From positions 186,001-250,000 of the forward strand of contig NZ_JQZV01000003.1 in the NCBI RefSeq assembly GCF_000769115.1: DNA of 64,000 nucleotides, read 5' to 3'. Positions 1 to 64,000 of this stretch are shown piece after piece. The DNA is from Porphyromonas canoris. Lineage in GTDB: Bacteria; Bacteroidota; Bacteroidia; Bacteroidales; Porphyromonadaceae. The notes beneath the pieces were generated by a model that made no database searches, was not told the origin of the DNA, and was given only the letters and a program-made list of their open reading frames with translations. Position 1 is the stretch's first letter. Every line of letters begins with the position of its first letter. The position numbers and the translations under genes are program-made.

Positions 1-7
1 GCATTTT

Positions 8-877
8 GTGCGATACATAACATCCCAACTTCTCCCCGTGTATCGGAGTGAAGAGGGGGCAAAGAGCGTTGCTCGGCAAATATTGGAGTATTTGGTAGGA
101 AAGCCGTACCCCTCCATTGTTTTGGACAAAGATAGCACAATAGACCAAGAGAGCATAGAACAGAAAGCCCGTGATATTGTAGAGAGACTCCTTCAAGGGG
201 AGCCTTTGCAGTATATTTTCGGCTCTGTCGAGTTCTTTGGGCTTGATATAAAGGTTGGTACCGGTGTACTTATCCCCAGACCGGAGACAGAAGAGCTTGT
301 TTCGCTTTTGCACTCAAGAGGATGGCTTTTACCGAATAAGCGATATGCAGACCTCTGTTCCGGTTCGGGCTGTATAGCTGTGGCGCTGGCTGCTCTCACT
401 TTCCCCTCTTTTGTGGATGCGGTGGATTTCTCTCCGGAGGCTCTCTCTTTTACAAGTGAAAATCTTAGGACAAACGGATATGCCGATATGCAGAGGTATC
501 GGGTAGTCTCTCATGATCTTCTTTCCGGAGCACATGATACCGAGGGAAAGGTATATGGAATCGTAAGCAATCCGCCTTATATTCCACAGAGCAAAGAAAA
601 GGAGATGGAGCACAATGTTCTCGGCTTTGAACCACACCTTGCACTTTTTGTGCCGGACAGCGATCCTCTCTGTTTTTACAGGGCTATTCTCGAATCTTAT
701 ATGCCGAAGCTGGAAGAGGACGGATTTTTTGCATTTGAAACAGAGACGGATTTTACCAACGATGTAGCTGCTTTTGCCCACAGACTGTGTGGAGAAAGAG
801 GAGAGGTTGAGGTATTAGAGGATATGTTCGGACGAGACAGGTTTTGTCTGATAAAACTAAAAAGCCTGCGCAGATGA
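8..877 (+). CDS. prmC: Peptide chain release factor N5-glutamine methyltransferase, possibly 5'-truncated
   Basis: PrmC/HemK methylates the glutamine of the GGQ motif in release factors RF1 and RF2, using S-adenosylmethionine. Counting from the GTG at position 8, a family-typical GEPLQYI stretch lies at about residues 64-70, LIPRPETEEL at 88-97, the glycine-rich SAM-binding motif DLCSGSGC at 115-122, and the catalytic NPPY at 188-191. The length of 289 residues is normal for the family. The frame stays open to the window edge, so the true start may lie just upstream of the window. The stop codon overlaps the recX start as ATGA, which points to translational coupling. The function is clear; only the start is uncertain. 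Confidence 0.93.
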   Translation: MRYITSQLLPVYRSEEGAKSVARQILEYLVGKPYPSIVLDKDSTIDQESIEQKARDIVERLLQGEPLQYIFGSVEFFGLDIKVGTGVLIPRPETEELVSLLHSRGWLLPNKRYADLCSGSGCIAVALAALTFPSFVDAVDFSPEALSFTSENLRTNGYADMQRYRVVSHDLLSGAHDTEGKVYGIVSNPPYIPQSKEKEMEHNVLGFEPHLALFVPDSDPLCFYRAILESYMPKLEEDGFFAFETETDFTNDVAAFAHRLCGERGEVEVLEDMFGRDRFCLIKLKSLRR

Positions 878-1401
878 GGAGAGAAAAAGAGGAGATCAGG
901 CTTTCTTCCGAAGAGTATGATGCCCTTCTTCTCAGGGCGGCAAAGTACTCTTTATTGGGCGAAAAATGTACGTCTCAACTAAGAGACAAGATACAAGCAT
1001 GGAGTCCGGGTATAGCAGAAGAGCAGCTTTCTTCGATTATAGAAAAACTCTGTACCGAGAAGTACATAGATGAAGAGAGATACGCTGTTGCCTTTGTTTC
1101 CGATAAACACAGGTTTAACAAGTGGGGACCTGTTCGGATTGCTGCGGAACTTAAAAGTAAGGGCATTGATAAAATCACCATAGATAACGCTTTGAGGGAA
1201 ATCTTTCCGAATGAATGGCTCGAAACAGCAGTCGCTCTTCTGCAACAGCAGAGAGGGCGCATCTCATCGGCAAAATCCTCCTACGAACTTCGGAATAAGC
1301 TTTACAGATGGCTGTATGCCAAAGGATATCCATCCGCCACCGTGAGTAAAGCGTTGGAAAAACTGGATCTTTCGGATGATGAAGAGGAGCATTGGGAGTA
1401 G
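874..1401 (+). CDS. recX: RecX family regulatory protein
   Basis: RecX proteins are small helical-repeat proteins that limit RecA filament growth. The body here has the usual three-helix repeats, with a conserved YIDEERYA-type segment and a KWGPVRIAAELKSKGI segment near the middle. I chose the ATG at 874 because it overlaps the prmC stop by four bases (ATGA). A TTG ten codons upstream at 844 would also be in frame, but it would lie inside prmC without such coupling. The protein is 175 residues, usual for Bacteroidota RecX. The next gene starts inside the 3' end of this one, so prmC-recX-comF looks like one transcript. Confidence 0.88.
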   Translation: MRREKEEIRLSSEEYDALLLRAAKYSLLGEKCTSQLRDKIQAWSPGIAEEQLSSIIEKLCTEKYIDEERYAVAFVSDKHRFNKWGPVRIAAELKSKGIDKITIDNALREIFPNEWLETAVALLQQQRGRISSAKSSYELRNKLYRWLYAKGYPSATVSKALEKLDLSDDEEEHWE

Positions 1402-2092
1402 CATAACAGGGGTATTGGATACGATATTCCCTGTTTTCTGTGTTCACTGTGGCGACAGGTTGGATGTCGCGACCGAGAGTGCGGCTCTGTGTAACGAGTG
1501 TTTGGACAAAATACACGGTACGGTAAGGCACAAAGCTTTCTACGAGGTAGAGGAGCGGGTAGCCGGTATACTGCCCTTGGGAGAGATGTTTTATTCCATG
1601 CTGTATAGAGACGATACGGCAGAGAAAGAGATTATTTTGAGAGGCAAATACGGAGACGAGCCTTTCCTGTTCCGAAGTTTGGCAGAGGCATTTGGAAAAA
1701 GATTGAGAAGAGATGGCTATTTTCGAGATGTCTCTTGTGTCGTGCCCGTGCCTGCATCTAATTCCAAGAAAAAGAGGAGAGGGTACAATCAGACTCGTTT
1801 CATCGCAGAAGGGCTTGCCAAAGTATTAGGAATAGAACTTATAGACGAGGTCTTGCTGCGTCGGGATGACGGTGGCGGTACACAAACAGCTCGTTCCAAA
1901 GAGAAGCGATGGCAGGCTATGGAAAATTTGTTTTACTGTAAGTCGGAAGATGAGCGGCTGCGAGGAAGGCGTGTACTTCTTGTAGATGATGTCCTTACTA
2001 CGGGAGCTACTCTCGTACATGCTGCCAAGGCTCTTTTTGAAGAGAGTGGAGTAGAGAGCATATCCTTTTACACTCTATCCGTGGATATTTGA
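1376..2092 (+). CDS. comF: ComF family protein / phosphoribosyltransferase-like
   Basis: This is a ComF/GntX-type protein. The N-terminus has a zinc-ribbon pair, Cys22-x2-Cys25 and Cys39-x2-Cys42. A type I phosphoribosyltransferase fold follows, with the PRPP-loop VLLVDDVLTTGAT at residues 200-212. The PVPAS and RGYNQ signatures of the family are at about 125-140. In competent bacteria ComF acts with the ComFA helicase in DNA uptake; elsewhere its role is unproven, and no other competence gene is visible here. Two ATG codons occur in tandem at 1376 and 1379, and either overlaps the recX end. At 238 residues it is complete. It is the last gene before a 360-base gap. Confidence 0.85.
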   Translation: MMKRSIGSSITGVLDTIFPVFCVHCGDRLDVATESAALCNECLDKIHGTVRHKAFYEVEERVAGILPLGEMFYSMLYRDDTAEKEIILRGKYGDEPFLFRSLAEAFGKRLRRDGYFRDVSCVVPVPASNSKKKRRGYNQTRFIAEGLAKVLGIELIDEVLLRRDDGGGTQTARSKEKRWQAMENLFYCKSEDERLRGRRVLLVDDVLTTGATLVHAAKALFEESGVESISFYTLSVDI

Positions 2093-2426
2093 GACCGATT
2101 TCCTTTATCTGTTTTCTACCTCCCATCTAACGCAAGGTCGCTGTTCAAACTTGTTTGTTTTTTCTCTTTTTGAACGGATATAAAAGTTTCATTTATTACA
2201 TTCAGATCTTTCCTTGGACAGGTTAAAAACCCCGAATAAAGGCTTGGCTTTCAGATGTCAAGGCTTGTTTTGTACAAACCGGCCTTTGATTTGGAGAAAT
2301 CAAAGCTTGGTTTGAAGATTTTCTAAGCTTTAGACGTTTTTCTTTATAGGTTTAGATTCTTTTGTTATAACGTTAAATGAGAAGATTCTTCGTGCCAAGA
2401 AGAGAGTGGGATTGAATGGAATATGC
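2093..2426. other. Intergenic stretch holding the first 21-bp-unit array
   Basis: No credible gene is seen between comF and the downstream promoter. The stretch is A/T-rich and contains an ACAGGTT motif near 2219, then the five-unit 21-bp array listed separately at 2233-2337, then a TATAGGTTTAGA-like flank. Similar flanks border the other array copies. Confidence 0.6.
2233..2337. repeat. 21-bp-unit palindromic array, copy A
   Basis: Five consecutive 21-base units start at 2233, 2254, 2275, 2296 and 2317. Each is a degenerate form of nnnnTCAAGGCTTGATTTnnn. The best units are the second and fourth; the fifth is diverged. The core is an 11-base near-palindrome. It lies in the gap between comF and the next gene. 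The same architecture recurs in four other intergenic gaps of this window. Confidence 0.75.
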
Positions 2427-2434
2427 TATATTTG
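2427..2434 (+). promoter_or_regulatory. -7 box TATATTTG
   Basis: It matches the Bacteroidota sigma-factor -7 consensus TAnnTTTG and lies 24 bases upstream of the ATG at 2458. It sits inside the upstream extension of the open frame, so it argues for the start at 2458 rather than 2416. Confidence 0.6.
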
Positions 2435-2457
2435 CATACAAAAGAAACATCACTCTA

Positions 2458-3234
2458 ATGGATTTGCAAACTGCGGAGAGTAAGTTGGTCATCATTCCAA
2501 CGTACAATGAAATAGAGAATATTGAGAACATCATTCGGGCTGTAATGGGTCTTGAAGGAGATTTTCATGTTCTTGTCGTGGATGACAACTCTCCTGACGG
2601 AACAGCCGGTGCCGTTAAACGGGTACAGGGAGAGCTTGACGGAAGACTCTTTCTTCTTGAACGTCCGGGAAAACAGGGGCTTGGAACCGCCTATTTGGCA
2701 GGGTTCGATTGGGCATTGAAATCGGGTTATCATTACATCTTTGAGATGGATGCCGATTTTAGTCATAACCCTCTTGATCTCCTTAAACTCTATCGTGCAT
2801 GCGCTTATGAAGGTGCCGATGTGGCTGTCGGATCTCGTTACTGCAACGGAGTGAATGTTGTAAACTGGCCTCTTGGACGAGTATTGATGTCCTATTTTGC
2901 TTCTGTGTATGTGAGGATGATTACCGGATTGAAGGTGAACGATACCACTGCCGGATTTGTCGGTTACAGGCGAGAAGTGTTGGAGACAATGGAACTTGAT
3001 AAGATTCATTTCAAAGGATACGCTTTTCAGATAGAAATGAAATATACCGCCAAGCTGTGTGGCTTCGATATCCGAGAAGTACCTATCATTTTTGTCAATA
3101 GGGTCTTGGGTACCTCAAAGATGAATACTTCCATCTTTGGAGAAGCGTTCTTCGGTGTACTTAAACTTCGCTACTGGGCTATGACACGGAAGTATCCGCA
3201 GAAGAAAAAGAGGCTTGCATCTTCTAACAGATAG
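2458..3234 (+). CDS. Polyprenol monophosphomannose synthase-like glycosyltransferase (GT2)
   Basis: A family 2 glycosyltransferase of the dolichol-phosphate mannose synthase type, which moves a sugar from a nucleotide donor to a polyprenyl phosphate carrier. The N-terminus carries VIIPTYNE and VVDDNSPDGT; the metal/donor motif is EMDADFSHN. RPGKQGLGTAYLAGF and GSRYCNG are family signatures. There is no C-terminal membrane anchor, as in the short, single-domain bacterial Dpm1 form. The frame extends to 2416, but I chose 2458 because a -7 box overlaps the extension. The protein is 258 residues. The downstream porin gene starts only six bases after the stop. Confidence 0.88.
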   Translation: MDLQTAESKLVIIPTYNEIENIENIIRAVMGLEGDFHVLVVDDNSPDGTAGAVKRVQGELDGRLFLLERPGKQGLGTAYLAGFDWALKSGYHYIFEMDADFSHNPLDLLKLYRACAYEGADVAVGSRYCNGVNVVNWPLGRVLMSYFASVYVRMITGLKVNDTTAGFVGYRREVLETMELDKIHFKGYAFQIEMKYTAKLCGFDIREVPIIFVNRVLGTSKMNTSIFGEAFFGVLKLRYWAMTRKYPQKKKRLASSNR

Positions 3235-3240
3235 CTCTTT

Positions 3241-5298
3241 ATGCAGACAAAATACTTTTTCCGGACGATAAGTCATACGAGATATATTCTCTTTTATACG
3301 GTTCTGTTCTTTTTATCTTCTCTATCTCTCCATGCGCAGCATAAGGAGAAGATGGACGAGAGAGAGCATGCACATGATGAGGTAGACCTGAATGAGGACA
3401 GCGATAGAGACCGCCATGGCAATCTCTTTGCCTACTACCTCTCTTCACATTTAGGGGACAAAAGAGTGGCTCCTCTCGATACTCTAAAGATAGGATGGTA
3501 TAGAAGAGCCATCGTGGAAGGGCGTACCATTGCTTCCGGATATGCCGGCGGGACATATGCATCGCCGTATTTCTCAAAATCTTACTTTTCTCCCAATTCC
3601 ACCACACTTCTCTTTCCGTTCTACAATCCCTATTTTTATCTGTTGCGTTCGGGGATAGAGCAGAAGTGGTTCGATACCAAAGTTCCTTATACATCTTCCA
3701 GTTATGCAAAGTCGGGCGGCAGTAGTTCGGAGGAGAGTAACTTTCATACTCTCTTTAGTATGAATCTCGGTAAAGAACTTAATCTTGGAGGGTTGTTCGA
3801 CTACGACTATGCCAACGGACAGTACGCATCGTCCAAGAGTAAAAACATCACTTATCGGATATTTGCCAACTACGAGGGCGACAGGTATAAAGCCTATGCT
3901 TCTGTTGGAAACACTAATATAGTACACTTTGAAAGCGGAGGTATAACGGAGGATAAGTACATTACCAATCCGAAAGAGTTTACTTCGGGGCGCCGTTCAT
4001 TCCTTCCAAAAGATATTCCGGTAAAGCTGCAACGTACCTGGAATAGGAATATCTTCTCGGAAGCGCGCTTTCATCACAGATATAGTTTGGGTATCACAAG
4101 AAAAGCACCTACGGAAAAAGACTCTCTTAAAAGGGAATTTGTCCCCGTAACAACCATCTTCAATGACTTCACTTACAACAGACACAGACGCCGTTTTGTG
4201 TCTCAGATGTCGAATATTACCGAGATCTACAAAAAGCAATATCTCCCTAAGACGGAAGAAGCTAAGTTCTATCCGGATGAAGAACACATTGCAGAATCTT
4301 ATGGTGGTACGGTCGGTATCGCTCTGGAAGAGGGTTTCCACAAGTGGGCAAAGATGGGATTGGCAGGATATATAAGGTATCAGTACGACAGTTATGTTCT
4401 TCCTCCGATGATTCCGGAAGGCGAACAAAATCCTCAAATAACTCCTTACAAAACGGATGAATCTACCACTTATGTCGGTGCAAGGCTATCTTCTACCAAG
4501 GGGAAAAGGTTTACTTACTATCTGAGTGGGGATCTGGGTACTGTGGGTGCTTATGCCGGAAACTTATCTGTGGATGCAGAAGCACAGTATGCCATATCCA
4601 TTGCAAATAAAAGACACGTTGTACGACTTTTCGGTGAACTAAGAAACGAACGTACACCTCTTATATTAAGAAGGTTCAGCAGTACTTTCAATCTCTGGGA
4701 AAACAGCTTTAATCCGGTACAAAGACTTCGATTGGGAGGAGAACTTTCTATTCCTTTTACTTCTACCAGGATTAAAGCAAATGTCGAGACAATCCAAAAT
4801 CCAATCTATGTCGGTTCGGAAGGAGTACCTGCCCAATTGAATGACAATTTTAGGGCAATAGGCGTGGAGCTTGAACAGAACTTGAAGCTTGGACCTTTCC
4901 ATTGGGACAATATGGTAGAGTATCAGTATCTGAGCAATGACAAGATATACCAATATCCGTCTCTAATGGCGTATAGCAATCTGTACGTTCAGACCGTTTT
5001 GGCAAAGGTATTGACTCTGCAACTGGGAGTAGATGCTTATTGGCATACAGCCTACAAGGCTCCGTACTACGAACCATCCACTCAGCTTTTGGTGCCTCAA
5101 AACGATATAACGATAGGGGGAGGAGATGCGGTACACATGAATGCTTATGTAAGTGCACACCTTAAAAGAGCACGCTTTTTCTTGACCTATTACAATGTGG
5201 GAGCGTTATTCCTCGATCCGAAATACTTCTCTCTTCCACACTATCCGACCTATCCTCCTATGTTGAGACTGGGAGTGATTGTGGACTTTAGAAACTAA
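3241..5298 (+). CDS. Putative outer-membrane porin (Porin_10 type)
   Basis: This resembles the Bacteroidota 'putative porin' family (Porin_10). It has an N-terminal hydrophobic signal segment ending LSLHAQ, followed by an acidic/histidine-rich region at about residues 35-60 (HKEKMDEREHAHDE and similar). The long remainder alternates short aromatic strands with glycine/asparagine turns, and the chain ends in a terminal barrel-like strand RLGVIVDFRN. At 685 residues it is normal for the family. The substrate is unknown. The His/Asp/Glu-rich N-terminal stretch could bind metal, but this is speculation. The gene appears co-transcribed with the glycosyltransferase before it and the binding-protein-like gene after it. 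Confidence 0.75.
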   Translation: MQTKYFFRTISHTRYILFYTVLFFLSSLSLHAQHKEKMDEREHAHDEVDLNEDSDRDRHGNLFAYYLSSHLGDKRVAPLDTLKIGWYRRAIVEGRTIASGYAGGTYASPYFSKSYFSPNSTTLLFPFYNPYFYLLRSGIEQKWFDTKVPYTSSSYAKSGGSSSEESNFHTLFSMNLGKELNLGGLFDYDYANGQYASSKSKNITYRIFANYEGDRYKAYASVGNTNIVHFESGGITEDKYITNPKEFTSGRRSFLPKDIPVKLQRTWNRNIFSEARFHHRYSLGITRKAPTEKDSLKREFVPVTTIFNDFTYNRHRRRFVSQMSNITEIYKKQYLPKTEEAKFYPDEEHIAESYGGTVGIALEEGFHKWAKMGLAGYIRYQYDSYVLPPMIPEGEQNPQITPYKTDESTTYVGARLSSTKGKRFTYYLSGDLGTVGAYAGNLSVDAEAQYAISIANKRHVVRLFGELRNERTPLILRRFSSTFNLWENSFNPVQRLRLGGELSIPFTSTRIKANVETIQNPIYVGSEGVPAQLNDNFRAIGVELEQNLKLGPFHWDNMVEYQYLSNDKIYQYPSLMAYSNLYVQTVLAKVLTLQLGVDAYWHTAYKAPYYEPSTQLLVPQNDITIGGGDAVHMNAYVSAHLKRARFFLTYYNVGALFLDPKYFSLPHYPTYPPMLRLGVIVDFRN

Positions 5299-5316
5299 CA
5301 CAAAATCTTAGAAGCC

Positions 5317-6162
5317 ATGTCCAACAGATATATTCAAGTAAACAAAGGAGGGCGAAATGCTCATTTGCGTTTACCTATTCTTTTAGGTGTTGCTCTTGTT
5401 CTGCTTTTTGGTTTTGGTGGATATAAGTTGTTTACTCTGTTATCGGAGAAGAAAGCCGGTGCTGATGATGAAAATATTCGTATCGGAGTCGTTCTCTCTC
5501 CACAGGATATATCCATAAAGGGAGACTCTCTTTCCGGTTTACAGGTTGAGCTTATCAAGCTTTTGCCTAAGATGGATAAGGATTACAAGATAGTTCCATA
5601 TACATCTCATGCAGAGTCTTTGGATGATCTCAAGAGTAACCGTTTGGATATACTTGCCACTTCTTACCTGACAATGCTTGATAGTAGTGAGGATTTCATT
5701 TATACTCGTCCTGTCTACTCCTCCTCCTATGTCCTTATGCGACATATCCCGGATGGCGATAACATTTCTCCTTTTACATTGGATAGCTTGAGAGGGAAAG
5801 AGATCAGCGTACCAAGTGGCTTCCCTGCAATGGAGGTGTTAATAAGTCACCTCTCTCAAGAGAGTATTCCTGATCTTCAAATCCGTCAGACAGAAGAGAG
5901 TCAGGAAAAGCTGATTCGCTCGGTTTCAGAAGGAGTTCTCGCTTACGTCATTTGTGAGAAAAATATTGCCGGATCTTATGCGGCAAAACTTCCCAACTTG
6001 GTTATTGATACAGATGTCAGCTTTTTGCTTAAACATACTTGGGTTCTGAACATAGGCCAGGAGAAGTTGAAGGCAAATCTCGACTCTGTTATCTCTTTGG
6101 CTTATACAAAAGGAACGTGGACGGAAGTTGTTCAACGTTACGGCATGCTACCTACACTTTAA
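5317..6162 (+). CDS. Membrane-anchored solute-binding-like protein (SBP_bac_3 type)
   Basis: One N-terminal transmembrane segment (about residues 20-42, LLGVALVLLFGFGGYKLF) is followed by a domain resembling family 3 periplasmic solute-binding proteins: IRIGVVLSPQDIS, SGLQVELIKLL, LDILATSYL, and then PVYSSSYVLM. This is the same fold as the N-terminal half of the lytic transglycosylase MltF, but no transglycosylase domain follows; the protein stops at 281 residues. No ABC permease or ATPase gene is adjacent, so a transport role is not supported. It may be a sensor-like or cell-envelope protein. It lies 18 bases after the porin and 15 bases before the helicase start. Confidence 0.7.
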   Translation: MSNRYIQVNKGGRNAHLRLPILLGVALVLLFGFGGYKLFTLLSEKKAGADDENIRIGVVLSPQDISIKGDSLSGLQVELIKLLPKMDKDYKIVPYTSHAESLDDLKSNRLDILATSYLTMLDSSEDFIYTRPVYSSSYVLMRHIPDGDNISPFTLDSLRGKEISVPSGFPAMEVLISHLSQESIPDLQIRQTEESQEKLIRSVSEGVLAYVICEKNIAGSYAAKLPNLVIDTDVSFLLKHTWVLNIGQEKLKANLDSVISLAYTKGTWTEVVQRYGMLPTL

Positions 6163-6177
6163 TCTCTGAACTTGATA

Positions 6178-7524
6178 ATGGAGAACGATATAGAAAATAG
6201 TATAGAAAATACATTTGATCAGTTTGATCTTAATCCGAATGTGATGGATGGTTTGGAGGCTATGAACTTCAAAGAACCATCACCAATACAAAAGCTGGCG
6301 ATCCCTGTTATCTTGGACGGGGATGACCTTATTGCCTGCGCTCAAACGGGAACAGGAAAGACAGCAGCCTATGTTCTTCCTCTTTTGAGCATGCTTGCAG
6401 ATGGAGATTTTCCTAACAATAAGGTCAACGCAGTAATTATGGCTCCTACACGAGAGCTGGCTCAGCAGATAGATAATCAGATACAGGGCTTTGCTTACTT
6501 TGTTGATGTTTCCGCAACGGCAGTATATGGAGGAACCGGCGGAAGCGAGTGGGAACAACAGCGAAGAGGTCTCGCCATGGGTGTAGATATTGTTGTCGCT
6601 ACTCCCGGAAGGTTATTATCGCATCTCAATTTCGAGGCTGTGGATCTCTCTCAACTGAGTTTCTTCATTTTGGATGAAGCGGACAGAATGTTGGATATGG
6701 GCTTCTACGATGATATTATGCAGATATTTGAGCAGTTGCCCAAAAGCTGTCAGATCATAATGTTTTCGGCAACAATGCCTGCTAATATACGTAAGCTTGC
6801 GGCAAATATTATGAAGAATCCGAAACAGATAAATATTGCCATATCAAAACCTCCGACATCCATAGATCAGAGAGCCTATATCTGCTACGAGCCTCAAAAG
6901 CTTCCAATCATTCTCCAGCTCTTTAAGGAACACACTCCTAAAAGGAGTATCATATTTGCTTCTTCCAAGGAAAAGGTGCGCCAACTCTCTACAACCCTTT
7001 CCCGAAAGCATATAAAACTGTGCGAAATGCACTCCGACCTCGATCAGTCAAAACGAGAAGAGGTGATGAGAGACTTTAAGAACGGTAAGATAGATCTTTT
7101 GGTCGCTACGGATATTGTGGCTAGGGGAATAGATGTAGACCAGATAGAGATGGTCATCAACCTTGATGTTCCGAGAGATCCGGAAGACTATGTACACCGT
7201 ATTGGCCGTACAGCAAGAGGAGATAATGACTATGGCATTGCCATTACTCTTGTCGGACAGGATGAGCAAAACGAATTTTACAAGATAGAACGCTTTCTTG
7301 AATACGAGGTAAAAAAGATCCCTTTGACACCTGATTTAGGTGAAGCCCCCGTATATGCCCCTTCCACGGAGCGCTCCAAAGCGAGACGAAAAACGTACAG
7401 AAAGCAAACAAACAGAACACAACAAGGGCGTAACACCCATAAAAGAAACGATGATAAAAGAACTGGACACAACAAAAATAGATCACCTAAGAGAAAAGAT
7501 AGAAGGAATAAAGAGAACGGATAA
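6178..7524 (+). CDS. DEAD-box ATP-dependent RNA helicase (RhlE-like)
   Basis: All helicase motifs are intact: Q motif FKEPSPIQKLAIP, Walker A AQTGTGKT, PTRELAQQ, DEAD in ILDEADRML, SAT in MFSATMP, the RGIDVD motif and HRIGRTAR. A basic, low-complexity tail of about 60 residues follows, as in RhlE-type enzymes that remodel ribosomal and mRNA structures. I place the start at ATG 6178 rather than the TTG two codons before it. The product is 448 residues. The 3' end overlaps the following DHH phosphoesterase by 74 bases, so the basic tail is encoded in the same DNA as that protein's N-terminus. Confidence 0.92.
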   Translation: MENDIENSIENTFDQFDLNPNVMDGLEAMNFKEPSPIQKLAIPVILDGDDLIACAQTGTGKTAAYVLPLLSMLADGDFPNNKVNAVIMAPTRELAQQIDNQIQGFAYFVDVSATAVYGGTGGSEWEQQRRGLAMGVDIVVATPGRLLSHLNFEAVDLSQLSFFILDEADRMLDMGFYDDIMQIFEQLPKSCQIIMFSATMPANIRKLAANIMKNPKQINIAISKPPTSIDQRAYICYEPQKLPIILQLFKEHTPKRSIIFASSKEKVRQLSTTLSRKHIKLCEMHSDLDQSKREEVMRDFKNGKIDLLVATDIVARGIDVDQIEMVINLDVPRDPEDYVHRIGRTARGDNDYGIAITLVGQDEQNEFYKIERFLEYEVKKIPLTPDLGEAPVYAPSTERSKARRKTYRKQTNRTQQGRNTHKRNDDKRTGHNKNRSPKRKDRRNKENG

Positions 7525-8473
7525 GGTTGCTATCATTACTCATGTTTCACCGGATGGTGATGCCGTAGGTTCTTCATTGGGGCTGTATCATGTTTTGAAA
7601 AACAAAGGGATAGAGGCGGATATTATTTTCCCTTCCAGATACCCCGAAAGTTTCAGCTTCCTTGCAGATTTGGAGATACATACCATTGCTAAAGAGACAC
7701 CGGAAAAAGCTTCTCGCATATTGGAAGAAGCGGATATTATATTCTCTCTTGACTTCAACGATCCGTACCGTACAGCCGAAATGTCCGATAGCCTTTGCCG
7801 TTCAAAGGCATATAAGATTCTTATCGACCATCATTTGGATCCTGCCGATTTCTCGGATTTGGTCTTTTCCTATCCGACTGTTTCCTCTACCTCTCTTTTG
7901 ACTTACACCATTTTATCTCTCTGCGGATACAAGGAACTTTTTACGCTGGATGCCATAACCTGTTTCTATGTAGGTATGATGACTGACACGGGAGGCTTTT
8001 CTTACAACTCCAATGATCCGCATATCTATACCGTTTTATCCGAAATGATAGAGCTCGGATTGGATAAAGACGATGTGTCGGCTCGTGTAAACAGAGGCTA
8101 TTCCATAGATAAAGTAAGGCTTAATGCCTACGCTGTCTCCAACAATCTTACGGTTTTGCCGGAGAAAAAGACAGCCATAATCACACTTTCAAAAGCAGAG
8201 AAGAACAGATTTAACTACAAGATAGGAGACACGGACGGGCTGGTCAATGTTCCTCTTGAAGCAAAAGAAATTCTGTTCTCGATCTATTTGTACGAGCAGT
8301 CCAACTTTATTAAGCTCTCTTTCCGATCCAAAGATCCTTTTGCGTGCAATCTCTTTGCTTCATCCTATTTTTCGGGAGGAGGACATAGAAATGCTTCGGG
8401 TGCCGAGTTCTACGGAACTTTAGAAGAGGCTTATCAAGAGGTTCTCAAAGCATTAGAGAAGATGCATCCGTAA
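7451..8473 (+). CDS. DHH-family phosphoesterase (NrnA-like oligoribonuclease / pAp phosphatase)
   Basis: The DHH/DHHA1 motifs are in order: THVSPDGDAVGSS near residue 27 (metal ligands), FSLDFND, the DHH triad in ILIDHHLD, GMMTDTGGF, and the C-terminal GGGHRNASG of DHHA1. Such enzymes degrade nano-RNA and dephosphorylate 3'-phosphoadenosine 5'-phosphate. The frame extends upstream to 7340, but that part is only the helicase tail in another frame. I chose ATG 7451, just before the conserved domain. The protein is 340 residues, the usual length. Its overlap with the RNA helicase implies a shared transcript, which fits a joint role in RNA turnover. Confidence 0.88.
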   Translation: MIKELDTTKIDHLREKIEGIKRTDKVAIITHVSPDGDAVGSSLGLYHVLKNKGIEADIIFPSRYPESFSFLADLEIHTIAKETPEKASRILEEADIIFSLDFNDPYRTAEMSDSLCRSKAYKILIDHHLDPADFSDLVFSYPTVSSTSLLTYTILSLCGYKELFTLDAITCFYVGMMTDTGGFSYNSNDPHIYTVLSEMIELGLDKDDVSARVNRGYSIDKVRLNAYAVSNNLTVLPEKKTAIITLSKAEKNRFNYKIGDTDGLVNVPLEAKEILFSIYLYEQSNFIKLSFRSKDPFACNLFASSYFSGGGHRNASGAEFYGTLEEAYQEVLKALEKMHP

Positions 8474-8482
8474 TATTTTTAC

Positions 8483-8490
8483 TACCTTTG
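8483..8490 (+). promoter_or_regulatory. -7 box TACCTTTG
   Basis: It matches TAnnTTTG and lies 51 bases upstream of the DUF4827 start, directly after the DHH gene. Confidence 0.55.
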
Positions 8491-8540
8491 AAAGGAATAG
8501 TGAACAGACAGATTATTTAAGCAGACCATTACGATATATC

Positions 8541-9149
8541 ATGGCAAACAAGAAGACACACTTCATACTATCTCTTGCAACGATTTTTCTTGCCTCTCTT
8601 TTTATCTCTTGTGATAAGAACAGGCTTTCCTATGTGGACATCATCAAGAGAGAGAAAAGACAGATAGCAGAATTTGTTTCAAAGAACAACTTCAAGATTA
8701 CTTCCGAACCGGCAGAAGGGCAAGCCTCTCCGGAGAATGAGTTTTTTGAAGTCAAAGATGGTATTTATCTCCGCATTGTAAACCGTGGAGATATGGAAAA
8801 GAAGCTTATATCGGGAAAGACCATTGTGCTTACCCGGTTCAAGATGGAACGTTTTGCTCAAGAGGAAAAGAGTATTTACGATAATATCAGTCCTACCAAA
8901 TCCGGAACATATCCCTGCAACTTTGTTTATGTGAAAGAGGGAAGAGAGATTCTTGTCTCCTCTACTGTGTCTCATTCACCATACAACAACTATCTGGCTC
9001 CGGCGATGAACTTTGTACTCCCTTATGTCGGAGACGGAGGAAAAGTACAGATGATAGTATCATTCAAGTACGGACCCGGTGTGGCGGAGATTCAGCAAAA
9101 CGGAGAGCCCGTGTTTTATGAACTTGTAGAGTTTAAGTTTAAGAAGTAA
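8541..9149 (+). CDS. DUF4827 family lipoprotein
   Basis: A lipoprotein signal is visible: a hydrophobic segment at about residues 8-22 ending SLFISC, with the lipidated cysteine in the usual place. The body matches my recollection of the DUF4827 family of Bacteroidota, which shares distant features with FKBP-like proteins; no peptidyl-prolyl isomerase residues can be confirmed. It has 202 residues. It has its own promoter box and a hairpin terminator right after the stop, so it may be monocistronic. The function is unknown. Confidence 0.7.
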   Translation: MANKKTHFILSLATIFLASLFISCDKNRLSYVDIIKREKRQIAEFVSKNNFKITSEPAEGQASPENEFFEVKDGIYLRIVNRGDMEKKLISGKTIVLTRFKMERFAQEEKSIYDNISPTKSGTYPCNFVYVKEGREILVSSTVSHSPYNNYLAPAMNFVLPYVGDGGKVQMIVSFKYGPGVAEIQQNGEPVFYELVEFKFKK

Positions 9150-9150
9150 A

Positions 9151-9172
9151 AGCCTGCATCATGCAGGTTTTT
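9151..9172 (+). terminator. Intrinsic terminator after the DUF4827 gene
   Basis: A perfect CCTGCAT/ATGCAGG stem with a one-base loop is followed by five T. Confidence 0.75.
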
Positions 9173-9213
9173 GCATATTTATATATCCACAAAAGATACA
9201 TTCGTTAGAGTAT

Positions 9214-10605
9214 ATGAGTTTAATAAAGTCTATTTCAGGTATTCGGGGAACGATAGGAGGATCCGTTGAAGAAGGATTGAACCCTGTGAATATCGCTAAG
9301 TTTACGGCAGCTTATGCCTCTCTCATAAGAGAGTCTTCCACTGTTCGCAGCAACAAGATAGTGGTTGGGCGAGATGCCCGTATATCGGGACCTATGGTCA
9401 AGAATATTGTAACAGGAACTCTTGTAGCCATGGGATTCAATGTTGTAGATATAGATCTTGCATCCACTCCTACCACAGAAATGGCAGTGATTTACGAGCA
9501 AGCAGATGGAGGCATCATTATCACCGCAAGCCACAATCCCAAACATTGGAATGCCCTAAAGTTACTCAACGAAAAAGGCGAGTTCCTTAGCGACAAAGAG
9601 GGAAAGGCACTCATTGCTTTGGCAGAAAGCGATGCTCTGAACTTCTCTCCGGTAGATGAGATAGGCAGGATTTATCGAAAAGACTACACTCAAAAGCATA
9701 TAGACGATGTCGTGGCTCTGCCTCAGGTTGATGTCGATGCCATCAGTCGTGCAAGGCTGAAGGTTGCGGTAGACTGTGTAAACTCTGTCGGGGCTGTTAT
9801 TGTACCGAATCTTTTGGAGGCATTGGGCATAAGAGATATTCTTTTGATTCACGGCACACCCAATGGTGAGTTTGCTCACGATCCGGAACCACTGCCTCAC
9901 AATCTTACAGACATCTCTTCTGTCGTTGTGGAGGAGCAGGCACACGTCGGTTTTGCAGTAGATCCGGATGCGGACAGACTTGCGGTTATATGCGAAGATG
10001 GCTCCATGTTTGGTGAGGAGAATACACTAATAGCCGTTGCGGACTATCTGTTGGACATCACTCCGGGACAGCATACCACGGTCTCCAATCTCTCTTCTTC
10101 TCGTGGTCTTAGAGATGTTACTCTTGCAAGAGGAGGGCAATACTATCCTGCAAATGTGGGTGAAGTAAATGTCGTGGCAAAGATGAAAGAGGTCGGTGCT
10201 CTTATTGGCGGAGAAGGAAATGGGGGAGTAATCTTCCCTGCATTGCACTACGGAAGAGATGCAATGGTGGGTATCGCTCTCTTCCTCACGGCACTTGCAA
10301 AACGGATGCTAAAGCCTACACAGATGAGGGAAATACTTCCACAGTATTGTATGTTCAAGACTAAAGTGCAGATTGATGACTGCACAGACTTTTCGGCAAT
10401 GATATCCAAGATTCGGAGCCATTATCCTCAAGCCACTCCTACCACTACGGATGGGCTGAAGTTGGACTTTGAAACCACTTGGGTGCAAATCCGAAAGAGC
10501 AATACCGAGCCTATTGTCCGGATCTACTCCGAAGCTCCTACCATGAAAGAGGCAGAAGCAATAGCAGAAGAGGTAAAAGCTCTATTCCTGAAGGGAGACG
10601 CTTAA
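9214..10605 (+). CDS. glmM: Phosphoglucosamine mutase
   Basis: GlmM interconverts glucosamine 6-phosphate and glucosamine 1-phosphate on the way to UDP-GlcNAc, the precursor of peptidoglycan and lipid A. The phosphoserine loop TASHNPK is at about residues 105-111. The metal-binding loop is DPDADRLAV, the sugar-binding loop GEGNGGVIFP, and the C-terminal phosphate-binding loop RKSNTEPIVRIY. At 463 residues it is complete. The long alpha-D-phosphohexomutase family also holds phosphomannomutases, but the SGIRG N-terminus and GEGNGG loop fit the GlmM-like Bacteroidota member. It is followed by a strong terminator. Confidence 0.85.
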   Translation: MSLIKSISGIRGTIGGSVEEGLNPVNIAKFTAAYASLIRESSTVRSNKIVVGRDARISGPMVKNIVTGTLVAMGFNVVDIDLASTPTTEMAVIYEQADGGIIITASHNPKHWNALKLLNEKGEFLSDKEGKALIALAESDALNFSPVDEIGRIYRKDYTQKHIDDVVALPQVDVDAISRARLKVAVDCVNSVGAVIVPNLLEALGIRDILLIHGTPNGEFAHDPEPLPHNLTDISSVVVEEQAHVGFAVDPDADRLAVICEDGSMFGEENTLIAVADYLLDITPGQHTTVSNLSSSRGLRDVTLARGGQYYPANVGEVNVVAKMKEVGALIGGEGNGGVIFPALHYGRDAMVGIALFLTALAKRMLKPTQMREILPQYCMFKTKVQIDDCTDFSAMISKIRSHYPQATPTTTDGLKLDFETTWVQIRKSNTEPIVRIYSEAPTMKEAEAIAEEVKALFLKGDA

Positions 10606-10637
10606 CAGGCGGCAAGATATACGGCACTGAAAAATAG

Positions 10638-10684
10638 AAGAGATTGGAATGTAAATTTGTTTGAACATTCCAATCTCTTTTTGT
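10638..10684 (+). terminator. Intrinsic terminator after glmM
   Basis: A 15-base stem (10638-10652 with 10665-10679) is followed by a T-rich tail. Confidence 0.85.
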
Positions 10685-10723
10685 ATTCACGTTAATAAAA
10701 ACGGCTAAACCTGTTCGGAGATC

Positions 10724-10828
10724 GAAATCAAGGCTTGATTTTGTGAAATCATGTCTTGTCTTGGAAAAATCATGCCTTGATTTACGCAGTTCAAAGCTTG
10801 AATTTTACCAATCAAGCCGTGATCTTTT
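10724..10828. repeat. 21-bp-unit palindromic array, copy B
   Basis: Five units start at 10724, 10745, 10766, 10787 and 10808. This is the clearest copy: four units keep TCAWGnCTTG or close, and the first is TCAAGGCTTGATTTT. It sits between the convergent ends of glmM and mfd. A CTAAACCTGTT flank is upstream, and TTAACGTTATAA follows downstream; a similar TTATAACGTTAA follows copy A. Confidence 0.8.
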
Positions 10829-10881
10829 TTCCTGAATCGGCTCAGAGCATCTTTTTAACGTTATAAGATCGTTTTGTATAG

Positions 10882-13800
10882 CTATTGAGAAAGTAATTGA
10901 TCCAACACAGAAGAGGCTTCCTTGATGCTTTCGATTGTCGGAACTATCAGTAATCTTTTGTTGCCAACCTGCTTGAACTGCATCTTTCGTTTGATAAGAA
11001 TCGGACTCGATAAGATTGCAGAGAAAGTCTCAGACCGGTAGAACGGGCTTTTTTCATCGGAGACAAACTGCATATTCATTCTGTTGCCTTTTAGTACAAT
11101 CTTCTCCAAACCGAGTGCCTTACCCTTCCATTTGATCAAGATAAGCTCCAACAGGTTCTCCGCTTCCGGTGGTAACTTGCCGAATCTGTCCAGCAATTTT
11201 TCCGTATAGATACGGAGAGAGTCATGGTCGGTAAGGTCTTCCAGCTTTCGGTACAGGGCAAGCTTTTCCTGGTCGCCGGGTACATAGTCGTCCGGAAAGT
11301 AAGCATCAAAGTCTGTTTCTATGATGGTCTCTTTCACATACTCTTTGTTGCTCGATGAGGAGTAAGCTTTCACCTCCCCAAATTCTTCGTTTCTGATTTC
11401 GCCGACAGCCTCTTCCAAGATCTTCTTATACGTTTCGTAGCCTATATCTGCAATGAAGCCGCTCTGTTCTGCCCCAAGCATATTTCCGGCTCCACGTATG
11501 TCAAGGTCTTGCATGGCGATATGAATGCCACTGCCCAAATCCGTATAAGAGGTTATCGCTTCCAGTCTCCGGACTGCTTCGGGAGTGAGATACTCTTTGG
11601 GTGGAACCATCAGATGGCAGAAAGCTTTCTTATCACTTCTCCCGACTCTCCCTCTAAGCTGATGCAGATCACTCAGTCCGTATCTGTGCGCATCATTGAT
11701 AATGATGGTGTTGGCATTGGGAACATCTATACCATTCTCTACTATCGAAGTGGCTAAAAGGAGATCATAGCGATGATCCACAAAGTCCATAAGGATTTTT
11801 TCTACCTCTTTCGGAGCCATCTGTCCGTGTGCAATACCTATTCTGATGTCGGGTACTGCACGTACGATGTCCGATGCAATATCGTTCAGATTGTGTATTC
11901 TGTTGTGAACAAAAAAGATTTGTCCTCCTCTTGCAAGCTCAAAGTTGATGGCTTCGGCAATATTCTCTCCATTGTATGTAGATAGTTCCGTATAGATCGG
12001 ATGCCTGTTGGGTGGGGGAGTTAGAATATTAGACAGGTCTCTTGCTCCCATTAGAGAAAACTGCAAAGTACGCGGAATGGGTGTGGCTGTCAGGGTCAGC
12101 GTATCCACATTGGCTCTCAACTGTCTCAGCTTTTCCTTTACGGAGACACCAAACTTCTGCTCTTCGTCTATGATCAGAAGCCCAAGATCCTTGAAGATAA
12201 CCTCTTTCCCTACCAGCTTATGAGTACCTATGATGATGTCTATCTTGCCTTCTTTCAGTCCGGTTAGTATGTCTCTCTGCTCTTTTGCCGACTTTGCTCT
12301 GGAGAGGTATGCAATATTCACGGGAAAGTTTTTCAGCCTTTTCTTAAATGTCCTGTAGTGTTGATACGCCAGTACGGTCGTTGGTACCAAAACAGCTACC
12401 TGCTTATTGTCCGTAGCCGCTTTGAATGCAGCACGTATGGCTATCTCGGTCTTTCCGAAGCCTACATCTCCACAGACAAGACGATCCATAGGTACGGGTT
12501 GTTCCATGTCGTGCTTCACTTCGGCAGTTGTCTTCTCCTGATCCGGTGTGTCTTCGTACATGAAAGAGCTTTCCAACTCTTCTTGCAGGTAGGTATCCGG
12601 CGAAAAAGCAAATCCCTTTTGCTCCATACGGGAAGCGTAAAGCTTGATAAGATCACGGGCAATATCTTTAACCTTCTTCTTTGTTGTCTCTTTCAGCTTT
12701 TCCCAAGCACCGGATCCGAGTTTGCTCAAAGCCGGAGGTGTATCGCTCTCTTTGGATTTGTATTTGGAAAGATGGTGCAGAGAGTGTATGCTTACATAGA
12801 TGCTGTCTCCTCCTTTATAGTTTACACGGACGTACTCTTGCCTTTTCCCGTTCTGCTCCATAGTGAGAAGCCCGGCAAACTGTCCTATGCCATGATTGAT
12901 GTGTACGACATAATCCCCGAAGCTGAACCCCTGAATATCTTTTATGGATAGGGTTGCCACATTTTGCTTGATGCGGTCGGCTTTGGTCTTGTATCTGTGA
13001 AATCTTTCAAAAATGGAGTGATCCGTCAGAAGAACAATGCGTGTCTCGTGATCTATAAATCCGGCATGCAGAGTGGGTGTAACGGATGAAAAATGGGTGG
13101 AAGCACCTTTCTCTTGAAAGATATGGGTTAGTCTTTGAAGCTGGCTTTCCTGTCTACTCATGATGTAGACCGTGTAACCATTCTCCTTTTGATACTTCTC
13201 AACCTCCTCTATAAGCCTATCAAACTGTTTATGGTACAGTGGTTCGGGATTTTGCTTAAAGGAGATACTCTTCCATAAATGCCGTTCTTCTGCGGGGATG
13301 AAACCCGAAAGAATAGTTTTCTTTTCCCCTAAAAGATGTTCAAACTGCCCCGGAGAGATGAGAAGTTCTTGAAGCTCTTTTTCTGTCTTTATGCTGTTGC
13401 TTTCCGGATGTACAGGCTTACTCTCATACAACTCTTGTAGTGCATTGTGCAGCTGTACACTGTTTTCTATGAATATGATTGTGTCTTCCGGCAGGAGATT
13501 CAGTATTGCCTCTCCGTGTGTTATCGTCTCATTGCTGATAGGGGGAGTGATAACGGCTTTCTCTATCTTCTCTATGGAGCATTGATCCACGCAGTCGAAT
13601 GTACGGATGCTCTCTATCTCATCATCAAAGAAGTCTATCCGCACCGGATACTCGTAGGCAAAAGAGAAGATGTCTATCAGGCTTCCGCGAACGGCAAACT
13701 CCCCCGGAGAGTAGACGTAGTCCGTTTCGTTCATTCCCATATTCCAGAGTACCGTCCGCAGATGAGCTCTGTCGATGGTATCGCCTACGCTTACTTCCAT

Positions 13801-14262
13801 TCGGAGATGGCTGTCTGCACCGGCAGTGTCCGGTATCTTTTCTGCCACGGCATCCGGATAAGAGACAATGATTTTAGGGGATGTCTCGTGCGAAAGAGCT
13901 TCTATCGCTTGTGTTCTTAGCACCTCATTGGCACTGTCTACGCTACCGTACTTGATACCTCGGTTGTATCTGGAGGGAAAGAAAAATGCTTTTCGCTCTG
14001 CCTCCTCTGCTCCCAAGATAGAGACAATATCATTATAGAAATATCCGGCACTCTCTTTATCTTGTGCTATGTGGAGGATGCTTCTATTTGTTTGCTGCAT
14101 CAGGTCTGCTGTCAAAACAGCAGGGAATGAACCACAGATACCTTCCAATGAGATTTTTTTTACCGAATTGCTTCGGTCGGAAAGGGTCTCTTTTAATCTC
14201 TTGGTCGGGGACGACTCACAAATCTTCCTGCACAAATTCTGTATGCTCAAATGCTCTTTCAC
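10882..14262 (-). CDS. mfd: Transcription-repair coupling factor
   Basis: Mfd releases RNA polymerase stalled at lesions and recruits UvrA. In order I see a UvrB-like N-terminal region, the RNA-polymerase-interacting domain (SFGDYVVHINHGIGQF), the RecG-like translocase with CGDVGFGKTEIA, LLIIDEEQKFGV, TATPIPRTL, VENGIDVPNA and QLRGRVGRS, and the C-terminal TRCF domain. All ATPase motifs are intact. A longer reading from TTG 14301 is possible, but a TAACTTTG promoter box covers that TTG, so I chose GTG 14262 (1126 residues). Confidence 0.93.
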   Translation of the reverse strand: MKEHLSIQNLCRKICESSPTKRLKETLSDRSNSVKKISLEGICGSFPAVLTADLMQQTNRSILHIAQDKESAGYFYNDIVSILGAEEAERKAFFFPSRYNRGIKYGSVDSANEVLRTQAIEALSHETSPKIIVSYPDAVAEKIPDTAGADSHLRMEVSVGDTIDRAHLRTVLWNMGMNETDYVYSPGEFAVRGSLIDIFSFAYEYPVRIDFFDDEIESIRTFDCVDQCSIEKIEKAVITPPISNETITHGEAILNLLPEDTIIFIENSVQLHNALQELYESKPVHPESNSIKTEKELQELLISPGQFEHLLGEKKTILSGFIPAEERHLWKSISFKQNPEPLYHKQFDRLIEEVEKYQKENGYTVYIMSRQESQLQRLTHIFQEKGASTHFSSVTPTLHAGFIDHETRIVLLTDHSIFERFHRYKTKADRIKQNVATLSIKDIQGFSFGDYVVHINHGIGQFAGLLTMEQNGKRQEYVRVNYKGGDSIYVSIHSLHHLSKYKSKESDTPPALSKLGSGAWEKLKETTKKKVKDIARDLIKLYASRMEQKGFAFSPDTYLQEELESSFMYEDTPDQEKTTAEVKHDMEQPVPMDRLVCGDVGFGKTEIAIRAAFKAATDNKQVAVLVPTTVLAYQHYRTFKKRLKNFPVNIAYLSRAKSAKEQRDILTGLKEGKIDIIIGTHKLVGKEVIFKDLGLLIIDEEQKFGVSVKEKLRQLRANVDTLTLTATPIPRTLQFSLMGARDLSNILTPPPNRHPIYTELSTYNGENIAEAINFELARGGQIFFVHNRIHNLNDIASDIVRAVPDIRIGIAHGQMAPKEVEKILMDFVDHRYDLLLATSIVENGIDVPNANTIIINDAHRYGLSDLHQLRGRVGRSDKKAFCHLMVPPKEYLTPEAVRRLEAITSYTDLGSGIHIAMQDLDIRGAGNMLGAEQSGFIADIGYETYKKILEEAVGEIRNEEFGEVKAYSSSSNKEYVKETIIETDFDAYFPDDYVPGDQEKLALYRKLEDLTDHDSLRIYTEKLLDRFGKLPPEAENLLELILIKWKGKALGLEKIVLKGNRMNMQFVSDEKSPFYRSETFSAILSSPILIKRKMQFKQVGNKRLLIVPTIESIKEASSVLDQLLSQ

Positions 14263-14289
14263 GATACGATTTCTGTTCTGTATGAGGGG

Positions 14290-14297
14290 CAAAGTTA
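14290..14297 (-). promoter_or_regulatory. -7 box TAACTTTG for mfd
   Basis: It reads TAACTTTG on the minus strand, 28 bases upstream of the GTG at 14262. It overlaps the alternative TTG start, which decides against that start. Confidence 0.55.
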
Positions 14298-14519
14298 CCA
14301 AAATGACCTCGTTTAATCTCTCTTTTGTTCAATTTAACCGAAGAGAGAATTGTGAGAAAAGTGTAGAAATAAACAATCTGATATGCTTGTGCTTCACTCT
14401 AACTCACTTATCTTTGCTACCAAATGGGCATTCTCAACAGCACCGAACAGGCTATATCCGAAATAACAACCCCATATAAAGAGAAAATATATCATTTGAT
14501 AAAACCGCTTATTCTTCCA

Positions 14520-15647
14520 ATGACAAAAAACGTTTTCAAAAAAATCAATCCGGTTGTAGGGATCGTGTTTCTTTTTTTTCTTCTTCTTTCTTGTGGTGGA
14601 ACAGCAAAGGGCAGGGAACATTCTGCAGAAAAAAAAGAACAAGATTCTATTCCCGAATATCGCCGGCTTCGTTTCCTCTTTCTCGGAGACATAATGAGCC
14701 ATAAACCTCAAGTAGACGCAGCTTGGGATGGGAAACAGAAAAAGCATGACTTTAAGCCTGTATTTGATGCGGTGTCTTCCTATTTCAAGGGTGCTGACTT
14801 GGTCATTGGAAATCTTGAAACAACCTTTGGAGGAGAGCCTTATACCGGCTATCCTACATTCAGCAGTCCCGATATTTTGGCTTCGGATCTTAGGGATGTC
14901 GGTGTGGATATCCTTACTACTGCTAATAATCATACGTGTGATAGGGGTAATAAAGGAGTGATCAGAACGCTTGATATATTGGATGGTGTGGGAATACGCA
15001 GTACGGGCTCTTTCCGTTCGGAAGAGGATTATCGTATGAGAAATCCTCTTGTCATAGATACATTGGGAGTGAAGATTGCCTTCTTGGCATACACTTACGG
15101 GACTAACGGTATTCCATTCTTTGAGCCTGTCAGAGTAAACTTGATAGATGCCATCGCCATTAAGAACGATCTCGAAAAAGTAAAAGCATTAGGAGCAGAC
15201 TTTATCATAGCCTCCATGCATTGGGGTATAGAGTATAGCCTCACTCCAAGTGGAGATCAGAAAAAAGAGGCTCAATGGCTTGCAGATAACGGTGTAGATG
15301 CCATTGTGGGAATGCATCCGCATGTGGTACAGCCGTCGGATACTTTGCTTTCATCGGGTGGAAAATCTGTCCCGGTGGTTTACTCTCTTGGAAACTTCAT
15401 AAGCAACCAATATCAACCATACACTCGGCTTGGAAAAATGTTGAGTATGCAGATCGGCATAGACAGACAAAACCGTATATCCATAGAGGAGTGGAAAGAG
15501 CATTATACGTTTGTTGCCAGAAGAACCGGTCGTCCAAACAGGTATCTTATAGTGCCTGCGGATAGTGTGCAACGCTATCAGGACACATTTTCGGAAGAAG
15601 ATAAAGCAGAGTGGAAAAGGATTGCAAGATTTCTGAAGCTCTTTTAG
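14520..15647 (+). CDS. CapA-family lipoprotein (poly-gamma-glutamate synthesis-type metallophosphatase fold)
   Basis: The start at ATG 14520 gives a classic lipoprotein signal (basic residues, hydrophobic IVFLFFLLL, then the lipobox SC). The frame extends to 14424, but that extension would bury the signal. The body has CapA/PgsA motifs: FLFLGDIMSH, GNLETTFGG, TTANNHTCDRG, SMHWGIEY and GMHPHVVQP, with the His/Asn/Asp residues of calcineurin-like phosphoesterases. Capsule synthases are not adjacent, so a poly-glutamate role is not shown; the family also serves in other envelope functions. It has 375 residues. Confidence 0.83.
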   Translation: MTKNVFKKINPVVGIVFLFFLLLSCGGTAKGREHSAEKKEQDSIPEYRRLRFLFLGDIMSHKPQVDAAWDGKQKKHDFKPVFDAVSSYFKGADLVIGNLETTFGGEPYTGYPTFSSPDILASDLRDVGVDILTTANNHTCDRGNKGVIRTLDILDGVGIRSTGSFRSEEDYRMRNPLVIDTLGVKIAFLAYTYGTNGIPFFEPVRVNLIDAIAIKNDLEKVKALGADFIIASMHWGIEYSLTPSGDQKKEAQWLADNGVDAIVGMHPHVVQPSDTLLSSGGKSVPVVYSLGNFISNQYQPYTRLGKMLSMQIGIDRQNRISIEEWKEHYTFVARRTGRPNRYLIVPADSVQRYQDTFSEEDKAEWKRIARFLKLF

Positions 15648-15658
15648 AACTCTCTTTT

Positions 15659-15703
15659 AACCTGTCCGAATATTGTAATAAACAGGTTTATTTTTCTCTT
15701 TTA
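15659..15703 (+). terminator. Possible terminator after the CapA-like gene
   Basis: AACCTGT near 15660 can pair with ACAGGTT near 15682, and a TTTATTTTT run follows. The stem is short, and the motif also belongs to the flanks of the 21-bp arrays. Confidence 0.4.
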
Positions 15704-15718
15704 ATCTGTTTGGAGTTG

Positions 15719-15823
15719 CAAATCAAGTCTCGCTTTTTGGAACTTGCGGCTTGATTTCCGGTTTTCAAGTCTCGATTTCTCCGATTCAGGTCTTGATTTC
15801 TAATATTATCAAGCTTTAGAGCC
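15719..15823. repeat. 21-bp-unit palindromic array, copy C
   Basis: Five units start at 15719, 15740, 15761, 15782 and 15803, each a variant of TCAAGTCTCGATTT or TCAGGTCTTGATTT. The fifth, TATCAAGCTTTAG, matches the diverged fifth unit of copy A (TTCTAAGCTTTAG). It lies between the CapA-like gene and rplY. The rest of this 418-base gap holds the rplY promoter and leader. Confidence 0.78.
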
Positions 15824-15975
15824 ATTTCTAAACGTATTCAAAGCTATTTATGATCGTGTTAAGAAGAAAAATGATCCCTGAGAAGATGTACCATGCTGGT
15901 ATATAGACGTTTCTAAGATCTCGTTCGTGCCGAAAGTTCTGGCGTATGATGTTTTTCATTCTCACGGAAAAGCAT

Positions 15976-15983
15976 TATCTTTG
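15976..15983 (+). promoter_or_regulatory. -7 box TATCTTTG for rplY
   Basis: It matches TAnnTTTG and would give a leader of about 75 bases before rplY. Confidence 0.6.
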
Positions 15984-16017
15984 CACAGATTTTGCGAAAG
16001 CCCTACGTGTGATGGGG

Positions 16018-16036
16018 AATTAGCGAAACGCTAATT
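16018..16036 (+). promoter_or_regulatory. Leader hairpin upstream of rplY
   Basis: AATTAGCG at 16018-16025 and CGCTAATT at 16029-16036 form a perfect eight-pair stem around an AAA loop. It lies in the transcribed leader, 30 bases before the start codon, with no T-run, so it is not a plain terminator. Ribosomal protein leaders often carry autoregulatory structures; that role is inferred. Confidence 0.45.
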
Positions 16037-16065
16037 TTGAGTAACACAACAATTAAATTTACGAA

Positions 16066-16641
16066 ATGAAAACATTTGACCTAAGTGCATCGGCACGTCA
16101 AGACCTTGGAAAGAAGGCATCAAAGGAGCTCCGTAAGGGGGACAACATTCCTGCTGTAATATACGGTGCAAACTTTAATCAGTCTATCGTGGTAACGGAC
16201 GATGCAGTACGTAAACTCATCTACTCTCCTGATATCTTCGTGGTAAACATGAATATTGATGGTAAGGCTACTACATGTATCTTGAAGGATATACAGTTCC
16301 ATCCTGTAACAGACCGTATTCTTCACATTGACTTCCTTCAAGTAGAAGAAGCTAAGCCTATTGTGATAGATGTTCCTGTTAAGCTTACAGGCCACGCAGA
16401 AGGTGTTAAGGCCGGTGGTAAGTTGAGCCTTGAGATGAGAAAAATCCGTGTGAAGGGACTTTACAAAAACATTCCTGAATTCCTTTCTATTGATGTAACA
16501 AACTTGGGCTTGGGCAAGACATTGCAGATTGGTCAGCTATCTTTTGACAATCTTGAGCTAATGAATGCTAAGAACAACGTTGTAGCCGCAGTTAAGCTTA
16601 CTCGTGCTGCAAGAGGTGCTGCCGCAAAAGCCGGTAAGTAA
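16066..16641 (+). CDS. rplY: 50S ribosomal protein L25 (long, CTC-type)
   Basis: L25 binds 5S rRNA. The protein starts with a typical SASARQDLGKKASKELRKG segment, then IPAVIYG. The second half is the CTC-type beta domain (VDVPVKLTGHAEGVKAGG, LSIDVTNLGLGKT). At 191 residues it is the long form common in Bacteroidota. The alanine-rich tail ends in AAKAGK. It has its own promoter and a hairpin leader, and a hairpin terminator follows. Confidence 0.93.
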   Translation: MKTFDLSASARQDLGKKASKELRKGDNIPAVIYGANFNQSIVVTDDAVRKLIYSPDIFVVNMNIDGKATTCILKDIQFHPVTDRILHIDFLQVEEAKPIVIDVPVKLTGHAEGVKAGGKLSLEMRKIRVKGLYKNIPEFLSIDVTNLGLGKTLQIGQLSFDNLELMNAKNNVVAAVKLTRAARGAAAKAGK

Positions 16642-16675
16642 TCTTTATTGCCGCTGTGCGTAGCTCAGCATATAG

Positions 16676-16722
16676 AAATATCTGCCTGTAAGTCTCAAAG
16701 CTTGTGGGCAGATATTTGTTTC
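16676..16722 (+). terminator. Intrinsic terminator after rplY
   Basis: AAATATCTGCC at 16676-16686 pairs with GGCAGATATTT at 16707-16717; the tail is GTTTCT. Confidence 0.65.
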
Positions 16723-16760
16723 TAAAGAAAGAGGTCGATTTGTAATACATTAGCGATACA

Positions 16761-17357
16761 GTGATAGAGATAGACGGAGCCATAGTAAGCAGAGACGTTA
16801 TAGAGACATATTTCTGCTGCGATCTGGAAGCTTGTAAAGGAGCTTGCTGCATAGAGGGAGAGAGTGGTGCTCCTTTGGAAGAGAACGAACTCCCAAAGAT
16901 TGCAGAGTGCTATGATGTGGTTCGGGAATATCTTCCGGAAAAACATCTGAACTATCTCGAACAGAACGGACCTGCTTACAGAGATAGCGATGGAGATCTC
17001 GTTACCTCCATCATAGGTGGTAGAGATTGTGTCTTTTCTCTCTCGGAAGAAAATGGATGGTGTCGCTGCGCTTTTGAAAAGGCTTACACCGAAAACAAGC
17101 AACGATCGTTCTATAAACCTGTATCTTGTCATCTCTACCCCGTAAGGCTGACCGAATACTCTTCTTTTACCGCCGTAAACTACCACGAGTGGGAAATCTG
17201 CAAGCCGGCATTGGTAAAAGGTAAAAAGCTAAATATGAGAGTCTATCAGTTTCTAAAAGAACCGCTGATAAGAAGATTTGGAAAAGAGTGGTACTATAAG
17301 TTGGAAGAGATAGCAGATGAGATGTTGAATACTTCTCATAAGGATACACATAGATAA
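16761..17357 (+). CDS. DUF3109 family cysteine-rich protein
   Basis: The sequence matches the DUF3109 family of Bacteroidota. It carries conserved cysteines in [16 protein letters not shown] near the N-terminus, C-x-C near residue 93 (GWCRCAF), SCHLYPVR and EICKPAL. This set of cysteines resembles proteins that bind zinc or an iron-sulfur cluster, but the ligand is not known. The start is GTG 16761, because the reading [13 protein letters not shown] matches the usual family N-terminus. It has 198 residues. The stop is two bases before pth, so the two are probably translated from one mRNA. Confidence 0.8.
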
Positions 17358-17359
17358 GC

Positions 17360-17977
17360 ATGAGTAATAAATATCTTGTTGTCGGACTCGGAAATGTCGG
17401 AGCAGAATATATGGGAACTCGCCACAATGTCGGCTTTAGAGTTGTCAATGGGTTGGTTCCGGACTTCGTCGCAGACTTTTCGGATGATAGATATGGGGCA
17501 GTGGCACAGGTTAGAGTGAAGAATAAAATCCTCATTCTGCTAAAGCCATCTACTTACATGAACCTGAGCGGAAATGCCGTGAGATACTGGATGACGAAAG
17601 AGAATATCCCGGTAGAAAATCTTCTTATCGTTACAGACGATCTCTCTCTGCCGCTCGGAACATTGAGAATGAAGCCATCGGGAAGTGATGGAGGTCATAA
17701 TGGCCTGAAACATATAGCCCAGATATTGGGATCTCAAAAGTATGCTCGCCTAAGAGTGGGTATCGGCAATAATTTTCATAAAGGCGAGCAGGTGGATTAT
17801 GTGCTTGATAAATTTACTCCCGAAGAGGAAAAGGCTCTGCTCGAAATAGGAGAACGTGCCTGTGAGGGGATAAAACTTTTTGCCCTAATGGGTATAGAGC
17901 GGGCAATGAATAACGTAAACACTAAAGCAGTGAAGCAGGAATGTCAGACAAAGAACACTCCGGCGACGGAAGAATAG
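17360..17977 (+). CDS. pth: Peptidyl-tRNA hydrolase
   Basis: Pth cleaves peptidyl-tRNA released by stalled ribosomes. The family residues are all present: the N-terminal [20 protein letters not shown] with the catalytic histidine, MNLSG with the substrate asparagine, TDDLSLPLG with the aspartate, and [12 protein letters not shown]. It has 205 residues; the C-terminal 15 or so are extra and overlap the next gene by 37 bases. Confidence 0.94.
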
Positions 17978-18363
17978 ACAAGTGGCTTTGGGCTACTCGG
18001 GTGTATAAAACACGCTCTATTGCTGCAGAAGAGTGCAAAAAGAATAGAGTGGAGCTAAGAGATCAGCCCGCCAAGCCCTCTGCAATAGTGAGGGTGGGGG
18101 ATATAATAAAGGTACGCAAGCCTCCGATAACCTACACTTTCAGAGTGAAAGCGTTACTGAATAGCCGTGTCGGAGCCAAGCTTGTAGACCAATATCTTGA
18201 GAATCTGACACCGGAAAGCGAGTATGAAATATTGGAGCTGAATAAGCTTTCCGGTTTTGTGGATCGCTCAAGAGGGTTGGGACGACCCACTAAAAAGGAA
18301 AGAAGAGAGCTGGATCGCTTCAAGGGAGTAGGGGATCTCTCCGACTGGTGGGATGAGGATTAG
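17941..18363 (+). CDS. S4-domain RNA-binding protein (Hsp15/HslR-like)
   Basis: An S4 RNA-binding fold occupies the N-terminal half: [22 protein letters not shown], then [11 protein letters not shown]. Hsp15 binds 50S subunits that carry a stuck nascent chain and a tRNA, a role that would fit its position directly after pth. The basic tail ([14 protein letters not shown]) is typical of the family. It has 140 residues. It overlaps pth by 37 bases, so the two are probably coupled. Confidence 0.83.
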
Positions 18364-18397
18364 CCCTGTCTCTTCTTGATATTAAAGACAGAAGTAA

Positions 18398-18405
18398 TAC
18401 CTTTG
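18398..18405 (+). promoter_or_regulatory. -7 box TACCTTTG just before tgt
   Basis: It matches TAnnTTTG and ends five bases before the ATG at 18411. If active, it would make a leaderless or nearly leaderless tgt transcript. Confidence 0.4.
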
Positions 18406-18410
18406 TGGTA

Positions 18411-19541
18411 ATGAAATATGAATTGCAATATAAAGATCCGAACAGCAATGCCAGAGTAGGTGTTCTGCATACGGATCATGGAGATATTCACACCCCTATA
18501 TTCATGCCTGTGGGTACGTTGGGCAGTGTTAAGGCTGTCTATATGCACGAACTGCGTGAAGATATAGGGGCGGAAATAATACTTGGAAACACATACCATC
18601 TCTATTTGAGACCCGGTACGGATATCCTCTACAAAGCCGGAGGGCTACACAAGTTTGGAACATGGGATGGACCCATTCTTACAGATAGTGGCGGCTTTCA
18701 GGTCTTTTCCCTTACAGAGATAAGAAAGATTATGGAAGAGGGAGTGGAGTTTCGCTCTCACCTGGATGGCTCAAAGCATCTTTTCACTCCGGAAAAGGTG
18801 ATGGACATAGAGAGACTAATAGGTGCAGATATTATCATGGCCTTTGATGAGTGTCCTCCCGGAACTTCTGATTATGCTTATGCAAAGAAGTCTCTTGGGC
18901 TGACAGAGCGTTGGCTTGAACGTTGTTTTAAGAGATTCAACGAGACAGAACCGCATTATGGCTATAATCAGAGCCTTTTCCCTATTGTGCAAGGCTGTAC
19001 TTACCCAGATCTTAGACGGGATGCCGCAAAAAGAGTGGCAGACTATGGGGCGGATGGAAATGCAATCGGGGGACTTGCCGTGGGGGAACCAGCGGAGGTT
19101 ATGTATGATATGATCGAGATTGTAAACGAAGAGCTCCCGCAAGATAAGCCTCGCTACCTGATGGGGGTGGGTACTCCCGAAAATATATTGGAAGCAATAG
19201 AGAGGGGGATAGATATGTTTGACTGCATCATGCCTACCAGAAACGGTAGAAACGGAATGCTCTTTACTTGGGAGGGAACCATGAACATGAGAAACCAAAA
19301 GTGGGCTGACGATTTTTCTCCACTTTATCCGAACGGCTCTTCCCATGTGGATCAGAGGTATTCTAAGGCGTATGTTAGACATCTTATTCACAGCAAAGAG
19401 TTGTTAGGCTTCCAGATTGCTTCCGTGCATAATCTGGCTTTCTATCTGGATTTGGTCAGAGAAGCCAGAAAGCAGATCCTGGCAGGGACATTTAAGGCAT
19501 GGAAAGATAGGATGATTCCGGTGCTTATGAGACGTCTATAA
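18411..19541 (+). CDS. tgt: tRNA-guanine transglycosylase (queuosine pathway)
   Basis: Tgt swaps guanine-34 of GUN-anticodon tRNAs for preQ1. The catalytic residues are seen in LTDSGGFQVFS (aspartate base) and MFDCIMPTRNGRNG (aspartate nucleophile), with GGLAVGEP in between. The region that holds three zinc cysteines in the E. coli enzyme (C-x-C-x2-C) here reads NGSSHVDQRYSKAY with no cysteine. From memory, Bacteroides Tgt shares this substitution. I chose ATG 18411 over GTG 18405 because MKYELQY is the usual start. It has 376 residues. queA, the next pathway step, is at 43.2 kb. Confidence 0.93.
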   Translation: MKYELQYKDPNSNARVGVLHTDHGDIHTPIFMPVGTLGSVKAVYMHELREDIGAEIILGNTYHLYLRPGTDILYKAGGLHKFGTWDGPILTDSGGFQVFSLTEIRKIMEEGVEFRSHLDGSKHLFTPEKVMDIERLIGADIIMAFDECPPGTSDYAYAKKSLGLTERWLERCFKRFNETEPHYGYNQSLFPIVQGCTYPDLRRDAAKRVADYGADGNAIGGLAVGEPAEVMYDMIEIVNEELPQDKPRYLMGVGTPENILEAIERGIDMFDCIMPTRNGRNGMLFTWEGTMNMRNQKWADDFSPLYPNGSSHVDQRYSKAYVRHLIHSKELLGFQIASVHNLAFYLDLVREARKQILAGTFKAWKDRMIPVLMRRL

Positions 19542-19553
19542 AGAAGATACACG

Positions 19554-20654
19554 ATGGCAAAGTTTTGGAGTAAAATAGGATTGACACGCTTAGATAGATA
19601 TATAATAAAGCAGTTTCTCGGAACGTTTCTGTTTATTATATCCCTCATCATGGCTATAATCGTGGTGATAGATATTCAGGAGAAGATCTCCGAGTTTTCC
19701 AATCCGGAACTCACTCTGCGTGAGATCGTATTCAACTATTACATGGCTTTTATTCCATACTATGCCAACCTGCTTGCTCCGCTGTTTATCTTCCTTAGCG
19801 TTATATTCTTTACTTCCAAGCTGGCTAATAACTCCGAGATCATAGCCATGCAGTCTTCGGGGATGAGCTTGAAGCGTATCATGAAACCCTATATGATATC
19901 TGCAACGGTATTGGCATTCGCTACTTTTTTGCTCAGTAGCTATATCGTGCCCAAGCTGAATGTGGTAAGAATAGAGTTTCAGAACAGATATATCGATGAT
20001 AAAAAGAACGTACATGGCTCCAATTTACAGGCAGAGGTAGCTCCCGGAGTCTTGGCATTTTTCTCTTCTTTCGATATTATCAATAATTCCGGAGGCTTTT
20101 TCTCTTTGGAAAAATTCGAGGGGAAAACATTGGTATCGAGATTAACCGCACAGATGGTAACGTATGACTCTCTTTATCACTGGACTCTTACAGACTATAT
20201 GATACGAGATTTTGAAGGGCTTTACGAAAAGGTCTCAACAGGTACAGCCAAAGACACGGTAATCCCGATAACGCCAGCAGATCTGGTGATGTCCGATGAG
20301 GATAGTGAGCAGCTCACCACAGCGACATTAGGGAGGTATATAGACAGACAGAGAGATAGAGGCTTGGGAAGTATTCAACGCTTTCAGATAGAGTATCATC
20401 GGAGATTTGCCTCCATCCTGGCTGCATTTATATTGACCGTTATAGGAGCAACACTCTCTCTTAGAAAGGTTAAAGGTGGAATGGGGCTGAATATTGCAAT
20501 AGGTTTAGCTCTTACCTTTACATATATATTGCTGTTTACATTTTTCAGTACCTACTCTGCTTCGGGAGCCATTCCGCCTGCTTTAGGAGCTTGGCTGCCT
20601 AATATCATATTCATTCCGGTTGCATTTTTCCTTTATATGAGGGCTCCTCGTTAA
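19554..20654 (+). CDS. LptF/LptG-family permease
   Basis: LptF/LptG are the inner-membrane parts of the ABC exporter that lifts lipopolysaccharide off the inner membrane. Three hydrophobic stretches lie near the N-terminus (about residues 18-40, 60-85, 105-125), then a periplasmic domain of about 140 residues, then three more C-terminal membrane helices (RFASILAAFILTVIGATLS onward). The motif DRYIIKQFLGTFLF is the family N-terminus. It has 366 residues. Whether it is the F or G member cannot be decided from this alone. It lies 12 bases after tgt and nine before the priA homologue. Confidence 0.85.
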   Translation: MAKFWSKIGLTRLDRYIIKQFLGTFLFIISLIMAIIVVIDIQEKISEFSNPELTLREIVFNYYMAFIPYYANLLAPLFIFLSVIFFTSKLANNSEIIAMQSSGMSLKRIMKPYMISATVLAFATFLLSSYIVPKLNVVRIEFQNRYIDDKKNVHGSNLQAEVAPGVLAFFSSFDIINNSGGFFSLEKFEGKTLVSRLTAQMVTYDSLYHWTLTDYMIRDFEGLYEKVSTGTAKDTVIPITPADLVMSDEDSEQLTTATLGRYIDRQRDRGLGSIQRFQIEYHRRFASILAAFILTVIGATLSLRKVKGGMGLNIAIGLALTFTYILLFTFFSTYSASGAIPPALGAWLPNIIFIPVAFFLYMRAPR

Positions 20655-20663
20655 TTATAACAG

Positions 20664-22910
20664 ATGTATTATGTAGATGTCATAGTTCCGCTACTTGTTC
20701 CTACTCCATACACATACAGGGTGGAAGAGGAAACATTGGGAATTGATATTGGCTCCATAGTACGTGTTTATGTAGGAAAAATATTGTACACCGGGCTTGT
20801 TGTACAAAAAAGAGAGCTTCCTCCTCATGAGGGAATCTCCTACAAGAATGTCTCGGATGTTTTCCCCCTTCCTAAGATACCTCAATCCATAGTAAAGTTG
20901 TGGGAATGGATTTCTCTTTACTATATGTGTACGATGGGAGAGGTTTGGAAAGCTTGTCTTCCTTCTTCACTGGAAGAGAATATGCCGGAGTTGGATAATC
21001 GCACTCATAGAACCAGAACATTAGTTACTGTTTCGGAATCTTTTTTAGCCTCTCAAAAGGGAGAATTATGCCCTGATATAATAGTAGAAGAGTGGAAGCT
21101 ATTTCTTCAGAGGTATTCCAAACGGAAGCAGATGATTCGAGTAGCTGCAGCTGTCAGAGAAGAAAAAAATATCCGTTATTTCACTCGTAGCTATATAGCT
21201 GAGAAGTACAATACTTCTCCGGAAATTGTTAAAAGTCTAATTGAGTCAGGCTTCCTAAGAATCGTAGATGCCTCGTCTGTATCTTCTTATACTCTTGTTA
21301 TTCCTGAAGAGGAGCTGAAACAATCACAACAGGCATGGAGAAGATGTTTGGAACAATCCGCACAGAATATCCAAATTCAGTTAATACATGGGGAGTTTGA
21401 CTATTCTGCTCCATATACAAGTTTACCTATTCATTGGATTGAGGAGAAAATAGAAGCCAAGGGAAATGTATTGCTTTTGTATCCTTCTGCCGAACTGCTT
21501 TATAAAGCTCTTCCATTTCTTCGGGTACTATTTCCGGAAAAAGTAGAACTCTATGATGCCAATAGTAGTGGAATACAGAAAGAGTCCGTGTGGAACAAGT
21601 CCCTATCGGAAGGTGGAGGTTATATTTTCGTCGGTGTTAGATCTGTCGTACTTCTTCCTATTGTCTCTCTTAAAGGAGTTATTGTATTGGGAGAAGAGGA
21701 TAGTTCTTACAAACAGATAGAACCTAATCCCCGATACTCTGCAGTTCATACAGCTCTTATGATGGCTCGCCTCATGCGGAAAGAAGCAGATGTTTTACTT
21801 TGTTCAAGAACGCCTTCTTTAGAAAGTTGCATGCAAGCAAAGAAGGGAACATATAGATTGCTCTCTTTTGAGTATGTGGATCCTTCAAAGGATAGGGAGT
21901 GTAGCGTAGATGTTGTAGATCTACGCGAGGCTTTTGATAAGAATCGTGTGAATGGCAGGCTTCTCTCTTTTGAACTACAAAGTGCTATACAGAAGACACT
22001 CTCTGAATCTGGCAAAGTACTTATTCTGCATCACAGGTATGGTTATGCCAAGGGTATTAGCTGCGTTCAATGCGGTCATGTAGAAAACTGTCCGGATTGC
22101 AAGATTCCTCTTAAAATATACAAGGAGGGAGGAGAGCTTGTTTGTGCTATTTGTGGATACCATAAGCCGAAACCTGAGAAATGTTTAGAATGCGAGGGAA
22201 AAAGCTTAAAAGAGGAAGGAACAGGTATAGAGCGTTTGGCTGATGAGGTAAGAGAATTATACCCTAGTATCCCCATTAGAGTAGAGGACTCTAAATTCGA
22301 TTCCGGATGGGAAGATGCCGACATCATTCTTTCTCCAAAGGGTCGTCCTTCATTTGCTCTACTTCATGGAGCCGATTGTATTGCTGTAACCAATCTTGAT
22401 ATTTTGTTTGCAAGACCAGACTTTCGGGCAGAAGAAAGAGTCTTTCAGTGTATGTACGAATGGAGATATACTCCAAAGCATTTGAAGAGAGTTGTAATTC
22501 AAACTTTCAATCCACATCATCCGGTTATAGATAATGTCCTAAGATCAGATCATGAAAGTTTTACTGCTATGGCTTTGAAGGAGAGACATTCTCTGCTGTA
22601 TCCGCCTTTTTCTCGAATGATTTCTATCTCTGTGGAAAGTAAGGATCGGAGAGAAGCATTGGGGTACACTCGTGAGATGATATCCATGCTGGTATCTAAC
22701 TTATCAGATTGCACTACTTTGGGCCCTGCTCCATTCCCGGTAAAAAAAGTAAATGCTTCCATAGGGTTTAGAATATGGGTAAAGGTGCCGGTACAATTTC
22801 CCATACAGGACGTCAAACAGATGATGGTACGGATACAGAATAGCGTGTATGCTCTTAATAGACCTTCGTCGAACTTGAGAGTCTTTTACGATGTGGACCC
22901 TGTATGGTAG
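20664..22910 (+). CDS. priA: PriA-like primosomal protein lacking helicase ATPase motifs
   Basis: It is homologous to PriA over its length. The 3'-DNA-binding N-terminus (VDVIVPLLVPTPYTYRV, WEWISLYYMCTMGEVWKA) and the C-terminal domain are present. The eight zinc cysteines are kept at about residues 467, 470, 476, 479, 494, 497, 507 and 510. The ATPase motifs are gone. Where LHGVTGSGKTE is expected, residues 241-251 read IHGEFDYSAPY. DEEH is GEED at 343-346. The IGTQM-TKG motif reads ILSPKGRPS. QVAGRAGR is replaced by EWRYTPKH near 599-606. PDFRAEER is retained. There is no frameshift over 748 residues, so this is probably a functional pseudohelicase rather than decay. Confidence 0.85.
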   Translation: MYYVDVIVPLLVPTPYTYRVEEETLGIDIGSIVRVYVGKILYTGLVVQKRELPPHEGISYKNVSDVFPLPKIPQSIVKLWEWISLYYMCTMGEVWKACLPSSLEENMPELDNRTHRTRTLVTVSESFLASQKGELCPDIIVEEWKLFLQRYSKRKQMIRVAAAVREEKNIRYFTRSYIAEKYNTSPEIVKSLIESGFLRIVDASSVSSYTLVIPEEELKQSQQAWRRCLEQSAQNIQIQLIHGEFDYSAPYTSLPIHWIEEKIEAKGNVLLLYPSAELLYKALPFLRVLFPEKVELYDANSSGIQKESVWNKSLSEGGGYIFVGVRSVVLLPIVSLKGVIVLGEEDSSYKQIEPNPRYSAVHTALMMARLMRKEADVLLCSRTPSLESCMQAKKGTYRLLSFEYVDPSKDRECSVDVVDLREAFDKNRVNGRLLSFELQSAIQKTLSESGKVLILHHRYGYAKGISCVQCGHVENCPDCKIPLKIYKEGGELVCAICGYHKPKPEKCLECEGKSLKEEGTGIERLADEVRELYPSIPIRVEDSKFDSGWEDADIILSPKGRPSFALLHGADCIAVTNLDILFARPDFRAEERVFQCMYEWRYTPKHLKRVVIQTFNPHHPVIDNVLRSDHESFTAMALKERHSLLYPPFSRMISISVESKDRREALGYTREMISMLVSNLSDCTTLGPAPFPVKKVNASIGFRIWVKVPVQFPIQDVKQMMVRIQNSVYALNRPSSNLRVFYDVDPVW

Positions 22911-22927
22911 TCTTATGATAAAATAAT

Positions 22928-23419
22928 ATGAAACAAAACAATAAACCGAAAAAGTGTATTTTATTTGTCTGTCTTGGTAATATCTGTCGTTCTGCTGCTG
23001 CGGAAGCCGTGGCTAAGAAGTTTTTGGAATCGAGAAGTACACGTTATGAGTATGTGATAGATTCTGCCGGAACTGCCGGATATCATGAGGGAGAAAAGGC
23101 AGATCCCAGAATGATATTTCATGGAAATAAAAGAGGGTATAACGTCGATTCCATATCAAGAAAAGTAAGGTATTCGGATTTTGAAAAGTTTGACTTGATT
23201 TTGCCTATGGATCATTCTAACAGAGATTACTTACTTTCTTTGGCTTGTACTGAAGAGGAGAGCAAGAAGATAAAGATGCTAACAGATTTTTGTAGTTCGG
23301 ATAGAGCTTTTGATCATGTTCCGGATCCGTATTATGGAGGAGCCGAGGGGTTTGATCATGTGATAGATATACTTGAAGATGCCATTGGTAATCTTCTTAG
23401 AGAGATTGAGAATGAATAA
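22928..23419 (+). CDS. Low-molecular-weight protein tyrosine phosphatase
   Basis: The active-site loop VCLGNICRSA (C-x5-R-S) is at about residues 14-23, and the general-acid motif DPYYGG is near residue 137. The family acts on phosphotyrosine, often in regulating exopolysaccharide synthesis, but no tyrosine kinase or capsule cluster is next to it. It has 163 residues. A short internal stretch with more charged residues (CTEEESKKIKM) precedes the acid loop. The gene follows the priA homologue by 17 bases and precedes tRNA-Leu. Confidence 0.9.
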   Translation: MKQNNKPKKCILFVCLGNICRSAAAEAVAKKFLESRSTRYEYVIDSAGTAGYHEGEKADPRMIFHGNKRGYNVDSISRKVRYSDFEKFDLILPMDHSNRDYLLSLACTEEESKKIKMLTDFCSSDRAFDHVPDPYYGGAEGFDHVIDILEDAIGNLLREIENE

Positions 23420-23455
23420 AACAGCAGAATTGTTATTGTTTTTAGTGTATATCTA

Positions 23456-23485
23456 TTGCAGTTTTCAATAATAATACTAACTTTG
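23456..23485 (+). promoter_or_regulatory. Promoter of tRNA-Leu
   Basis: TTG at 23456-23458 and TAACTTTG at 23478-23485 are separated by 19 bases, the Bacteroidota -33/-7 arrangement. The start would lie about 15 bases before the tRNA. Confidence 0.75.
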
Positions 23486-23505
23486 CAACGCAATAAGACA
23501 AAGAT

Positions 23506-23589
23506 GCCCAGATGGCGGAATCGGTAGACGCGCTGGTCTCAAACACCAGTGGATTCACTTCCATCCCGGTTCGACCCCGGGTCTGGGTA
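23506..23589 (+). tRNA. tRNA-Leu (anticodon CAA)
   Basis: The acceptor stem GCCCAGA pairs with TCTGGGT. The anticodon stem CTGGT/ACCAG carries a loop with CAA at 23540-23542. There is a long variable arm, as expected for leucine, and a GTTCGA-type T loop. No CCA is encoded, and the discriminator is A. Confidence 0.95.
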
Positions 23590-23595
23590 CAACAA

Positions 23596-23636
23596 AATAT
23601 AGCCGTAGATAAGGAGGTCTACGGCTATATTTCTTT
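23596..23636 (+). terminator. Intrinsic terminator after tRNA-Leu
   Basis: A 14- to 15-pair stem (ATATAGCCGTAGA with TCTACGGCTATAT) is followed by TTCTTTT. It is close to perfect and could act in both directions. Confidence 0.85.
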
Positions 23637-23675
23637 TGAGGATTCTTTTGTAAATGAACGATCTGACCAGAATAC

Positions 23676-24821
23676 TTACTCCGAAACCATTTCTAATATT
23701 ATAGCATCCATAAGTAGTATTCCATCGTATGTGAGAGCATAATGATTATTGAGGAGTTCTCGGATAAGACCACAAGAAATATTTTTGTCTATTACGTGCT
23801 TAACTCTATCATAAGAAGTTTTTCCATACTCCTTATAGATATAGTCAAGAGATATTCCATGTTGAAGAGTTCGCATTCGAGTTAATATATACTCTTCCAG
23901 AGACTCTTCATGAGATATAATCTCTGTGTGTCGTATATTCTCAGACAGCGGATTTTGAATGTATTTTACGATGGAGGGAGATATAGACCAACGAAGAGGA
24001 TGAATATAGCCATGCGCAGATGGTCCAAAGGCTAAGTACGGTTTTCCAAACCAATATGCACTATTGTGTCTGCTTTCAAATCCCTTTTTTGCAAAAGCAG
24101 AGATCTCGTAAGGAATTAGTCCGTGAGATTCTGTGGAGGTGTACAGGTATTTGGCCATCTCAATACTTGTTTCTTCCGGAGTCTCTTGAAATTTTCCTCT
24201 TTTTCTAAAATACCACATTGGAGTTCCCTCCTCATAAATCAGATGGTACGCAGACAAGTGTGGTATATCAAGACTGAAAAGCTTATCCAAATCTTTTTTC
24301 CACATTTCTGATGTTTGACCGGGAAGACCATAAATAAGGTCAATGGATAGATTTTCTATTCCTGATCCTTTTATGGTATCAATCGCATGGATAGCCCCAA
24401 TAGAGGTGTGGCTTCGAGAAATGGATTTTAATAGTTGATCATTAAAACTCTGTACTCCCATACTTATTCTATTGATACCAATATTTCGGTATTCTGAAAG
24501 ATTTTTTTTACTTACCGATTCTGGATTTACCTCTATCGTAATCTCCGTTTCAGGCAAGACTTTGAAATATTTACGCAGGGATTCTATTATAGTGGCAATA
24601 TCGGTATTAGAAAGGAGAGAAGGTGTTCCTCCCCCTATGTATATGGTTTCTATTTTATCTTGGGAATCCAATAGTCCATTATATTCCCTTGCTCTACCCT
24701 TTATCTCAAGTAGGAGAGATTGAATATATTGAGTCATGTAGCTCTTACTGACTACAGAATAGAAGTCACAGTAGGAACATTTCTTACTACAAAAAGGTAC
24801 ATGTATGTAGATACCTGCCAT
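23676..24821 (-). CDS. hemW: Radical SAM haem chaperone HemW (oxygen-independent coproporphyrinogen oxidase family)
   Basis: The radical SAM motif CSKKCSYCDF (C-x3-C-x2-C) is at about residues 11-20, after AGIYIHVPF. YIGGGTPSLL and the EVNPE motif follow, and AFGPSAHGY is in the C-terminal half. This matches HemW, which binds haem, rather than true HemN, which has a longer N-terminus. The frame extends 20 codons upstream of ATG 24821, but the family start is at MAGIYIHV. It has 381 residues. It converges with tRNA-Leu and its terminator. Confidence 0.88.
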   Translation of the reverse strand: MAGIYIHVPFCSKKCSYCDFYSVVSKSYMTQYIQSLLLEIKGRAREYNGLLDSQDKIETIYIGGGTPSLLSNTDIATIIESLRKYFKVLPETEITIEVNPESVSKKNLSEYRNIGINRISMGVQSFNDQLLKSISRSHTSIGAIHAIDTIKGSGIENLSIDLIYGLPGQTSEMWKKDLDKLFSLDIPHLSAYHLIYEEGTPMWYFRKRGKFQETPEETSIEMAKYLYTSTESHGLIPYEISAFAKKGFESRHNSAYWFGKPYLAFGPSAHGYIHPLRWSISPSIVKYIQNPLSENIRHTEIISHEESLEEYILTRMRTLQHGISLDYIYKEYGKTSYDRVKHVIDKNISCGLIRELLNNHYALTYDGILLMDAIILEMVSE

Positions 24822-25015
24822 GGTTAGATTTGTGTCTGTTTGGAAAGAAATTCTTGTATGAAAAAAGATCCAAGCAGACAAAGGTACGTTATTTATGAGA
24901 AAGGAAATAAAGTTTGCTTCTACAGAGCAAGGTGTTTGTGTTTTTCAGTTTTACTAAATGAATCTGCCTTGTTTCTTTATATAAATCCTATGAGATTTAG
25001 TTCTAAAAGCTATAA

Positions 25016-25054
25016 AAACAATATACCCGACTTTTCCAAGAAAGTCGGGTATAT
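25016..25054 (-). terminator. Intrinsic terminator after the small ferredoxin gene
   Basis: ATATACCCGACTTT at 25021-25034 pairs with AAAGTCGGGTATAT at 25041-25054. On the minus strand a run of five T lies just beyond the stem. Confidence 0.8.
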
Positions 25055-25091
25055 ATCAACACTCATCTAAGCCCAATATCACTATGGGCTA

Positions 25092-25259
25092 TTATTGTTG
25101 TTCGATACTTTCTGTAGGGCAAACGGCTGCACAAGCACCACAATCTACGCAAGTATCAGGATCGATTACGTAGATATCGCCTTCGGAGATAGAGTCGGTA
25201 GGACACTCTGCCATACAAGTACCGCAAGCAATACAATTTCCATTAATCAAATAAGCCAT
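25092..25259 (-). CDS. 2[4Fe-4S] ferredoxin, 55 residues
   Basis: A short gene read on the minus strand from ATG 25259. Two cluster motifs are visible: CIACGTCMAECP at residues 9-20 and CVDCGACAAVCP at residues 37-48, both C-x2-C-x2-C-x3-CP. This is a clostridial-type two-cluster ferredoxin, a low-potential electron carrier. The 2-oxoacid:ferredoxin oxidoreductase subunits encoded just to the right, transcribed in the other direction, are natural partners. It has its own -7 box and terminator. Confidence 0.93.
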   Translation of the reverse strand: MAYLINGNCIACGTCMAECPTDSISEGDIYVIDPDTCVDCGACAAVCPTESIEQQ

Positions 25260-25308
25260 AACTAAATGTTTTTGTAATAGTAATACCGGTTGTTTTTTGT
25301 TTATGCTG

Positions 25309-25316
25309 CAAATGTA
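25309..25316 (-). promoter_or_regulatory. -7 box TACATTTG for the ferredoxin gene
   Basis: It reads TACATTTG on the minus strand, about 50 bases before the start codon. Confidence 0.55.
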
Positions 25317-25544
25317 TGAAAGATATTTGATATACCCAAATATAGGTAGTTGTAATTAATTCTTGCAGTGGATTTGCTTGTCTTTTTCATTTGTATAATA
25401 CCTATTTAATGCTATTGTATGTGATCTGCTTAAAATATTTGACAATGTGATGGTTAGGCTTTTTTTAGAGCAATAGGTGTAGATAACTATCTGCAAATTT
25501 AGTGTTAAAAACAAGAAATGGAGAAAAATATCAACTAAAATTCC
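25317..25544. other. Intergenic, divergent ferredoxin / oxidoreductase operon
   Basis: A/T-rich sequence between the two divergent promoters. I see no open frame or structure worth naming. Confidence 0.4.
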
Positions 25545-25552
25545 TACCTTTG
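25545..25552 (+). promoter_or_regulatory. -7 box TACCTTTG for the 2-oxoacid oxidoreductase operon
   Basis: It matches TAnnTTTG, with a leader of about 80 bases before the first gene. Confidence 0.55.
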
Positions 25553-25635
25553 GATGGATTTCAAGATATAATAAAGAGAGATCGAATTACTATTACATAA
25601 ACAACAATAAATTTAAATCTTAAATCACGCTTGAT

Positions 25636-25869
25636 ATGGCAAAAATCAAAGGCGCCGTGGTGGTGAATGAGCAAAGGTGTAAGGGTTGCAATCTTTGTGT
25701 AGTTTCTTGTCCAACATCAACACTTTCTCTACAACCTCATGAGGTGAATAGCAAGGGATATCACTATGCTTATATGGAAAATCCGGATAATTGCATCGGA
25801 TGTTCTAATTGTGGTTTAGTATGTCCAGACGGGTGTATTACCGTTTACAGAATGAAAGTGGAAGGATGA
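25636..25869 (+). CDS. 2-Oxoacid:ferredoxin oxidoreductase, delta (4Fe-4S) subunit
   Basis: A 77-residue protein with two four-iron motifs, CKGCNLCVVSCP and CIGCSNCGLVCPDGC, matching the delta subunit of ketoacid:ferredoxin oxidoreductases. It relays electrons from the thiamine-bound intermediate to free ferredoxin. It is the first gene of a four-subunit operon, 71 bases upstream of the alpha subunit. The extra cysteine in the second motif (PDGC) is seen in some delta subunits and is not alarming. Confidence 0.88.
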   Translation: MAKIKGAVVVNEQRCKGCNLCVVSCPTSTLSLQPHEVNSKGYHYAYMENPDNCIGCSNCGLVCPDGCITVYRMKVEG

Positions 25870-25940
25870 TTTGTGGCAAAAATATTCGGAAATAGAATAC
25901 TTTTTGCTGTATCTATAGAACAAAAAGAAACGAAAAAGAT

Positions 25941-27026
25941 ATGTCTCAACAAGATATTCAATTGATGAAAGGCAATGAAGCCATTGCCAAGGCAGCTGTA
26001 AGGTATGGTTGCGATGGGTATTTTGGATACCCTATTACACCTCAGAGTGAGGTAATGGAAACTCTCATGGATGATGCTCCATGGGAAACAACTGGTATGG
26101 TGGTACTTCAAGCAGAAAGTGAAGTTGCTGCTATTAATATGGTCTATGGAGGAGCTGGTTGTGGTAAGCGAGTAATGACATCTTCTTCAAGCCCTGGTAT
26201 GAGTTTGAAGCAAGAAGGTATTTCGTACATTGCAGGAGCTGAGCTCCCATGTCTTCTTTTGAATGTAATGCGTGGAGGTCCTGGTCTTGGTACTATTCAG
26301 CCCAGTCAAGCCGACTACTTTCAAACAGTCAAAGGTGGTGGACATGGGGATTACAGACTCATAACGCTTGCTCCGAATTCTGTGCAAGAAATGGCTGATT
26401 TTGTGGCTCTTGGGTTTGATCTTGCATTCAAATATCGTAATCCTGCTATCATTCTATCTGATGGCGTTATCGGTCAGATGATGGAGAAAGTTATTCTTCC
26501 TCCACAGCGTGAACGTATGACAGAAGAAGAGATTCGTGAAAAGTATCCATGGGCTACTGTCGGTAATACGCGCAATAAGCCTAATATTATTACCTCTTTG
26601 GAGCTTGATCCTAAAGTGATGGAAGAGAATAATCATCGCCTTCAAGCTAAATATGAAGCGATAGAGAAGAATGAAGTGCGTTACGAACTTACTCAATGTG
26701 AAGATGCAGACTATATTATAGTAGCGTTTGGATCAGCTAGTCGTATAGCAGGAAAAGCTCTTGAAATTGCTCGTGAAAATGGATATAAAGTTGGTTTGGT
26801 AAGACCTATAACTTTGTGGCCTTTCCCTTCAAAGATTATTTCAGAATTGGCGGATCGTTGTAAGGGATTTTTATCTGCAGAGTTGAATGCTGGTCAGATG
26901 GTAGAGGATGTAAGACTTGCCGTTAATGGTAAGGTTCCTGTTTACCATACCGGTCGTCAGGGAGGAATGATATTCTCTCCTGTTGAAATCTTTGAAGCTC
27001 TTAAGGAACGCTTTCCAAAGGCATAA
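25941..27026 (+). CDS. 2-Oxoacid:ferredoxin oxidoreductase, alpha subunit (VorB/KorA-like)
   Basis: The chain starts MKGNEAIAKAAVRYGCDGYFGYPITPQSEV, the pyrimidine-binding-domain signature of this family. It continues with the conserved EAINMVYG-like helix and the TSSSSPGMSLKQEGISY motif, and then the transketolase C-terminal-like domain with PITLWPFPS. It has 361 residues. The separate-subunit set is usually annotated as the 3-methyl-2-oxobutanoate (VorB) or 2-oxoglutarate (KorA) enzyme; the sequence alone cannot fix the substrate. It is the second gene of the operon. Confidence 0.87.
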   Translation: MSQQDIQLMKGNEAIAKAAVRYGCDGYFGYPITPQSEVMETLMDDAPWETTGMVVLQAESEVAAINMVYGGAGCGKRVMTSSSSPGMSLKQEGISYIAGAELPCLLLNVMRGGPGLGTIQPSQADYFQTVKGGGHGDYRLITLAPNSVQEMADFVALGFDLAFKYRNPAIILSDGVIGQMMEKVILPPQRERMTEEEIREKYPWATVGNTRNKPNIITSLELDPKVMEENNHRLQAKYEAIEKNEVRYELTQCEDADYIIVAFGSASRIAGKALEIARENGYKVGLVRPITLWPFPSKIISELADRCKGFLSAELNAGQMVEDVRLAVNGKVPVYHTGRQGGMIFSPVEIFEALKERFPKA

Positions 27027-27085
27027 ATATTAAGAAGGTTGGAGAATTTGAATTCGTCACAAAGGAAGCTTTGATAAGTATTGGA

Positions 27086-27250
27086 ATGAAGAAGTTGTAT
27101 AGCATACTTACAATAGTATTTTATATTTTGGTTTTGGCTACTTTAGTTTTGTACTTTGCAGTACCGGAACAAAGACTCTTCTTTTTCACCACCGGTTTTA
27201 CAGCTGTCTTTGTCAGGATTTTCCAATATATTATTCGTAACTTCATCTGA
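27086..27250 (+). CDS. Small membrane protein within the oxidoreductase operon, 54 residues
   Basis: An open frame from ATG 27086 to TGA 27250 fills the gap between the alpha and beta subunit genes. It has two hydrophobic stretches, about residues 6-26 (SILTIVFYILVLATLVLYF) and 31-50, separated by a short VPEQR turn. It ends in a basic/aromatic tail (QYIIRNF). The beta-subunit start lies 13 bases after its stop, so it would be co-translated. I do not recognise the family. A chance frame is possible, but the size, hydrophobicity and fit to the gap favour a real gene. Confidence 0.6.
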   Translation: MKKLYSILTIVFYILVLATLVLYFAVPEQRLFFFTTGFTAVFVRIFQYIIRNFI

Positions 27251-27263
27251 AATATATACCACA

Positions 27264-28025
27264 ATGAATATTCAAGATATAATCAAGCCTGAGAACTTGG
27301 TCTATAAAAAACCGACACTTCTCAATGATACCACTATGCACTATTGCCCCGGTTGTAGTCATGGAGTGGTACACAAACTTGTAGCTGAAGTTTTAGAGGA
27401 AATGGGCTACGCAGATAAAACAATCGGTATAGCACCGGTTGGATGTGCTGTGTTTGCCTATCGCTATATTGATATTGACTGGCAAGAGGCCGCTCATGGT
27501 AGAGCTCCTGCCTTGGCAACGGCGATAAAGAGACTTATGCCGGAAAAACTTGTGTTTACATATCAAGGGGATGGGGACTTGGCAGCTATCGGTACAGCTG
27601 AAACTATTCATGCTGCGAACAGAGGCGAGAATATTGCCATAATATTTATCAATAATGGTATTTATGGTATGACCGGAGGGCAGATGGCACCTACCACACT
27701 TCCCGGAATGAAAACAGCTACCTCTCCGCAAGGGCGTACTGTTGAAATGAATGGTTATCCGCTTAAGATAGGAAATCTTCTTGCTCAGCTTGATGGCACT
27801 TGCTATGTAACACGTCAGGCTGTTCATAAACCGGCTAATGTGCGTAAGACAAAAGCCGCCATAAAGAAAGCGTTCCAAAACTCTCTCGATGGCAAAGGAA
27901 CTTCTATCGTAGAGGTGGTATCTACTTGTAACTCTGGTTGGAAACTTTCTCCTGCAAAATCCAATGAATGGATGGAAGAGAATATGTTCCCAATGTATCC
28001 TCTCGGAGACCTTAAGAATGAGTAA
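27264..28025 (+). CDS. 2-Oxoacid:ferredoxin oxidoreductase, beta (TPP-binding) subunit
   Basis: The thiamine pyrophosphate-binding subunit. CPGCSHG is near residue 26. The TPP motif runs from YQGDGDLAAIG through to FINNGIYGMTGGQ, with the expected GDGD and asparagine residues. It has 253 residues. The frame is open to 27156, but that extension overlaps the small membrane-protein gene, and MNIQDIIKPENL matches a typical N-terminus, so I chose 27264. Confidence 0.88.
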   Translation: MNIQDIIKPENLVYKKPTLLNDTTMHYCPGCSHGVVHKLVAEVLEEMGYADKTIGIAPVGCAVFAYRYIDIDWQEAAHGRAPALATAIKRLMPEKLVFTYQGDGDLAAIGTAETIHAANRGENIAIIFINNGIYGMTGGQMAPTTLPGMKTATSPQGRTVEMNGYPLKIGNLLAQLDGTCYVTRQAVHKPANVRKTKAAIKKAFQNSLDGKGTSIVEVVSTCNSGWKLSPAKSNEWMEENMFPMYPLGDLKNE

Positions 28026-28076
28026 AATTGGTAGAGGAAAAACAGAGTACTTAACTATACTAAAAGAATACGAACC

Positions 28077-28622
28077 ATGACTTGTGAAATACTAATAGCC
28101 GGCTTTGGCGGACAGGGTGTACTATCAATGGGTAAAATATTGGCTTACTCTGGACTTATGGGAGGAAAAGAAGTTTCTTGGATGCCTGCTTATGGTCCGG
28201 AACAACGTGGTGGTACAGCCAATGTTACCGTTATAGTGAGTGATGATAAGGTAAGCTCTCCGATTCTTAACTCCTATGATATTGTAGTAGTGTTGAATCA
28301 ACCTTCATTGGATAAGTTTTTGAATTCGGTAAAGCCAGGAGGTATCTTGATTTATGATGATAACTCTATCCCCGTACCTCCTAAAAGAGATGATATCAAT
28401 ATTTATCTTGTAGAAGGAGTTAAGGCTTCCGTAGAGATGGCGAATGATAAGGTTTTCAATATGATTATTCTTGGAGGTCTTTTGAAAGTTGCTCCTATTG
28501 TGGATTTGCAACACATCACCTTGGGACTTAAGAAATCTCTTCCTGAAAGACACCACAAACTTATTCCGATGAATGAGGAGGCCATTAAGAAGGGAATGGA
28601 AATTATCAAGAAGATAAACTAA
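28077..28622 (+). CDS. 2-Oxoacid:ferredoxin oxidoreductase, gamma subunit
   Basis: The gamma domain starts EILIAGFGGQGVLSMGKIL and carries the usual GPEQRGGTANV motif, which are the family signatures. It has 181 residues and completes a delta-alpha-beta-gamma set. It sits 51 bases after the beta gene and before a strong terminator, so it is the operon's last gene. Confidence 0.88.
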   Translation: MTCEILIAGFGGQGVLSMGKILAYSGLMGGKEVSWMPAYGPEQRGGTANVTVIVSDDKVSSPILNSYDIVVVLNQPSLDKFLNSVKPGGILIYDDNSIPVPPKRDDINIYLVEGVKASVEMANDKVFNMIILGGLLKVAPIVDLQHITLGLKKSLPERHHKLIPMNEEAIKKGMEIIKKIN

Positions 28623-28630
28623 GGTAATAA

Positions 28631-28647
28631 AGATCCATAGAGGATCT
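28631..28647 (+). other. Short perfect hairpin after the gamma subunit
   Basis: AGATCC at 28631 pairs with GGATCT at 28642, nine bases after the stop. There is no clear T-run, so its role is unclear; it may stabilise the mRNA end. Confidence 0.35.
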
Positions 28648-28664
28648 TCTCGTAAAAAAAAATG

Positions 28665-28706
28665 ATGCGAGAAAGGAGCTTGAAACCTCTTTTCTCGCAT
28701 TTTTTT
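28665..28706 (+). terminator. Intrinsic terminator of the oxidoreductase operon
   Basis: ATGCGAGAAA at 28665-28674 pairs with TTTCTCGCAT at 28691-28700, then seven T. Confidence 0.88.
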
Positions 28707-28772
28707 GATTCCGTTACAGACTTACTTTATTAAGTACCATTTGAGGTTATGAGACAGAGTAATAAATCTCTT

Positions 28773-29399
28773 CTATTGTGTAATAGAAGTATTCCGTAAA
28801 GAGAGAGTGCCTAATGGCATTAGGGCATTGATTAAGTGGATAGTACAAGGTATATATATATCTTCCAGAGTAATTTTAGCCTCTTGTATTACTCCTTTTT
28901 TTAGTAGGGATGCTCTTTGAGTCCCTTTAAGTAGAGGAGTTGACGGAGTTTTATAAATACCGGACTTCTCTATTACAATATTGGTATAGCTCGTGTCAGA
29001 TATAAATCCATCAGGTGTAACAATGATGATTTCATCGTTTGGCTGTAATCCTTCTTTTAGATTTTCAAAGGATTCTCTATTGGCATATTTGAAGTTGTAC
29101 CAAGATAGATCTTTTACATAAACAGGTATAAGTCTTTCTATTTTTCTTGTGCTATATTTTGATAGAGATATCTGCTTAATCGTTTCTCTATACGTTATAG
29201 TACACTTATATAGAGAGGTAGGATCAGACAAAACCACATCTGTATCTAATCTTTCTTTTATTTCCTCCCATGATGGGGGAGAGAAGTGATGAGCTACCCC
29301 TGTTGCGTACATTCTTTCTTGATGGAACTCTAAGTTATTCACTACTCCACCACGAATGGATAATGTTTCAATAAAAAGTGGGGCAGATCCGTTAAACAT
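28773..29399 (-). CDS. pabC: Aminotransferase class IV protein, probable aminodeoxychorismate lyase
   Basis: A class IV PLP-enzyme fold, 208 residues. The pyruvate-releasing PabC step makes p-aminobenzoate for folate. In such enzymes the PLP lysine is in the mid-chain; YNFKYANRES near residue 106 is a plausible site. The segment SDTSYTNIVIEK near residue 145 is the conserved (E/S)-x-(S/T)-x-x-N-I motif, and PLLKGTQRASLL is the PLL-G-R motif. It overlaps pabB by eight bases. Distinguishing it from a branched-chain aminotransferase rests mainly on this context. Confidence 0.8.
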   Translation of the reverse strand: MFNGSAPLFIETLSIRGGVVNNLEFHQERMYATGVAHHFSPPSWEEIKERLDTDVVLSDPTSLYKCTITYRETIKQISLSKYSTRKIERLIPVYVKDLSWYNFKYANRESFENLKEGLQPNDEIIIVTPDGFISDTSYTNIVIEKSGIYKTPSTPLLKGTQRASLLKKGVIQEAKITLEDIYIPCTIHLINALMPLGTLSLRNTSITQ

Positions 29400-30372
29400 G
29401 GGGGATATAGATTTTTTGAATAATTTCGCGATATTCGTTTTCTACAACAGAGTTAATTGTAATACCTCCTCCACTCCTGAAGAAGAGACTCCCTCCCTCT
29501 TTCTCTATATAACGGATTATTACTCCTGTATCCATCGTTTCTCCGTTAAACATTCCCATAATTCCGGTATAATATCCTCTTGTTTGCTGTTCTGCCTCAC
29601 GTATGATTTGCAGAGTAGCCTCTTTAGGAGCTCCCGATATGGAACCGGCAGGAAGAAGAGTGTCTATAATATCTCCAATGCTCTCTTTCCAGTTTGGAGA
29701 TAAAGTCCCGGTTATGGTTGAACTTACTTGTAATAGCTCTCCTTGAGGAGATATTATCTTATCTATGTATCTAAAGTGTTCTACTTTTACATTATGTGCA
29801 ACCATATTTAAGTCATTCCGGATAAGATCGACAATTGTATGATGCTCTGCAGTCTCTTTATAGTCAGATAAAATCACCTCCTTGGCATTGGGAATAGTCG
29901 CATCTATCGTCCCCTTCATCGGATGAGCAGAGATTTTTCCATGTTCATCTATTGAAATAAATGTTTCCGGAGAGAAGCATACCCACTTGTCAGGAACATA
30001 CATCTTGTATTTTGCCTTGGAATATACAAAGACCTCCTTCAGAGAATGAGGTAAAGATATGGGTGTTCTTACGGTCAAATTAGTAAGAAATGTATCTCCT
30101 CTCATCAATCCTTCCATCACTCTATTAAAGCGTTTGGTATAACTTTCTAACGACTCCGGGATTGCTTTTAGAGTCAAAGGACATTTTTCAAAAGCGTTAG
30201 GATAGTTAGAGTACTTCTGAATAGAGTATAGAACATCCGTTTGTTTATTAGGATGAGGTAGGATCAAACCTGCAGATTTTTCAAAATTAACGGCAAAAAT
30301 AAAGGGAGTATTCGTGGCTCCCAATCTGTTCATCTCTTCTATAAGAGAATTGTAAGATATCTCTGTTATCAT
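29392..30372 (-). CDS. pabB: Aminodeoxychorismate synthase component I
   Basis: The chorismate-binding domain is complete: LRNDLNMVA-like (DLIRNDLNMVAHN), a Lys/Glu-rich ISAHPMKGTIDAT, and LLPAGSISGAPKEATLQII near the C-terminus. It has 326 residues, a short form without the long N-terminal tryptophan-binding part. I chose ATG 30372 because the frame's extension to 30420 overlaps a -7 box. It lies head-to-head with pabA and directly before pabC, so the trio makes PABA. Confidence 0.85.
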   Translation of the reverse strand: MITEISYNSLIEEMNRLGATNTPFIFAVNFEKSAGLILPHPNKQTDVLYSIQKYSNYPNAFEKCPLTLKAIPESLESYTKRFNRVMEGLMRGDTFLTNLTVRTPISLPHSLKEVFVYSKAKYKMYVPDKWVCFSPETFISIDEHGKISAHPMKGTIDATIPNAKEVILSDYKETAEHHTIVDLIRNDLNMVAHNVKVEHFRYIDKIISPQGELLQVSSTITGTLSPNWKESIGDIIDTLLPAGSISGAPKEATLQIIREAEQQTRGYYTGIMGMFNGETMDTGVIIRYIEKEGGSLFFRSGGGITINSVVENEYREIIQKIYIPHV

Positions 30373-30396
30373 GCTCTCTATACCTTGCTTGGTATG

Positions 30397-30404
30397 CAAA
30401 TATA
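30397..30404 (-). promoter_or_regulatory. -7 box TATATTTG for pabB
   Basis: It reads TATATTTG on the minus strand, 24 bases upstream of the pabB start chosen here. Confidence 0.6.
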
Positions 30405-30428
30405 GTGTATTTTTGGGCAAAAATAGCT

Positions 30429-31013
30429 ATGAAGCGAATTAGAGTTCTTATTATCAATCATCATGACTCATTTGTGTACAACTTAGTACAGATTGTGAGA
30501 GAGTTCGGGATGTGCGACTACACAATAGTAAATGAAGAAGATCTCTCTTCCTCATGGCATTTGTTTTCCACTCATACCCACATTTTGCTTTCACCTGGTC
30601 CGGGATTACCTTATGAGTATGATAGGCTTTTAGAAGTGGTACGAACTTTTGCTCCAACTCATTCCATATTGGGTGTCTGTCTTGGGTTGCAAGCCATGGT
30701 TTTGGCTTTAGGAGGTAAGCTTGAATGCCTTACCTCTCCAAAGCATGGGCATGCCGGGATATTGGAGATTCTTAATAAAGATTCTCTTCTGTTGGCTCAT
30801 TTGGATTTACCTGTTTGGGTTGGTAGATACCATTCATGGGTTGCCGACAAGAAGAGTTTACCCAAAGATTTTTCGGTAGATGCTCTTGATGATGAGGGGA
30901 ATATAGCAGTTTTATCTCATGCTAAATTTAGGATGTGGGGCGTACAATTTCACCCCGAATCTATTATGACTCCACAAGGAAGAAAGATGATTGAAGCATG
31001 GTTGCTGAGTTAG
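30429..31013 (+). CDS. pabA: Aminodeoxychorismate/anthranilate synthase glutaminase component
   Basis: A class I glutamine amidotransferase. The oxyanion strand LLSPGPGLP is near residue 50, the nucleophile elbow GVCLGLQAM near residue 80, and the catalytic histidine-glutamate in VQFHPESI near residue 175. It supplies ammonia to the chorismate-using partner. Its neighbour is pabB, divergently transcribed, so PABA synthesis is the most likely role over tryptophan. I chose ATG 30429 (MKRIRVLIINHHDSF). It has 194 residues. Confidence 0.88.
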   Translation: MKRIRVLIINHHDSFVYNLVQIVREFGMCDYTIVNEEDLSSSWHLFSTHTHILLSPGPGLPYEYDRLLEVVRTFAPTHSILGVCLGLQAMVLALGGKLECLTSPKHGHAGILEILNKDSLLLAHLDLPVWVGRYHSWVADKKSLPKDFSVDALDDEGNIAVLSHAKFRMWGVQFHPESIMTPQGRKMIEAWLLS

Positions 31014-31018
31014 AGGAT

Positions 31019-31049
31019 TTGGTGGTTTCAGAATTTCTTTCTACCTTTG
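31019..31049 (+). promoter_or_regulatory. Promoter of the initiator tRNA
   Basis: TTG at 31019-31021 and TACCTTTG at 31042-31049, with a 20-base spacer. The tRNA begins 17 bases further on. The start region is similar to that of tRNA-Leu (GCAACGCAA). Confidence 0.7.
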
Positions 31050-31065
31050 CAACGCAAAACGAAAT

Positions 31066-31137
31066 CGCGGAGTGGAGCAGTGGCAGCTCGTTGGGCTCAT
31101 AACCCAAAGGTCGTAGGTTCGAATCCTGCCTCCGCAA
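31066..31137 (+). tRNA. Initiator tRNA-fMet (anticodon CAU)
   Basis: The anticodon CAT is at 31098-31100. Initiator traits are visible: a C1-A72 mismatch in the acceptor stem, three consecutive G-C pairs at the anticodon stem base (GGG/CCC), and an A11-U24 pair in the D stem. There is a TTCGAAT T loop and no encoded CCA. Confidence 0.95.
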
Positions 31138-31144
31138 CTAAGTA

Positions 31145-31183
31145 GAAGACCTGGTCCAAGTTATGGATTGGGTCTTTTCTTTG
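31145..31183 (+). terminator. Probable terminator after tRNA-fMet
   Basis: GAAGACC pairs with GGTCTTTTC across a 17-base interior, followed by a T-rich tail. Confidence 0.55.
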
Positions 31184-31313
31184 TTATAATGTTACTATGT
31201 TTTAAGGCTATAAATTCACTAAAAAAAGGTATTGCCCATATTGAACAAAACATTGAAATTTGCGAAACTTACTGACATCAAACAATAAAACATTTATAAT
31301 AGAGAAAGAACTC

Positions 31314-33791
31314 ATGAAGAAAATTTCATTTTTACTTGGAGCCTTACTCGTTTCATTGCCCGTGGCTCAGGCAAATGTTTCTACTACTTCGGTGGTAGAG
31401 CAGGCTCCCCACAAGCATTATAAGCTTTCGGGAAAAGTTATAGATGCATCCACACAAAAACCATTGCCATACGTTGTTGTTAGAGTAGTGGGATCAAGCG
31501 ATGGTGCATCTGCGAAGAAGGATGGAACATTCGTAATGGAGGAGCTTCATCGCCCTCAAGGTAAACTTCGTATAGTCCTAATGGGTTATAAGACTCAAGA
31601 GTTTGACTATGATGTAACGAAGAAGAGCGAAATTATATTGGCTCTTGAACCTTCTGTATTTAATATAGACGAAGTCGTGGTCTCTGCCAACAGGACAGAA
31701 ACAAAGCGCAGGCAGGCTCCTGTATTAGTAAATGTAACAGACGCTAAGCTTTTTGAGGCAACCGCTTCTGTCAACTTGGATCAAGCATTGAAGTTTAATC
31801 CCGGTGTAAGAGTTGAAGACAACTGTCAAAACTGCGGTTTTAATCAAGTTAGAATCAACGGATTGGATGGACCATATTCACAAGTAGTTATCAACTCCAG
31901 AAGTATTTTTAGCTCACTGGCAGGAGTTTATGGCTTGGAAATGTTCCCAACAGAGATGATCGATAGAGTGGAAGTAGTGCGTGGTGGCGGTTCTGCTATT
32001 TTTGGATCCAGCGCCATCGGCGGTACAATAAATATTATTACGAAGGCACCAAGTAGGAATATGACTACTGTCTCTTACAACACAGAGCTGTATCAAGACA
32101 ATTGGACTAAGCCTATGCACAATGCAAACTTTTTCTCATCCGTTGTCTCTTCGGATCTCCAAAGCGGTATCTCCGTGTATGGTCGTATGAAAGAGAGAGA
32201 CGGTATAGATGTTGTACGTCCCGGAAGTTTGGTAAAAGCCGATAAGGATTTGGGAACAAAGGATGGACAAGATGGATATTCCGAACTTCCAAAGTTGAAA
32301 AGCGTAACTGTAGGTACTTCTGCATTTTTGAATCCTTGGCATCAGGGGAAACTTTCTCTTGACTATTTCTATACACAAGAAGACAGACGCGGTGGTAACA
32401 ACTTGGAAAAGCCGGAACATGAAGCAAATATTGCTGAAAGCTTGAAGCACAATATTCATACAGGTATTCTTCGTTTGGATCAATATGTTGCGGATGGAGC
32501 CGGTTTTATCACTGCTTTTGGAGCGGTAAGCCACACACTTCGCCGTAGCTATTATGGTGGAGGCCCTGTTACTCCGGACAACTTGGTAGGATCCAATCCT
32601 ATTTCTCCCGAAGATGCAGCAAAAGGATTAGGAGCTTATGGATTGACTAAAGACCTTACAGCCCAAATGGGATTGCAATATGTACACAATTTTCAAAAGC
32701 TTCTTTTCATGCCTTCAGCATTGACTGTTGGAGGAGAATATACATACAACAGACTTAATGACAGCAGTGGAAACAGACCATTGGCAATAGGACAGCACAC
32801 TCGCACTTCCAGTCTTTTTGCTCAAAACGAGTGGAAGAATGACAAGCTCGGTTTCCTTTTGGGCTTGCGTTACGATCACGTAGGATTATCAACGGATGAG
32901 AAGCATGCGAAGTTAGGACTGAGCACTCTTGATATTCTTACTCCTCGTGCCACACTACGCTATAATCCTACGGAAGATATCAATATTCGTCTTTCTTACG
33001 CAGAAGGTTTCCGTGCTCCTGCATACTTTGAAGAAGAGTTGCACGTAGCTTTTGCCAATGGAGAAGGAAAGCCTCGTATATTGTCTCCTGACCTCAGAGA
33101 AGAGCGCTCTAATAGCTTTACCGGTTCTGTGGATTACTATACAACACTTTCGGACAATATCTCTCTCAATTTGATGTTGGAAGGGTTCTACACCAGAATT
33201 TTCAATAAGTTTGTTGCCGTAGAAAAAGAGGATTATACCTATGTACAGAATGTCGATGAAGACGGGCACAAGGTAAATGCTTCTGTTTATGGTGCCAACT
33301 TTGAAATGAGATTAGCTTACAAAAAGCTGACATCACTTCAGTTGGGTTATACTGTTCAGCGCAGCTTGTTCGATCGTCCGCAACGTGCAATAGAAGATGT
33401 GGATAAGAAGAAAGAGTTTATGAGAACTCCGAATCAATACGGATACTTTGTGTGGAGTTTGACACCGACAGACAGATTTTCATTTAACCTTACCGGAGAC
33501 TTCACCGGCTCTATGTATGTTCCTCACGAACACGGAGACAAGGAAGGTGTTTATATCACCAATGATGGAGAAAATAAGATTGTCTTTACCTCTCCGTTCT
33601 TTGCTTTGAACACGAAAGTAGCGTATAAGTTTGCATTCGGATCTACGGATATGGAAGTAAACTTCGGTATCAACAATCTTTTGAATGCTTACCAAAAAGA
33701 CTTCGATGAAGGTCCAAACCGTGCTTCGGCTTATGTTTATGGTCCTAAATCACCAAGAAGCATCTTTGCCGGTATAAAGTTGAGCTTGTAA
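31314..33791 (+). CDS. TonB-dependent outer-membrane receptor
   Basis: A signal peptide (residues 1-20, ending VAQA) is followed by a carboxypeptidase-D-like regulatory domain (about 37-110), typical of Bacteroidota TonB receptors. The plug domain then has NCQNCGFNQVRINGLDG and FGSSAIGGTINIITK, and the 22-strand barrel follows. FRAP (in EGFRAPAYFEEELHV) and a SPDL box (ILSPDLREERS) occur in the usual haem/siderophore receptor positions. The substrate is unproven; the second HmuR-like gene near 57.9 kb is the better haem candidate. I chose ATG 31314 (825 residues) because the signal peptide starts there. Confidence 0.88.
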   Translation: MKKISFLLGALLVSLPVAQANVSTTSVVEQAPHKHYKLSGKVIDASTQKPLPYVVVRVVGSSDGASAKKDGTFVMEELHRPQGKLRIVLMGYKTQEFDYDVTKKSEIILALEPSVFNIDEVVVSANRTETKRRQAPVLVNVTDAKLFEATASVNLDQALKFNPGVRVEDNCQNCGFNQVRINGLDGPYSQVVINSRSIFSSLAGVYGLEMFPTEMIDRVEVVRGGGSAIFGSSAIGGTINIITKAPSRNMTTVSYNTELYQDNWTKPMHNANFFSSVVSSDLQSGISVYGRMKERDGIDVVRPGSLVKADKDLGTKDGQDGYSELPKLKSVTVGTSAFLNPWHQGKLSLDYFYTQEDRRGGNNLEKPEHEANIAESLKHNIHTGILRLDQYVADGAGFITAFGAVSHTLRRSYYGGGPVTPDNLVGSNPISPEDAAKGLGAYGLTKDLTAQMGLQYVHNFQKLLFMPSALTVGGEYTYNRLNDSSGNRPLAIGQHTRTSSLFAQNEWKNDKLGFLLGLRYDHVGLSTDEKHAKLGLSTLDILTPRATLRYNPTEDINIRLSYAEGFRAPAYFEEELHVAFANGEGKPRILSPDLREERSNSFTGSVDYYTTLSDNISLNLMLEGFYTRIFNKFVAVEKEDYTYVQNVDEDGHKVNASVYGANFEMRLAYKKLTSLQLGYTVQRSLFDRPQRAIEDVDKKKEFMRTPNQYGYFVWSLTPTDRFSFNLTGDFTGSMYVPHEHGDKEGVYITNDGENKIVFTSPFFALNTKVAYKFAFGSTDMEVNFGINNLLNAYQKDFDEGPNRASAYVYGPKSPRSIFAGIKLSL

Positions 33792-33800
33792 TCTGATCCG

Positions 33801-33851
33801 ATCTCTCAGCCATTATTTCTCTCTTTGTGAGGAGGTGGCTGAGAGATTGTT
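33801..33851 (+). terminator. Intrinsic terminator after the TonB-dependent receptor
   Basis: ATCTCTCAGCCA at 33801-33812 pairs with TGGCTGAGAGAT at 33836-33847, followed by TGTTTT. Confidence 0.8.
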
Positions 33852-33897
33852 TTATGGCTCAATCGTTTATAAATAAGGCTCGCATCGTTTTTTTTAT

Positions 33898-33905
33898 TAT
33901 ATTTG
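33898..33905 (+). promoter_or_regulatory. -7 box TATATTTG for the superoxide dismutase gene
   Basis: It matches TAnnTTTG. It lies 47 bases before ATG 33953 and inside the upstream extension of the frame, so the extension is untranslated. Confidence 0.6.
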
Positions 33906-33952
33906 CATACGGAAAATCGAAGGCACGAGTTCTATATAAAATATTAAGCCAA

Positions 33953-34702
33953 ATGAGACGGATTTTTACGCTCTCTTGTGCATTCTTTCTGCTTGGGACA
34001 TCTCTTTTTAGCTGTTCACAGAAAGCGGTCGAAGAAGAAACAGGAGAAACCAAAAACAACACAGAGATCACGGCAGCTGCCGACTCTGAAATTATTAACA
34101 CAAAAACACAAGATAGTATGGTATTTGAACTTTTGAAACTGCCTTATGCAACAGATGCATTGGCTCCTGTAATAAGCAAGCGCACAGTAGAACTACACCA
34201 TGGCAAGCACCTTCAAGCCTATGTAGACAATCTTAACAAGCTGCTTCCGGGCTCCGGATTGGAAGGTAAAGAGCTTATCGAGATCGTGAAGTCTTCCGAT
34301 GGTGGTATCTTCAACAATGCAGGACAGATCTTGAATCATAACCTCTATTTCACACAGTTTTCTCCTAATGGAGGTGAAAACCCTAAGGGAGAATTGGGTG
34401 CTGCGATAGATGCTACATGGGGATCTTTTGACGCATTCAAGGCAGAGTTTAAGACAAAAGCAACTACTCTTTTCGGTTCAGGCTGGGCATGGCTTGCTTG
34501 CGATAAGGATGGTAAGCTTGTTATTACTCAAGATAAGAACGGTAGCAACCCTGTGGTGGACAACTTGATTCCTCTTATGGGAATTGATGTTTGGGAACAT
34601 GCTTACTACCTGGATTATGAAAACAAGAGAGCAGACCATATAGACGCCGTTTGGAGCATTATCGACTGGAATGTGGTAAACGAACGCTACATTGCAAGAT
34701 AA
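33953..34702 (+). CDS. Superoxide dismutase (Fe/Mn type) with lipoprotein signal
   Basis: From ATG 33953 the first residues read as a lipoprotein signal: RRIFTLSC, a hydrophobic FFLLG, then the lipobox SLFSC with the cysteine at residue 21. A polar linker of about 35 residues follows, then a full Fe/Mn dismutase: the metal histidines in ELHHGKH and LNHNLYF, and aspartate and histidine in IDVWEHAYY. The glutamine in NNAGQ suits the Fe or cambialistic class. The dismutase proper resembles P. gingivalis Sod, which is cytoplasmic, so the leader is unusual. An internal ATG at 34118 (residue 56) starts MVFELLKLPYA, the normal cytoplasmic N-terminus. Confidence 0.9.
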   Translation: MRRIFTLSCAFFLLGTSLFSCSQKAVEEETGETKNNTEITAAADSEIINTKTQDSMVFELLKLPYATDALAPVISKRTVELHHGKHLQAYVDNLNKLLPGSGLEGKELIEIVKSSDGGIFNNAGQILNHNLYFTQFSPNGGENPKGELGAAIDATWGSFDAFKAEFKTKATTLFGSGWAWLACDKDGKLVITQDKNGSNPVVDNLIPLMGIDVWEHAYYLDYENKRADHIDAVWSIIDWNVVNERYIAR

Positions 34703-34758
34703 GCCCCGACAGACAGAAGAGTATTTTACAAACAACGTAGAATTATAAAAAGATAAAG

Positions 34759-34800
34759 GCCTGCATTTCTTACACAGAAAGAGGAAATGCAGGCTTCTAT
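34759..34800 (+). terminator. Intrinsic terminator after the superoxide dismutase gene
   Basis: GCCTGCATTTC at 34759-34769 pairs with GAAATGCAGGC at 34784-34794; a TTCTATTTT tail follows. Confidence 0.8.
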
Positions 34801-34907
34801 TTTGCTTATTCCTTACCTCCTGATCTCATAAAAAGGTTTCGAGATAAGATCAGAGTCTTTTCAACGAATAATTGAGGTGGAATGGCAGCTCACAAACTAA
34901 AACATTT

Positions 34908-35390
34908 ATGGCAACAAAGAATCAGAATCTTTCTTCTTATGACCCCGAATCAGTCCCTTTTGCGGGAGGCTTAAAGATCGCTATTACTGTCGCAAGATGG
35001 AATTCCAATATTACCTATGCACTTCTTGATGGGGCAATATCTGCTCTAAAGGAGCATGGAGTGGAGAGTCAAGACATAGATGTCTTCTATGTGCCGGGTA
35101 CATTTGAACTTGTTCACTCTTCTGCTTCTCTTGTACGAATGGAGAAGTATGATGCTGTCATAGCCATAGGCTGTGTCATTCAAGGGGAAACGCCTCACTT
35201 TACATTCATATCCGATGCTGTGGCAAACGGGTTGGCGTCCCTGAATATGAACTCATCTGTCCCGGTAATATTCGGTGTCCTTACAACGGATAATATGGAG
35301 CAGGCAGAAGAAAGAGCCGGAGGAAAGCATGGAAACAAGGGTGTGGAAGCCGGAATAACAGCCATACAAATGGCAAAGCTGTTTGGCTAA
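34908..35390 (+). CDS. ribH: 6,7-Dimethyl-8-ribityllumazine synthase
   Basis: RibH makes the lumazine precursor of riboflavin and assembles into icosahedral or pentameric particles. The family motifs are IAITVARWNSNIT, VPGTFELVHSS, the active-site IGCVIQGETPHFTFI (histidine near residue 94) and GVLTTDNMEQAEERAGG. It has 160 residues. I chose ATG 34908; the frame extension to 34872 lacks family similarity. It is followed after about 15 bases by the tRNA-Tyr promoter box. Confidence 0.93.
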   Translation: MATKNQNLSSYDPESVPFAGGLKIAITVARWNSNITYALLDGAISALKEHGVESQDIDVFYVPGTFELVHSSASLVRMEKYDAVIAIGCVIQGETPHFTFISDAVANGLASLNMNSSVPVIFGVLTTDNMEQAEERAGGKHGNKGVEAGITAIQMAKLFG

Positions 35391-35405
35391 ATCGGAGAAA
35401 TATTC

Positions 35406-35413
35406 TACCTTTG
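35406..35413 (+). promoter_or_regulatory. -7 box TACCTTTG for tRNA-Tyr
   Basis: It matches TAnnTTTG and lies 49 bases before the tRNA, so the precursor has a 5' leader of about 40 bases. Confidence 0.6.
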
Positions 35414-35417
35414 CGGG

Positions 35418-35458
35418 GCAAATAGGGGAGACGAAGCATAATGCCTCTACTATTTGCA
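35418..35458 (+). other. Hairpin in the tRNA-Tyr precursor leader
   Basis: GCAAATAG near 35417 and CTATTTGC near 35450 are exact complements around about 24 bases that contain GCATAATGC. It would be a stable arm on the 5' leader. Role unknown. Confidence 0.4.
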
Positions 35459-35462
35459 CATT

Positions 35463-35545
35463 GGGCAGTTTCCAGAGTGGCCAAATGGGGCTGACTGTAA
35501 CTCAGCTGACGTTCGTCTTCGGTGGTTCGAATCCATCACTGCCCA
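35463..35545 (+). tRNA. tRNA-Tyr (anticodon GUA)
   Basis: The acceptor stem GGGCAGT pairs with ACTGCCC. The anticodon stem GCTGA/TCAGC carries GTA at 35497-35499. It has a long variable arm and a TTCGAAT T loop. No CCA is encoded. Tyr tRNA is one of the queuosine substrates of the Tgt encoded at 18.4 kb. Confidence 0.94.
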
Positions 35546-35560
35546 CTTCTCTACGTAAGA

Positions 35561-35582
35561 TAGAGTTGTTGCAAAGCAACAA
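35561..35582 (+). other. Hairpin after tRNA-Tyr
   Basis: GTTGTTGC and GCAACAAAC flank AAA, giving a compact near-perfect stem. No T-run follows, so it may be a processing element rather than a terminator. Confidence 0.35.
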
Positions 35583-35742
35583 ACTGAAGGTTGAAGAGCT
35601 ACTCCATGAGATAGTTATCTTTAGCCTTTTTTGTTTGTCTGTACTGACCCTTTTGCTTGAAGATGGTTTCCTTCTTTTTGTAGACAGGTTTAGAAAATAT
35701 CCTGTACCTGTTCACAGATATTGTTTATCGTATTCAGAGGTG

Positions 35743-35847
35743 TAAATCAAGGCTCGATTTGTGCAAATCAAGGCTTGAAACATAAGAATCAAAGCATGAG
35801 AGCTAGAAATCAAGTCTTGAATTGCAGAGTTATCAGGCATTACACGA
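35743..35847. repeat. 21-bp-unit palindromic array, copy D
   Basis: Five units start at 35743, 35764, 35785, 35806 and 35827. Four keep AATCAAGGCTYG or close variants; the fifth is diverged. Upstream are GACAGGTTTAGA and ACCTGTTCA, and downstream AAACAGGTTAAGAG, the same flank words as in copies A-C. It sits between tRNA-Tyr and udk. Confidence 0.78.
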
Positions 35848-35966
35848 TTATTTATCCGGCTTAAATATATTTTATAAACAGGTTAAGAGCAAGTTTGCTA
35901 CCGGAGAGAAAACAAAGTAGGGACGGTTGGCAAATGGTCCGAATTGTGTACGCTTCTCTTTTTTTT

Positions 35967-35974
35967 TACCTTTG
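35967..35974 (+). promoter_or_regulatory. -7 box TACCTTTG for udk
   Basis: It matches TAnnTTTG, with a leader of about 30 bases. Confidence 0.55.
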
Positions 35975-36006
35975 TCGGATGAGATAAAAGTCACGAAAGT
36001 AGCTGT

Positions 36007-36633
36007 ATGATGGATAAACATAACAATACAACCGTAATAGGAGTGGCAGGAGGTTCGGCTTCGGGAAAGTCCACTCTTGTGAACAGACTTCTTGAAGCCT
36101 TTAGTGATGAGTCGGTGGTGATAATCAGCCATGACTATTACTATAAAGCAAATGATGATCTTACCATGGAAGAGCGCGTAAAGCAAAACTATGATCATCC
36201 CTCTTCTTTCGATACAGACATGCTTATACAGCATATCCGCCTGCTCAAAAGCGGTATTCCTGTGCGTCGTCCGGTCTATTCGTTCAAAGAGCACAACAGA
36301 ATGTCCGAAACCGTCTTGGTAAAGCCGGCAAGAGTGATCATACTGGATGGCATTTTGATTTTGGAGAATAAACAGCTTCGGGACTTAATGGATATCAAGA
36401 TTTTTGTCGATACAGATGCCGATGTGCGTTTGGGAAGAAGGCTTGTTCGTGATGTGCAAGAGAGGGGAAGAGATATGGATTCGGTTTTGACCCAATATTT
36501 CTCTACCGTAAAGCCGATGCACGATGAGTTTGTGGAGCCATCCAAGAGATATGCACATCTTATCATTCCGGAGGGAGGCTTCAACTCCGTTGCGCTCACA
36601 TTTTTAATAGAGAACATAAAAACTCTTTTATAG
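36007..36633 (+). CDS. udk: Uridine kinase
   Basis: Udk phosphorylates uridine and cytidine in pyrimidine salvage. Walker A GGSASGKST is near residue 16, SHDYYYK carries the catalytic aspartate, and NYDHPSSFDTD and the R-x-x-RDV-x-ERGRD stretch are characteristic. It has 208 residues, complete. Two ATG codons in tandem occur at the start; either is possible. hflX begins 20 bases after its stop. Confidence 0.93.
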   Translation: MMDKHNNTTVIGVAGGSASGKSTLVNRLLEAFSDESVVIISHDYYYKANDDLTMEERVKQNYDHPSSFDTDMLIQHIRLLKSGIPVRRPVYSFKEHNRMSETVLVKPARVIILDGILILENKQLRDLMDIKIFVDTDADVRLGRRLVRDVQERGRDMDSVLTQYFSTVKPMHDEFVEPSKRYAHLIIPEGGFNSVALTFLIENIKTLL

Positions 36634-36653
36634 GAGAAAAGTAGATCCAATAG

Positions 36654-37904
36654 ATGAAAGACTTTATCATAACCGACACAGAATCCGAGAAGGCTGTCCT
36701 TGTTGGTTTAATTCTGCCTGAACAGACAGAGAGTGAAATAACCGAATATTTGGACGAACTGGCTTTTTTGGCACAGACAGCCGGAGTAGAGCCTGTCATG
36801 AGGTTTACTCAACGGTTGGATCATCCGCAGCCGGCAACTTTCGTGGGAAAGGGAAAGCTGGAGGAGATCAAGATGTACATAGAGGCACAAGAGGGAGAGA
36901 TCGGAGTGGTAATATTCGATGACGAACTCGGTCCGAAGCAGATGCGAAACATCGAAAAAGAGCTAAAGGTCAAGATCTTGGACCGTACAAGTCTGATATT
37001 GGACATCTTTGCCGCTCGTGCTCGAACAGCACACGCCAAGACTCAAGTAGAGTTGGCTCAGTACAACTATATGTTGCCACGCCTTACCGGTCTCTGGACA
37101 CACTTGGAGCGTCAGCGTGGAGGTGTCGGAATGCGCGGGCCCGGAGAAACTCAGCTTGAGACAGACAGGCGTATCATATTGGATAAAATAGCAAAGCTGA
37201 AACGAGATCTGCAGACCATAGACAGGCAGATGAGCGTACAGAGAAAGAATCGTGCTCAACTTATCAGGGTTGCTCTCGTGGGATATACCAATGTCGGGAA
37301 ATCTACGATAATGAATGTGGTGAGCAAAAGTGATGTTTTTGCCGAAAATAAGCTCTTTGCCACTTTGGATACCACCGTTAGAAAGGTGATCATTCGTAAC
37401 CTTCCATTTCTTCTTTCGGACACGGTCGGATTTATTCGTAAACTTCCTACTCAGCTCATAGAGTCTTTCAAATCCACTCTCGATGAAGTTCGGGAAGCAG
37501 ATCTTATCCTGCACGTTGTGGATGTTTCTCATCCATCTTTTGAGGATCATATAGCTGTGGTAGAGTCTACTCTTTCCGAAATTTTGAAGGAGGAACGTAA
37601 GCCTACAATTATGGTCTTTAATAAGATAGATGCTTTCTCCTTTGTTCAGAAAGATGAAGATGATCTTACTCCGGAGACCAAAGAGAATATCTGTCTTGAA
37701 GATATTAAGCAGACATGGTTGAAAAATCTTGGTGCGGATGTATTGTTTATATCGGCTAAGAGCGGAGAAGGATTGGAGGAGTTTAGAAGTCGGATTTATG
37801 ACAGAGTCAAAGAGCTGCACATGCTCAGATATCCCTACAATGACTTCTTGTTTGATGAATATACAGACCTGACAGATGAGTTTGACAGCAACGGAACTAA
37901 ATAG
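36654..37904 (+). CDS. hflX: Ribosome-associated GTPase HflX
   Basis: HflX splits stalled or vacant ribosomes. An N-terminal helical/glycine-rich region with QPATFVGKGKLEEI and GPGETQLETDRR is followed by the GTPase domain: G1 GYTNVGKST, G3 DTVGFIRKLPTQLIESF, G4 FNKID and G5 ISAKSG. It has 416 residues. The 3' end overlaps the CCA-adding enzyme gene by 29 bases, so the two should be translated together. Confidence 0.94.
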   Translation: MKDFIITDTESEKAVLVGLILPEQTESEITEYLDELAFLAQTAGVEPVMRFTQRLDHPQPATFVGKGKLEEIKMYIEAQEGEIGVVIFDDELGPKQMRNIEKELKVKILDRTSLILDIFAARARTAHAKTQVELAQYNYMLPRLTGLWTHLERQRGGVGMRGPGETQLETDRRIILDKIAKLKRDLQTIDRQMSVQRKNRAQLIRVALVGYTNVGKSTIMNVVSKSDVFAENKLFATLDTTVRKVIIRNLPFLLSDTVGFIRKLPTQLIESFKSTLDEVREADLILHVVDVSHPSFEDHIAVVESTLSEILKEERKPTIMVFNKIDAFSFVQKDEDDLTPETKENICLEDIKQTWLKNLGADVLFISAKSGEGLEEFRSRIYDRVKELHMLRYPYNDFLFDEYTDLTDEFDSNGTK

Positions 37905-39366
37905 ACCCGATCTCTCTTTTCGCTTTATACCCGAATCGTTGAAAGCGGATATAGAGTCTGCGTTGAGTGATGGTATCTTTGAGGCAATAGCCCGATGTGC
38001 CGATGAGTTAGGTCTCGAAACTTACATTATTGGAGGTTTCGTCAGAGACATTGTTATGCATCGCCCTTCCAAGGATATAGATATTGTCTGTGTGGGGAAT
38101 GGCATTGAACTGGCTCAGGCACTCAAGAAGAATTTTGGCAAGAAGTGTTCGCTCTCGGTTTTCAAAAACTTTGGAACGGCACAGATTAAATATAAAGGGT
38201 ACGAGGTAGAGTTTGTCGGAGCACGAAAGGAGAGCTACCGAAGCGACAGTCGTAAACCGATAGTGGAAGACGGGACTTTGGAAGATGATCTTATCCGTCG
38301 CGATCTTACCATAAATGCGATGGCTATATCTCTGAACAAGGAGAGTTTCGGAGCGTTTATAGATCCGTTCGATGGCTTGAAGGATGTAGAGAACAGACTC
38401 ATCAGAACACCTCAAAATCCGGATGCAACATTTGAAGATGATCCTCTGAGAATGATGAGAGCCATCCGCTTTGCCACTCAGCTCGACTTTGTAGTGGTTC
38501 CGGAAGTATTGGAGTCCATTGTTCGCAAGCATGAACGTATAGAGATTATCTCCATGGAGCGGATTTCGGATGAGTTTAAGAAGATTATTCTCTCTCCTCG
38601 TCCCTCTTTGGGGCTGGAGCTGATGATGGAAACGGAGCTGCTCTCTTACTATCTTCCCGAACTTGTTCTACTGAAAGGGGCAGAGACAATAGACGGAGTG
38701 GGGCATAAGGAAAACTTCAGCCACTCCCTTATTGTGTTGGATAACATTGCGAATGTTACGTCTGACCTTTACCTGAGATTGGCCGGGCTGTTCCATGATA
38801 TAGCCAAACCGAAAACAAAGCGTTATGAGAAAGGTTTCGGATGGAGCTTTCACAACCATAATATAGAGGGTGCGAGAATGATTCCGAAGATATTCAAGCG
38901 AATAAAACTCCCCCTGAACGATAAAATGAAGTATGTTCAGAAACTTGTATTTCTTCATATGAGACCTTCGCAGCTTGCGGATGAGGGAGTTACGGATTCT
39001 GCTATAAGACGATTGTTGTTTGATGCAGGAGATCACATAGACGATCTCATGACGCTCTGCGAAGCCGATATCTCCAGCAAGAACCCCAAAAAGGTGGAGA
39101 AGTATCTCCGAAACTTTGCCATTGTAAGGCAGAAGCTGGTGGAGGTTGAAGAGAAAGATCGGATTCGGAATTTCAAATCGCCCATTACAGGAGAGATGAT
39201 AATGCAACTCTATAATCTTTCTCCCTCAAAAGAAGTGGGTGTGATCAAGGAGGCGATTAAGGAGGCTATTCTTGATGGAAAGATACAAAATGAGTATGAC
39301 GAAGCTTATGCCTATATGCTTGAGACGGCAAAGAAAATGGGACTCTCTCCGGTTGAGATTAAATAA
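37876..39366 (+). CDS. CCA-adding tRNA nucleotidyltransferase / HD domain protein
   Basis: The nucleotidyltransferase motif IIGGFVRDIVMHRPSKDIDIVC is at about residues 50-71, and RRDLTINAMA and the DPLRMMRAIRFA motif follow. A C-terminal HD phosphohydrolase domain has HSLIVLDNIANV and FHDIAKP. The tRNA genes in this window lack CCA, so the cell needs this activity. The archetype polA/PcnB-like forms share the fold, but the neighbourhood and length (496 residues) favour CCA addition. Confidence 0.88.
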   Translation: MSLTATELNRPDLSFRFIPESLKADIESALSDGIFEAIARCADELGLETYIIGGFVRDIVMHRPSKDIDIVCVGNGIELAQALKKNFGKKCSLSVFKNFGTAQIKYKGYEVEFVGARKESYRSDSRKPIVEDGTLEDDLIRRDLTINAMAISLNKESFGAFIDPFDGLKDVENRLIRTPQNPDATFEDDPLRMMRAIRFATQLDFVVVPEVLESIVRKHERIEIISMERISDEFKKIILSPRPSLGLELMMETELLSYYLPELVLLKGAETIDGVGHKENFSHSLIVLDNIANVTSDLYLRLAGLFHDIAKPKTKRYEKGFGWSFHNHNIEGARMIPKIFKRIKLPLNDKMKYVQKLVFLHMRPSQLADEGVTDSAIRRLLFDAGDHIDDLMTLCEADISSKNPKKVEKYLRNFAIVRQKLVEVEEKDRIRNFKSPITGEMIMQLYNLSPSKEVGVIKEAIKEAILDGKIQNEYDEAYAYMLETAKKMGLSPVEIK

Positions 39367-39408
39367 AAAAAGAGGCTGTACCGGAGTTTAACTTCGGCAC
39401 AGCTTCGA
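39365..39408 (-). terminator. Terminator of the nine-gene minus-strand operon
   Basis: GAGGCTGTACCGGAG pairs with CTTCGGCACAGCTTC with a few wobbles (39372-39407). On the minus strand it is followed by a run of seven T. Confidence 0.7.
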
Positions 39409-39437
39409 CTTAAAAGTTTATTTTTGATTGGCACAAG

Positions 39438-39494
39438 CGTATCGTCCGACCATTCGGAGCAGTCTCCGGAAGTCGAGCGGTACGATTTCTTTTT
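39438..39494 (+). terminator. Terminator after the CCA-adding enzyme gene
   Basis: CGTATCGTCCGAC (39438) pairs with GTCGAGCGGTACG (39472), and TTCGGAG with CTCCGGA inside it, then TTTCTTTTT. The arms include wobbles. It lies beyond the minus-strand terminator, so the two convergent units cross over. Confidence 0.55.
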
Positions 39495-39532
39495 ATGCCA
39501 TATATGGAGAAGAGAAAAACATCTTCTGTTTT

Positions 39533-41572
39533 CTACTGCATCCGTTTGAGAATAGCATACGCTCTGGAGATACCTTTTGAACCGGCCAAACTCATATTCT
39601 GAGATCCGGAAAGAATGTCTCCACTTGCGTATTGAGCCAATGCCAGATTGAAAAAGGCTGCGGCAAATGTAGGATCTTTGCGACAAACTTGAGTCAATAC
39701 TTTTACCGCTTCCTGATATTGCCCTACATGATACAATAGTGTGCCATGGTTATACATGGCTACAAGGCTTTCCTGCCACAATGTCAAGAGCTGTTTGGAA
39801 TCATTGAACGCTTGTTGAAGATGTGGAGAGTGTTGCCCTGTCTTTAGAGCGGCATCGAGCTTGTTGTAACTACTCTTTCCAAGAAAATCTTTGGTTTTAT
39901 TCTCCTGTTTGGTTGCCTGATCTGATGTCTGCTCGGATCTGTACGAGAGGTAGTTCCCGGTAGATCTCAAAAGCAGCCAGAGCGGATCTTTGGTATCGTT
40001 ATAACGAGTGTTATAGATGGCATTTGCAGAGTCGAAATCTTTGGTCGTCTCTAAGTCTATCGCCAAAACAAGTGCATCTCTGGCTGTGAGTGTGCTCTGC
40101 TTTTGAAGAGAGTCTATTCTTTGCAAGTGCTCTGCAATCATACTTTGAGAAAGAGACGGGGTATAAAGCACAATCTGAGGAGTAATATCCGGATTGAGAT
40201 TGCTAAGAGCTCGTTCTACTGCCTTGTCTCTAATCCTGATAGGAATGGCATCTGTTTGTAAAAACTCATAGAAAGAGAGTCGGAGAAGCGGTTCGGCATC
40301 CAACGAAACCTCTCTGTCTTGAAGCTCTCCACGATTGTTTTCATTGTACAGACTGGTAAAATCTGTAGAAGAAGAGTTGTGGATGAGCATTCTGAACTTC
40401 TCTATATTCTGATCCTGTTCGCTTCGAGTAGCGTCCTCATCTTGAGCAGGGGAAGAGGGGAGAGCAGCCCGATTGGTTGCTGCAAGCTGTTGTAGTCTTG
40501 TAATCTCACGTATATCTTTCTTGTATCCCGACTCATTGCCCGTAGATTTGTGTGTCTCTGCTCTTGCCATAAGAGCAGGAAGGAATGTGGGATAGCTTTT
40601 AAGAATCGCATCAAAGTCGCTTACGGCTCCTTTGTATATTCCCAACTCTTTTCTCAAAAGCCCTCTATTGAATCGTGCAATCTGATCTTTAGGCTCGATA
40701 GCCAGTACAACGTCATAATCTTCAATAGCGGCATTCATATCGCCAACCCTCATTCGGAGCTGAGCTCTATTGAATCGAGCCGTACGATCATCGGAGTCTA
40801 TGGATATGGCTTGTGTGTAGTCTTCGAGTGCTTCTCGGATATTGTGAATCTTGTAGTTGATAATTCCTCTAAGTGTGTATAGCCTCTTGTCTTTATTGTT
40901 CAAGGCAAGACCTCCGTTCAGCTCTTTCAATGCTTCCGGGATCTTATTTTTGCTGTAATAGATAGAGGATAAAAGCCTGTAAGGTTCGGAGGATAAAGCA
41001 TCAAGAGATTTTACCTTTTCCAACAGTGAGATTGCCGTTGTTGTGTCTTGTCTTTCAAGCATCGAGCCACTGTGAATGAAGTAAGTAGGAAGATATTGGG
41101 GATAAAACCGCTCAAGTCTTGCAATATCTTTATCCAAAGCGTCGTACTCCTTATTGGTGAGATGAATCAAAGCCGAATTGTGTAACGCACCTTGATGATC
41201 GGGATTGTTGTACAATACTTTTTCATAATCCAGAGCGGCAAGAGAATCTTTACCCAGAGCGTGTCTTGAGATACCACGCAAAAAATAGGCATTGTACATG
41301 AACCGGTTGCGAATAAGGCAGGAATCACAATCAATCTCAGCTCCGATGTAGTCTCCCAAAGAGTGTTTGGCAAGAGCACGGAAGAAGTATGGCTCCGCCT
41401 TTTCAGGGGATGCGGATATAGCGGAAGAGAAGTAGCGAATAGATAGAAGATAGTCTTTGAAGTGAAGAGCATTACGACCAACAGATAAAGCTTTGTTCGT
41501 ATCAACTTGAGCTTGGGCAAAGAGTGTTGCTACAATACAGAGTAGCAAGGCTATTCCGACTTTCTTATTCAT
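39533..41572 (-). CDS. Tetratricopeptide-repeat protein, secreted or periplasmic
   Basis: A signal segment (residues 1-21, LLLCIVATLFAQAQ) is followed by about ten tetratricopeptide repeats (for example AEPYFFRALAKHSLGDYIGAEIDCDSC, and ARFNRAQLRMRVGDMNAAIEDYD). A central low-complexity, acidic linker (about residues 345-375) splits these from a C-terminal domain. It has 679 residues. TPR proteins act as adaptors; the partner is unknown. It lies 40 bases downstream of def at the end of a long operon, so it may be an envelope assembly partner. No enzymatic motif is seen. Confidence 0.75.
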   Translation of the reverse strand: MNKKVGIALLLCIVATLFAQAQVDTNKALSVGRNALHFKDYLLSIRYFSSAISASPEKAEPYFFRALAKHSLGDYIGAEIDCDSCLIRNRFMYNAYFLRGISRHALGKDSLAALDYEKVLYNNPDHQGALHNSALIHLTNKEYDALDKDIARLERFYPQYLPTYFIHSGSMLERQDTTTAISLLEKVKSLDALSSEPYRLLSSIYYSKNKIPEALKELNGGLALNNKDKRLYTLRGIINYKIHNIREALEDYTQAISIDSDDRTARFNRAQLRMRVGDMNAAIEDYDVVLAIEPKDQIARFNRGLLRKELGIYKGAVSDFDAILKSYPTFLPALMARAETHKSTGNESGYKKDIREITRLQQLAATNRAALPSSPAQDEDATRSEQDQNIEKFRMLIHNSSSTDFTSLYNENNRGELQDREVSLDAEPLLRLSFYEFLQTDAIPIRIRDKAVERALSNLNPDITPQIVLYTPSLSQSMIAEHLQRIDSLQKQSTLTARDALVLAIDLETTKDFDSANAIYNTRYNDTKDPLWLLLRSTGNYLSYRSEQTSDQATKQENKTKDFLGKSSYNKLDAALKTGQHSPHLQQAFNDSKQLLTLWQESLVAMYNHGTLLYHVGQYQEAVKVLTQVCRKDPTFAAAFFNLALAQYASGDILSGSQNMSLAGSKGISRAYAILKRMQ

Positions 41573-41612
41573 GGTATATTCTATCTATTCAACCTCTTGT
41601 GGAGATTTGGTT

Positions 41613-42164
41613 CTACTTGTTCACGGTACGATAGTGGCAGTTTACAATGCCTTTGGATATTTTCAGAAGCTTATTTTTAATCAGTTGTTTTCTAAGTGGG
41701 GATACCCTGTCAGTAAACAGTGTCTGGGTGATATGATCATGTTCGTGCTGGAAGACACGAGCAGCAAAATCGTTCAATGTTTCCGTCTTTTCCTCAAAAT
41801 TCTCATCGCGATAGCGAATTTTGACTTGAGTAGGGCGTACAACATTCTCGGAAATACCCGGAATGCTAAGACATCCTTCGGGCAAAGAGACTGTTGTTTC
41901 GTTGCTTTCCAATATTTCGGGATTGATAATGACTCTCTTGAAACCTTTGCATTCGGGATAATCTTCTCCTAAAGGGTCTGCATCTATGACAAGAAGCTTT
42001 AAGCTTTTTCCTATTTGTGGGGCAGCAAGACCTATTCCATCTGCATGATACATTGTTTCAAACATATCATCGATCAACTTCTTTATGCTATCGTTTATCT
42101 CTTCTATGGGAGCCGTCTCCCGGCGTAGTACATCTGTTCCGTAGAGGTAAATAGGTAATATCAT
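41613..42164 (-). CDS. def: Peptide deformylase
   Basis: Def removes the N-formyl group from new proteins. All three motifs are present: GIGLAAPQIG near residue 44, EGCLSIPG near 95 (metal cysteine) and QHEHDH near 140 (HExxH with the metal histidines). It has 183 residues. The gene partners functionally with the initiator tRNA at 31.1 kb. It lies 38 bases from ruvX in the operon. Confidence 0.94.
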   Translation of the reverse strand: MILPIYLYGTDVLRRETAPIEEINDSIKKLIDDMFETMYHADGIGLAAPQIGKSLKLLVIDADPLGEDYPECKGFKRVIINPEILESNETTVSLPEGCLSIPGISENVVRPTQVKIRYRDENFEEKTETLNDFAARVFQHEHDHITQTLFTDRVSPLRKQLIKNKLLKISKGIVNCHYRTVNK

Positions 42165-42202
42165 TGTGTTTCTATCTGTATTTAAGCTATATAGTCTATC
42201 TT

Positions 42203-42634
42203 TTAATTGTGTATTGTCGGAGGTAGGTTGGCTTCCATGTAATCTCGCAGTATGATCACGGCAGCAATCTCGTCTGCAAGACCTTTCTCTCTCCGTTTCA
42301 TCTTCTTTATACCTCCCTCTATCATACTTCTTTGAGCAATGGTCGTGGTATAACGTTCATCTGCCCAGTCTATAGGGATAGACGGGAAAGCTTTTTTTAT
42401 TTTCCCTACAAGCGGTTGTATATATCTCATACTCTCAGAGTCCGATCCATCCGCCTGTTTCGGATAACCTATGATAATCTTCTCGACACTCTCTTTGCTT
42501 GTGTAATTCTGGAGAAAGGGGAGAAGTTGATTGGTCTCCACATATCCCAATCCATTGGGGATGAGCTTCAGAATATCCGTCACGGCTATTCCGGTTCTCT
42601 TCTTTCCGATATCAAGAGCAAGCCATCTTCCCAT
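42203..42634 (-). CDS. ruvX: Putative pre-16S rRNA nuclease / Holliday junction resolvase (YqgF)
   Basis: A small RNase H-like fold. MGRWLALDIGKKRTGIAVTD at the N-terminus carries the first catalytic aspartate, IIGYP the second strand, and DWADERYTT another acidic site. It has 143 residues. YqgF matures the 16S 5' end in E. coli and is also named RuvX. It is 12 bases before the folK stop, all on the minus strand. Confidence 0.9.
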   Translation of the reverse strand: MGRWLALDIGKKRTGIAVTDILKLIPNGLGYVETNQLLPFLQNYTSKESVEKIIIGYPKQADGSDSESMRYIQPLVGKIKKAFPSIPIDWADERYTTTIAQRSMIEGGIKKMKRREKGLADEIAAVIILRDYMEANLPPTIHN

Positions 42635-42645
42635 TAGACGTGATG

Positions 42646-43140
42646 TTAAGCGTTAAGTGCACGAAATCTGTTCCATAGTTCCTCTATAGTTTTTCCCGTA
42701 ATCGGATCTACGACATCAGGAGCTATTTCTACTAAAGGAATGAGTACAAAATCTCGTTCTCTAAAGGCAGGATGCGGAATAGAAAGCAGAGGACTCTTGA
42801 TATTGGTCTTTCCTATAAGGATGATATCTATATCAATGGGTCTGTCTTCATAGGTCTGACCCGATTTTTCTTTGCGTCCCATCTCCTTCTCTATCTCTTT
42901 TGCCTTTTTCAGTATCTCCTCAGGAGACAAGGGAGTAAGCACTTCTATGGCTGCATTGAGAAAGAGATGTTCGGAAGAGAATCCCATCGGTTGCGTCTCT
43001 ATAAAAGAAGAAATCTGCTTGACTTCTCCAATGCGCTCACCAATGAGAGCAATAGCCTCTTTAAGGTTAGCCTCTCGCTCCCCGATATTGGAGCCAAGAG
43101 CCAGATAGCAAGATCTATAAGGAGATAAAGGACAGAGCAT
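42646..43140 (-). CDS. folK: 2-Amino-4-hydroxy-6-hydroxymethyldihydropteridine pyrophosphokinase
   Basis: FolK makes the pyrophosphorylated pterin for dihydropteroate synthase. LALGSNIGERE near the N-terminus, an RPIDIDIILIG metal/ATP motif and PHPAFRERDFVLIPL are diagnostic. It has 164 residues. Together with pabA/B/C at 28.8-31 kb it points to full folate synthesis in this organism. It is 17 bases from queA. Confidence 0.93.
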   Translation of the reverse strand: MLCPLSPYRSCYLALGSNIGEREANLKEAIALIGERIGEVKQISSFIETQPMGFSSEHLFLNAAIEVLTPLSPEEILKKAKEIEKEMGRKEKSGQTYEDRPIDIDIILIGKTNIKSPLLSIPHPAFRERDFVLIPLVEIAPDVVDPITGKTIEELWNRFRALNA

Positions 43141-43156
43141 CTTATTCGGATCTTAA

Positions 43157-44206
43157 TTACAATATGAGCATGGCATCGCCATAAGCACCAAACTTATATT
43201 TCTCCTCTATGGCAACCTTGTAGGCATTCATGATGGTATCGTATCCACCGAAAGCCGCAGTCATCATGAGCAATGAGGATTGGGACATATGGAAGTTTGT
43301 TATGAGAGCATCAGCCATGTTGAAGTCGTAAGGTGGAAAGATAAATCTACTGGTCCAGCCTTCAAACTCCTTTATAAAGCCATCCGTGCTGACACAAGTT
43401 TCCAAAGCTTTCAGCGTGCTTGTACCTACGGAAATGACTCTGCCTCCTTTTTCTTTGCATTTATTTACGACAGAGGTACATGCAGAAGTAACAGACATTT
43501 GCTCCGACCCCATTTTATATTTGGTGAGATCGTCCACATCTATATCTTCATAAGCACACAAACCGCTGTGAAGAGTAAGGTATGCAAAGTGGCAATCTTG
43601 AATTTCCAAGCGCTTCATAAGCTCTCTACTAAAGTGAAGTCCTGCAGCAGGAGCCACGACAGCTCCTTCTTCTGTTGCTACTATCGTTTGGTATCTCTCC
43701 TCATCATCTTCTTCCGGTTCTCTGTCTATGTATTCCGGTAGTGGAGTTTTACCCAAGCTAAACAGGATTTCCTTAAATTCATCGTGTGTCCCGTCAAAAA
43801 GAAAGCGCAATGTACGTCCTCTTGAGGTAGTATTGTCTATCACTTCGGCTACAAGATCTTCATTCTCCCCGAAGTAAAGTTTATTTCCTATCCTTATCTT
43901 TCGGGCAGGATCTACCTGTACATCCCATAAGAGCAACTCTTCTTTCAGTTCTCTCAGAAGAAAAACTTTGATCAGAGCCTTTGTTTTATCCTTACTGCCA
44001 ATGAGACGAGCCGGGAAAACTTTCGTATTGTTCATGACAAAAACATCATTCTTGCCGAAGTACTCGATAAGATCCTTGAACGTTTTGTGCTCTATCTCTC
44101 CGCTATCCTTATGCACTACCATCAATCGAGACTCGTCCCTGAAGCGAGCCGGATATTGTGCAATAAGTTCATTCGGAATATTGATTACAAACTGGGATAA
44201 TTTCAT
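43157..44206 (-). CDS. queA: S-adenosylmethionine:tRNA ribosyltransferase-isomerase (queuosine)
   Basis: QueA adds the epoxycyclopentanediol precursor to preQ1-tRNA, the step after Tgt. The N-terminal ELIAQYPARFRDESRLMV, then VFPARLIG, PLPEYIDREPEEDDEERYQT and a PAAGLHFS motif, and the C-terminal NFHMSQSSLLMM are all family signatures. It has 349 residues. Its ATG overlaps the truB stop by four bases. It confirms that the tgt at 18.4 kb works in a complete queuosine pathway. Confidence 0.95.
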   Translation of the reverse strand: MKLSQFVINIPNELIAQYPARFRDESRLMVVHKDSGEIEHKTFKDLIEYFGKNDVFVMNNTKVFPARLIGSKDKTKALIKVFLLRELKEELLLWDVQVDPARKIRIGNKLYFGENEDLVAEVIDNTTSRGRTLRFLFDGTHDEFKEILFSLGKTPLPEYIDREPEEDDEERYQTIVATEEGAVVAPAAGLHFSRELMKRLEIQDCHFAYLTLHSGLCAYEDIDVDDLTKYKMGSEQMSVTSACTSVVNKCKEKGGRVISVGTSTLKALETCVSTDGFIKEFEGWTSRFIFPPYDFNMADALITNFHMSQSSLLMMTAAFGGYDTIMNAYKVAIEEKYKFGAYGDAMLIL

Positions 44207-44922
44207 TGCTGTATATTTTTTATTGTATTCTCAATGTAGTTACTAAACTCTTCTATTTTTATCGCATTGTCAAGCGTATATTCTCCTACGGATAGGCGTG
44301 CCAATTCGGTCAGATGCGCTCCACTATCCAATGCTGTGCCCAAATCCCTTGCCAGAGAGCGTATGTATGTCCCTTTTCCACAGCTGATCTCCAGACTCAG
44401 GTAGGGAGGATTAAATCCAAGAACAGATATGTCGTAGATTTCGATTTGCTTTGGCTCAAGCTCTACCTCTTTCCCTTTTCTTGCCAGTTCGTAGGCTCTT
44501 TTCCCTTCTATTTTACAGGCACTGAATATGGGAGGTATCTGCTTGATGGATCCTATGAACCGGGGTAATACATCCTCTATTGACTTTCGAGAGATATGCT
44601 CCCACGGGTAGGTATTATCCACTTCGGATTCTAAGTCGAAGCTAGGGGTCGTCTCTCCAAATTTTATGGTAGCCCGATAGACTTTCTTTTGAAGCTGGAT
44701 CTTCTCTATATCTTTTGTGCTCTTTCCTATGCAGAGGACTACCACACCCGAAGCCAAAGGGTCTAAAGTCCCGGCATGACCTACTTTGAGTTTTTTTATG
44801 CCAAGTGTTTTGCACAACATCCAACGGCATTTGTTTACAACATCAAAGGAGGTCCACTTCAAAGGCTTATCTATGGCTAAGATTCTGCCTGCTCTAAAAT
44901 ATTCTATAACGCTTTCCTGCAT
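44203..44922 (-). CDS. truB: tRNA pseudouridine-55 synthase
   Basis: TruB modifies U55 in nearly all tRNAs. The DKPLKWTSFDVVNK motif and the catalytic HAGTLDPLASGVVV motif (aspartate in TLDP) are present, with GKGTYIRSLARDLG later on. It has 239 residues. It abuts uppP (four-base gap) and overlaps queA, so the three are translationally coupled. Confidence 0.94.
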   Translation of the reverse strand: MQESVIEYFRAGRILAIDKPLKWTSFDVVNKCRWMLCKTLGIKKLKVGHAGTLDPLASGVVVLCIGKSTKDIEKIQLQKKVYRATIKFGETTPSFDLESEVDNTYPWEHISRKSIEDVLPRFIGSIKQIPPIFSACKIEGKRAYELARKGKEVELEPKQIEIYDISVLGFNPPYLSLEISCGKGTYIRSLARDLGTALDSGAHLTELARLSVGEYTLDNAIKIEEFSNYIENTIKNIQQ

Positions 44923-44926
44923 CCTG

Positions 44927-45763
44927 TCAAATCATGAAAGTGATTCCCCAATATACCAACACTCCCACAACGGAGGCAAATAGAATCCGATAGACTCCGA
45001 ATGCCGCAAAGCCTTTTCTGCTGATGTAGCTGACAAAAAACTTGATTGCCAGCATCGCAACTATAAAGCTGACCACATTGCCTATGATAAGTGTATCGGC
45101 ATTATCTACAAACACCTGCATCCCGAACTCTTTGTGTAGCTTGTAGGCTTGGAGCAGGGTCGCGCCAAACATGGTCGGAACGGCAAGAAAGAAGCTAAAC
45201 TCTGCCGCACTTTTTTTAGTGAGACCGGAGAAAAGCCCTCCTACTATTGTTGCCATCGAACGTGAGATGCCCGGTAGAAAGATAGCTATGCACTGCCAAA
45301 GACCAACCAGGAAGGCTTGCTTGTACGACACTTCATCTCCGCTTTTTCGGAAAGAGATTCTGTCTATGAACAGCATTGCAACACCTCCGATAAAGAGGTT
45401 GGCAATGACTACCATTATACTGCCCAACATTTTATCCACCCAGTCATTGAATAGAAATCCCAGCACTGCTGCGGGAATGATGCCTACTAATAATTTAAGG
45501 TAGAAGTGCCCGACCGATGCAAGCCATGCCGAGGATGTTTGAGCTTTATTCTTCGGAGATATCTGAAAGAATCGTTCCCGGTATAACACCACTACGGAGA
45601 GTATTGCTCCCAGCTGTATCATGACCGTAAAGGCGCGGACATAAGCAGTGCTTTCCATCCCCATCAGTCCCTGAGCCACTACCATGTGCCCGGTGCTGGA
45701 AACGGGAAGAAACTCTGTGATTCCTTCTATGATCGCAAGAATGAAAGCCTCTATTCTACTCAT
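44927..45763 (-). CDS. uppP: Undecaprenyl-diphosphate phosphatase
   Basis: BacA/UppP recycles the lipid carrier of cell wall synthesis. The N-terminal EGITEFLPVSSTGHM motif and the second PGISRSMATI motif carry the catalytic glutamate and arginine. Seven to eight hydrophobic helices fill the 278 residues. I chose ATG 45763 (MSRIEAFILAI). It overlaps the DUF3098 gene by eight bases, in the same operon. Confidence 0.92.
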   Translation of the reverse strand: MSRIEAFILAIIEGITEFLPVSSTGHMVVAQGLMGMESTAYVRAFTVMIQLGAILSVVVLYRERFFQISPKNKAQTSSAWLASVGHFYLKLLVGIIPAAVLGFLFNDWVDKMLGSIMVVIANLFIGGVAMLFIDRISFRKSGDEVSYKQAFLVGLWQCIAIFLPGISRSMATIVGGLFSGLTKKSAAEFSFFLAVPTMFGATLLQAYKLHKEFGMQVFVDNADTLIIGNVVSFIVAMLAIKFFVSYISRKGFAAFGVYRILFASVVGVLVYWGITFMI

Positions 45764-46001
45764 GCTTTCCCTTGTATAGAATAGCGGCAAGTATGCCTAT
45801 GTATCCTACTGTACAGAGCATGGGAGCTATGCGTATACGTGTCGTGCTGAACACTTCCGGATTGAAAGACACGCCATCGGGGGAGTCTCCCCCTGCCATA
45901 AGTATGTATCCTAAAACCACCAATAGAAGAGATACGACAAGGATGATGAGGTTTGTCTTTCCGTATAGAAAGGGGCGATATTTTTTCTGATCCATATTCA
46001 T
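45756..46001 (-). CDS. DUF3098 family membrane protein
   Basis: A short protein with two transmembrane segments (about residues 15-33, ILVVSLLLVVLGYILMAGG; and 55-75, MLCTVGYIGILAAIL). It matches the DUF3098 family, which in Bacteroidota often lies between ftsX and uppP as here. The function is unknown; the context suggests an envelope or division role. ATG at 46001 or 45995 could start it. Confidence 0.78.
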   Translation of the reverse strand: MNMDQKKYRPFLYGKTNLIILVVSLLLVVLGYILMAGGDSPDGVSFNPEVFSTTRIRIAPMLCTVGYIGILAAILYKGKHE

Positions 46002-46049
46002 GAACTCATTATAAAGCAAAAAAGAAAATATGTATGTGGAAATCTGCTC

Positions 46050-46931
46050 TTATATCTTGTACAGCCTGTTTACGTCCATACGGAGGTATTTATTGACTGC
46101 AAAGAAAGATGAGATAAGAGCGATAATAAGACCAAATCCAAAGACCGTACCGATAACTATTGCGCCATTGGTAGCGGAGAGGATGGAGGAGAGTACCGGG
46201 AACTGTTTGGTGGCATAAAACCAGAGCCAGCCAAGCCCGGCTACAGCTATTGAGGAGGCTATGAGCGCACTTACGATGTTGTATCTGATGAAAGGCCTTC
46301 GGATAAAGCCGGGAGTGGCACCCACCAACTTCATTGTATATATACTGAATCGGCGCGAGTATATCACCAGGCGAAGCGTATTGCTTATCAGGAAGAACGA
46401 GATGGCAAGCAGCACTATTGCAAAGCCGAAGACAATGTAGCTTGCTGTCTTTATATTGCTGTTGACCTTCTCGAGCAGATCTTTTTTGTAGCTCAATCTT
46501 TCCATAGGGGCATAGCTCCGGATGCCGGCTTCGACCACGGCGAGGCTATCCGCGTTGGCAACATAGTCTCCTTTCACTTTCACCTCCAGAAACGCGTTGA
46601 GGGGATTCCAGCCCAAAAACTCTTCGGGCGACTCTCCCAGCTCTTCCGTCAGCTCTTTCAGCGCATCCTCCTTGGATATGTAAGCCACCTCTTTCACATA
46701 AGCCTTGCTCTCCAGGTCTTTTATCATCCGGTCAGCCTCACTTTCGGAGGCATCGGACTTCAGCTCTATCGTAAACGAGACGCTCTCCCGGACGTGATCC
46801 TTGAGGCCATAGCCCACGAGGACGAACATGGATATGATTCCGAGTAGGAAGAGTACAAGAGATATGCTTATAATACTTATGATCCGTGCGTGTATGAATC
46901 CGGATTTGTGTTTCTGTTGTTTGTCCCTCAT
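46050..46931 (-). CDS. ftsX: Cell-division ABC transporter permease FtsX
   Basis: FtsX with the FtsE ATPase regulates peptidoglycan hydrolases at the septum. One N-terminal helix (residues 15-40) is followed by an extracytoplasmic domain of about 130 residues, and then three C-terminal helices. IYTMKLVGATPGFIRRPF is a conserved FtsX cytoplasmic loop. It has 293 residues. ftsE is not in the window, which is common for Bacteroidota. It is the first gene of the nine-gene minus-strand operon ending with the TPR gene. Confidence 0.92.
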   Translation of the reverse strand: MRDKQQKHKSGFIHARIISIISISLVLFLLGIISMFVLVGYGLKDHVRESVSFTIELKSDASESEADRMIKDLESKAYVKEVAYISKEDALKELTEELGESPEEFLGWNPLNAFLEVKVKGDYVANADSLAVVEAGIRSYAPMERLSYKKDLLEKVNSNIKTASYIVFGFAIVLLAISFFLISNTLRLVIYSRRFSIYTMKLVGATPGFIRRPFIRYNIVSALIASSIAVAGLGWLWFYATKQFPVLSSILSATNGAIVIGTVFGFGLIIALISSFFAVNKYLRMDVNRLYKI

Positions 46932-46977
46932 CTCTAAAGCTATGATAAGATTATTATGCTCTCATTCACCGGCATAC

Positions 46978-46985
46978 AAAGGTAT
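46978..46985 (-). promoter_or_regulatory. -7 box TACCTTTG for the ftsX operon
   Basis: It reads TACCTTTG on the minus strand, 46 bases before the ftsX start. It probably drives nine genes. Confidence 0.5.
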
Positions 46986-47080
46986 AAAATTCTCTCTGCC
47001 TACACAACGGATGGCTTCGGCTCTCACAGATGAATAGAGAAGAAAAAGCATCGGATGAGATGGAATCTCCTTTAATTTCT

Positions 47081-47088
47081 TACCTTTG
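47081..47088 (+). promoter_or_regulatory. -7 box TACCTTTG for the OprP-type porin gene
   Basis: It matches TAnnTTTG and lies 41 bases before the porin start. Confidence 0.55.
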
Positions 47089-47129
47089 TTTCCGCTGAAA
47101 ATAACTAAACAACTCTTAATACACATTCT

Positions 47130-48272
47130 ATGAAAACAATTATGACAGCCACCTCAGCCCTTCTTTTGGTTGCGTCTCTTTTCTGCGGCACGGCTCATGC
47201 GCAGCAGCAGAGAGTCTTGGCAGCATCGGAGGAGTCGCTGGCTGAGCAGATTCATCTGGTAAAGTCGAGGCAGGACAAGTTCAAGCTGTTCCTCAACACA
47301 CAGGCAGCCCTGAGCAGGACACAGGCGGGTGAGGAAATTCCGAGAGCCGCTTTCGAGGTACGCCAGCTGCGAATAGAAGCCAAAGGACAGATCAATCCGT
47401 GGCTCTCTTACCACTGGAGACAGAGACTCAACCGCCACAACGACGGCACCAACACCATAGACAACCTTTCGGCTTCGGTCGACGTCGCCGGGATCGGTCT
47501 GGCACTATCGGACAGATGGTCCCTCTTCCTGGGAAGACAAGCCGTGGCATACGGAGGGATAGAGTACGACCTGAACCCGATAGAGGTCTACGAGTATGCC
47601 GATATGTTGGAATACCTTCCTGCCTTTCTCACGGGGGCGAAAGTGGCGTACAGCCTCACACCGAACCATCAGTTCCAGCTCCAGGCGGTGAACTCGCGCA
47701 TCCATTCGTTCGAGAGCAACTATCCGCAGGCCCGTGCCATGGGAGTGGAGGAAGCTATGTTCCCGTTCATCTACTCTCTGAACTGGAACGGAGCCTTCGG
47801 CCGACACTTCAAGACCCGTTACAGCGTCTCCTACTCGCCTCAGACAGAAAGACATAACGCCTACGTCGTGGCGCTTGGGCACGAGTTTTCCGTGGGCAAC
47901 TTCGGAGGGTATTTCGACCTGATGTACTCCTTCGAGGGGCTCAACAGAAAACGCTTCGTCCCCATCAGAGAGAACGAGCACAACCTCTCCTACATCCTCA
48001 AGCTGCACTACCGCCTGACCGACCGCTGGAACATCTTCGCAAAAGGTATGTACGAAGGTCAGGGCGAGATCAAGGACAACCGCGAGGCGGGCAACTGGCG
48101 CATTTCCATGGGCATCCTCGGCGGCGTGGAGTTTTACCCGAACCGGGACAACAATCTCCGTTTCTTTGCCACCTATGTCGGCAGAACCTCCGAGCGGAAG
48201 TTCGAGGCGAAGTCCGATCCTTTCAGACACAGGGTTTCCGTCGGGTTCGTCTATCAGTTGCCGATGTTCTAA
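47130..48272 (+). CDS. Outer-membrane porin, phosphate-selective OprO/P-like
   Basis: A signal peptide of about 24 residues (TALLLVASLFCGTAHA) is followed by a coil-like stretch and then a barrel rich in aromatic residues, ending with VSVGFVYQLPMF, a terminal strand with a final phenylalanine. It fits the OprP/OprO-like porin family seen in Bacteroidota. It has 380 residues. A hand count on one 60-base line gives 57% G+C, well above 38-43% seen elsewhere. It is followed by a perfect hairpin terminator. The substrate is unproven. Confidence 0.72.
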   Translation: MKTIMTATSALLLVASLFCGTAHAQQQRVLAASEESLAEQIHLVKSRQDKFKLFLNTQAALSRTQAGEEIPRAAFEVRQLRIEAKGQINPWLSYHWRQRLNRHNDGTNTIDNLSASVDVAGIGLALSDRWSLFLGRQAVAYGGIEYDLNPIEVYEYADMLEYLPAFLTGAKVAYSLTPNHQFQLQAVNSRIHSFESNYPQARAMGVEEAMFPFIYSLNWNGAFGRHFKTRYSVSYSPQTERHNAYVVALGHEFSVGNFGGYFDLMYSFEGLNRKRFVPIRENEHNLSYILKLHYRLTDRWNIFAKGMYEGQGEIKDNREAGNWRISMGILGGVEFYPNRDNNLRFFATYVGRTSERKFEAKSDPFRHRVSVGFVYQLPMF

Positions 48273-48301
48273 CGCTCTGATTCCGACTTCTTTCCGGAAC
48301 A

Positions 48302-48350
48302 AAAAGTTCCCGGTGCCGCATCCGTTGGCGCCGGGAACTTTTCGTTTTCT
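48302..48350 (+). terminator. Intrinsic terminator after the OprP-type porin gene
   Basis: AAAAGTTCCCGG pairs with CCGGGAACTTTT around a GC-rich loop, with a TTCGTTTTC tail. Confidence 0.88.
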
Positions 48351-48494
48351 CCCTACCCGTTCCTGTGCCGCAACAAGCCGTTCAGGGATGTTTTTCTGCT
48401 TTTTGACCTTAAAAAGTCGCCCACTCCGAGATCCGCTTTAATACACTGCCGTTTGGCTGTCTGCGGGAAGCATGACACCTCCTTGCGGAAGGCA

Positions 48495-49316
48495 CTAAAT
48501 TTTTGTGGCTAATAAAAAAAATTTTTGTGGTCAAGAAAAAAAAGTTTTGTGGCCAAGAAAAAAAGTTTTGTGGTCAAGAAAAAAAAGTTTTGTGGTCAAG
48601 AAAAAAAAAGTTTTGTGGCCAAGAAAAAAAGTTTTGTGGCCAAGAAAAAAAGTTTTGTGGCCAAGAAAAAAAAGTTTTGTGGCCAAGAAAAAAAAGTTTT
48701 GTGGCCAAGAAAAAAAGTTTTGTGGCCAAGAAAAAAAATTTTTGTGGCCAAGAAAAAAAAGTTTTGTGGCCAAGAAAAAAAAGTTTTGTGGCCAAGAAAA
48801 AAAATTTTTGTGGCCAAGAAAAAAAGTTTTGTGGCCAAGAAAAAAAATTTTCGTGGCCAAGAAAAAAAATTTTCATGGGCATAGAAAAAATTTTTCATGG
48901 GCATAGAAAAAAATTTTTATGGGCATAGAAAAAATTTTTCATGGGCATAGAAAAAAAATTGTGTAGGCATGAAAGAAAATTTTTGTAGGTACAAAAAGTA
49001 TTTTCTTTAGCATAAAAAATATATTTACATAGGCATAAAAAAATATTTTCATGCTTATGAAAAGAAGTTTTTGTGCGTTTTAGAGTTTATTTTTATGCTG
49101 TAGAAAATAAGTTTTCATCCGAACAGAAAAATTTTTTCGTCAGAACAAAAAATAATTTTTATACGTATAAAAAGAAATTTTTGTCCGAAAGAAAGAGAAT
49201 TTTTGTCCGAAAGAAAGGGCATTTTTATAGGTAAGGAAAAAAAATTTCTGTACGTACGAAAAAAAATTTCTGTACGTACAAAAAAATATTTGTGTACGTA
49301 CAGAAATTTCGTTGCC
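48495..49316. repeat. 22-bp-period tandem array (about 38 units)
   Basis: Units of about 22 bases repeat without a break from near 48495 to near 49316. In the left half (17 units, about 48500-48860) the unit is nearly identical: an A-run, TTTTGTGGCCAAGA, and so on, with 21-23 base steps. From 48860 the inner ten bases change stepwise (ATGGGCATAG, TGTAGGTACA, ATACGTAT, TGTACGTACG) while the A-run/T-run and the 22-base step persist. All reading frames stay open on both strands because of the period, which gives false ORFs of 102-141 residues. It lies between two convergent gene ends. Confidence 0.95.
49156..49173. other. Perfect 18-bp palindrome inside the 22-bp array
   Basis: TTTTTATACGTATAAAAA is a perfect palindrome in one of the diverged units. 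Neighbouring units (for example CTGTACGTACG near 49248) are near-palindromes. Confidence 0.75.
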
Positions 49317-49348
49317 TGCGGATCAGATTTTCCTTTTCGTCCCGGAGG

Positions 49349-50365
49349 TTATGGGGCTTCTACGGGGGAGAGTCCTTTTGTGTAGGTGGAGATTTTGTTT
49401 TCTTCGTCCACGTAGATGAAGAGGACTTCGAGCCGGGGTTGGTCTCGGAGCACTTCGATGGCTCTTTGAAGACCCAAGCCCATGAAGGCTGTCGCCCAAG
49501 CATCTGCTTCTATGCAGGTGGGGGCTTTGACGGTGGCGCTCAGGATGTTTTGGTTGGCCGGCATTCCGGTTCCGGCGTCTATGGTGTGGGCTACTTTTTT
49601 GCCGTCCACGAAGGTGAAGTTGCGATAGTCGCCGGAGGTGGCGAGTGCGCCTCTGTCGCAAATGGAGAGGATGTACCGGATCTCCTGTATGGTGCTCGTG
49701 GAGTCTTCGACGGGGCGGTTGATGCCTACTCGCCAGCAGCTGCCTTGTGCATTTTGTCCGCGGCAGACCAGCTCGCCTCCGAACTCGACCATGTAGTCCG
49801 AGACACCGTGGCGTTCGAGCGTGTGCCCGATGAGGTCGGAAAGGTAGCCCTTGGAGAGGGAGACGGCGTGGACGGTGACGCGCGGATCTGCTTTGTGGAC
49901 AATGGAGTCCTCCCGAATGGAGATCTTGTCGTAGCCGACGTATTGTCGGAGGCTGTCGAGCTGCTCGGGAGTCGGGGCGTGTCGTATTTTTCCTTTGGTG
50001 CCGAATCCCCATGCCTCAAAGTAGGGCGAGCCGGTGATGTCGTACACTCCGCCCGTGGCTCGGGATACGGCTTGGGCTGTGAGGATGACGCGCGCAAGAA
50101 GGCTGTCTGCGAGATGGGTTTCGTTCCGATTGACCCTGGAAATGAGGCTGAGAGTGTCGAAGTTGTTCAGGCTTTCCCCGAAAGATTTCATGGTGGCCTG
50201 TATCTCTTCCATCAGATCTTCCTCGCTCCGGTAGATGATGCGGTAGGTGGTGTGGAATGCCGTGCCGTTCATGGTGATGTAGGGCGCTTTCCGCTTGCCG
50301 CAAGAGATGAGCAGCGGCAAGAACGCCATGGCAAGGAGCCGAAGAAGAAGCAGGGTGCGTCTCAT
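49349..50365 (-). CDS. apbE: FAD:protein FMN transferase (lipoprotein)
   Basis: ApbE attaches FMN to threonine in partners such as the NQR/RNF complexes. A lipoprotein signal (LLAMAFLPLLISC, cysteine at residue 22) is followed by YDITGSPYFEAWGF, a SLSKGYLSD segment and the metal motif EADAWATA, with the alanine-rich D-x3-T pattern. It has 338 residues. It is G+C-rich (63% on one 60-base line). No NQR or RNF subunit is adjacent. The array lies just downstream of its stop, with no clear terminator between. Confidence 0.9.
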   Translation of the reverse strand: MRRTLLLLRLLAMAFLPLLISCGKRKAPYITMNGTAFHTTYRIIYRSEEDLMEEIQATMKSFGESLNNFDTLSLISRVNRNETHLADSLLARVILTAQAVSRATGGVYDITGSPYFEAWGFGTKGKIRHAPTPEQLDSLRQYVGYDKISIREDSIVHKADPRVTVHAVSLSKGYLSDLIGHTLERHGVSDYMVEFGGELVCRGQNAQGSCWRVGINRPVEDSTSTIQEIRYILSICDRGALATSGDYRNFTFVDGKKVAHTIDAGTGMPANQNILSATVKAPTCIEADAWATAFMGLGLQRAIEVLRDQPRLEVLFIYVDEENKISTYTKGLSPVEAP

Positions 50366-50380
50366 GAGAGTGTGGGGTGG

Positions 50381-51346
50381 TTAGAGGGTTTCTCGTATGT
50401 TGTGATGGTTGCGTCCGGGGGAGGTGCGGCACAGAAGTTCGCCCAAAAATCCGGTGAGGAAGAGCTGAACGCCAAGGATAATCCCCGTAAGCGCAAGGTA
50501 AAAGTAGGGACGGGAGGTAACCAAGGGCGCAGAGGTGTGGTTCAGAATGGCGATGAGCTTGTCCGCCCCCACCACGCAGAGCGCAATGAAGCTGATGAAG
50601 AACATCAGGCTGCCAAGCAACCCGAAGAAGTGCATGGGCTTCTTGCCGAAACGGCCGATGAACCAAAGAACCATCAGATCCAGGTAGCCGTTGACGAAGC
50701 GATTGAGCCCGAACTTCGTACTGCCGTACTTCCTGGCCCGATGCACGACAACCTTTTCTCCTATCTTGCCGAACCCCGCCTGCTTTGCCATGTAGGGGAG
50801 GAAACGGTGCATGTCGTTGTAGACTTCAAGGCTCTTTACCACTTCGTTTTTGTATGCCTTGAGGCCGCAGTTGAAGTCGTGCAGCTTTATCCCCGATACC
50901 GCTCTCACCGTGGCGTTGAAGAGCTTGGTCGGCATCGTCTTGGTGAGCGGATCGTAGCGTTTCTTCTTCCAGCCCGAAACGAGATCGTAGCCCTCTTGGG
51001 TGATCATCCTGTAAAGCTCCGGAATCTCATCGGGAGAGTCTTGAAGATCGGCGTCCATCGTGATGACAACCCTGCCCTGCGCAAGCTCGAAGCCATGGTG
51101 AAGAGCCGGGGACTTGCCGTAGTTCGTGGTGAACCTGATACCCCTGACACAGTCCGACTTCCGGCGCAGGTTCTTGATGCACTCCCACGATCCGTCCTTG
51201 CTGCCGTCGTCTATGAAAATGATTTCGTAGGTGAGCCCTTCCCGCTGCATCACCTCTACGATCCAGGAGTAAAGCTCCGGCAGAGACTCCTCCTCGTTGT
51301 AAAGAGGAATGACAATGGAGATGTCTATGTTCTGTTGCATGACCAT
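50381..51346 (-). CDS. Polyisoprenyl-phosphate glycosyltransferase (GT2, GtrB/ArnC-like)
   Basis: A GT2 catalytic domain: SIVIPLYNEEESLPELY, FIDDGSKDGSW, and TMDADLQDSPDEIPEL with the DxD. KAYKNEVVKSLEVY and MHRFLPYMA are typical of GtrB/ArnC-type enzymes that make polyprenyl-phosphate sugars. The C-terminal 90 residues hold two transmembrane segments (about 230-260 and 270-300). I chose ATG 51346, one base after the upstream stop; 51340 is also possible. It has 321 residues. It follows the DUF4199 gene, a common pairing in Bacteroidota. Confidence 0.86.
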   Translation of the reverse strand: MVMQQNIDISIVIPLYNEEESLPELYSWIVEVMQREGLTYEIIFIDDGSKDGSWECIKNLRRKSDCVRGIRFTTNYGKSPALHHGFELAQGRVVITMDADLQDSPDEIPELYRMITQEGYDLVSGWKKKRYDPLTKTMPTKLFNATVRAVSGIKLHDFNCGLKAYKNEVVKSLEVYNDMHRFLPYMAKQAGFGKIGEKVVVHRARKYGSTKFGLNRFVNGYLDLMVLWFIGRFGKKPMHFFGLLGSLMFFISFIALCVVGADKLIAILNHTSAPLVTSRPYFYLALTGIILGVQLFLTGFLGELLCRTSPGRNHHNIRETL

Positions 51347-51347
51347 A

Positions 51348-51890
51348 TTATTTGTTCTTCCTGGCAAGCAAGCCTACCACGACACTGAAGATGAGACCGA
51401 AGAAGAGAGACCAGTTGCACATCGCCAGCATCAGACGGAACGGCGTTATGCTCCGGATGCTTTCGAGCAGTGCCTCTATGCGTTCCCTGTCCTGCCCGGA
51501 CTTTGTCTGCTCCGCAAGCTGACCGAATGAGTCGTATGCCGCCTCCAATGAGCGTATGAACGTGTCGTCTTGGAATAAGATGCGATAGATAACCATCTGC
51601 CCCCCCGCATATATAATGGTGGCAAAGAAGACAAGCAGAATGGTATAACGAGCTGCACGCGAGAAGCTGATACTGCCCTGAAGCTCTGTGTCCCTATACT
51701 TGCAAACCAACAGGTAAATAAGCACAGGGTAAAAGAGAAACATCAGTACCATGAAAACCACGGAGATAATGTTCCGGTTGAGAAGAACCCACGAGAGATT
51801 CAAAATCATGTAAAGCCCTAAGATCAACCCTTGTTTGAGCGCAAACTGAATAGGACGGGGAGAGGGCTGTGTCGGTGAAGTCTGTTGCAT
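51348..51890 (-). CDS. DUF4199 family membrane protein
   Basis: Four hydrophobic segments (about residues 22-42, 47-66, 82-104 and 150-174) with short loops fit the DUF4199 family, which is common next to a GtrB-like glycosyltransferase in Bacteroidota. It may help anchor or regulate that enzyme; this is inferred. I chose ATG 51890 (MQQTSPTQ) over the ATG at 51911. It has 180 residues. Its 5' half has ordinary base composition and its 3' half is more G+C-rich. Confidence 0.78.
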   Translation of the reverse strand: MQQTSPTQPSPRPIQFALKQGLILGLYMILNLSWVLLNRNIISVVFMVLMFLFYPVLIYLLVCKYRDTELQGSISFSRAARYTILLVFFATIIYAGGQMVIYRILFQDDTFIRSLEAAYDSFGQLAEQTKSGQDRERIEALLESIRSITPFRLMLAMCNWSLFFGLIFSVVVGLLARKNK

Positions 51891-51991
51891 ATAAATGAGA
51901 AAAGCATACACCTAAGATAACTGCGTATATTAGAGTGTATGCCGTTTGTTATTACACTTACGGACAGAGAGGTTCCTCTATCCTTCTGATT

Positions 51992-52390
51992 CTATTCTAC
52001 CACCCCTTTTATTGTAAGTATAAGAGGAGCACCGTCTTTACCATTACTATAAACAGAGACTGTCTTTACGAACGGATAGACACGATTGGTAGGGTCATAA
52101 ACAACCGTAATGACACTGCTCTTGCCCGGAGCTATCGGCTCCTGACTATACTTGGGAGTAGTGCATCCGCAAGAAGACATCACCTTGGTTATGACCAAAG
52201 GAGCCGTTCCCTTATTGATAATGACAAAATCGTGCTTGACGTTGCCATCTTTCTCTTTGATCTTACCAAAGTCGTGAGTAGGCGACGGAGCTTCTATGAT
52301 GGCTCTTTTAGTCTCTTGTGCAGATACGGTCTGAGAGCCTACAAACAGTGTCAAGACAGCTATGATTAAATAGAAAAGATTTTTGTTCAT
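51992..52390 (-). CDS. DUF1573 family secreted protein
   Basis: A signal peptide ending VSAQE is followed by a single immunoglobulin-like DUF1573 domain: PSPTHDFGKIKEKDGNVKHDF, the conserved SSCGCTTP cysteine pair near residue 75, and PGKSSVITVVYDPT. It has 132 residues. The function is unknown; the domain is typical of secreted or surface proteins in Bacteroidota. I chose ATG 52390 (MNKNLFYL). It has its own -7 box. Confidence 0.82.
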   Translation of the reverse strand: MNKNLFYLIIAVLTLFVGSQTVSAQETKRAIIEAPSPTHDFGKIKEKDGNVKHDFVIINKGTAPLVITKVMSSCGCTTPKYSQEPIAPGKSSVITVVYDPTNRVYPFVKTVSVYSNGKDGAPLILTIKGVVE

Positions 52391-52442
52391 AATCCTAATT
52401 GTTTTTTTGTGATACAATAAGTTTTATCACTCTCAACATGGG

Positions 52443-52450
52443 CAAAGATA
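52443..52450 (-). promoter_or_regulatory. -7 box TATCTTTG for the DUF1573 gene
   Basis: It reads TATCTTTG on the minus strand, 52 bases before the start. Confidence 0.5.
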
Positions 52451-52470
52451 TGAATAATTCTACTATATAC

Positions 52471-52506
52471 AAAAAAGCACGACCCTGAGGGATCGTGCTT
52501 TCTTGT
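52471..52506 (-). terminator. Terminator after frdB
   Basis: AAAGCACGA...TCGTGCTTT with a CCCTGAGGG inner stem forms a perfect hairpin; on the minus strand a T-run follows. Confidence 0.8.
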
Positions 52507-52522
52507 ATATATCTATATGGTA

Positions 52523-53278
52523 TCAGTCCTTAAACTTTGCCTTGATAAACTCTCTGTTAAGACGAGCAATATTGCTGATGGATACGTTCTTCGGACACTC
52601 CATTTCGCATGCACGAGTATTGGTACAGTTACCAAATCCAAGTTCATCCATCTTTGCTACCATCGCTTTTGCACGTCTGTTGGCTTCTACCTTACCTTGA
52701 GGCAAGAGCGCAAACTGGCTTACCTTGGCAGAGACAAACAGCATGGCAGAACCATTCTTACACGCAGCAACGCAAGCACCGCAACCGATGCAAGAAGCAG
52801 CGTCCATAGCCAAGTCGGCATTCTTCTTAGGGATAGGAATGCAGTTGGCATCAGGAATACCTCCTGTATTGACCGATACGAAACCTCCAGCTTGCATAAT
52901 CTTATCAAATGCAGTACGATCCACAGTGAGGTCTCTAATGACCGGAAAACCTGCAGAGCGCCAAGGCTCAATGGTGATAGTGTCTCCTTCTTCAAACTTA
53001 CGCATGTGCAGCTGGCAAGTAGTAATCTCAGAATCGGGTCCATGCGGGTGACCATTGATATATAGAGAACACATACCGCAGATACCTTCGCGACAGTCAT
53101 GATCGAAAGCTACCGGAGTTTGTCCTTCGCTGATAAGCTTTTCGTTGAGTATGTCCAACATCTCCAAGAACGAACTTCCTTGGGAGATATTCTTAAGTTC
53201 GACAGTTTCGAAATACCCTTTAGTCTTGGCATTCTTCTGTCTCCAAACTTTTACTTTTATATTGATGTTCTTGTCCAT
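52523..53278 (-). CDS. frdB: Fumarate reductase/succinate dehydrogenase iron-sulfur subunit
   Basis: The N-terminal [2Fe-2S] ligands are in the stretch [10 protein letters not shown], and two further clusters are coordinated by [11 protein letters not shown] and [13 protein letters not shown]. It has 251 residues. The enzyme transfers electrons between FAD on subunit A and the membrane quinone. In Porphyromonas-like anaerobes it reduces fumarate. It lies 40 bases after frdA. Confidence 0.93.
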
Positions 53279-53318
53279 TGTTCATAAATAGTTAAAAGGG
53301 TTAGAATAATGCCGTGGG

Positions 53319-55265
53319 TTAGCTCTTATAATTACGTTGTTGACGTACAATAAACTCATAATCCAGAACCTCTTTGTGCATAACAGGATCTGCATTTTCT
53401 CCTTTATATTCCCAGCAAGAAACATAAGAGAATTGATCGTCATGGCGGAGGGCTTCTCCTTCTTCTGTCTGGTGTTCTAAACGGAAGTGTCCACCACAAG
53501 ACTCCTCACGATCCAAAGCATCATGTGCCATAAGCTCACCTATCTCTATAAAGTCGGCAAGTCTTAGAGCCTTTTCAAGCTCAACATTGAAATCTTCGGC
53601 TTCTCCAGGTATGCGTACGTTGGACCAGAACTCTTTCTTCAGCTCTTTTAGCTTGGTGATGGCTGTTTTAAGTCCTTCTGCTTCACGTCCCATGCCTACA
53701 TATTCCCACATGATGTGTCCAAGTTCCTTGTGTAGATTGTCTACAGAACGTTTACCCTTGATGTTCATCAACTTATTGATACGCTCCTTAATCTGGCGTT
53801 CTGCTTCTGCAAACTCTGGAAGATCTGTAGAGAAGCGAGGAACTTGTATTTGATCCGAAAGATAGTTCTGTATAGTATAAGGAAGAACGAAGTAACCGTC
53901 CGCCAAACCTTGCATAAGAGCAGAAGCTCCAAGACGATTGGCTCCGTGGTCTGAGAAGTTCGCTTCCCCGATTGCAAACAGTCCCGGTACGGTTGTCATC
54001 AACTCATAATCCACCCAGAGACCTCCCATGGTATAGTGAATTGCCGGGAAGATCATCATAGGAGTTTCATATGGATTGTCGTCCACAATCTTTTCATACA
54101 TCTGGAAGAGGTTTCCATACTTTTGCTCTACTACATTCTTGCCCATTCTATTGATTGCATCTGCAAAGTCAAGATAAACGGCGAGTCCGGTAGTTCCTAC
54201 ACCAAAGCCTGCATCACAACGTTCTTTCGCTGCACGAGAGGCAACGTCACGAGGAACAAGGTTACCGAACGCAGGGTATCTGCGCTCCAAATAGTAGTCT
54301 CGATCTTCTTCCTTGATTTGTGTCGGTTTGAGCTTACCTTCACGTATTGCTTTCGCATCTTCTATTTTCTTTGGTACCCAGATGCGTCCATCATTACGAA
54401 GAGATTCGGACATCAAGGTCAGCTTGCTTTGGAAATCTCCATGAACAGGAATACAAGTAGGGTGAATCTGAGCCATACAAGGATTTCCGAAGAATGCTCC
54501 TTTCTTATAACACTGCCAAGCGGCCGATCCGTTACTTGCCATCGCATTGGTAGAAAGGAAGAATGCGTTACCATATCCTCCTGTACCAATTACTACGGCA
54601 TGAGCCGCAAATTTCTCAATCTTACCTGTTACAAGATTACGAGCAATGATACCACGAGCTCTACCTTCTATAATAACAACATCCAACATTTCGTAGCGAG
54701 TAAAGAGCTTAACTTTACCCAAGCCGACCATGCGAGAGAGAGCAGAGTATGCTCCAAGCAACAGCTGCTGACCAGTCTGTCCACGAGCATAGAATGTCCG
54801 TGATACTTGCGCCCCACCAAATGACCGGTTATCAAGGAGGCCACCGTATTCACGTGCAAATGGAACACCTTGAGCAACACATTGGTCTATAATAGAGTTG
54901 GATACTTCTGCCAAACGATAAACATTTGCTTCTCTTGCACGGTAGTCGCCACCCTTGATGGTGTCATAGAAGAGACGATATACAGAGTCTCCATCATTTT
55001 GGTAGTTCTTAGCCGCATTGATACCACCTTGCGCTGCAATGGAGTGTGCTCTACGCGGAGAGTCCTGAATACAGAAGTTATAAACATTGAATCCCATTTC
55101 GGCAAGAGATGCAGCTGCTGAAGCTCCTGCAAGACCTGTTCCTACAACGATAACATCCAATCTACGCTTATTCGCCGGGTTTACCAGCTTTTGGTGGCTC
55201 TTATAGTTGGTCCACTTTTCAGCCAAAGGCCCTTGTGGAATTTTAGCTTCTAATATATGTGACAT
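53319..55265 (-). CDS. frdA: Fumarate reductase/succinate dehydrogenase flavoprotein subunit
   Basis: The FAD site is seen in [20 protein letters not shown] near residue 38 and the covalent-flavin histidine in [13 protein letters not shown]. The catalytic domain has [11 protein letters not shown] and [10 protein letters not shown]. It has 648 residues and is complete. Subunit order (cytochrome b, A, B) is the Bacteroidota/epsilonproteobacterial type with a long, single-subunit membrane anchor. Confidence 0.94.
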
Positions 55266-55295
55266 AAGTTGTGATATTCTAATCAGGATTAAACA

Positions 55296-56021
55296 TTAAA
55301 GAGCCGGAACCATTGTGTGCTCCGCCGCATGTGAACCAAGTGTCCAAATGTGACCGATATTGTCACACAGACCAAGAGAGTTAAGATAGAATGATACAGC
55401 TACTGCTGCAAACATCAAACATACAATCGTTGCGTAGATGATACCTATAACTCTTAGTCTCTTAAACCAAATCTTGTTGTTGAGCCCGAGAGTTTGGAAA
55501 GCACTCCAAACGCCATGAGAAAGGTGGAACCAAATGGCTAACAACCACACAAGGTAGCATACTACCACGATAGGATAGGAAAATGTTTGGGCTACGAGAG
55601 TAAAGCCTTTTTCAGGAGCTTGACCTGTCCACTCCAAGAGTTGCATCTTAGACCAGAAGTGAGTTAGGTGCCATCCCAATACACCCAAAACAATAACACC
55701 GAGAACGAGCATGTTCTTGGAAGACCAATCTATTCCGGTCTTACTGGAAGAAGCATACCTGTCTGTTCCTCTTGCTCTACGATTTTGGATTGTAAGCACA
55801 AAAGCATAGGCAATGTGAAGAATAAATCCTAATGCCAAAACCGGTACCATGAACTGAACTATAGGATTTGTTCCCATAAAGTCGCAAGCTGCATTGTAAC
55901 CACTTTCAGAAAAGATTGCGACAACATTTATAGTCGCATGAACTAATAGAAATACAATAAGAAAGAATCCGGTCAAACTCATTAAGACCTTCTTCCCAAT
56001 AGATGAATTAAATAACCACAT
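55296..56021 (-). CDS. frdC: Fumarate reductase/succinate dehydrogenase cytochrome b subunit
   Basis: A membrane anchor with five helices (about residues 10-34, 50-75, 95-115, 145-170 and 205-228). Several histidines occur within helices (FLLVHATINV, LHIAYAF, WHLTHFW, WFHLSHGVWS), as expected for the di-haem type B anchor. It has 241 residues. It is the first gene of the operon with a promoter about 60 bases upstream. Confidence 0.9.
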   Translation of the reverse strand: MWLFNSSIGKKVLMSLTGFFLIVFLLVHATINVVAIFSESGYNAACDFMGTNPIVQFMVPVLALGFILHIAYAFVLTIQNRRARGTDRYASSSKTGIDWSSKNMLVLGVIVLGVLGWHLTHFWSKMQLLEWTGQAPEKGFTLVAQTFSYPIVVVCYLVWLLAIWFHLSHGVWSAFQTLGLNNKIWFKRLRVIGIIYATIVCLMFAAVAVSFYLNSLGLCDNIGHIWTLGSHAAEHTMVPAL

Positions 56022-56082
56022 AGAAATGATAAGTGTTTAGTGGGTTTAAAACTGTTTATATGTTTATTATTCTGTTTGCCGG

Positions 56083-56090
56083 CAAAGTTA
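56083..56090 (-). promoter_or_regulatory. -7 box TAACTTTG for the frd operon
   Basis: It reads TAACTTTG on the minus strand, 61 bases before frdC. Confidence 0.55.
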
Positions 56091-56345
56091 AACTATTTAT
56101 TTTGTCTTTCCGATACTTTAGCACGAAATTATGTGCTTTTTTCTTTAATCACTATATGTGTGTATATGAAAAGCCATATTTTTCTACTTTCCCTCTTTTT
56201 GCTTTGATGGATATACCCATTAAGGGGGAATTTTTTCTGCTTACAAGATACATGTTTTTTACTTTTGATATTTATCCTGACTGCTATAATATCATGGTTT
56301 ATTTTGCTTTCTTGTCATGGATAGGTGTTTTTTGACTCAAACACC
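56091..56345. other. Intergenic, divergent frd / unknown gene
   Basis: A/T-rich, with a weak open frame on the plus strand (ATG 56033) that is phenylalanine-rich and has no recognisable domain. I treat it as non-coding. Confidence 0.35.
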
Positions 56346-56353
56346 TATATTTG
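56346..56353 (+). promoter_or_regulatory. -7 box TATATTTG for the unknown gene
   Basis: It matches TAnnTTTG, with a leader of about 30 bases. Confidence 0.55.
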
Positions 56354-56389
56354 TATCTTCAAATTAGATAAATAAATCCTTCAGGACGG

Positions 56390-56887
56390 ATGAATACAGT
56401 TGTAAAATCAACAGCATCAGGGGGCAACTTTGCTGTGGAAATAGAAAATAGAAGAGTGGTGCAAGTAACCTATAAAAGCCACTTTTCAAGTGTTGCCAGT
56501 TTCGAATTCAACGGAGAACGAATAGAAATACGTCCTCATAATATATGGCATAGTAGGTATGATATACTAAAAAATGGAGAGTGTAAAGGAGATATTCGAT
56601 TCAATTGGAAAGGGAATATCATTATCCATTTGACCGATGGAGATACCGAAGAAACCTATACAGTCAAGAGTAAGAATATATTCGGTAAGAATTTTGAGAT
56701 GACAGATAGTCAAAGAAATCCACTGTTTCTTATGAAGCCGAAATTTAAATGGAGAACCAGAAATTTTGAGTATGATGTCATGTATCATCATAATGCCGAT
56801 GCAAAAAATCCATTGTTGGAGCTTCTTGTGTATGCAACTTACGGCGTAAATCTGTATTTACTATCTGTCATCGTGATTGCCTCCTAA
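56390..56887 (+). CDS. Hypothetical protein, 165 residues
   Basis: I do not recognise this protein. The body reads as a repeating beta-strand pattern with many aromatic and charged residues (VEIENRRVVQVTYKSH, GDIRFNWKGNIIIHL, YTVKSKNIFGKNFEM). The C-terminus is a hydrophobic helix of about 18 residues (YGVNLYLLSVIVIAS), so it is probably membrane-anchored at its end. The strand pattern and the phrase NPLFLMKPKFKWR loosely recall scramblase/LURP-type beta-barrels; this is only a structural guess. It has its own promoter box and stands alone. Confidence 0.75.
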   Translation: MNTVVKSTASGGNFAVEIENRRVVQVTYKSHFSSVASFEFNGERIEIRPHNIWHSRYDILKNGECKGDIRFNWKGNIIIHLTDGDTEETYTVKSKNIFGKNFEMTDSQRNPLFLMKPKFKWRTRNFEYDVMYHHNADAKNPLLELLVYATYGVNLYLLSVIVIAS

Positions 56888-56992
56888 CTTAGGATGTATC
56901 ATGTTTATTTGAGGAAAATTTGAGCTTTCAACTGCTCCCTAATTCTTGTCAAATTTGATTCATTTGTATGTCATTTTACCTATAAATTGTGA

Positions 56993-57023
56993 TTGTTGCC
57001 GTTTTTGCTGACTTCTATCTTTG
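56993..57023 (+). promoter_or_regulatory. Promoter of hmuY
   Basis: TTG at 56993-56995 and TATCTTTG at 57016-57023 with a 20-base spacer, then a leader of about 50 bases. Confidence 0.7.
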
Positions 57024-57081
57024 CAACCGAAAACTACATGGATAATGGTAGCTTTAGTACAATTAAATCACATACAAAACA

Positions 57082-57735
57082 ATGAAAAAAATTACTTTGA
57101 CAAAGACATTTATGCTGCTTACAGCAGTATGTTTAGGAGTTTTCTTTACAAGCTGTAAAAAGGATCAGAATAAGCCGGATGTTCCTCAAAAGAATGAGGT
57201 TAAAACAGCTTCTTATATTAGAGCTAACTCCTATACGGAATGGGCTTATTTTTCTTTTGAAACCGGCAAGGTCGTAAAGGTTGAAGATCCCACGAAAAGC
57301 AAGGACTGGGATGTGGCTTTCCATAGACAGCAGATAAGAGTCAACGACAAGAATTTCTTAGGAAAAGCAAAAGCTCAGATGCTTGATGCAACTGATTTTG
57401 ATGCAAAGGCTTCTCCGGAACCTGCTAAGATGATCGAAAATAAAGAGATTCTTATTCCTGTTGGGGTCAATATGGGCAATCAAGCGGCTCCTTATCTTTT
57501 GGAGAAAGGATTCTGCCTTACGGACAATGATAACTTCTTGAAGAATACGATCGGATCTTTCACTGTGAATATGAAAGAAATGGGAGGAGATCCAACCAAG
57601 ATGTATGTCGTAAACAAAAAGATCTTTGTTTTTCTTGCAGCAGATGGTAAGACATATTACAAGTTGCAGTTTACAGGAGTTCTTTCCGAAGAAGGAAAGG
57701 GAGGACATATTAGCTTTAAGTATGTCAAACTGTGA
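57082..57735 (+). CDS. hmuY: HmuY-family haem-binding lipoprotein
   Basis: HmuY is a haemophore of Porphyromonas that takes haem from host proteins and hands it to HmuR. A lipoprotein signal (cysteine at residue 25 in FFTSCKKD) is followed by the family core: YTEWAYFSFETGKVVKV, DWDVAFHRQQIR, VFLAADGKTYYKLQF. It has 217 residues. P. gingivalis HmuY binds haem with two histidines. Here the only histidines are at 81 and 209, and methionines at 131, 164, 167 and 174 lie in the expected loops, so methionine ligation is more likely. hmuR follows after a terminator-like hairpin. Confidence 0.87.
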   Translation: MKKITLTKTFMLLTAVCLGVFFTSCKKDQNKPDVPQKNEVKTASYIRANSYTEWAYFSFETGKVVKVEDPTKSKDWDVAFHRQQIRVNDKNFLGKAKAQMLDATDFDAKASPEPAKMIENKEILIPVGVNMGNQAAPYLLEKGFCLTDNDNFLKNTIGSFTVNMKEMGGDPTKMYVVNKKIFVFLAADGKTYYKLQFTGVLSEEGKGGHISFKYVKL

Positions 57736-57778
57736 TTATGTAGTATCTAAAATCTAAACACTACTTTTTAACAATAAA

Positions 57779-57827
57779 AAGAGCCACTCTCAGCATCATT
57801 TGGAGCTAAGAATGGCTCTTTATTTTT
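57779..57827 (+). terminator. Terminator-like hairpin between hmuY and hmuR
   Basis: AAAAAGAGCCA pairs with TGGCTCTTTATTTTT with a partly paired interior (CTCTCAGC/GCTAAGAA). It probably ends most hmuY transcripts and lets some continue into hmuR. Confidence 0.65.
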
Positions 57828-57861
57828 CCCCTCTTGAGAAAGAGAAAAGAAATAAAAAGCA

Positions 57862-60042
57862 ATGATAAGCAGACTAAAAATAGCACTATTGGTTATACTA
57901 TCCACTTTTTGCATTGTTGCTGTGCAAGCACAAGTAGAGGTAAAAGGAGTGGTATTGGAACGAGAGGTTGAAAAGCCTTTGAATAATGTACGTGTCATCC
58001 TTAAGAAAAAAGGAGGGAAGATAGCAGGAGAAGTTCTGACCAACGATAAGGGAGAATTTGCTTTTAATCTTTCCGATCTTAAAAAATCAGATGTAAAAGG
58101 AGTCATCTTTACTTGCAAAGGATATGAGCCGGAAAGACTCTCTCTTGCTTTACTTAAGGATCTGACGAATCTCAAAATCTATATGAAGTCTCACACATAT
58201 CAGTTGGACGACCATGTGATTGTTACGGCTACTCGTACTCAACGCCATTTGGAACAGCTCCCGGTTCCTACACACATCATAGGACGTTCGCAGATAGAGA
58301 AAATTGTTCCCACTACAATGAATGAGCTATTCCTGTACACAATACCCGGAATAGAGCTAAGCGATCACGGCGGGGTTACCAGAATGAAGATTCAGGGATT
58401 GGATTCCAAATATACCGCAATCCTTATAGACGGAGAGGAGATGGCTGGAATGAGAAGCGGATCAGTGGATCTTTCCAGGCTCTCTCCGGATATGATAGAG
58501 AGAGTAGAGGTTGTTAAGGGTGCCGGTAGTGCTTTGTATGGTTCCAATGCCATTGCAGGGGTTATCAATCTTATTACCAAAGAGAATAGAAAACCATTCT
58601 CCTTCAATGCTTCTGTTGGCTCTTCTACTATCAAGCAACACAATGGTCATATTGGAGTCGGTTTTCGTCAGAAAAGACTCTCTAACCTTACATCTTTTTC
58701 CACAGGAGTAGAGGGAGGGTATAAGCTTTCCACCCAAAAAGAAGACGAGTCTCTGGATCTCTTCAAGAATACAATCTATCGTGCAGCTAACAGACTACAG
58801 TGGAAGCCTCTCGATAATGTCTCGATAAAGTGGAGTCTTTCAGGTAACACAAGAAAACAAGAGCTGAATGAATATTACAACGATAAGTATGATTATCTGA
58901 ATAATATGGTCAGCTTCAATTGGGGACTTTCAGAAAAGCATTCCATTCAAGGATCTTATAACACAGACTTTTCATTAAGACACCGTTTCTATCCTAAGAA
59001 AGAGACAGATAATAAACTCTTCTTGTATAAGAATATCAAGCACATGGCGAAAGCAATGTATGCTTTTTCAGATAAGAAGATAGGAGATTTGAACATCGGT
59101 GCAGAAGCAAACAGCGAGCTTATAAACTCTTATCAGATTGCTGAAAACAAGGAAACCAAAAAGCTTGGATATTTCGTTCTTTACGGGCAGCATTTATGGA
59201 GCCCATCAAAGCATTTCCAACTTCTATATGGTCTGCGTTCAGACATTCACTCTGCCTATGGTACTCATCTGAGTCCAAAGATTTCTGCTTCTTTATCTTA
59301 TAATAATGTCAAGATGCGTCTCGGCTATTATGAGGCATTTAAGTCTCCAACGGCAATGGAACTCTATTTCAATTGGAGTCATTTAGGACGTTTTTATATT
59401 TTGGGAAACCCGAATCTCAAACCGGAAACAGCAAGACAGATGTTGGTTAACTTGGAGTGGAATCATAAACATACATTGAGTATAAATAGTGGAGTAACAC
59501 ACACAAGGTTTAAGGACAGAATCGTGTTGAGAGCAAAGAGCAATAATGACCAGTACTATGTCAATATCGATGACACAAGCAGTATGACCGTTGCCGATGC
59601 TCAGCTGACATGGAGACCGGTTAATGGGCTTACTTTCTCTTTGAACTATCTCTACACTCACGATCCTCAGTATGTTACCATGGATGGTAAAGCTTACAAG
59701 ACTTCTCTCACTCGTCCACACAATATACTTGGAAGCATTAAGTGGTACAAGGCTTGGGCTCATCACAGTTTGAGTGTAAATTTGATGGGGCAATACTACT
59801 CCGGCATAGATACCAACATAGAGGGGCAAGATCCGGCAACTAAAGCTCCGAAAATGGTGCCTATTAAATATGAAGGATTCCCGACAACACGTTTAGTTGT
59901 TACAGAAACTTTCCTACAACGTTATAGCATAACCTTAGGAGTAGATAATATTATTGCTTACAAACCTCGAAGCATTAATTTCCAAAATGCTTCTTTTTCG
60001 CCGGGTCGTGTCTTCTTTACAAGATTGGCATATAACTTCTAA
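57862..60042 (+). CDS. hmuR: HmuR-like TonB-dependent haem receptor
   Basis: A signal peptide (residues 1-23, ending VQAQ) precedes a carboxypeptidase-regulatory-like domain (about 25-110), then the plug (TATRTQRHLEQLPVPTHII, GAGSALYGSNAIAGVINLITK) and the barrel. The haem-receptor signature region is present as YEAFKSPTAMELY and NPNLKPET, analogous to the YRAP/NPNL boxes of P. gingivalis HmuR. It has 726 residues, ends FTRLAYNF, and is linked to hmuY, so haem uptake is the supported role. Confidence 0.88.
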   Translation: MISRLKIALLVILSTFCIVAVQAQVEVKGVVLEREVEKPLNNVRVILKKKGGKIAGEVLTNDKGEFAFNLSDLKKSDVKGVIFTCKGYEPERLSLALLKDLTNLKIYMKSHTYQLDDHVIVTATRTQRHLEQLPVPTHIIGRSQIEKIVPTTMNELFLYTIPGIELSDHGGVTRMKIQGLDSKYTAILIDGEEMAGMRSGSVDLSRLSPDMIERVEVVKGAGSALYGSNAIAGVINLITKENRKPFSFNASVGSSTIKQHNGHIGVGFRQKRLSNLTSFSTGVEGGYKLSTQKEDESLDLFKNTIYRAANRLQWKPLDNVSIKWSLSGNTRKQELNEYYNDKYDYLNNMVSFNWGLSEKHSIQGSYNTDFSLRHRFYPKKETDNKLFLYKNIKHMAKAMYAFSDKKIGDLNIGAEANSELINSYQIAENKETKKLGYFVLYGQHLWSPSKHFQLLYGLRSDIHSAYGTHLSPKISASLSYNNVKMRLGYYEAFKSPTAMELYFNWSHLGRFYILGNPNLKPETARQMLVNLEWNHKHTLSINSGVTHTRFKDRIVLRAKSNNDQYYVNIDDTSSMTVADAQLTWRPVNGLTFSLNYLYTHDPQYVTMDGKAYKTSLTRPHNILGSIKWYKAWAHHSLSVNLMGQYYSGIDTNIEGQDPATKAPKMVPIKYEGFPTTRLVVTETFLQRYSITLGVDNIIAYKPRSINFQNASFSPGRVFFTRLAYNF

Positions 60043-60072
60043 TAAGCACTGCATTATATAACATTTGATCTG

Positions 60073-60107
60073 AAAGACTTGAGCACTCTGCTCAGGTCTT
60101 TTTCTTT
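60073..60107 (+). terminator. Intrinsic terminator after hmuR
   Basis: AAAGACTTGAGCA at 60073-60085 pairs with TGCTCAGGTCTTT at 60089-60101, then TTCTTTAT. Confidence 0.85.
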
Positions 60108-60325
60108 ATATAATGCTCCCCGCTACCCATTCTATTTTTAGATTTTATTTCAAATTAGCTCTCTGATTGATAGCGGTTTGACTGCAATTGAGTTTTTTAT
60201 TTCAGTCGTATTTATATATAAATAATCGTTGTTTTGCATACTTTTTCATCTTAGAAAACTAATTGATTTATTCTGTTTCTATATTCTTTTGCTTAATTAT
60301 TGTTTTGTGTCATCGGTTTTTTTGT
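60108..60325. other. A/T-rich intergenic stretch
   Basis: About 220 bases of strongly A/T-rich sequence before the promoter of the collagen-like gene. I see no gene, and no copy of the 21-bp array. Confidence 0.45.
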
Positions 60326-60333
60326 TAATTTTG
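60326..60333 (+). promoter_or_regulatory. -7 box TAATTTTG for the collagen-like gene
   Basis: It matches TAnnTTTG. The transcript would have a leader of about 95 bases. Confidence 0.45.
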
Positions 60334-60386
60334 CGTCGATTTGGTTAATCAACCATTCAAAATTATATTTATTAAACAAACTGTAT

Positions 60387-60426
60387 GTCGAAATCTCTTT
60401 TTTATATTTTCGACGCTTTTTTATTT
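60387..60426 (+). promoter_or_regulatory. Terminator-like hairpin in the leader of the collagen-like gene
   Basis: GTCGAAA at 60387-60393 pairs with TTTCGAC at 60108+300 (60408-60414), followed by GCTTTTTTATTT. It ends just eight bases before the start codon, so it could attenuate transcription or mask the start. Confidence 0.45.
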
Positions 60427-60434
60427 ATTTAGAT

Positions 60435-61826
<1,392 letters not shown>

Positions 61827-61866
61827 TTTCTGACATCCGTTGATATTTAACTATAAAACAAAGATT

Positions 61867-63042
61867 ATGTCATCACTAAAATATATATTACTTTCCTCTT
61901 TGCTCGTTTTCTCCATTGGAGTATCGGCTCAGGAGTCCGGTATGAAAGAGTCTGCCGGTAAGGTGAATCCGAAAAAGAGTTGGGAGATAGGATTGGGAGC
62001 TGATGTTTTCAACATCAGTCGCATGAATTTTCACAGTTATCGCTCTTCTGCTAAAGGGGATGTTTACAATCTTGATCTCAGAAACATGATGATCGGGGGG
62101 AATATCTATTTGGCAACAGAGATCAATCCGTGGTTGTATGCGGACATCCAAGCGACACTCGGCTGGGCTAACAGCTTTTCTTCGGAAAAGATGAACCAAT
62201 ATAAGTTTTATGGAATGGGAGGATTGGGCGCGCAGTTTCGCCTAACCCCTCTCTTTAATAAAAAGTATGTTGAACCTTACTTCAGAATAGGAGCAAACTA
62301 TCTCTTCAAAGATTTTTATTTGACAAGAAGCGGAATGCTCCCCAACTTTCAGGGGGATAATCTGAAGTGGACTCACTCGGATGAGTTTAACAGCAAAGCA
62401 GATAATCAGAAGCATGCTTTCTTGGCATCTTTTGGAGTGGGTGTCAACAGCTGGTTCAATGACCGCATCGGCTTTGGACTTCAAGCAGATTATCTTACCT
62501 CTTTCACTAAGAGCAAGCTCAACTTCCCTCGCGTTCTCGCCAGAGTAATGTTCAGAATAGGGGAGACCAAAGAGGCTCCTAAAGTGATCTACCGAGAAAA
62601 GATTGTACGACAAATCGTAGAAAAACCGGTAGAAAAAGAGATCATCAAGTACGTGGAAAAAGAGAGCGAACCTCTCTATATGTTGTTTGCCAATATCAAT
62701 TTTGAATTTGATAAGTACGACATAACACCGGAGTCTGCAAAGATTCTTGATGATGCAGCTGTTATTCTTAAGAGAATGTCTCAGCATAAGTTCCTCATCA
62801 CAGGGCATACAGACAGCAGAGGTAGCGAGCGATACAACGAGGTACTATCTCGTAAAAGAGCTCAAGCCGTTGTTGAAGGCCTGCTGGAACGTGGTGTTTC
62901 TGCTGATATGCTTAAGAGTCGAGGCGTAGGCAAGAAGATTGCTGCAATGCCGGTTGCTAAGTCTCATATCATAAGAGAGGGAGACAGAAAGGTAACCATT
63001 GAGATTATCAAAAATATGGAGTATTGGAACAATCTTGACTAA
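61867..63042 (+). CDS. OmpA-family outer-membrane protein
   Basis: A signal peptide (ending VSAQE) is followed by an eight-strand-like barrel (about residues 35-235, for example KSWEIGLGADVF, MYGMGGLGAQFRL-like), a charged linker (KIVRQIVEKPVEKEIIKYVEKE) and a C-terminal OmpA peptidoglycan-binding domain: INFEFDKYDITPES, GHTDSRGSERYNEVLSRKRAQAV. It has 391 residues. It follows the collagen-like gene by 40 bases, so the two are probably co-expressed at the surface. I chose ATG 61867. Confidence 0.88.
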   Translation: MSSLKYILLSSLLVFSIGVSAQESGMKESAGKVNPKKSWEIGLGADVFNISRMNFHSYRSSAKGDVYNLDLRNMMIGGNIYLATEINPWLYADIQATLGWANSFSSEKMNQYKFYGMGGLGAQFRLTPLFNKKYVEPYFRIGANYLFKDFYLTRSGMLPNFQGDNLKWTHSDEFNSKADNQKHAFLASFGVGVNSWFNDRIGFGLQADYLTSFTKSKLNFPRVLARVMFRIGETKEAPKVIYREKIVRQIVEKPVEKEIIKYVEKESEPLYMLFANINFEFDKYDITPESAKILDDAAVILKRMSQHKFLITGHTDSRGSERYNEVLSRKRAQAVVEGLLERGVSADMLKSRGVGKKIAAMPVAKSHIIREGDRKVTIEIIKNMEYWNNLD

Positions 63043-63130
63043 TTCGGACATAAAACTCCGCAACCAATAGTAGAGCAATCTTATATCTGTTCTGTCCGAA
63101 GCGGAGAAACAGTTCTGTTAGAATCATTTT

Positions 63131-63170
63131 AAGAGAGGGTATCGGTTATGACCGGTACCTTCTCTTTTTT
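63131..63170 (+). terminator. Intrinsic terminator after the OmpA-family gene
   Basis: AGAGAGGGTA pairs with TACCTTCTCT, with TCGG/CCGG inside, then six T. Confidence 0.8.
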
Positions 63171-63172
63171 AT

Positions 63173-63472
63173 CTGCTTATTTTGCACTCTTCTGTCTGTC
63201 TGTCAAGATTGTATGGGATATAGGATTTTATCTTCCTCAAATGATTTGATCCCTCTCTTTCCGGCTGTTTATTCTCTACTCCCAAGCTCATGGCAAGACC
63301 AAAGAGAAGTGATAATATCTTGAGAAACGGATCATTTATTGGAGGACTAAGCCGCTTACTCTTCAAATTATTGTGCGGAAAATCTTCATCCGACACGGTA
63401 AGAAGTTTGATGATAGTGTTCAAAAACTTGGTTATCCATATTTACATTTAAGAGTAAACGGATTAAGAACTG
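63173..63472. other. Intergenic stretch without a gene
   Basis: Between the OmpA terminator and copy E of the array. Short frames on both strands lack any recognisable domain, so I call none. Confidence 0.4.
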
Positions 63473-63577
63473 TTTTTCAAAGCTTTATGAGCAAGACTCA
63501 TGGTGCGATTTGTGCAGGTCAAATTTCGATTTGCAGAAATCAATCCTTGAATTGTAATTCTTAAAGGATTAAGAGCA
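63473..63577. repeat. 21-bp-unit palindromic array, copy E
   Basis: Units start at 63473, 63494, 63515, 63536 and 63557. The TCA triplets are exactly 21 bases apart (63477, 63498, 63519, 63540). The sequence is the most diverged of the five copies, but the spacing is exact. It lies between the OmpA gene and the convergent partial gene at the right edge. Confidence 0.68.
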
Positions 63578-63777
63578 ACTTTCTAATAGGTCTAAAGAAT
63601 CAAATGAATAGGTTCATTCAAGAGTTGTATCGCATATTTTACGAACTGAACGGCAACCATGTCGCAGAAGAATAAGCAGGATACAGTGTAGGAGTAGTGG
63701 GGAGGTGTTGTCTTGAAGTGATGCTCCCCATGGATGCTTATGGGTATTTTTCTCTTTCCCGTTGAAAAGAGAGTAAA

Positions 63778-63827
63778 GAAGAGAGGCTACCACTGTGTGC
63801 CGGACACAAGTGATAGCCTCTCTTTTA
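63778..63827 (-). terminator. Terminator after the right-edge gene
   Basis: AAGAGAGGCTA pairs with TAGCCTCTCTT with CACT/AGTG inside. It is T-rich on both strands, and it lies 25 bases downstream of the minus-strand stop codon. Confidence 0.75.
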
Positions 63828-63851
63828 GGAATATGCTGTTCGTATATCTTG

Positions 63852-64000
63852 TCAGAATGTATAGGATAGACCTGCCATAAGCCCGGTATATTCCGGAACA
63901 AATCTACATATACCTCCTACACACTGAGTGCCGGCTCTTGATCTTCCGTAGCTTGCTGTGAGTCGGAGACCATTATAAGTGAAAGAACAACCTGCCATAT
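63852..64000 (-). CDS. C-terminal end of a probable outer-membrane barrel protein (partial)
   Basis: A minus-strand frame enters from the right edge and stops at TGA 63852-63854. The 49 visible residues include LRLTASYGRSRAGTQ, CVGGICRFVPEYTG, and end GLMAGLSYTF, with a terminal phenylalanine as in outer-membrane beta-barrels. The CVGG-C pair and following strand resemble the ends of large Bacteroidota outer-membrane proteins (possibly the DUF6029 family; from memory, unverified). A terminator follows. The start and most of the gene lie outside the window. Confidence 0.65.
   Translation of the reverse strand, partial: MAGCSFTYNGLRLTASYGRSRAGTQCVGGICRFVPEYTGLMAGLSYTF

Follow-up and report, generated by a model that had tools for sequence, protein, structure and literature searches.

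The window, a 64,000-nucleotide stretch of the Porphyromonas canoris genome, contains five copies of a composite element in which a core of four or five 21-bp TCAAGnCTTGA units is bracketed by two sets of three 22-bp units (T-AACnnGTT-A), the right-hand set in reversed orientation. The 21-bp core palindromes are referred to here as A units and the 22-bp flank palindromes as B units. The element spans about 215 bases (212 or 233 bp in the five window copies), presents about ten short palindromes two DNA turns apart and is sited in intergenic gaps. In element 1, a core of four A units (2234..2313; units at 2234, 2255, 2276 and 2297) lies between three B units on the left (2168..2233) and three reversed B units on the right (2314..2379), the flank limits here and below being taken from an information-content profile of 59 elements. 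Element 2 bears five A units (10725..10825; 10725, 10746, 10767, 10788 and 10809) between flanks at 10659..10724 and 10826..10891, and a five-unit model scores 143 bits compared to 78 for the next best model. By eye, the left flank of this copy overlaps an apparent terminator of the upstream gene. The remaining elements return to four A units: element 3 at 15720..15799 (15720, 15741, 15762 and 15783; flanks 15654..15719 and 15800..15865), element 4 at 35744..35823 (35744, 35765, 35786 and 35807; flanks 35678..35743 and 35824..35889) and element 5 at 63474..63553 (63474, 63495, 63516 and 63537; flanks 63408..63473 and 63554..63619). The five arrays begin where an earlier note on this DNA had placed them and keep the exact 21-bp step that it described, while the words ACAGGTTTA and TAAACCTGTT, which it had seen to be shared by the flanks, are resolved by the profile as flank units, three per side. 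Between elements 4 and 5, which are 28 kb apart, another sequence family (AAAGTTTTGTGGCCAAGAAAAA and drifted units) forms a long tandem array of 22-bp units (48497..49306) with the same two-turn step.

Composition and sequence constraint

The profile was built from 64 located clusters, five of which comprised a single unit and were dropped. It carries a mean information of 0.52-0.57 bit/base in the three 22-bp blocks of each side, falling to 0.15 bit/base in a fourth block against a background of 0.03-0.08, so that the element has sharp edges; there are no fixed terminal bases, and information declines at the edges in register with the unit. Among 70 located elements, 54 have four core units, 14 have five and two have six, and all 53 copies collected from a sister species (G008) have four. 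A pyrimidine-purine step marks the center between neighboring core units in 138 of 162 P. canoris cases and 120 of 159 sister-species cases, a rule that does not carry over to G033, where such a step occurs at none of 61 spacer centers and AT at 52.

Copies share little beyond this skeleton. The mean pairwise identity of 44 four-unit elements is 0.504 (0.276 in a shifted control), their mean identity to the reverse complement is 0.499, and one pair of elements is 83% identical. The skeleton amounts to about 150 bits, with column information spanning 0 to 2 bits and an sd of 0.42, compared to a column sd of 0.12-0.15 in simulated uniform decay, at somewhat lower means. In the same 44 elements, arm pairing of the A units is not above that of shuffles (857 vs 876.7, sd 10.6) and that of the B units is below it (998 vs 1083.8, sd 16.7); this lack of covariation between palindrome arms makes an RNA hairpin unlikely. 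Between the two species, 28 orthologous pairs were recognized, of which the 19 with four units on both sides were aligned (L133 has weak neighbor evidence, and L024 and L215 align poorly) and the nine with five or six units left out. Skeleton positions of the 19 are 77.9% identical (n=2461) and free positions 64.8% (n=488), while their flanking DNA, which is partly coding, is 79.6% identical (n=6466), as conserved as the skeleton; flanks containing N were excluded from one flank analysis.

Distribution and spacing along the chromosome

In 854 kb of the P. canoris genome 41 elements were counted, and the whole genome is estimated to hold about 100. Allowing at most three mismatches, a two-unit 21-bp pattern matches the genome 125 times on the forward strand and 127 times on the reverse, and a reversed-pattern control has no match on either strand. 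When A-unit matches of at least 10 bits were counted over 454 kb, pairs within 100 bp lay at 21 (57), 42 (41), 63 (26) and 84 bp (3) and never at 19, 20, 22 or 23 bp, the steps against which the earlier note had asked that its 21-bp spacing be judged; because pairs occur only at the former distances, that spacing stands, and 21-bp pairs were absent from three shuffled sequences. A 226-bp profile recovered 27 elements in contigs C1 and C5, the same elements on which it was trained, at 32.6-157.2 bits, and the next best place in the 454 kb scored -73.4 bits, with nothing in between; no partial or half copies with a core were found in this DNA. The earlier remark that the arrays follow gene ends is true of all five window copies but not of the genome at large. 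With open frames of at least 100 codons as neighbors, 15 elements lie between divergent, 26 between tandem and 16 between convergent genes (57 of the 59 elements, two having no neighbor assigned on both sides). Other gaps of at least 220 bp in the 454 kb are similar (43 tandem, 18 convergent, 21 divergent), indicating no gene-orientation bias.

The positions of the element are largely shared with the sister species. Twenty sister-species elements could be mapped into the 454 kb, and 15 of these face an element here beside the same gene or genes, with matched flanking proteins about 72-99% identical; four of the remaining sites hold another 22-bp repeat, one is rearranged, and no clean empty site was found among the 20. 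Other Bacteroidales share the element plan. G031 and G034 carry the element itself, and two sister-genus species carry private palindromes with a step of 22 or 23 bp (446 unit matches in G015 and 262 two-unit matches in G012, with 0 or 1 in siblings). G033 contains near-identical array copies, as does P. canoris in a second family, repeat II (28 copies in 854 kb), which contains B-like 22-bp units; both are clearly amplified, so copying of arrays does happen. In an order-wide scan the exact core matched in 18 of 393 Bacteroidales genomes, with more than four matches only in P. canoris. The exact pattern also matched 86 stretches of GTDB contigs; by eye, part of the 80 inspected were coding or simple-repeat matches. 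Nine homologues of one flanking gene in distant Porphyromonas species were 60-66% identical, and their neighborhoods looked different. Among 2.9 million viral contigs, the exact two-unit pattern occurred in four stretches with one match place each, a chance-like result that gives no indication of a phage carrier with a putative binding gene beside the array.

Taken with two other 22-bp classes, the elements of P. canoris are evenly spaced. The 85 array sites in 854 kb have a mean spacing of 9.7 kb and a coefficient of variation (CV) of 0.50, compared to 0.92 for random intergenic gaps, and none of 4000 randomizations was as even; the main nulls were intergenic gaps, also restricted to gaps of at least 150 bp, and arrays less than 1 kb apart were merged for the joint spacing (17 to 16). 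The second 400 kb served as a test (n=39) and gave a CV of 0.51 vs 0.92, again with 0 of 4000 as even. The two other classes had been defined in the first 454 kb, and only the element positions in C5, not those of these classes, were known before the spacing test there. Cross-family circular shifts, whose null places sites anywhere and not in gaps alone, gave P values of 0.0003, 0.0047 and <0.0001. Regularity rises on pooling the families: single classes in the second 400 kb are not clearly even (elements, P 0.09; repeat copies, P 0.16), nor did a nearest-element test there reach significance, with 3 of 25 lying within 4 kb where the null gives 4.5 (P 0.28) and a P of 0.08 for the mean distance. 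Among the sister-species matches listed, none of 14 intervals is shorter than 4 kb (4.5 expected under a null likewise not confined to gaps, P 0.003). In G012, which belongs to another genus and has a private motif, an incomplete catalogue of 28 arrays in 400 kb was not significantly more even than the null (CV 0.85 vs 0.89, P 0.43; four intervals below 4 kb, 5.8 expected, P 0.25).

A putative architectural site and its alternatives

A fixed helical spacing, degenerate palindromes and a constrained skeleton are features of a composite protein-binding site, and from them we infer binding. The earlier note had offered a phased site for a dimeric protein as one of two possibilities, and such a site accords with most of the measurements, among them the fixed step, the bounded skeleton, the lack of arm covariation and of gene-orientation bias, and the central pyrimidine-purine steps in both species. 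We regard it as an evenly balanced proposition that the element is a composite site binding about ten dimers of a putative sequence-specific DNA-binding protein with an architectural function. Since A and B palindromes are two helical turns apart, bound dimers would sit on the same face of the helix, where they may form a wrapped or filament-like complex. A single dimeric protein could occupy all units, ribbon-helix-helix or small winged-helix proteins being possible models, and the DNA would presumably bend at the pyrimidine-purine steps that separate core units. Instead of controlling neighboring genes, the elements would act as chromosomal nodes about every 10 kb, whether as anchors of loops, boundaries of domains or sites that counter entanglement.

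The other possibility raised in the earlier note, a non-autonomous mobile family, has lost ground and appears rather unlikely; it would be a MITE or a REP/REPIN population spread by a trans-acting transposase and now old and diverged. High copy number, intergenic sites, a motif private to each species, the near-identical copies in G033 and repeat II and the one 83% identical pair are all in keeping with it, as is the resemblance of the terminal sets of three inverted 22-bp sites to MuA or TnsB binding sites. However, a transposase search that covered the Y1/RAYT type found no match in P. canoris (G000), G008 (89% complete), G012 or G015. The gap in profile scores, the absence of half elements with a core, ends that lack conserved bases, identity of only about 50% with information concentrated on the skeleton, and the 15 of 20 mappable sites held in common with the sister species also speak against it.

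Slightly more doubtful still is the view that the spacing and shared sites are by-products of arrays being tolerated in large intergenic gaps only, of later families arising from older arrays at the same site by amplification or conversion, and of recombination removing close pairs. It would account for the other 22-bp repeat at all four syntenic mapped sites without an element counterpart here, for the B-like units of repeat II, and for one sister-species element whose flanks lie at two places in P. canoris. Yet the main spacing tests already drew their nulls from intergenic gaps, the regularity is greater when families are pooled, and elements about 50% identical are probably too diverged for homologous recombination to have cleared neighbors.

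A transcribed RNA structure or terminator, with each palindrome forming a hairpin toward the 3' end of a transcript, is very improbable: the units are palindromic, all five window copies follow gene ends and one overlaps terminator-like sequence, but pairing is not compensatory, B units pair less than shuffles, and more than a quarter of the elements (15 of 57) lie between divergent genes. An Rfam scan of the window at gathering scores returned two tRNAs only. Coding heptad repeats (21 nt being seven codons) or chance A/T-rich sequence can practically be set aside, for although some distant pattern matches look by eye like coiled-coil genes and an open frame of at least 100 codons covers more than 30% of 6 of 27 elements, cover is below 30% in the other 21, the flank step of 22 is no multiple of three, and shuffles hold no 21-bp pairs.

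To return to the composite protein site, its even spacing in both the first 454 kb and the second 400 kb is what a lattice would display. As a tentative extension, Porphyromonas, and with it many Bacteroidales, might possess a chromosome-wide lattice of interchangeable two-turn arrays about every 10 kb, in which the places of the nodes are conserved and the sequence families and recognized palindromes replaced, a rapidly evolving, centromere- or insulator-like recognition system setting the size of nucleoid domains. The interchangeable families would be the three-four-three element, a 22-bp minisatellite and an amplified repeat. To our knowledge, mapping of bacterial chromosome-domain boundaries has revealed no obvious DNA code; if the arrays are nucleoid-lattice nodes, they would provide a sequence-defined, evenly spaced mark of such domains, one that keeps its geometry while the recognized DNA word differs from one sister species to the next. 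The element itself is rich enough in information to be readily found.

Comparison with known systems

Neither the three-n-three architecture nor the even spacing was found described in the open-licence literature searched. Another intergenic, high-copy repeat of the Bacteroidales is PINSR of Prevotella intermedia/nigrescens, described as 188 bp long, of unknown function, without terminal inverted repeats and associated with rearrangement, with 177 copies in one strain, 184 in another and about three quarters of sites common to both (PMC4755523). Compared by description, PINSR is defined by sequence conservation (PMC4755523), whereas the P. canoris elements have little in common beyond a skeleton. 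Closer in genus is BrickBuilt, a MITE/minisatellite of Porphyromonas gingivalis with 19 intergenic copies of 84 to 991 nt, a tandem unit near two turns (23 nt), terminal inverted repeats, and leader and tail segments (PMC4596501). Its published unit, AGAYCATARTATCCTCTCRTRTG, is another sequence than the units of P. canoris (PMC4596501), which are 21 and 22 bp long with other motifs, and the flanks here, though inverted relative to each other, have no fixed terminal bases and weaken in register with the unit.

REP, BIME and REPIN sequences are likewise short intergenic palindromes of high copy; as described, REPs carry a terminal GTAG or CGTC and, in single-stranded form, are the substrate of a RAYT (PMC3733652). 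In contrast, P. canoris has fixed two-turn arrays whose arms do not covary; only 11 of their 162 core spacers contain GTAG or CTAC, and no RAYT (Y1, PF01797) match was found in four array-bearing genomes. G031 and G034 also lack a match, and G007, G013, G014, G032 and G033 have one. In G015, whose core is CTACnGTAG, the GTAG lies inside the palindrome.

Noc, SlmA, MatP/matS, ParB/parS and the gyrase-binding BIMEs represent dispersed, mostly palindromic sites for architectural proteins, made of single palindromes or few units; we know of no two-class array, sister-species motif replacement or even 10-kb tiling among them. Plasmid parC/ParR, the met boxes of MetJ and iterons are cooperative multi-site arrays in which regularly spaced sites allow DNA to be bent or coated, and these systems, BldC included, occupy one or few loci each. 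BldC, as described, binds a direct-repeat array cooperatively, with several protein units on regularly spaced sites (PMC5859096). Set against these cooperative arrays, P. canoris presents a lattice of about 100 symmetric three-four-three elements.

Architecture and distinctness of the element

The five arrays that the earlier note described in the window as exact 21-bp repeats are real and keep that step, and each is the core of a composite site. Alignment of 59 elements of this genome on the first or last core unit resolves a left flank of three 22-bp units (TnTnAACnnGTTnAnAAnTT), a core of at least four 21-bp units (AAATCAAGnCTTGATTT plus 4) and a right flank of three 22-bp units in reverse complement; the element is bounded, information being near background past about 70 bp. 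The shared words noticed beside the arrays, ACAGGTTTA and TAAACCTGTT, are its 22-bp flank units. Among 70 elements located with full models, the core has four units in 54, five in 14 and six in 2. The 854 kb of contiguous sequence examined hold 41 elements, at unequal density (27 in a first set of 454 kb versus 14 in a second of 400 kb, on another contig), and scaling gives about 105 per genome. A pyrimidine-purine step is centred between core units in 138/162 cases, with TG, TA, CA and CG all occurring, a variety that suggests readout of DNA shape; such a step seldom marks the centre of a flank unit (12/324).

A profile trained on 27 elements from contigs C1 and C5 and scanned against the 454 kb of other contigs found 27 elements at 32.6 to 157.2 bits, with the next best real place at -73.4 and a maximum of -61.4 bits in Markov shuffles. 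In these 454 kb, core-unit pairs less than 100 bp apart occur only at 21, 42, 63 and 84 bp, and neither half elements nor flankless cores lie between true elements and background. Flank-like triplets do exist outside elements, chiefly within a second dispersed repeat (repeat II) and the 22-bp arrays.

In the same sequence, core palindromes standing alone outside elements number 9, about a quarter of the 40 to 42 core units in whole Markov shuffles, which suggests that selection may act against single stray sites; this scarcity may partly be general palindrome avoidance.

Relatives and other phased arrays

Within the genus, the element is carried by 2 of 12 genomes, this one and a sister species judged to be Porphyromonas sp. 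S15M_Sa_21, in which all 53 distinct elements collected have four core units and the step between core units is pyrimidine-purine in 120/159 cases. Twenty-eight of these were assigned to a located element in this genome. Alignment of the 19 pairs in which both members have four units gave identities of 77.9% at skeleton positions, 64.8% at free positions and 79.6% in the partly coding flanks; the remaining 9 have unit counts of 5:4 or 6:4, so core units are gained or lost whole between the two species. Other Bacteroidales carry the core, mostly in fours (6/8 in G031, 7/7 in G032 and 16/17 in G033, the last with 0/61 pyrimidine-purine steps between units), with one or two examples in each of six further genomes and a single three-unit example in Alloprevotella. 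In G031 and G033, the two of these genomes measured for flanks, information fades across three to four 22-bp blocks. A two-unit core pattern gave 6 to 147 matches, against none in the control, in 10 of 12 such genomes tested; G041 (4 matches versus 12 in the control) and G042 (1 match) are unconvincing carriers.

Phased palindrome arrays are a class rather than one motif. A motif-blind survey of 20 stretches from other Bacteroidales singled out two sister-genus species. One (G015; stretches L327-L352) has CGACCTACnGTAGGTCG at 23 bp, with 446 unit matches and 0 or 1 in each of six siblings; four units occur in 14 of 19 arrays examined, and flanks are only weak. The other (G012; L354-L365, L390-L409) has GACCnRTATnGGTC at 22 bp, with 262 two-unit matches and 0 or 1 per genome in the other 14 searched; among those listed, 11 of 16 chains have five or more units, and GACCAGTACTGGTC arrays at 22 bp are also present. 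L314 and L315 hold tandem arrays of 22, 23 or 41 bp, and in the remaining survey stretches no palindrome array rose above shuffles.

In the present genome, outside sequence that by eye is probably coding, almost every tandem array has a 22-bp period (one exception has 28 bp), and several sequence families are represented. One array of about 37 units at window positions 48497-49306 (AAAGTTTTGTGGCCAAGAAAAA, drifting to other units towards its right end) lies within the 28 kb that separate elements 4 and 5. Repeat II, a 22-bp grid of TAAACRYGTT units, is present 28 times in the 854 kb if the query is included (24 copies aligned), the others being 71-92% identical to the query; copies include L280 and L282 (C10:16498 and 41392), L285-L287 and L289 (C13), L292 and L294 (C14), L275 (C8:257750) and L370-L389 (C5). 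A search of 152 kb from the sister species, almost entirely sequence surrounding that species' elements, gave no match to repeat II. Separately, 27-bp repeats at window 60873-61153 lie within the open frame 60300-61826 and resemble, by eye, a collagen-like G-x-x protein segment.

Site turnover and chromosomal spacing

Of the 53 sister-species elements, 20 could be placed by their neighbours in the 454 kb. At 15 of these places this genome has an element too (9 matched by both flanks, 6 by a single flank within 1.8 kb), and at four the same gene is accompanied by a 22-bp array of another kind or by repeat II (two matched by both flanks, two by one). If about 15% of element-free gaps bear such a repeat (19/130 of at least 60 bp), chance would seldom give four substitutions in four (about 5 in 10,000, or about 2 in 1000 counting only gaps of at least 150 bp). 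For the last, L227, the flanks are split between C8:288603 and C8:340632; a long 22-bp array adjoins one of them, and the split may mark a rearrangement breakpoint.

Pooled over 854 kb, 41 elements, 28 repeat II copies and 16 tandem arrays have a mean spacing of 9.7 kb and a CV of 0.50, versus 0.92 for random intergenic gaps (0/4000 as even) and 0.88 for gaps of at least 150 bp. The second 400 kb, fetched as a test after evenness was seen in the 454 kb, gave 0.51 versus 0.92 (0/4000); element positions there were known beforehand, and only the positions of repeat II and the tandem arrays were new. Evenness was partly lost when the other families were displaced circularly relative to the elements, with sites not confined to gaps (first set P = 0.0003, second set P = 0.0047, both combined P <0.0001; tandem arrays displaced alone, 0.055, 0.032 and 0.004). 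In the second set, single classes were not clearly even (elements P = 0.09, repeat II P = 0.16) and the nearest-element test was not significant (P = 0.28). Among the sister-species matches listed, none of 14 same-contig intervals is below 4 kb, where uniform placement predicts 4.5 (P = 0.003). The 28 arrays in 400 kb of G012, whose array types are only partly catalogued, are not even (P = 0.43), which counts against a general lattice.

Nature of the element and known systems

The best supported reading, which we regard as quite probable, is a site for several dimers of a putative protein, phased at two helical turns. The spacing, the conserved sites and the lack of orientation bias in gene context (26 tandem, 16 convergent and 15 divergent among 57 elements) suggest that the element would act architecturally, as a chromosomal node; the whole explanation, binding site and node together, stands about evenly between right and wrong. 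A plain decayed repeat would fit poorly with column information spanning 0 to 2 bits; copies average 50.4% identity to each other and 49.9% to one another's reverse complement, the closest pair reaching 61%, leaving aside a single 83% pair. An RNA hairpin is unlikely, as the palindrome arms pair no better than shuffles. Flank-unit arms are complementary less than chance (998 versus 1083.8, sd 16.7, in 44 elements), as though perfect palindromes were avoided.

Ribbon-helix-helix proteins, MetJ and ParR being examples, have short half-sites and bind tandem sites, and are for these reasons offered as candidate models for the protein that may occupy the multi-dimer site. The element lacks the tested features of REP/RAYT and MITE families. 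Searches of open-licence literature listed no counterpart of the three-four-three plan or of the even tiling, and it is on this limited ground that the kind is regarded as new. The nearest published element found, as far as its description goes, is PINSR (PMC4755523), which may belong to the same class.
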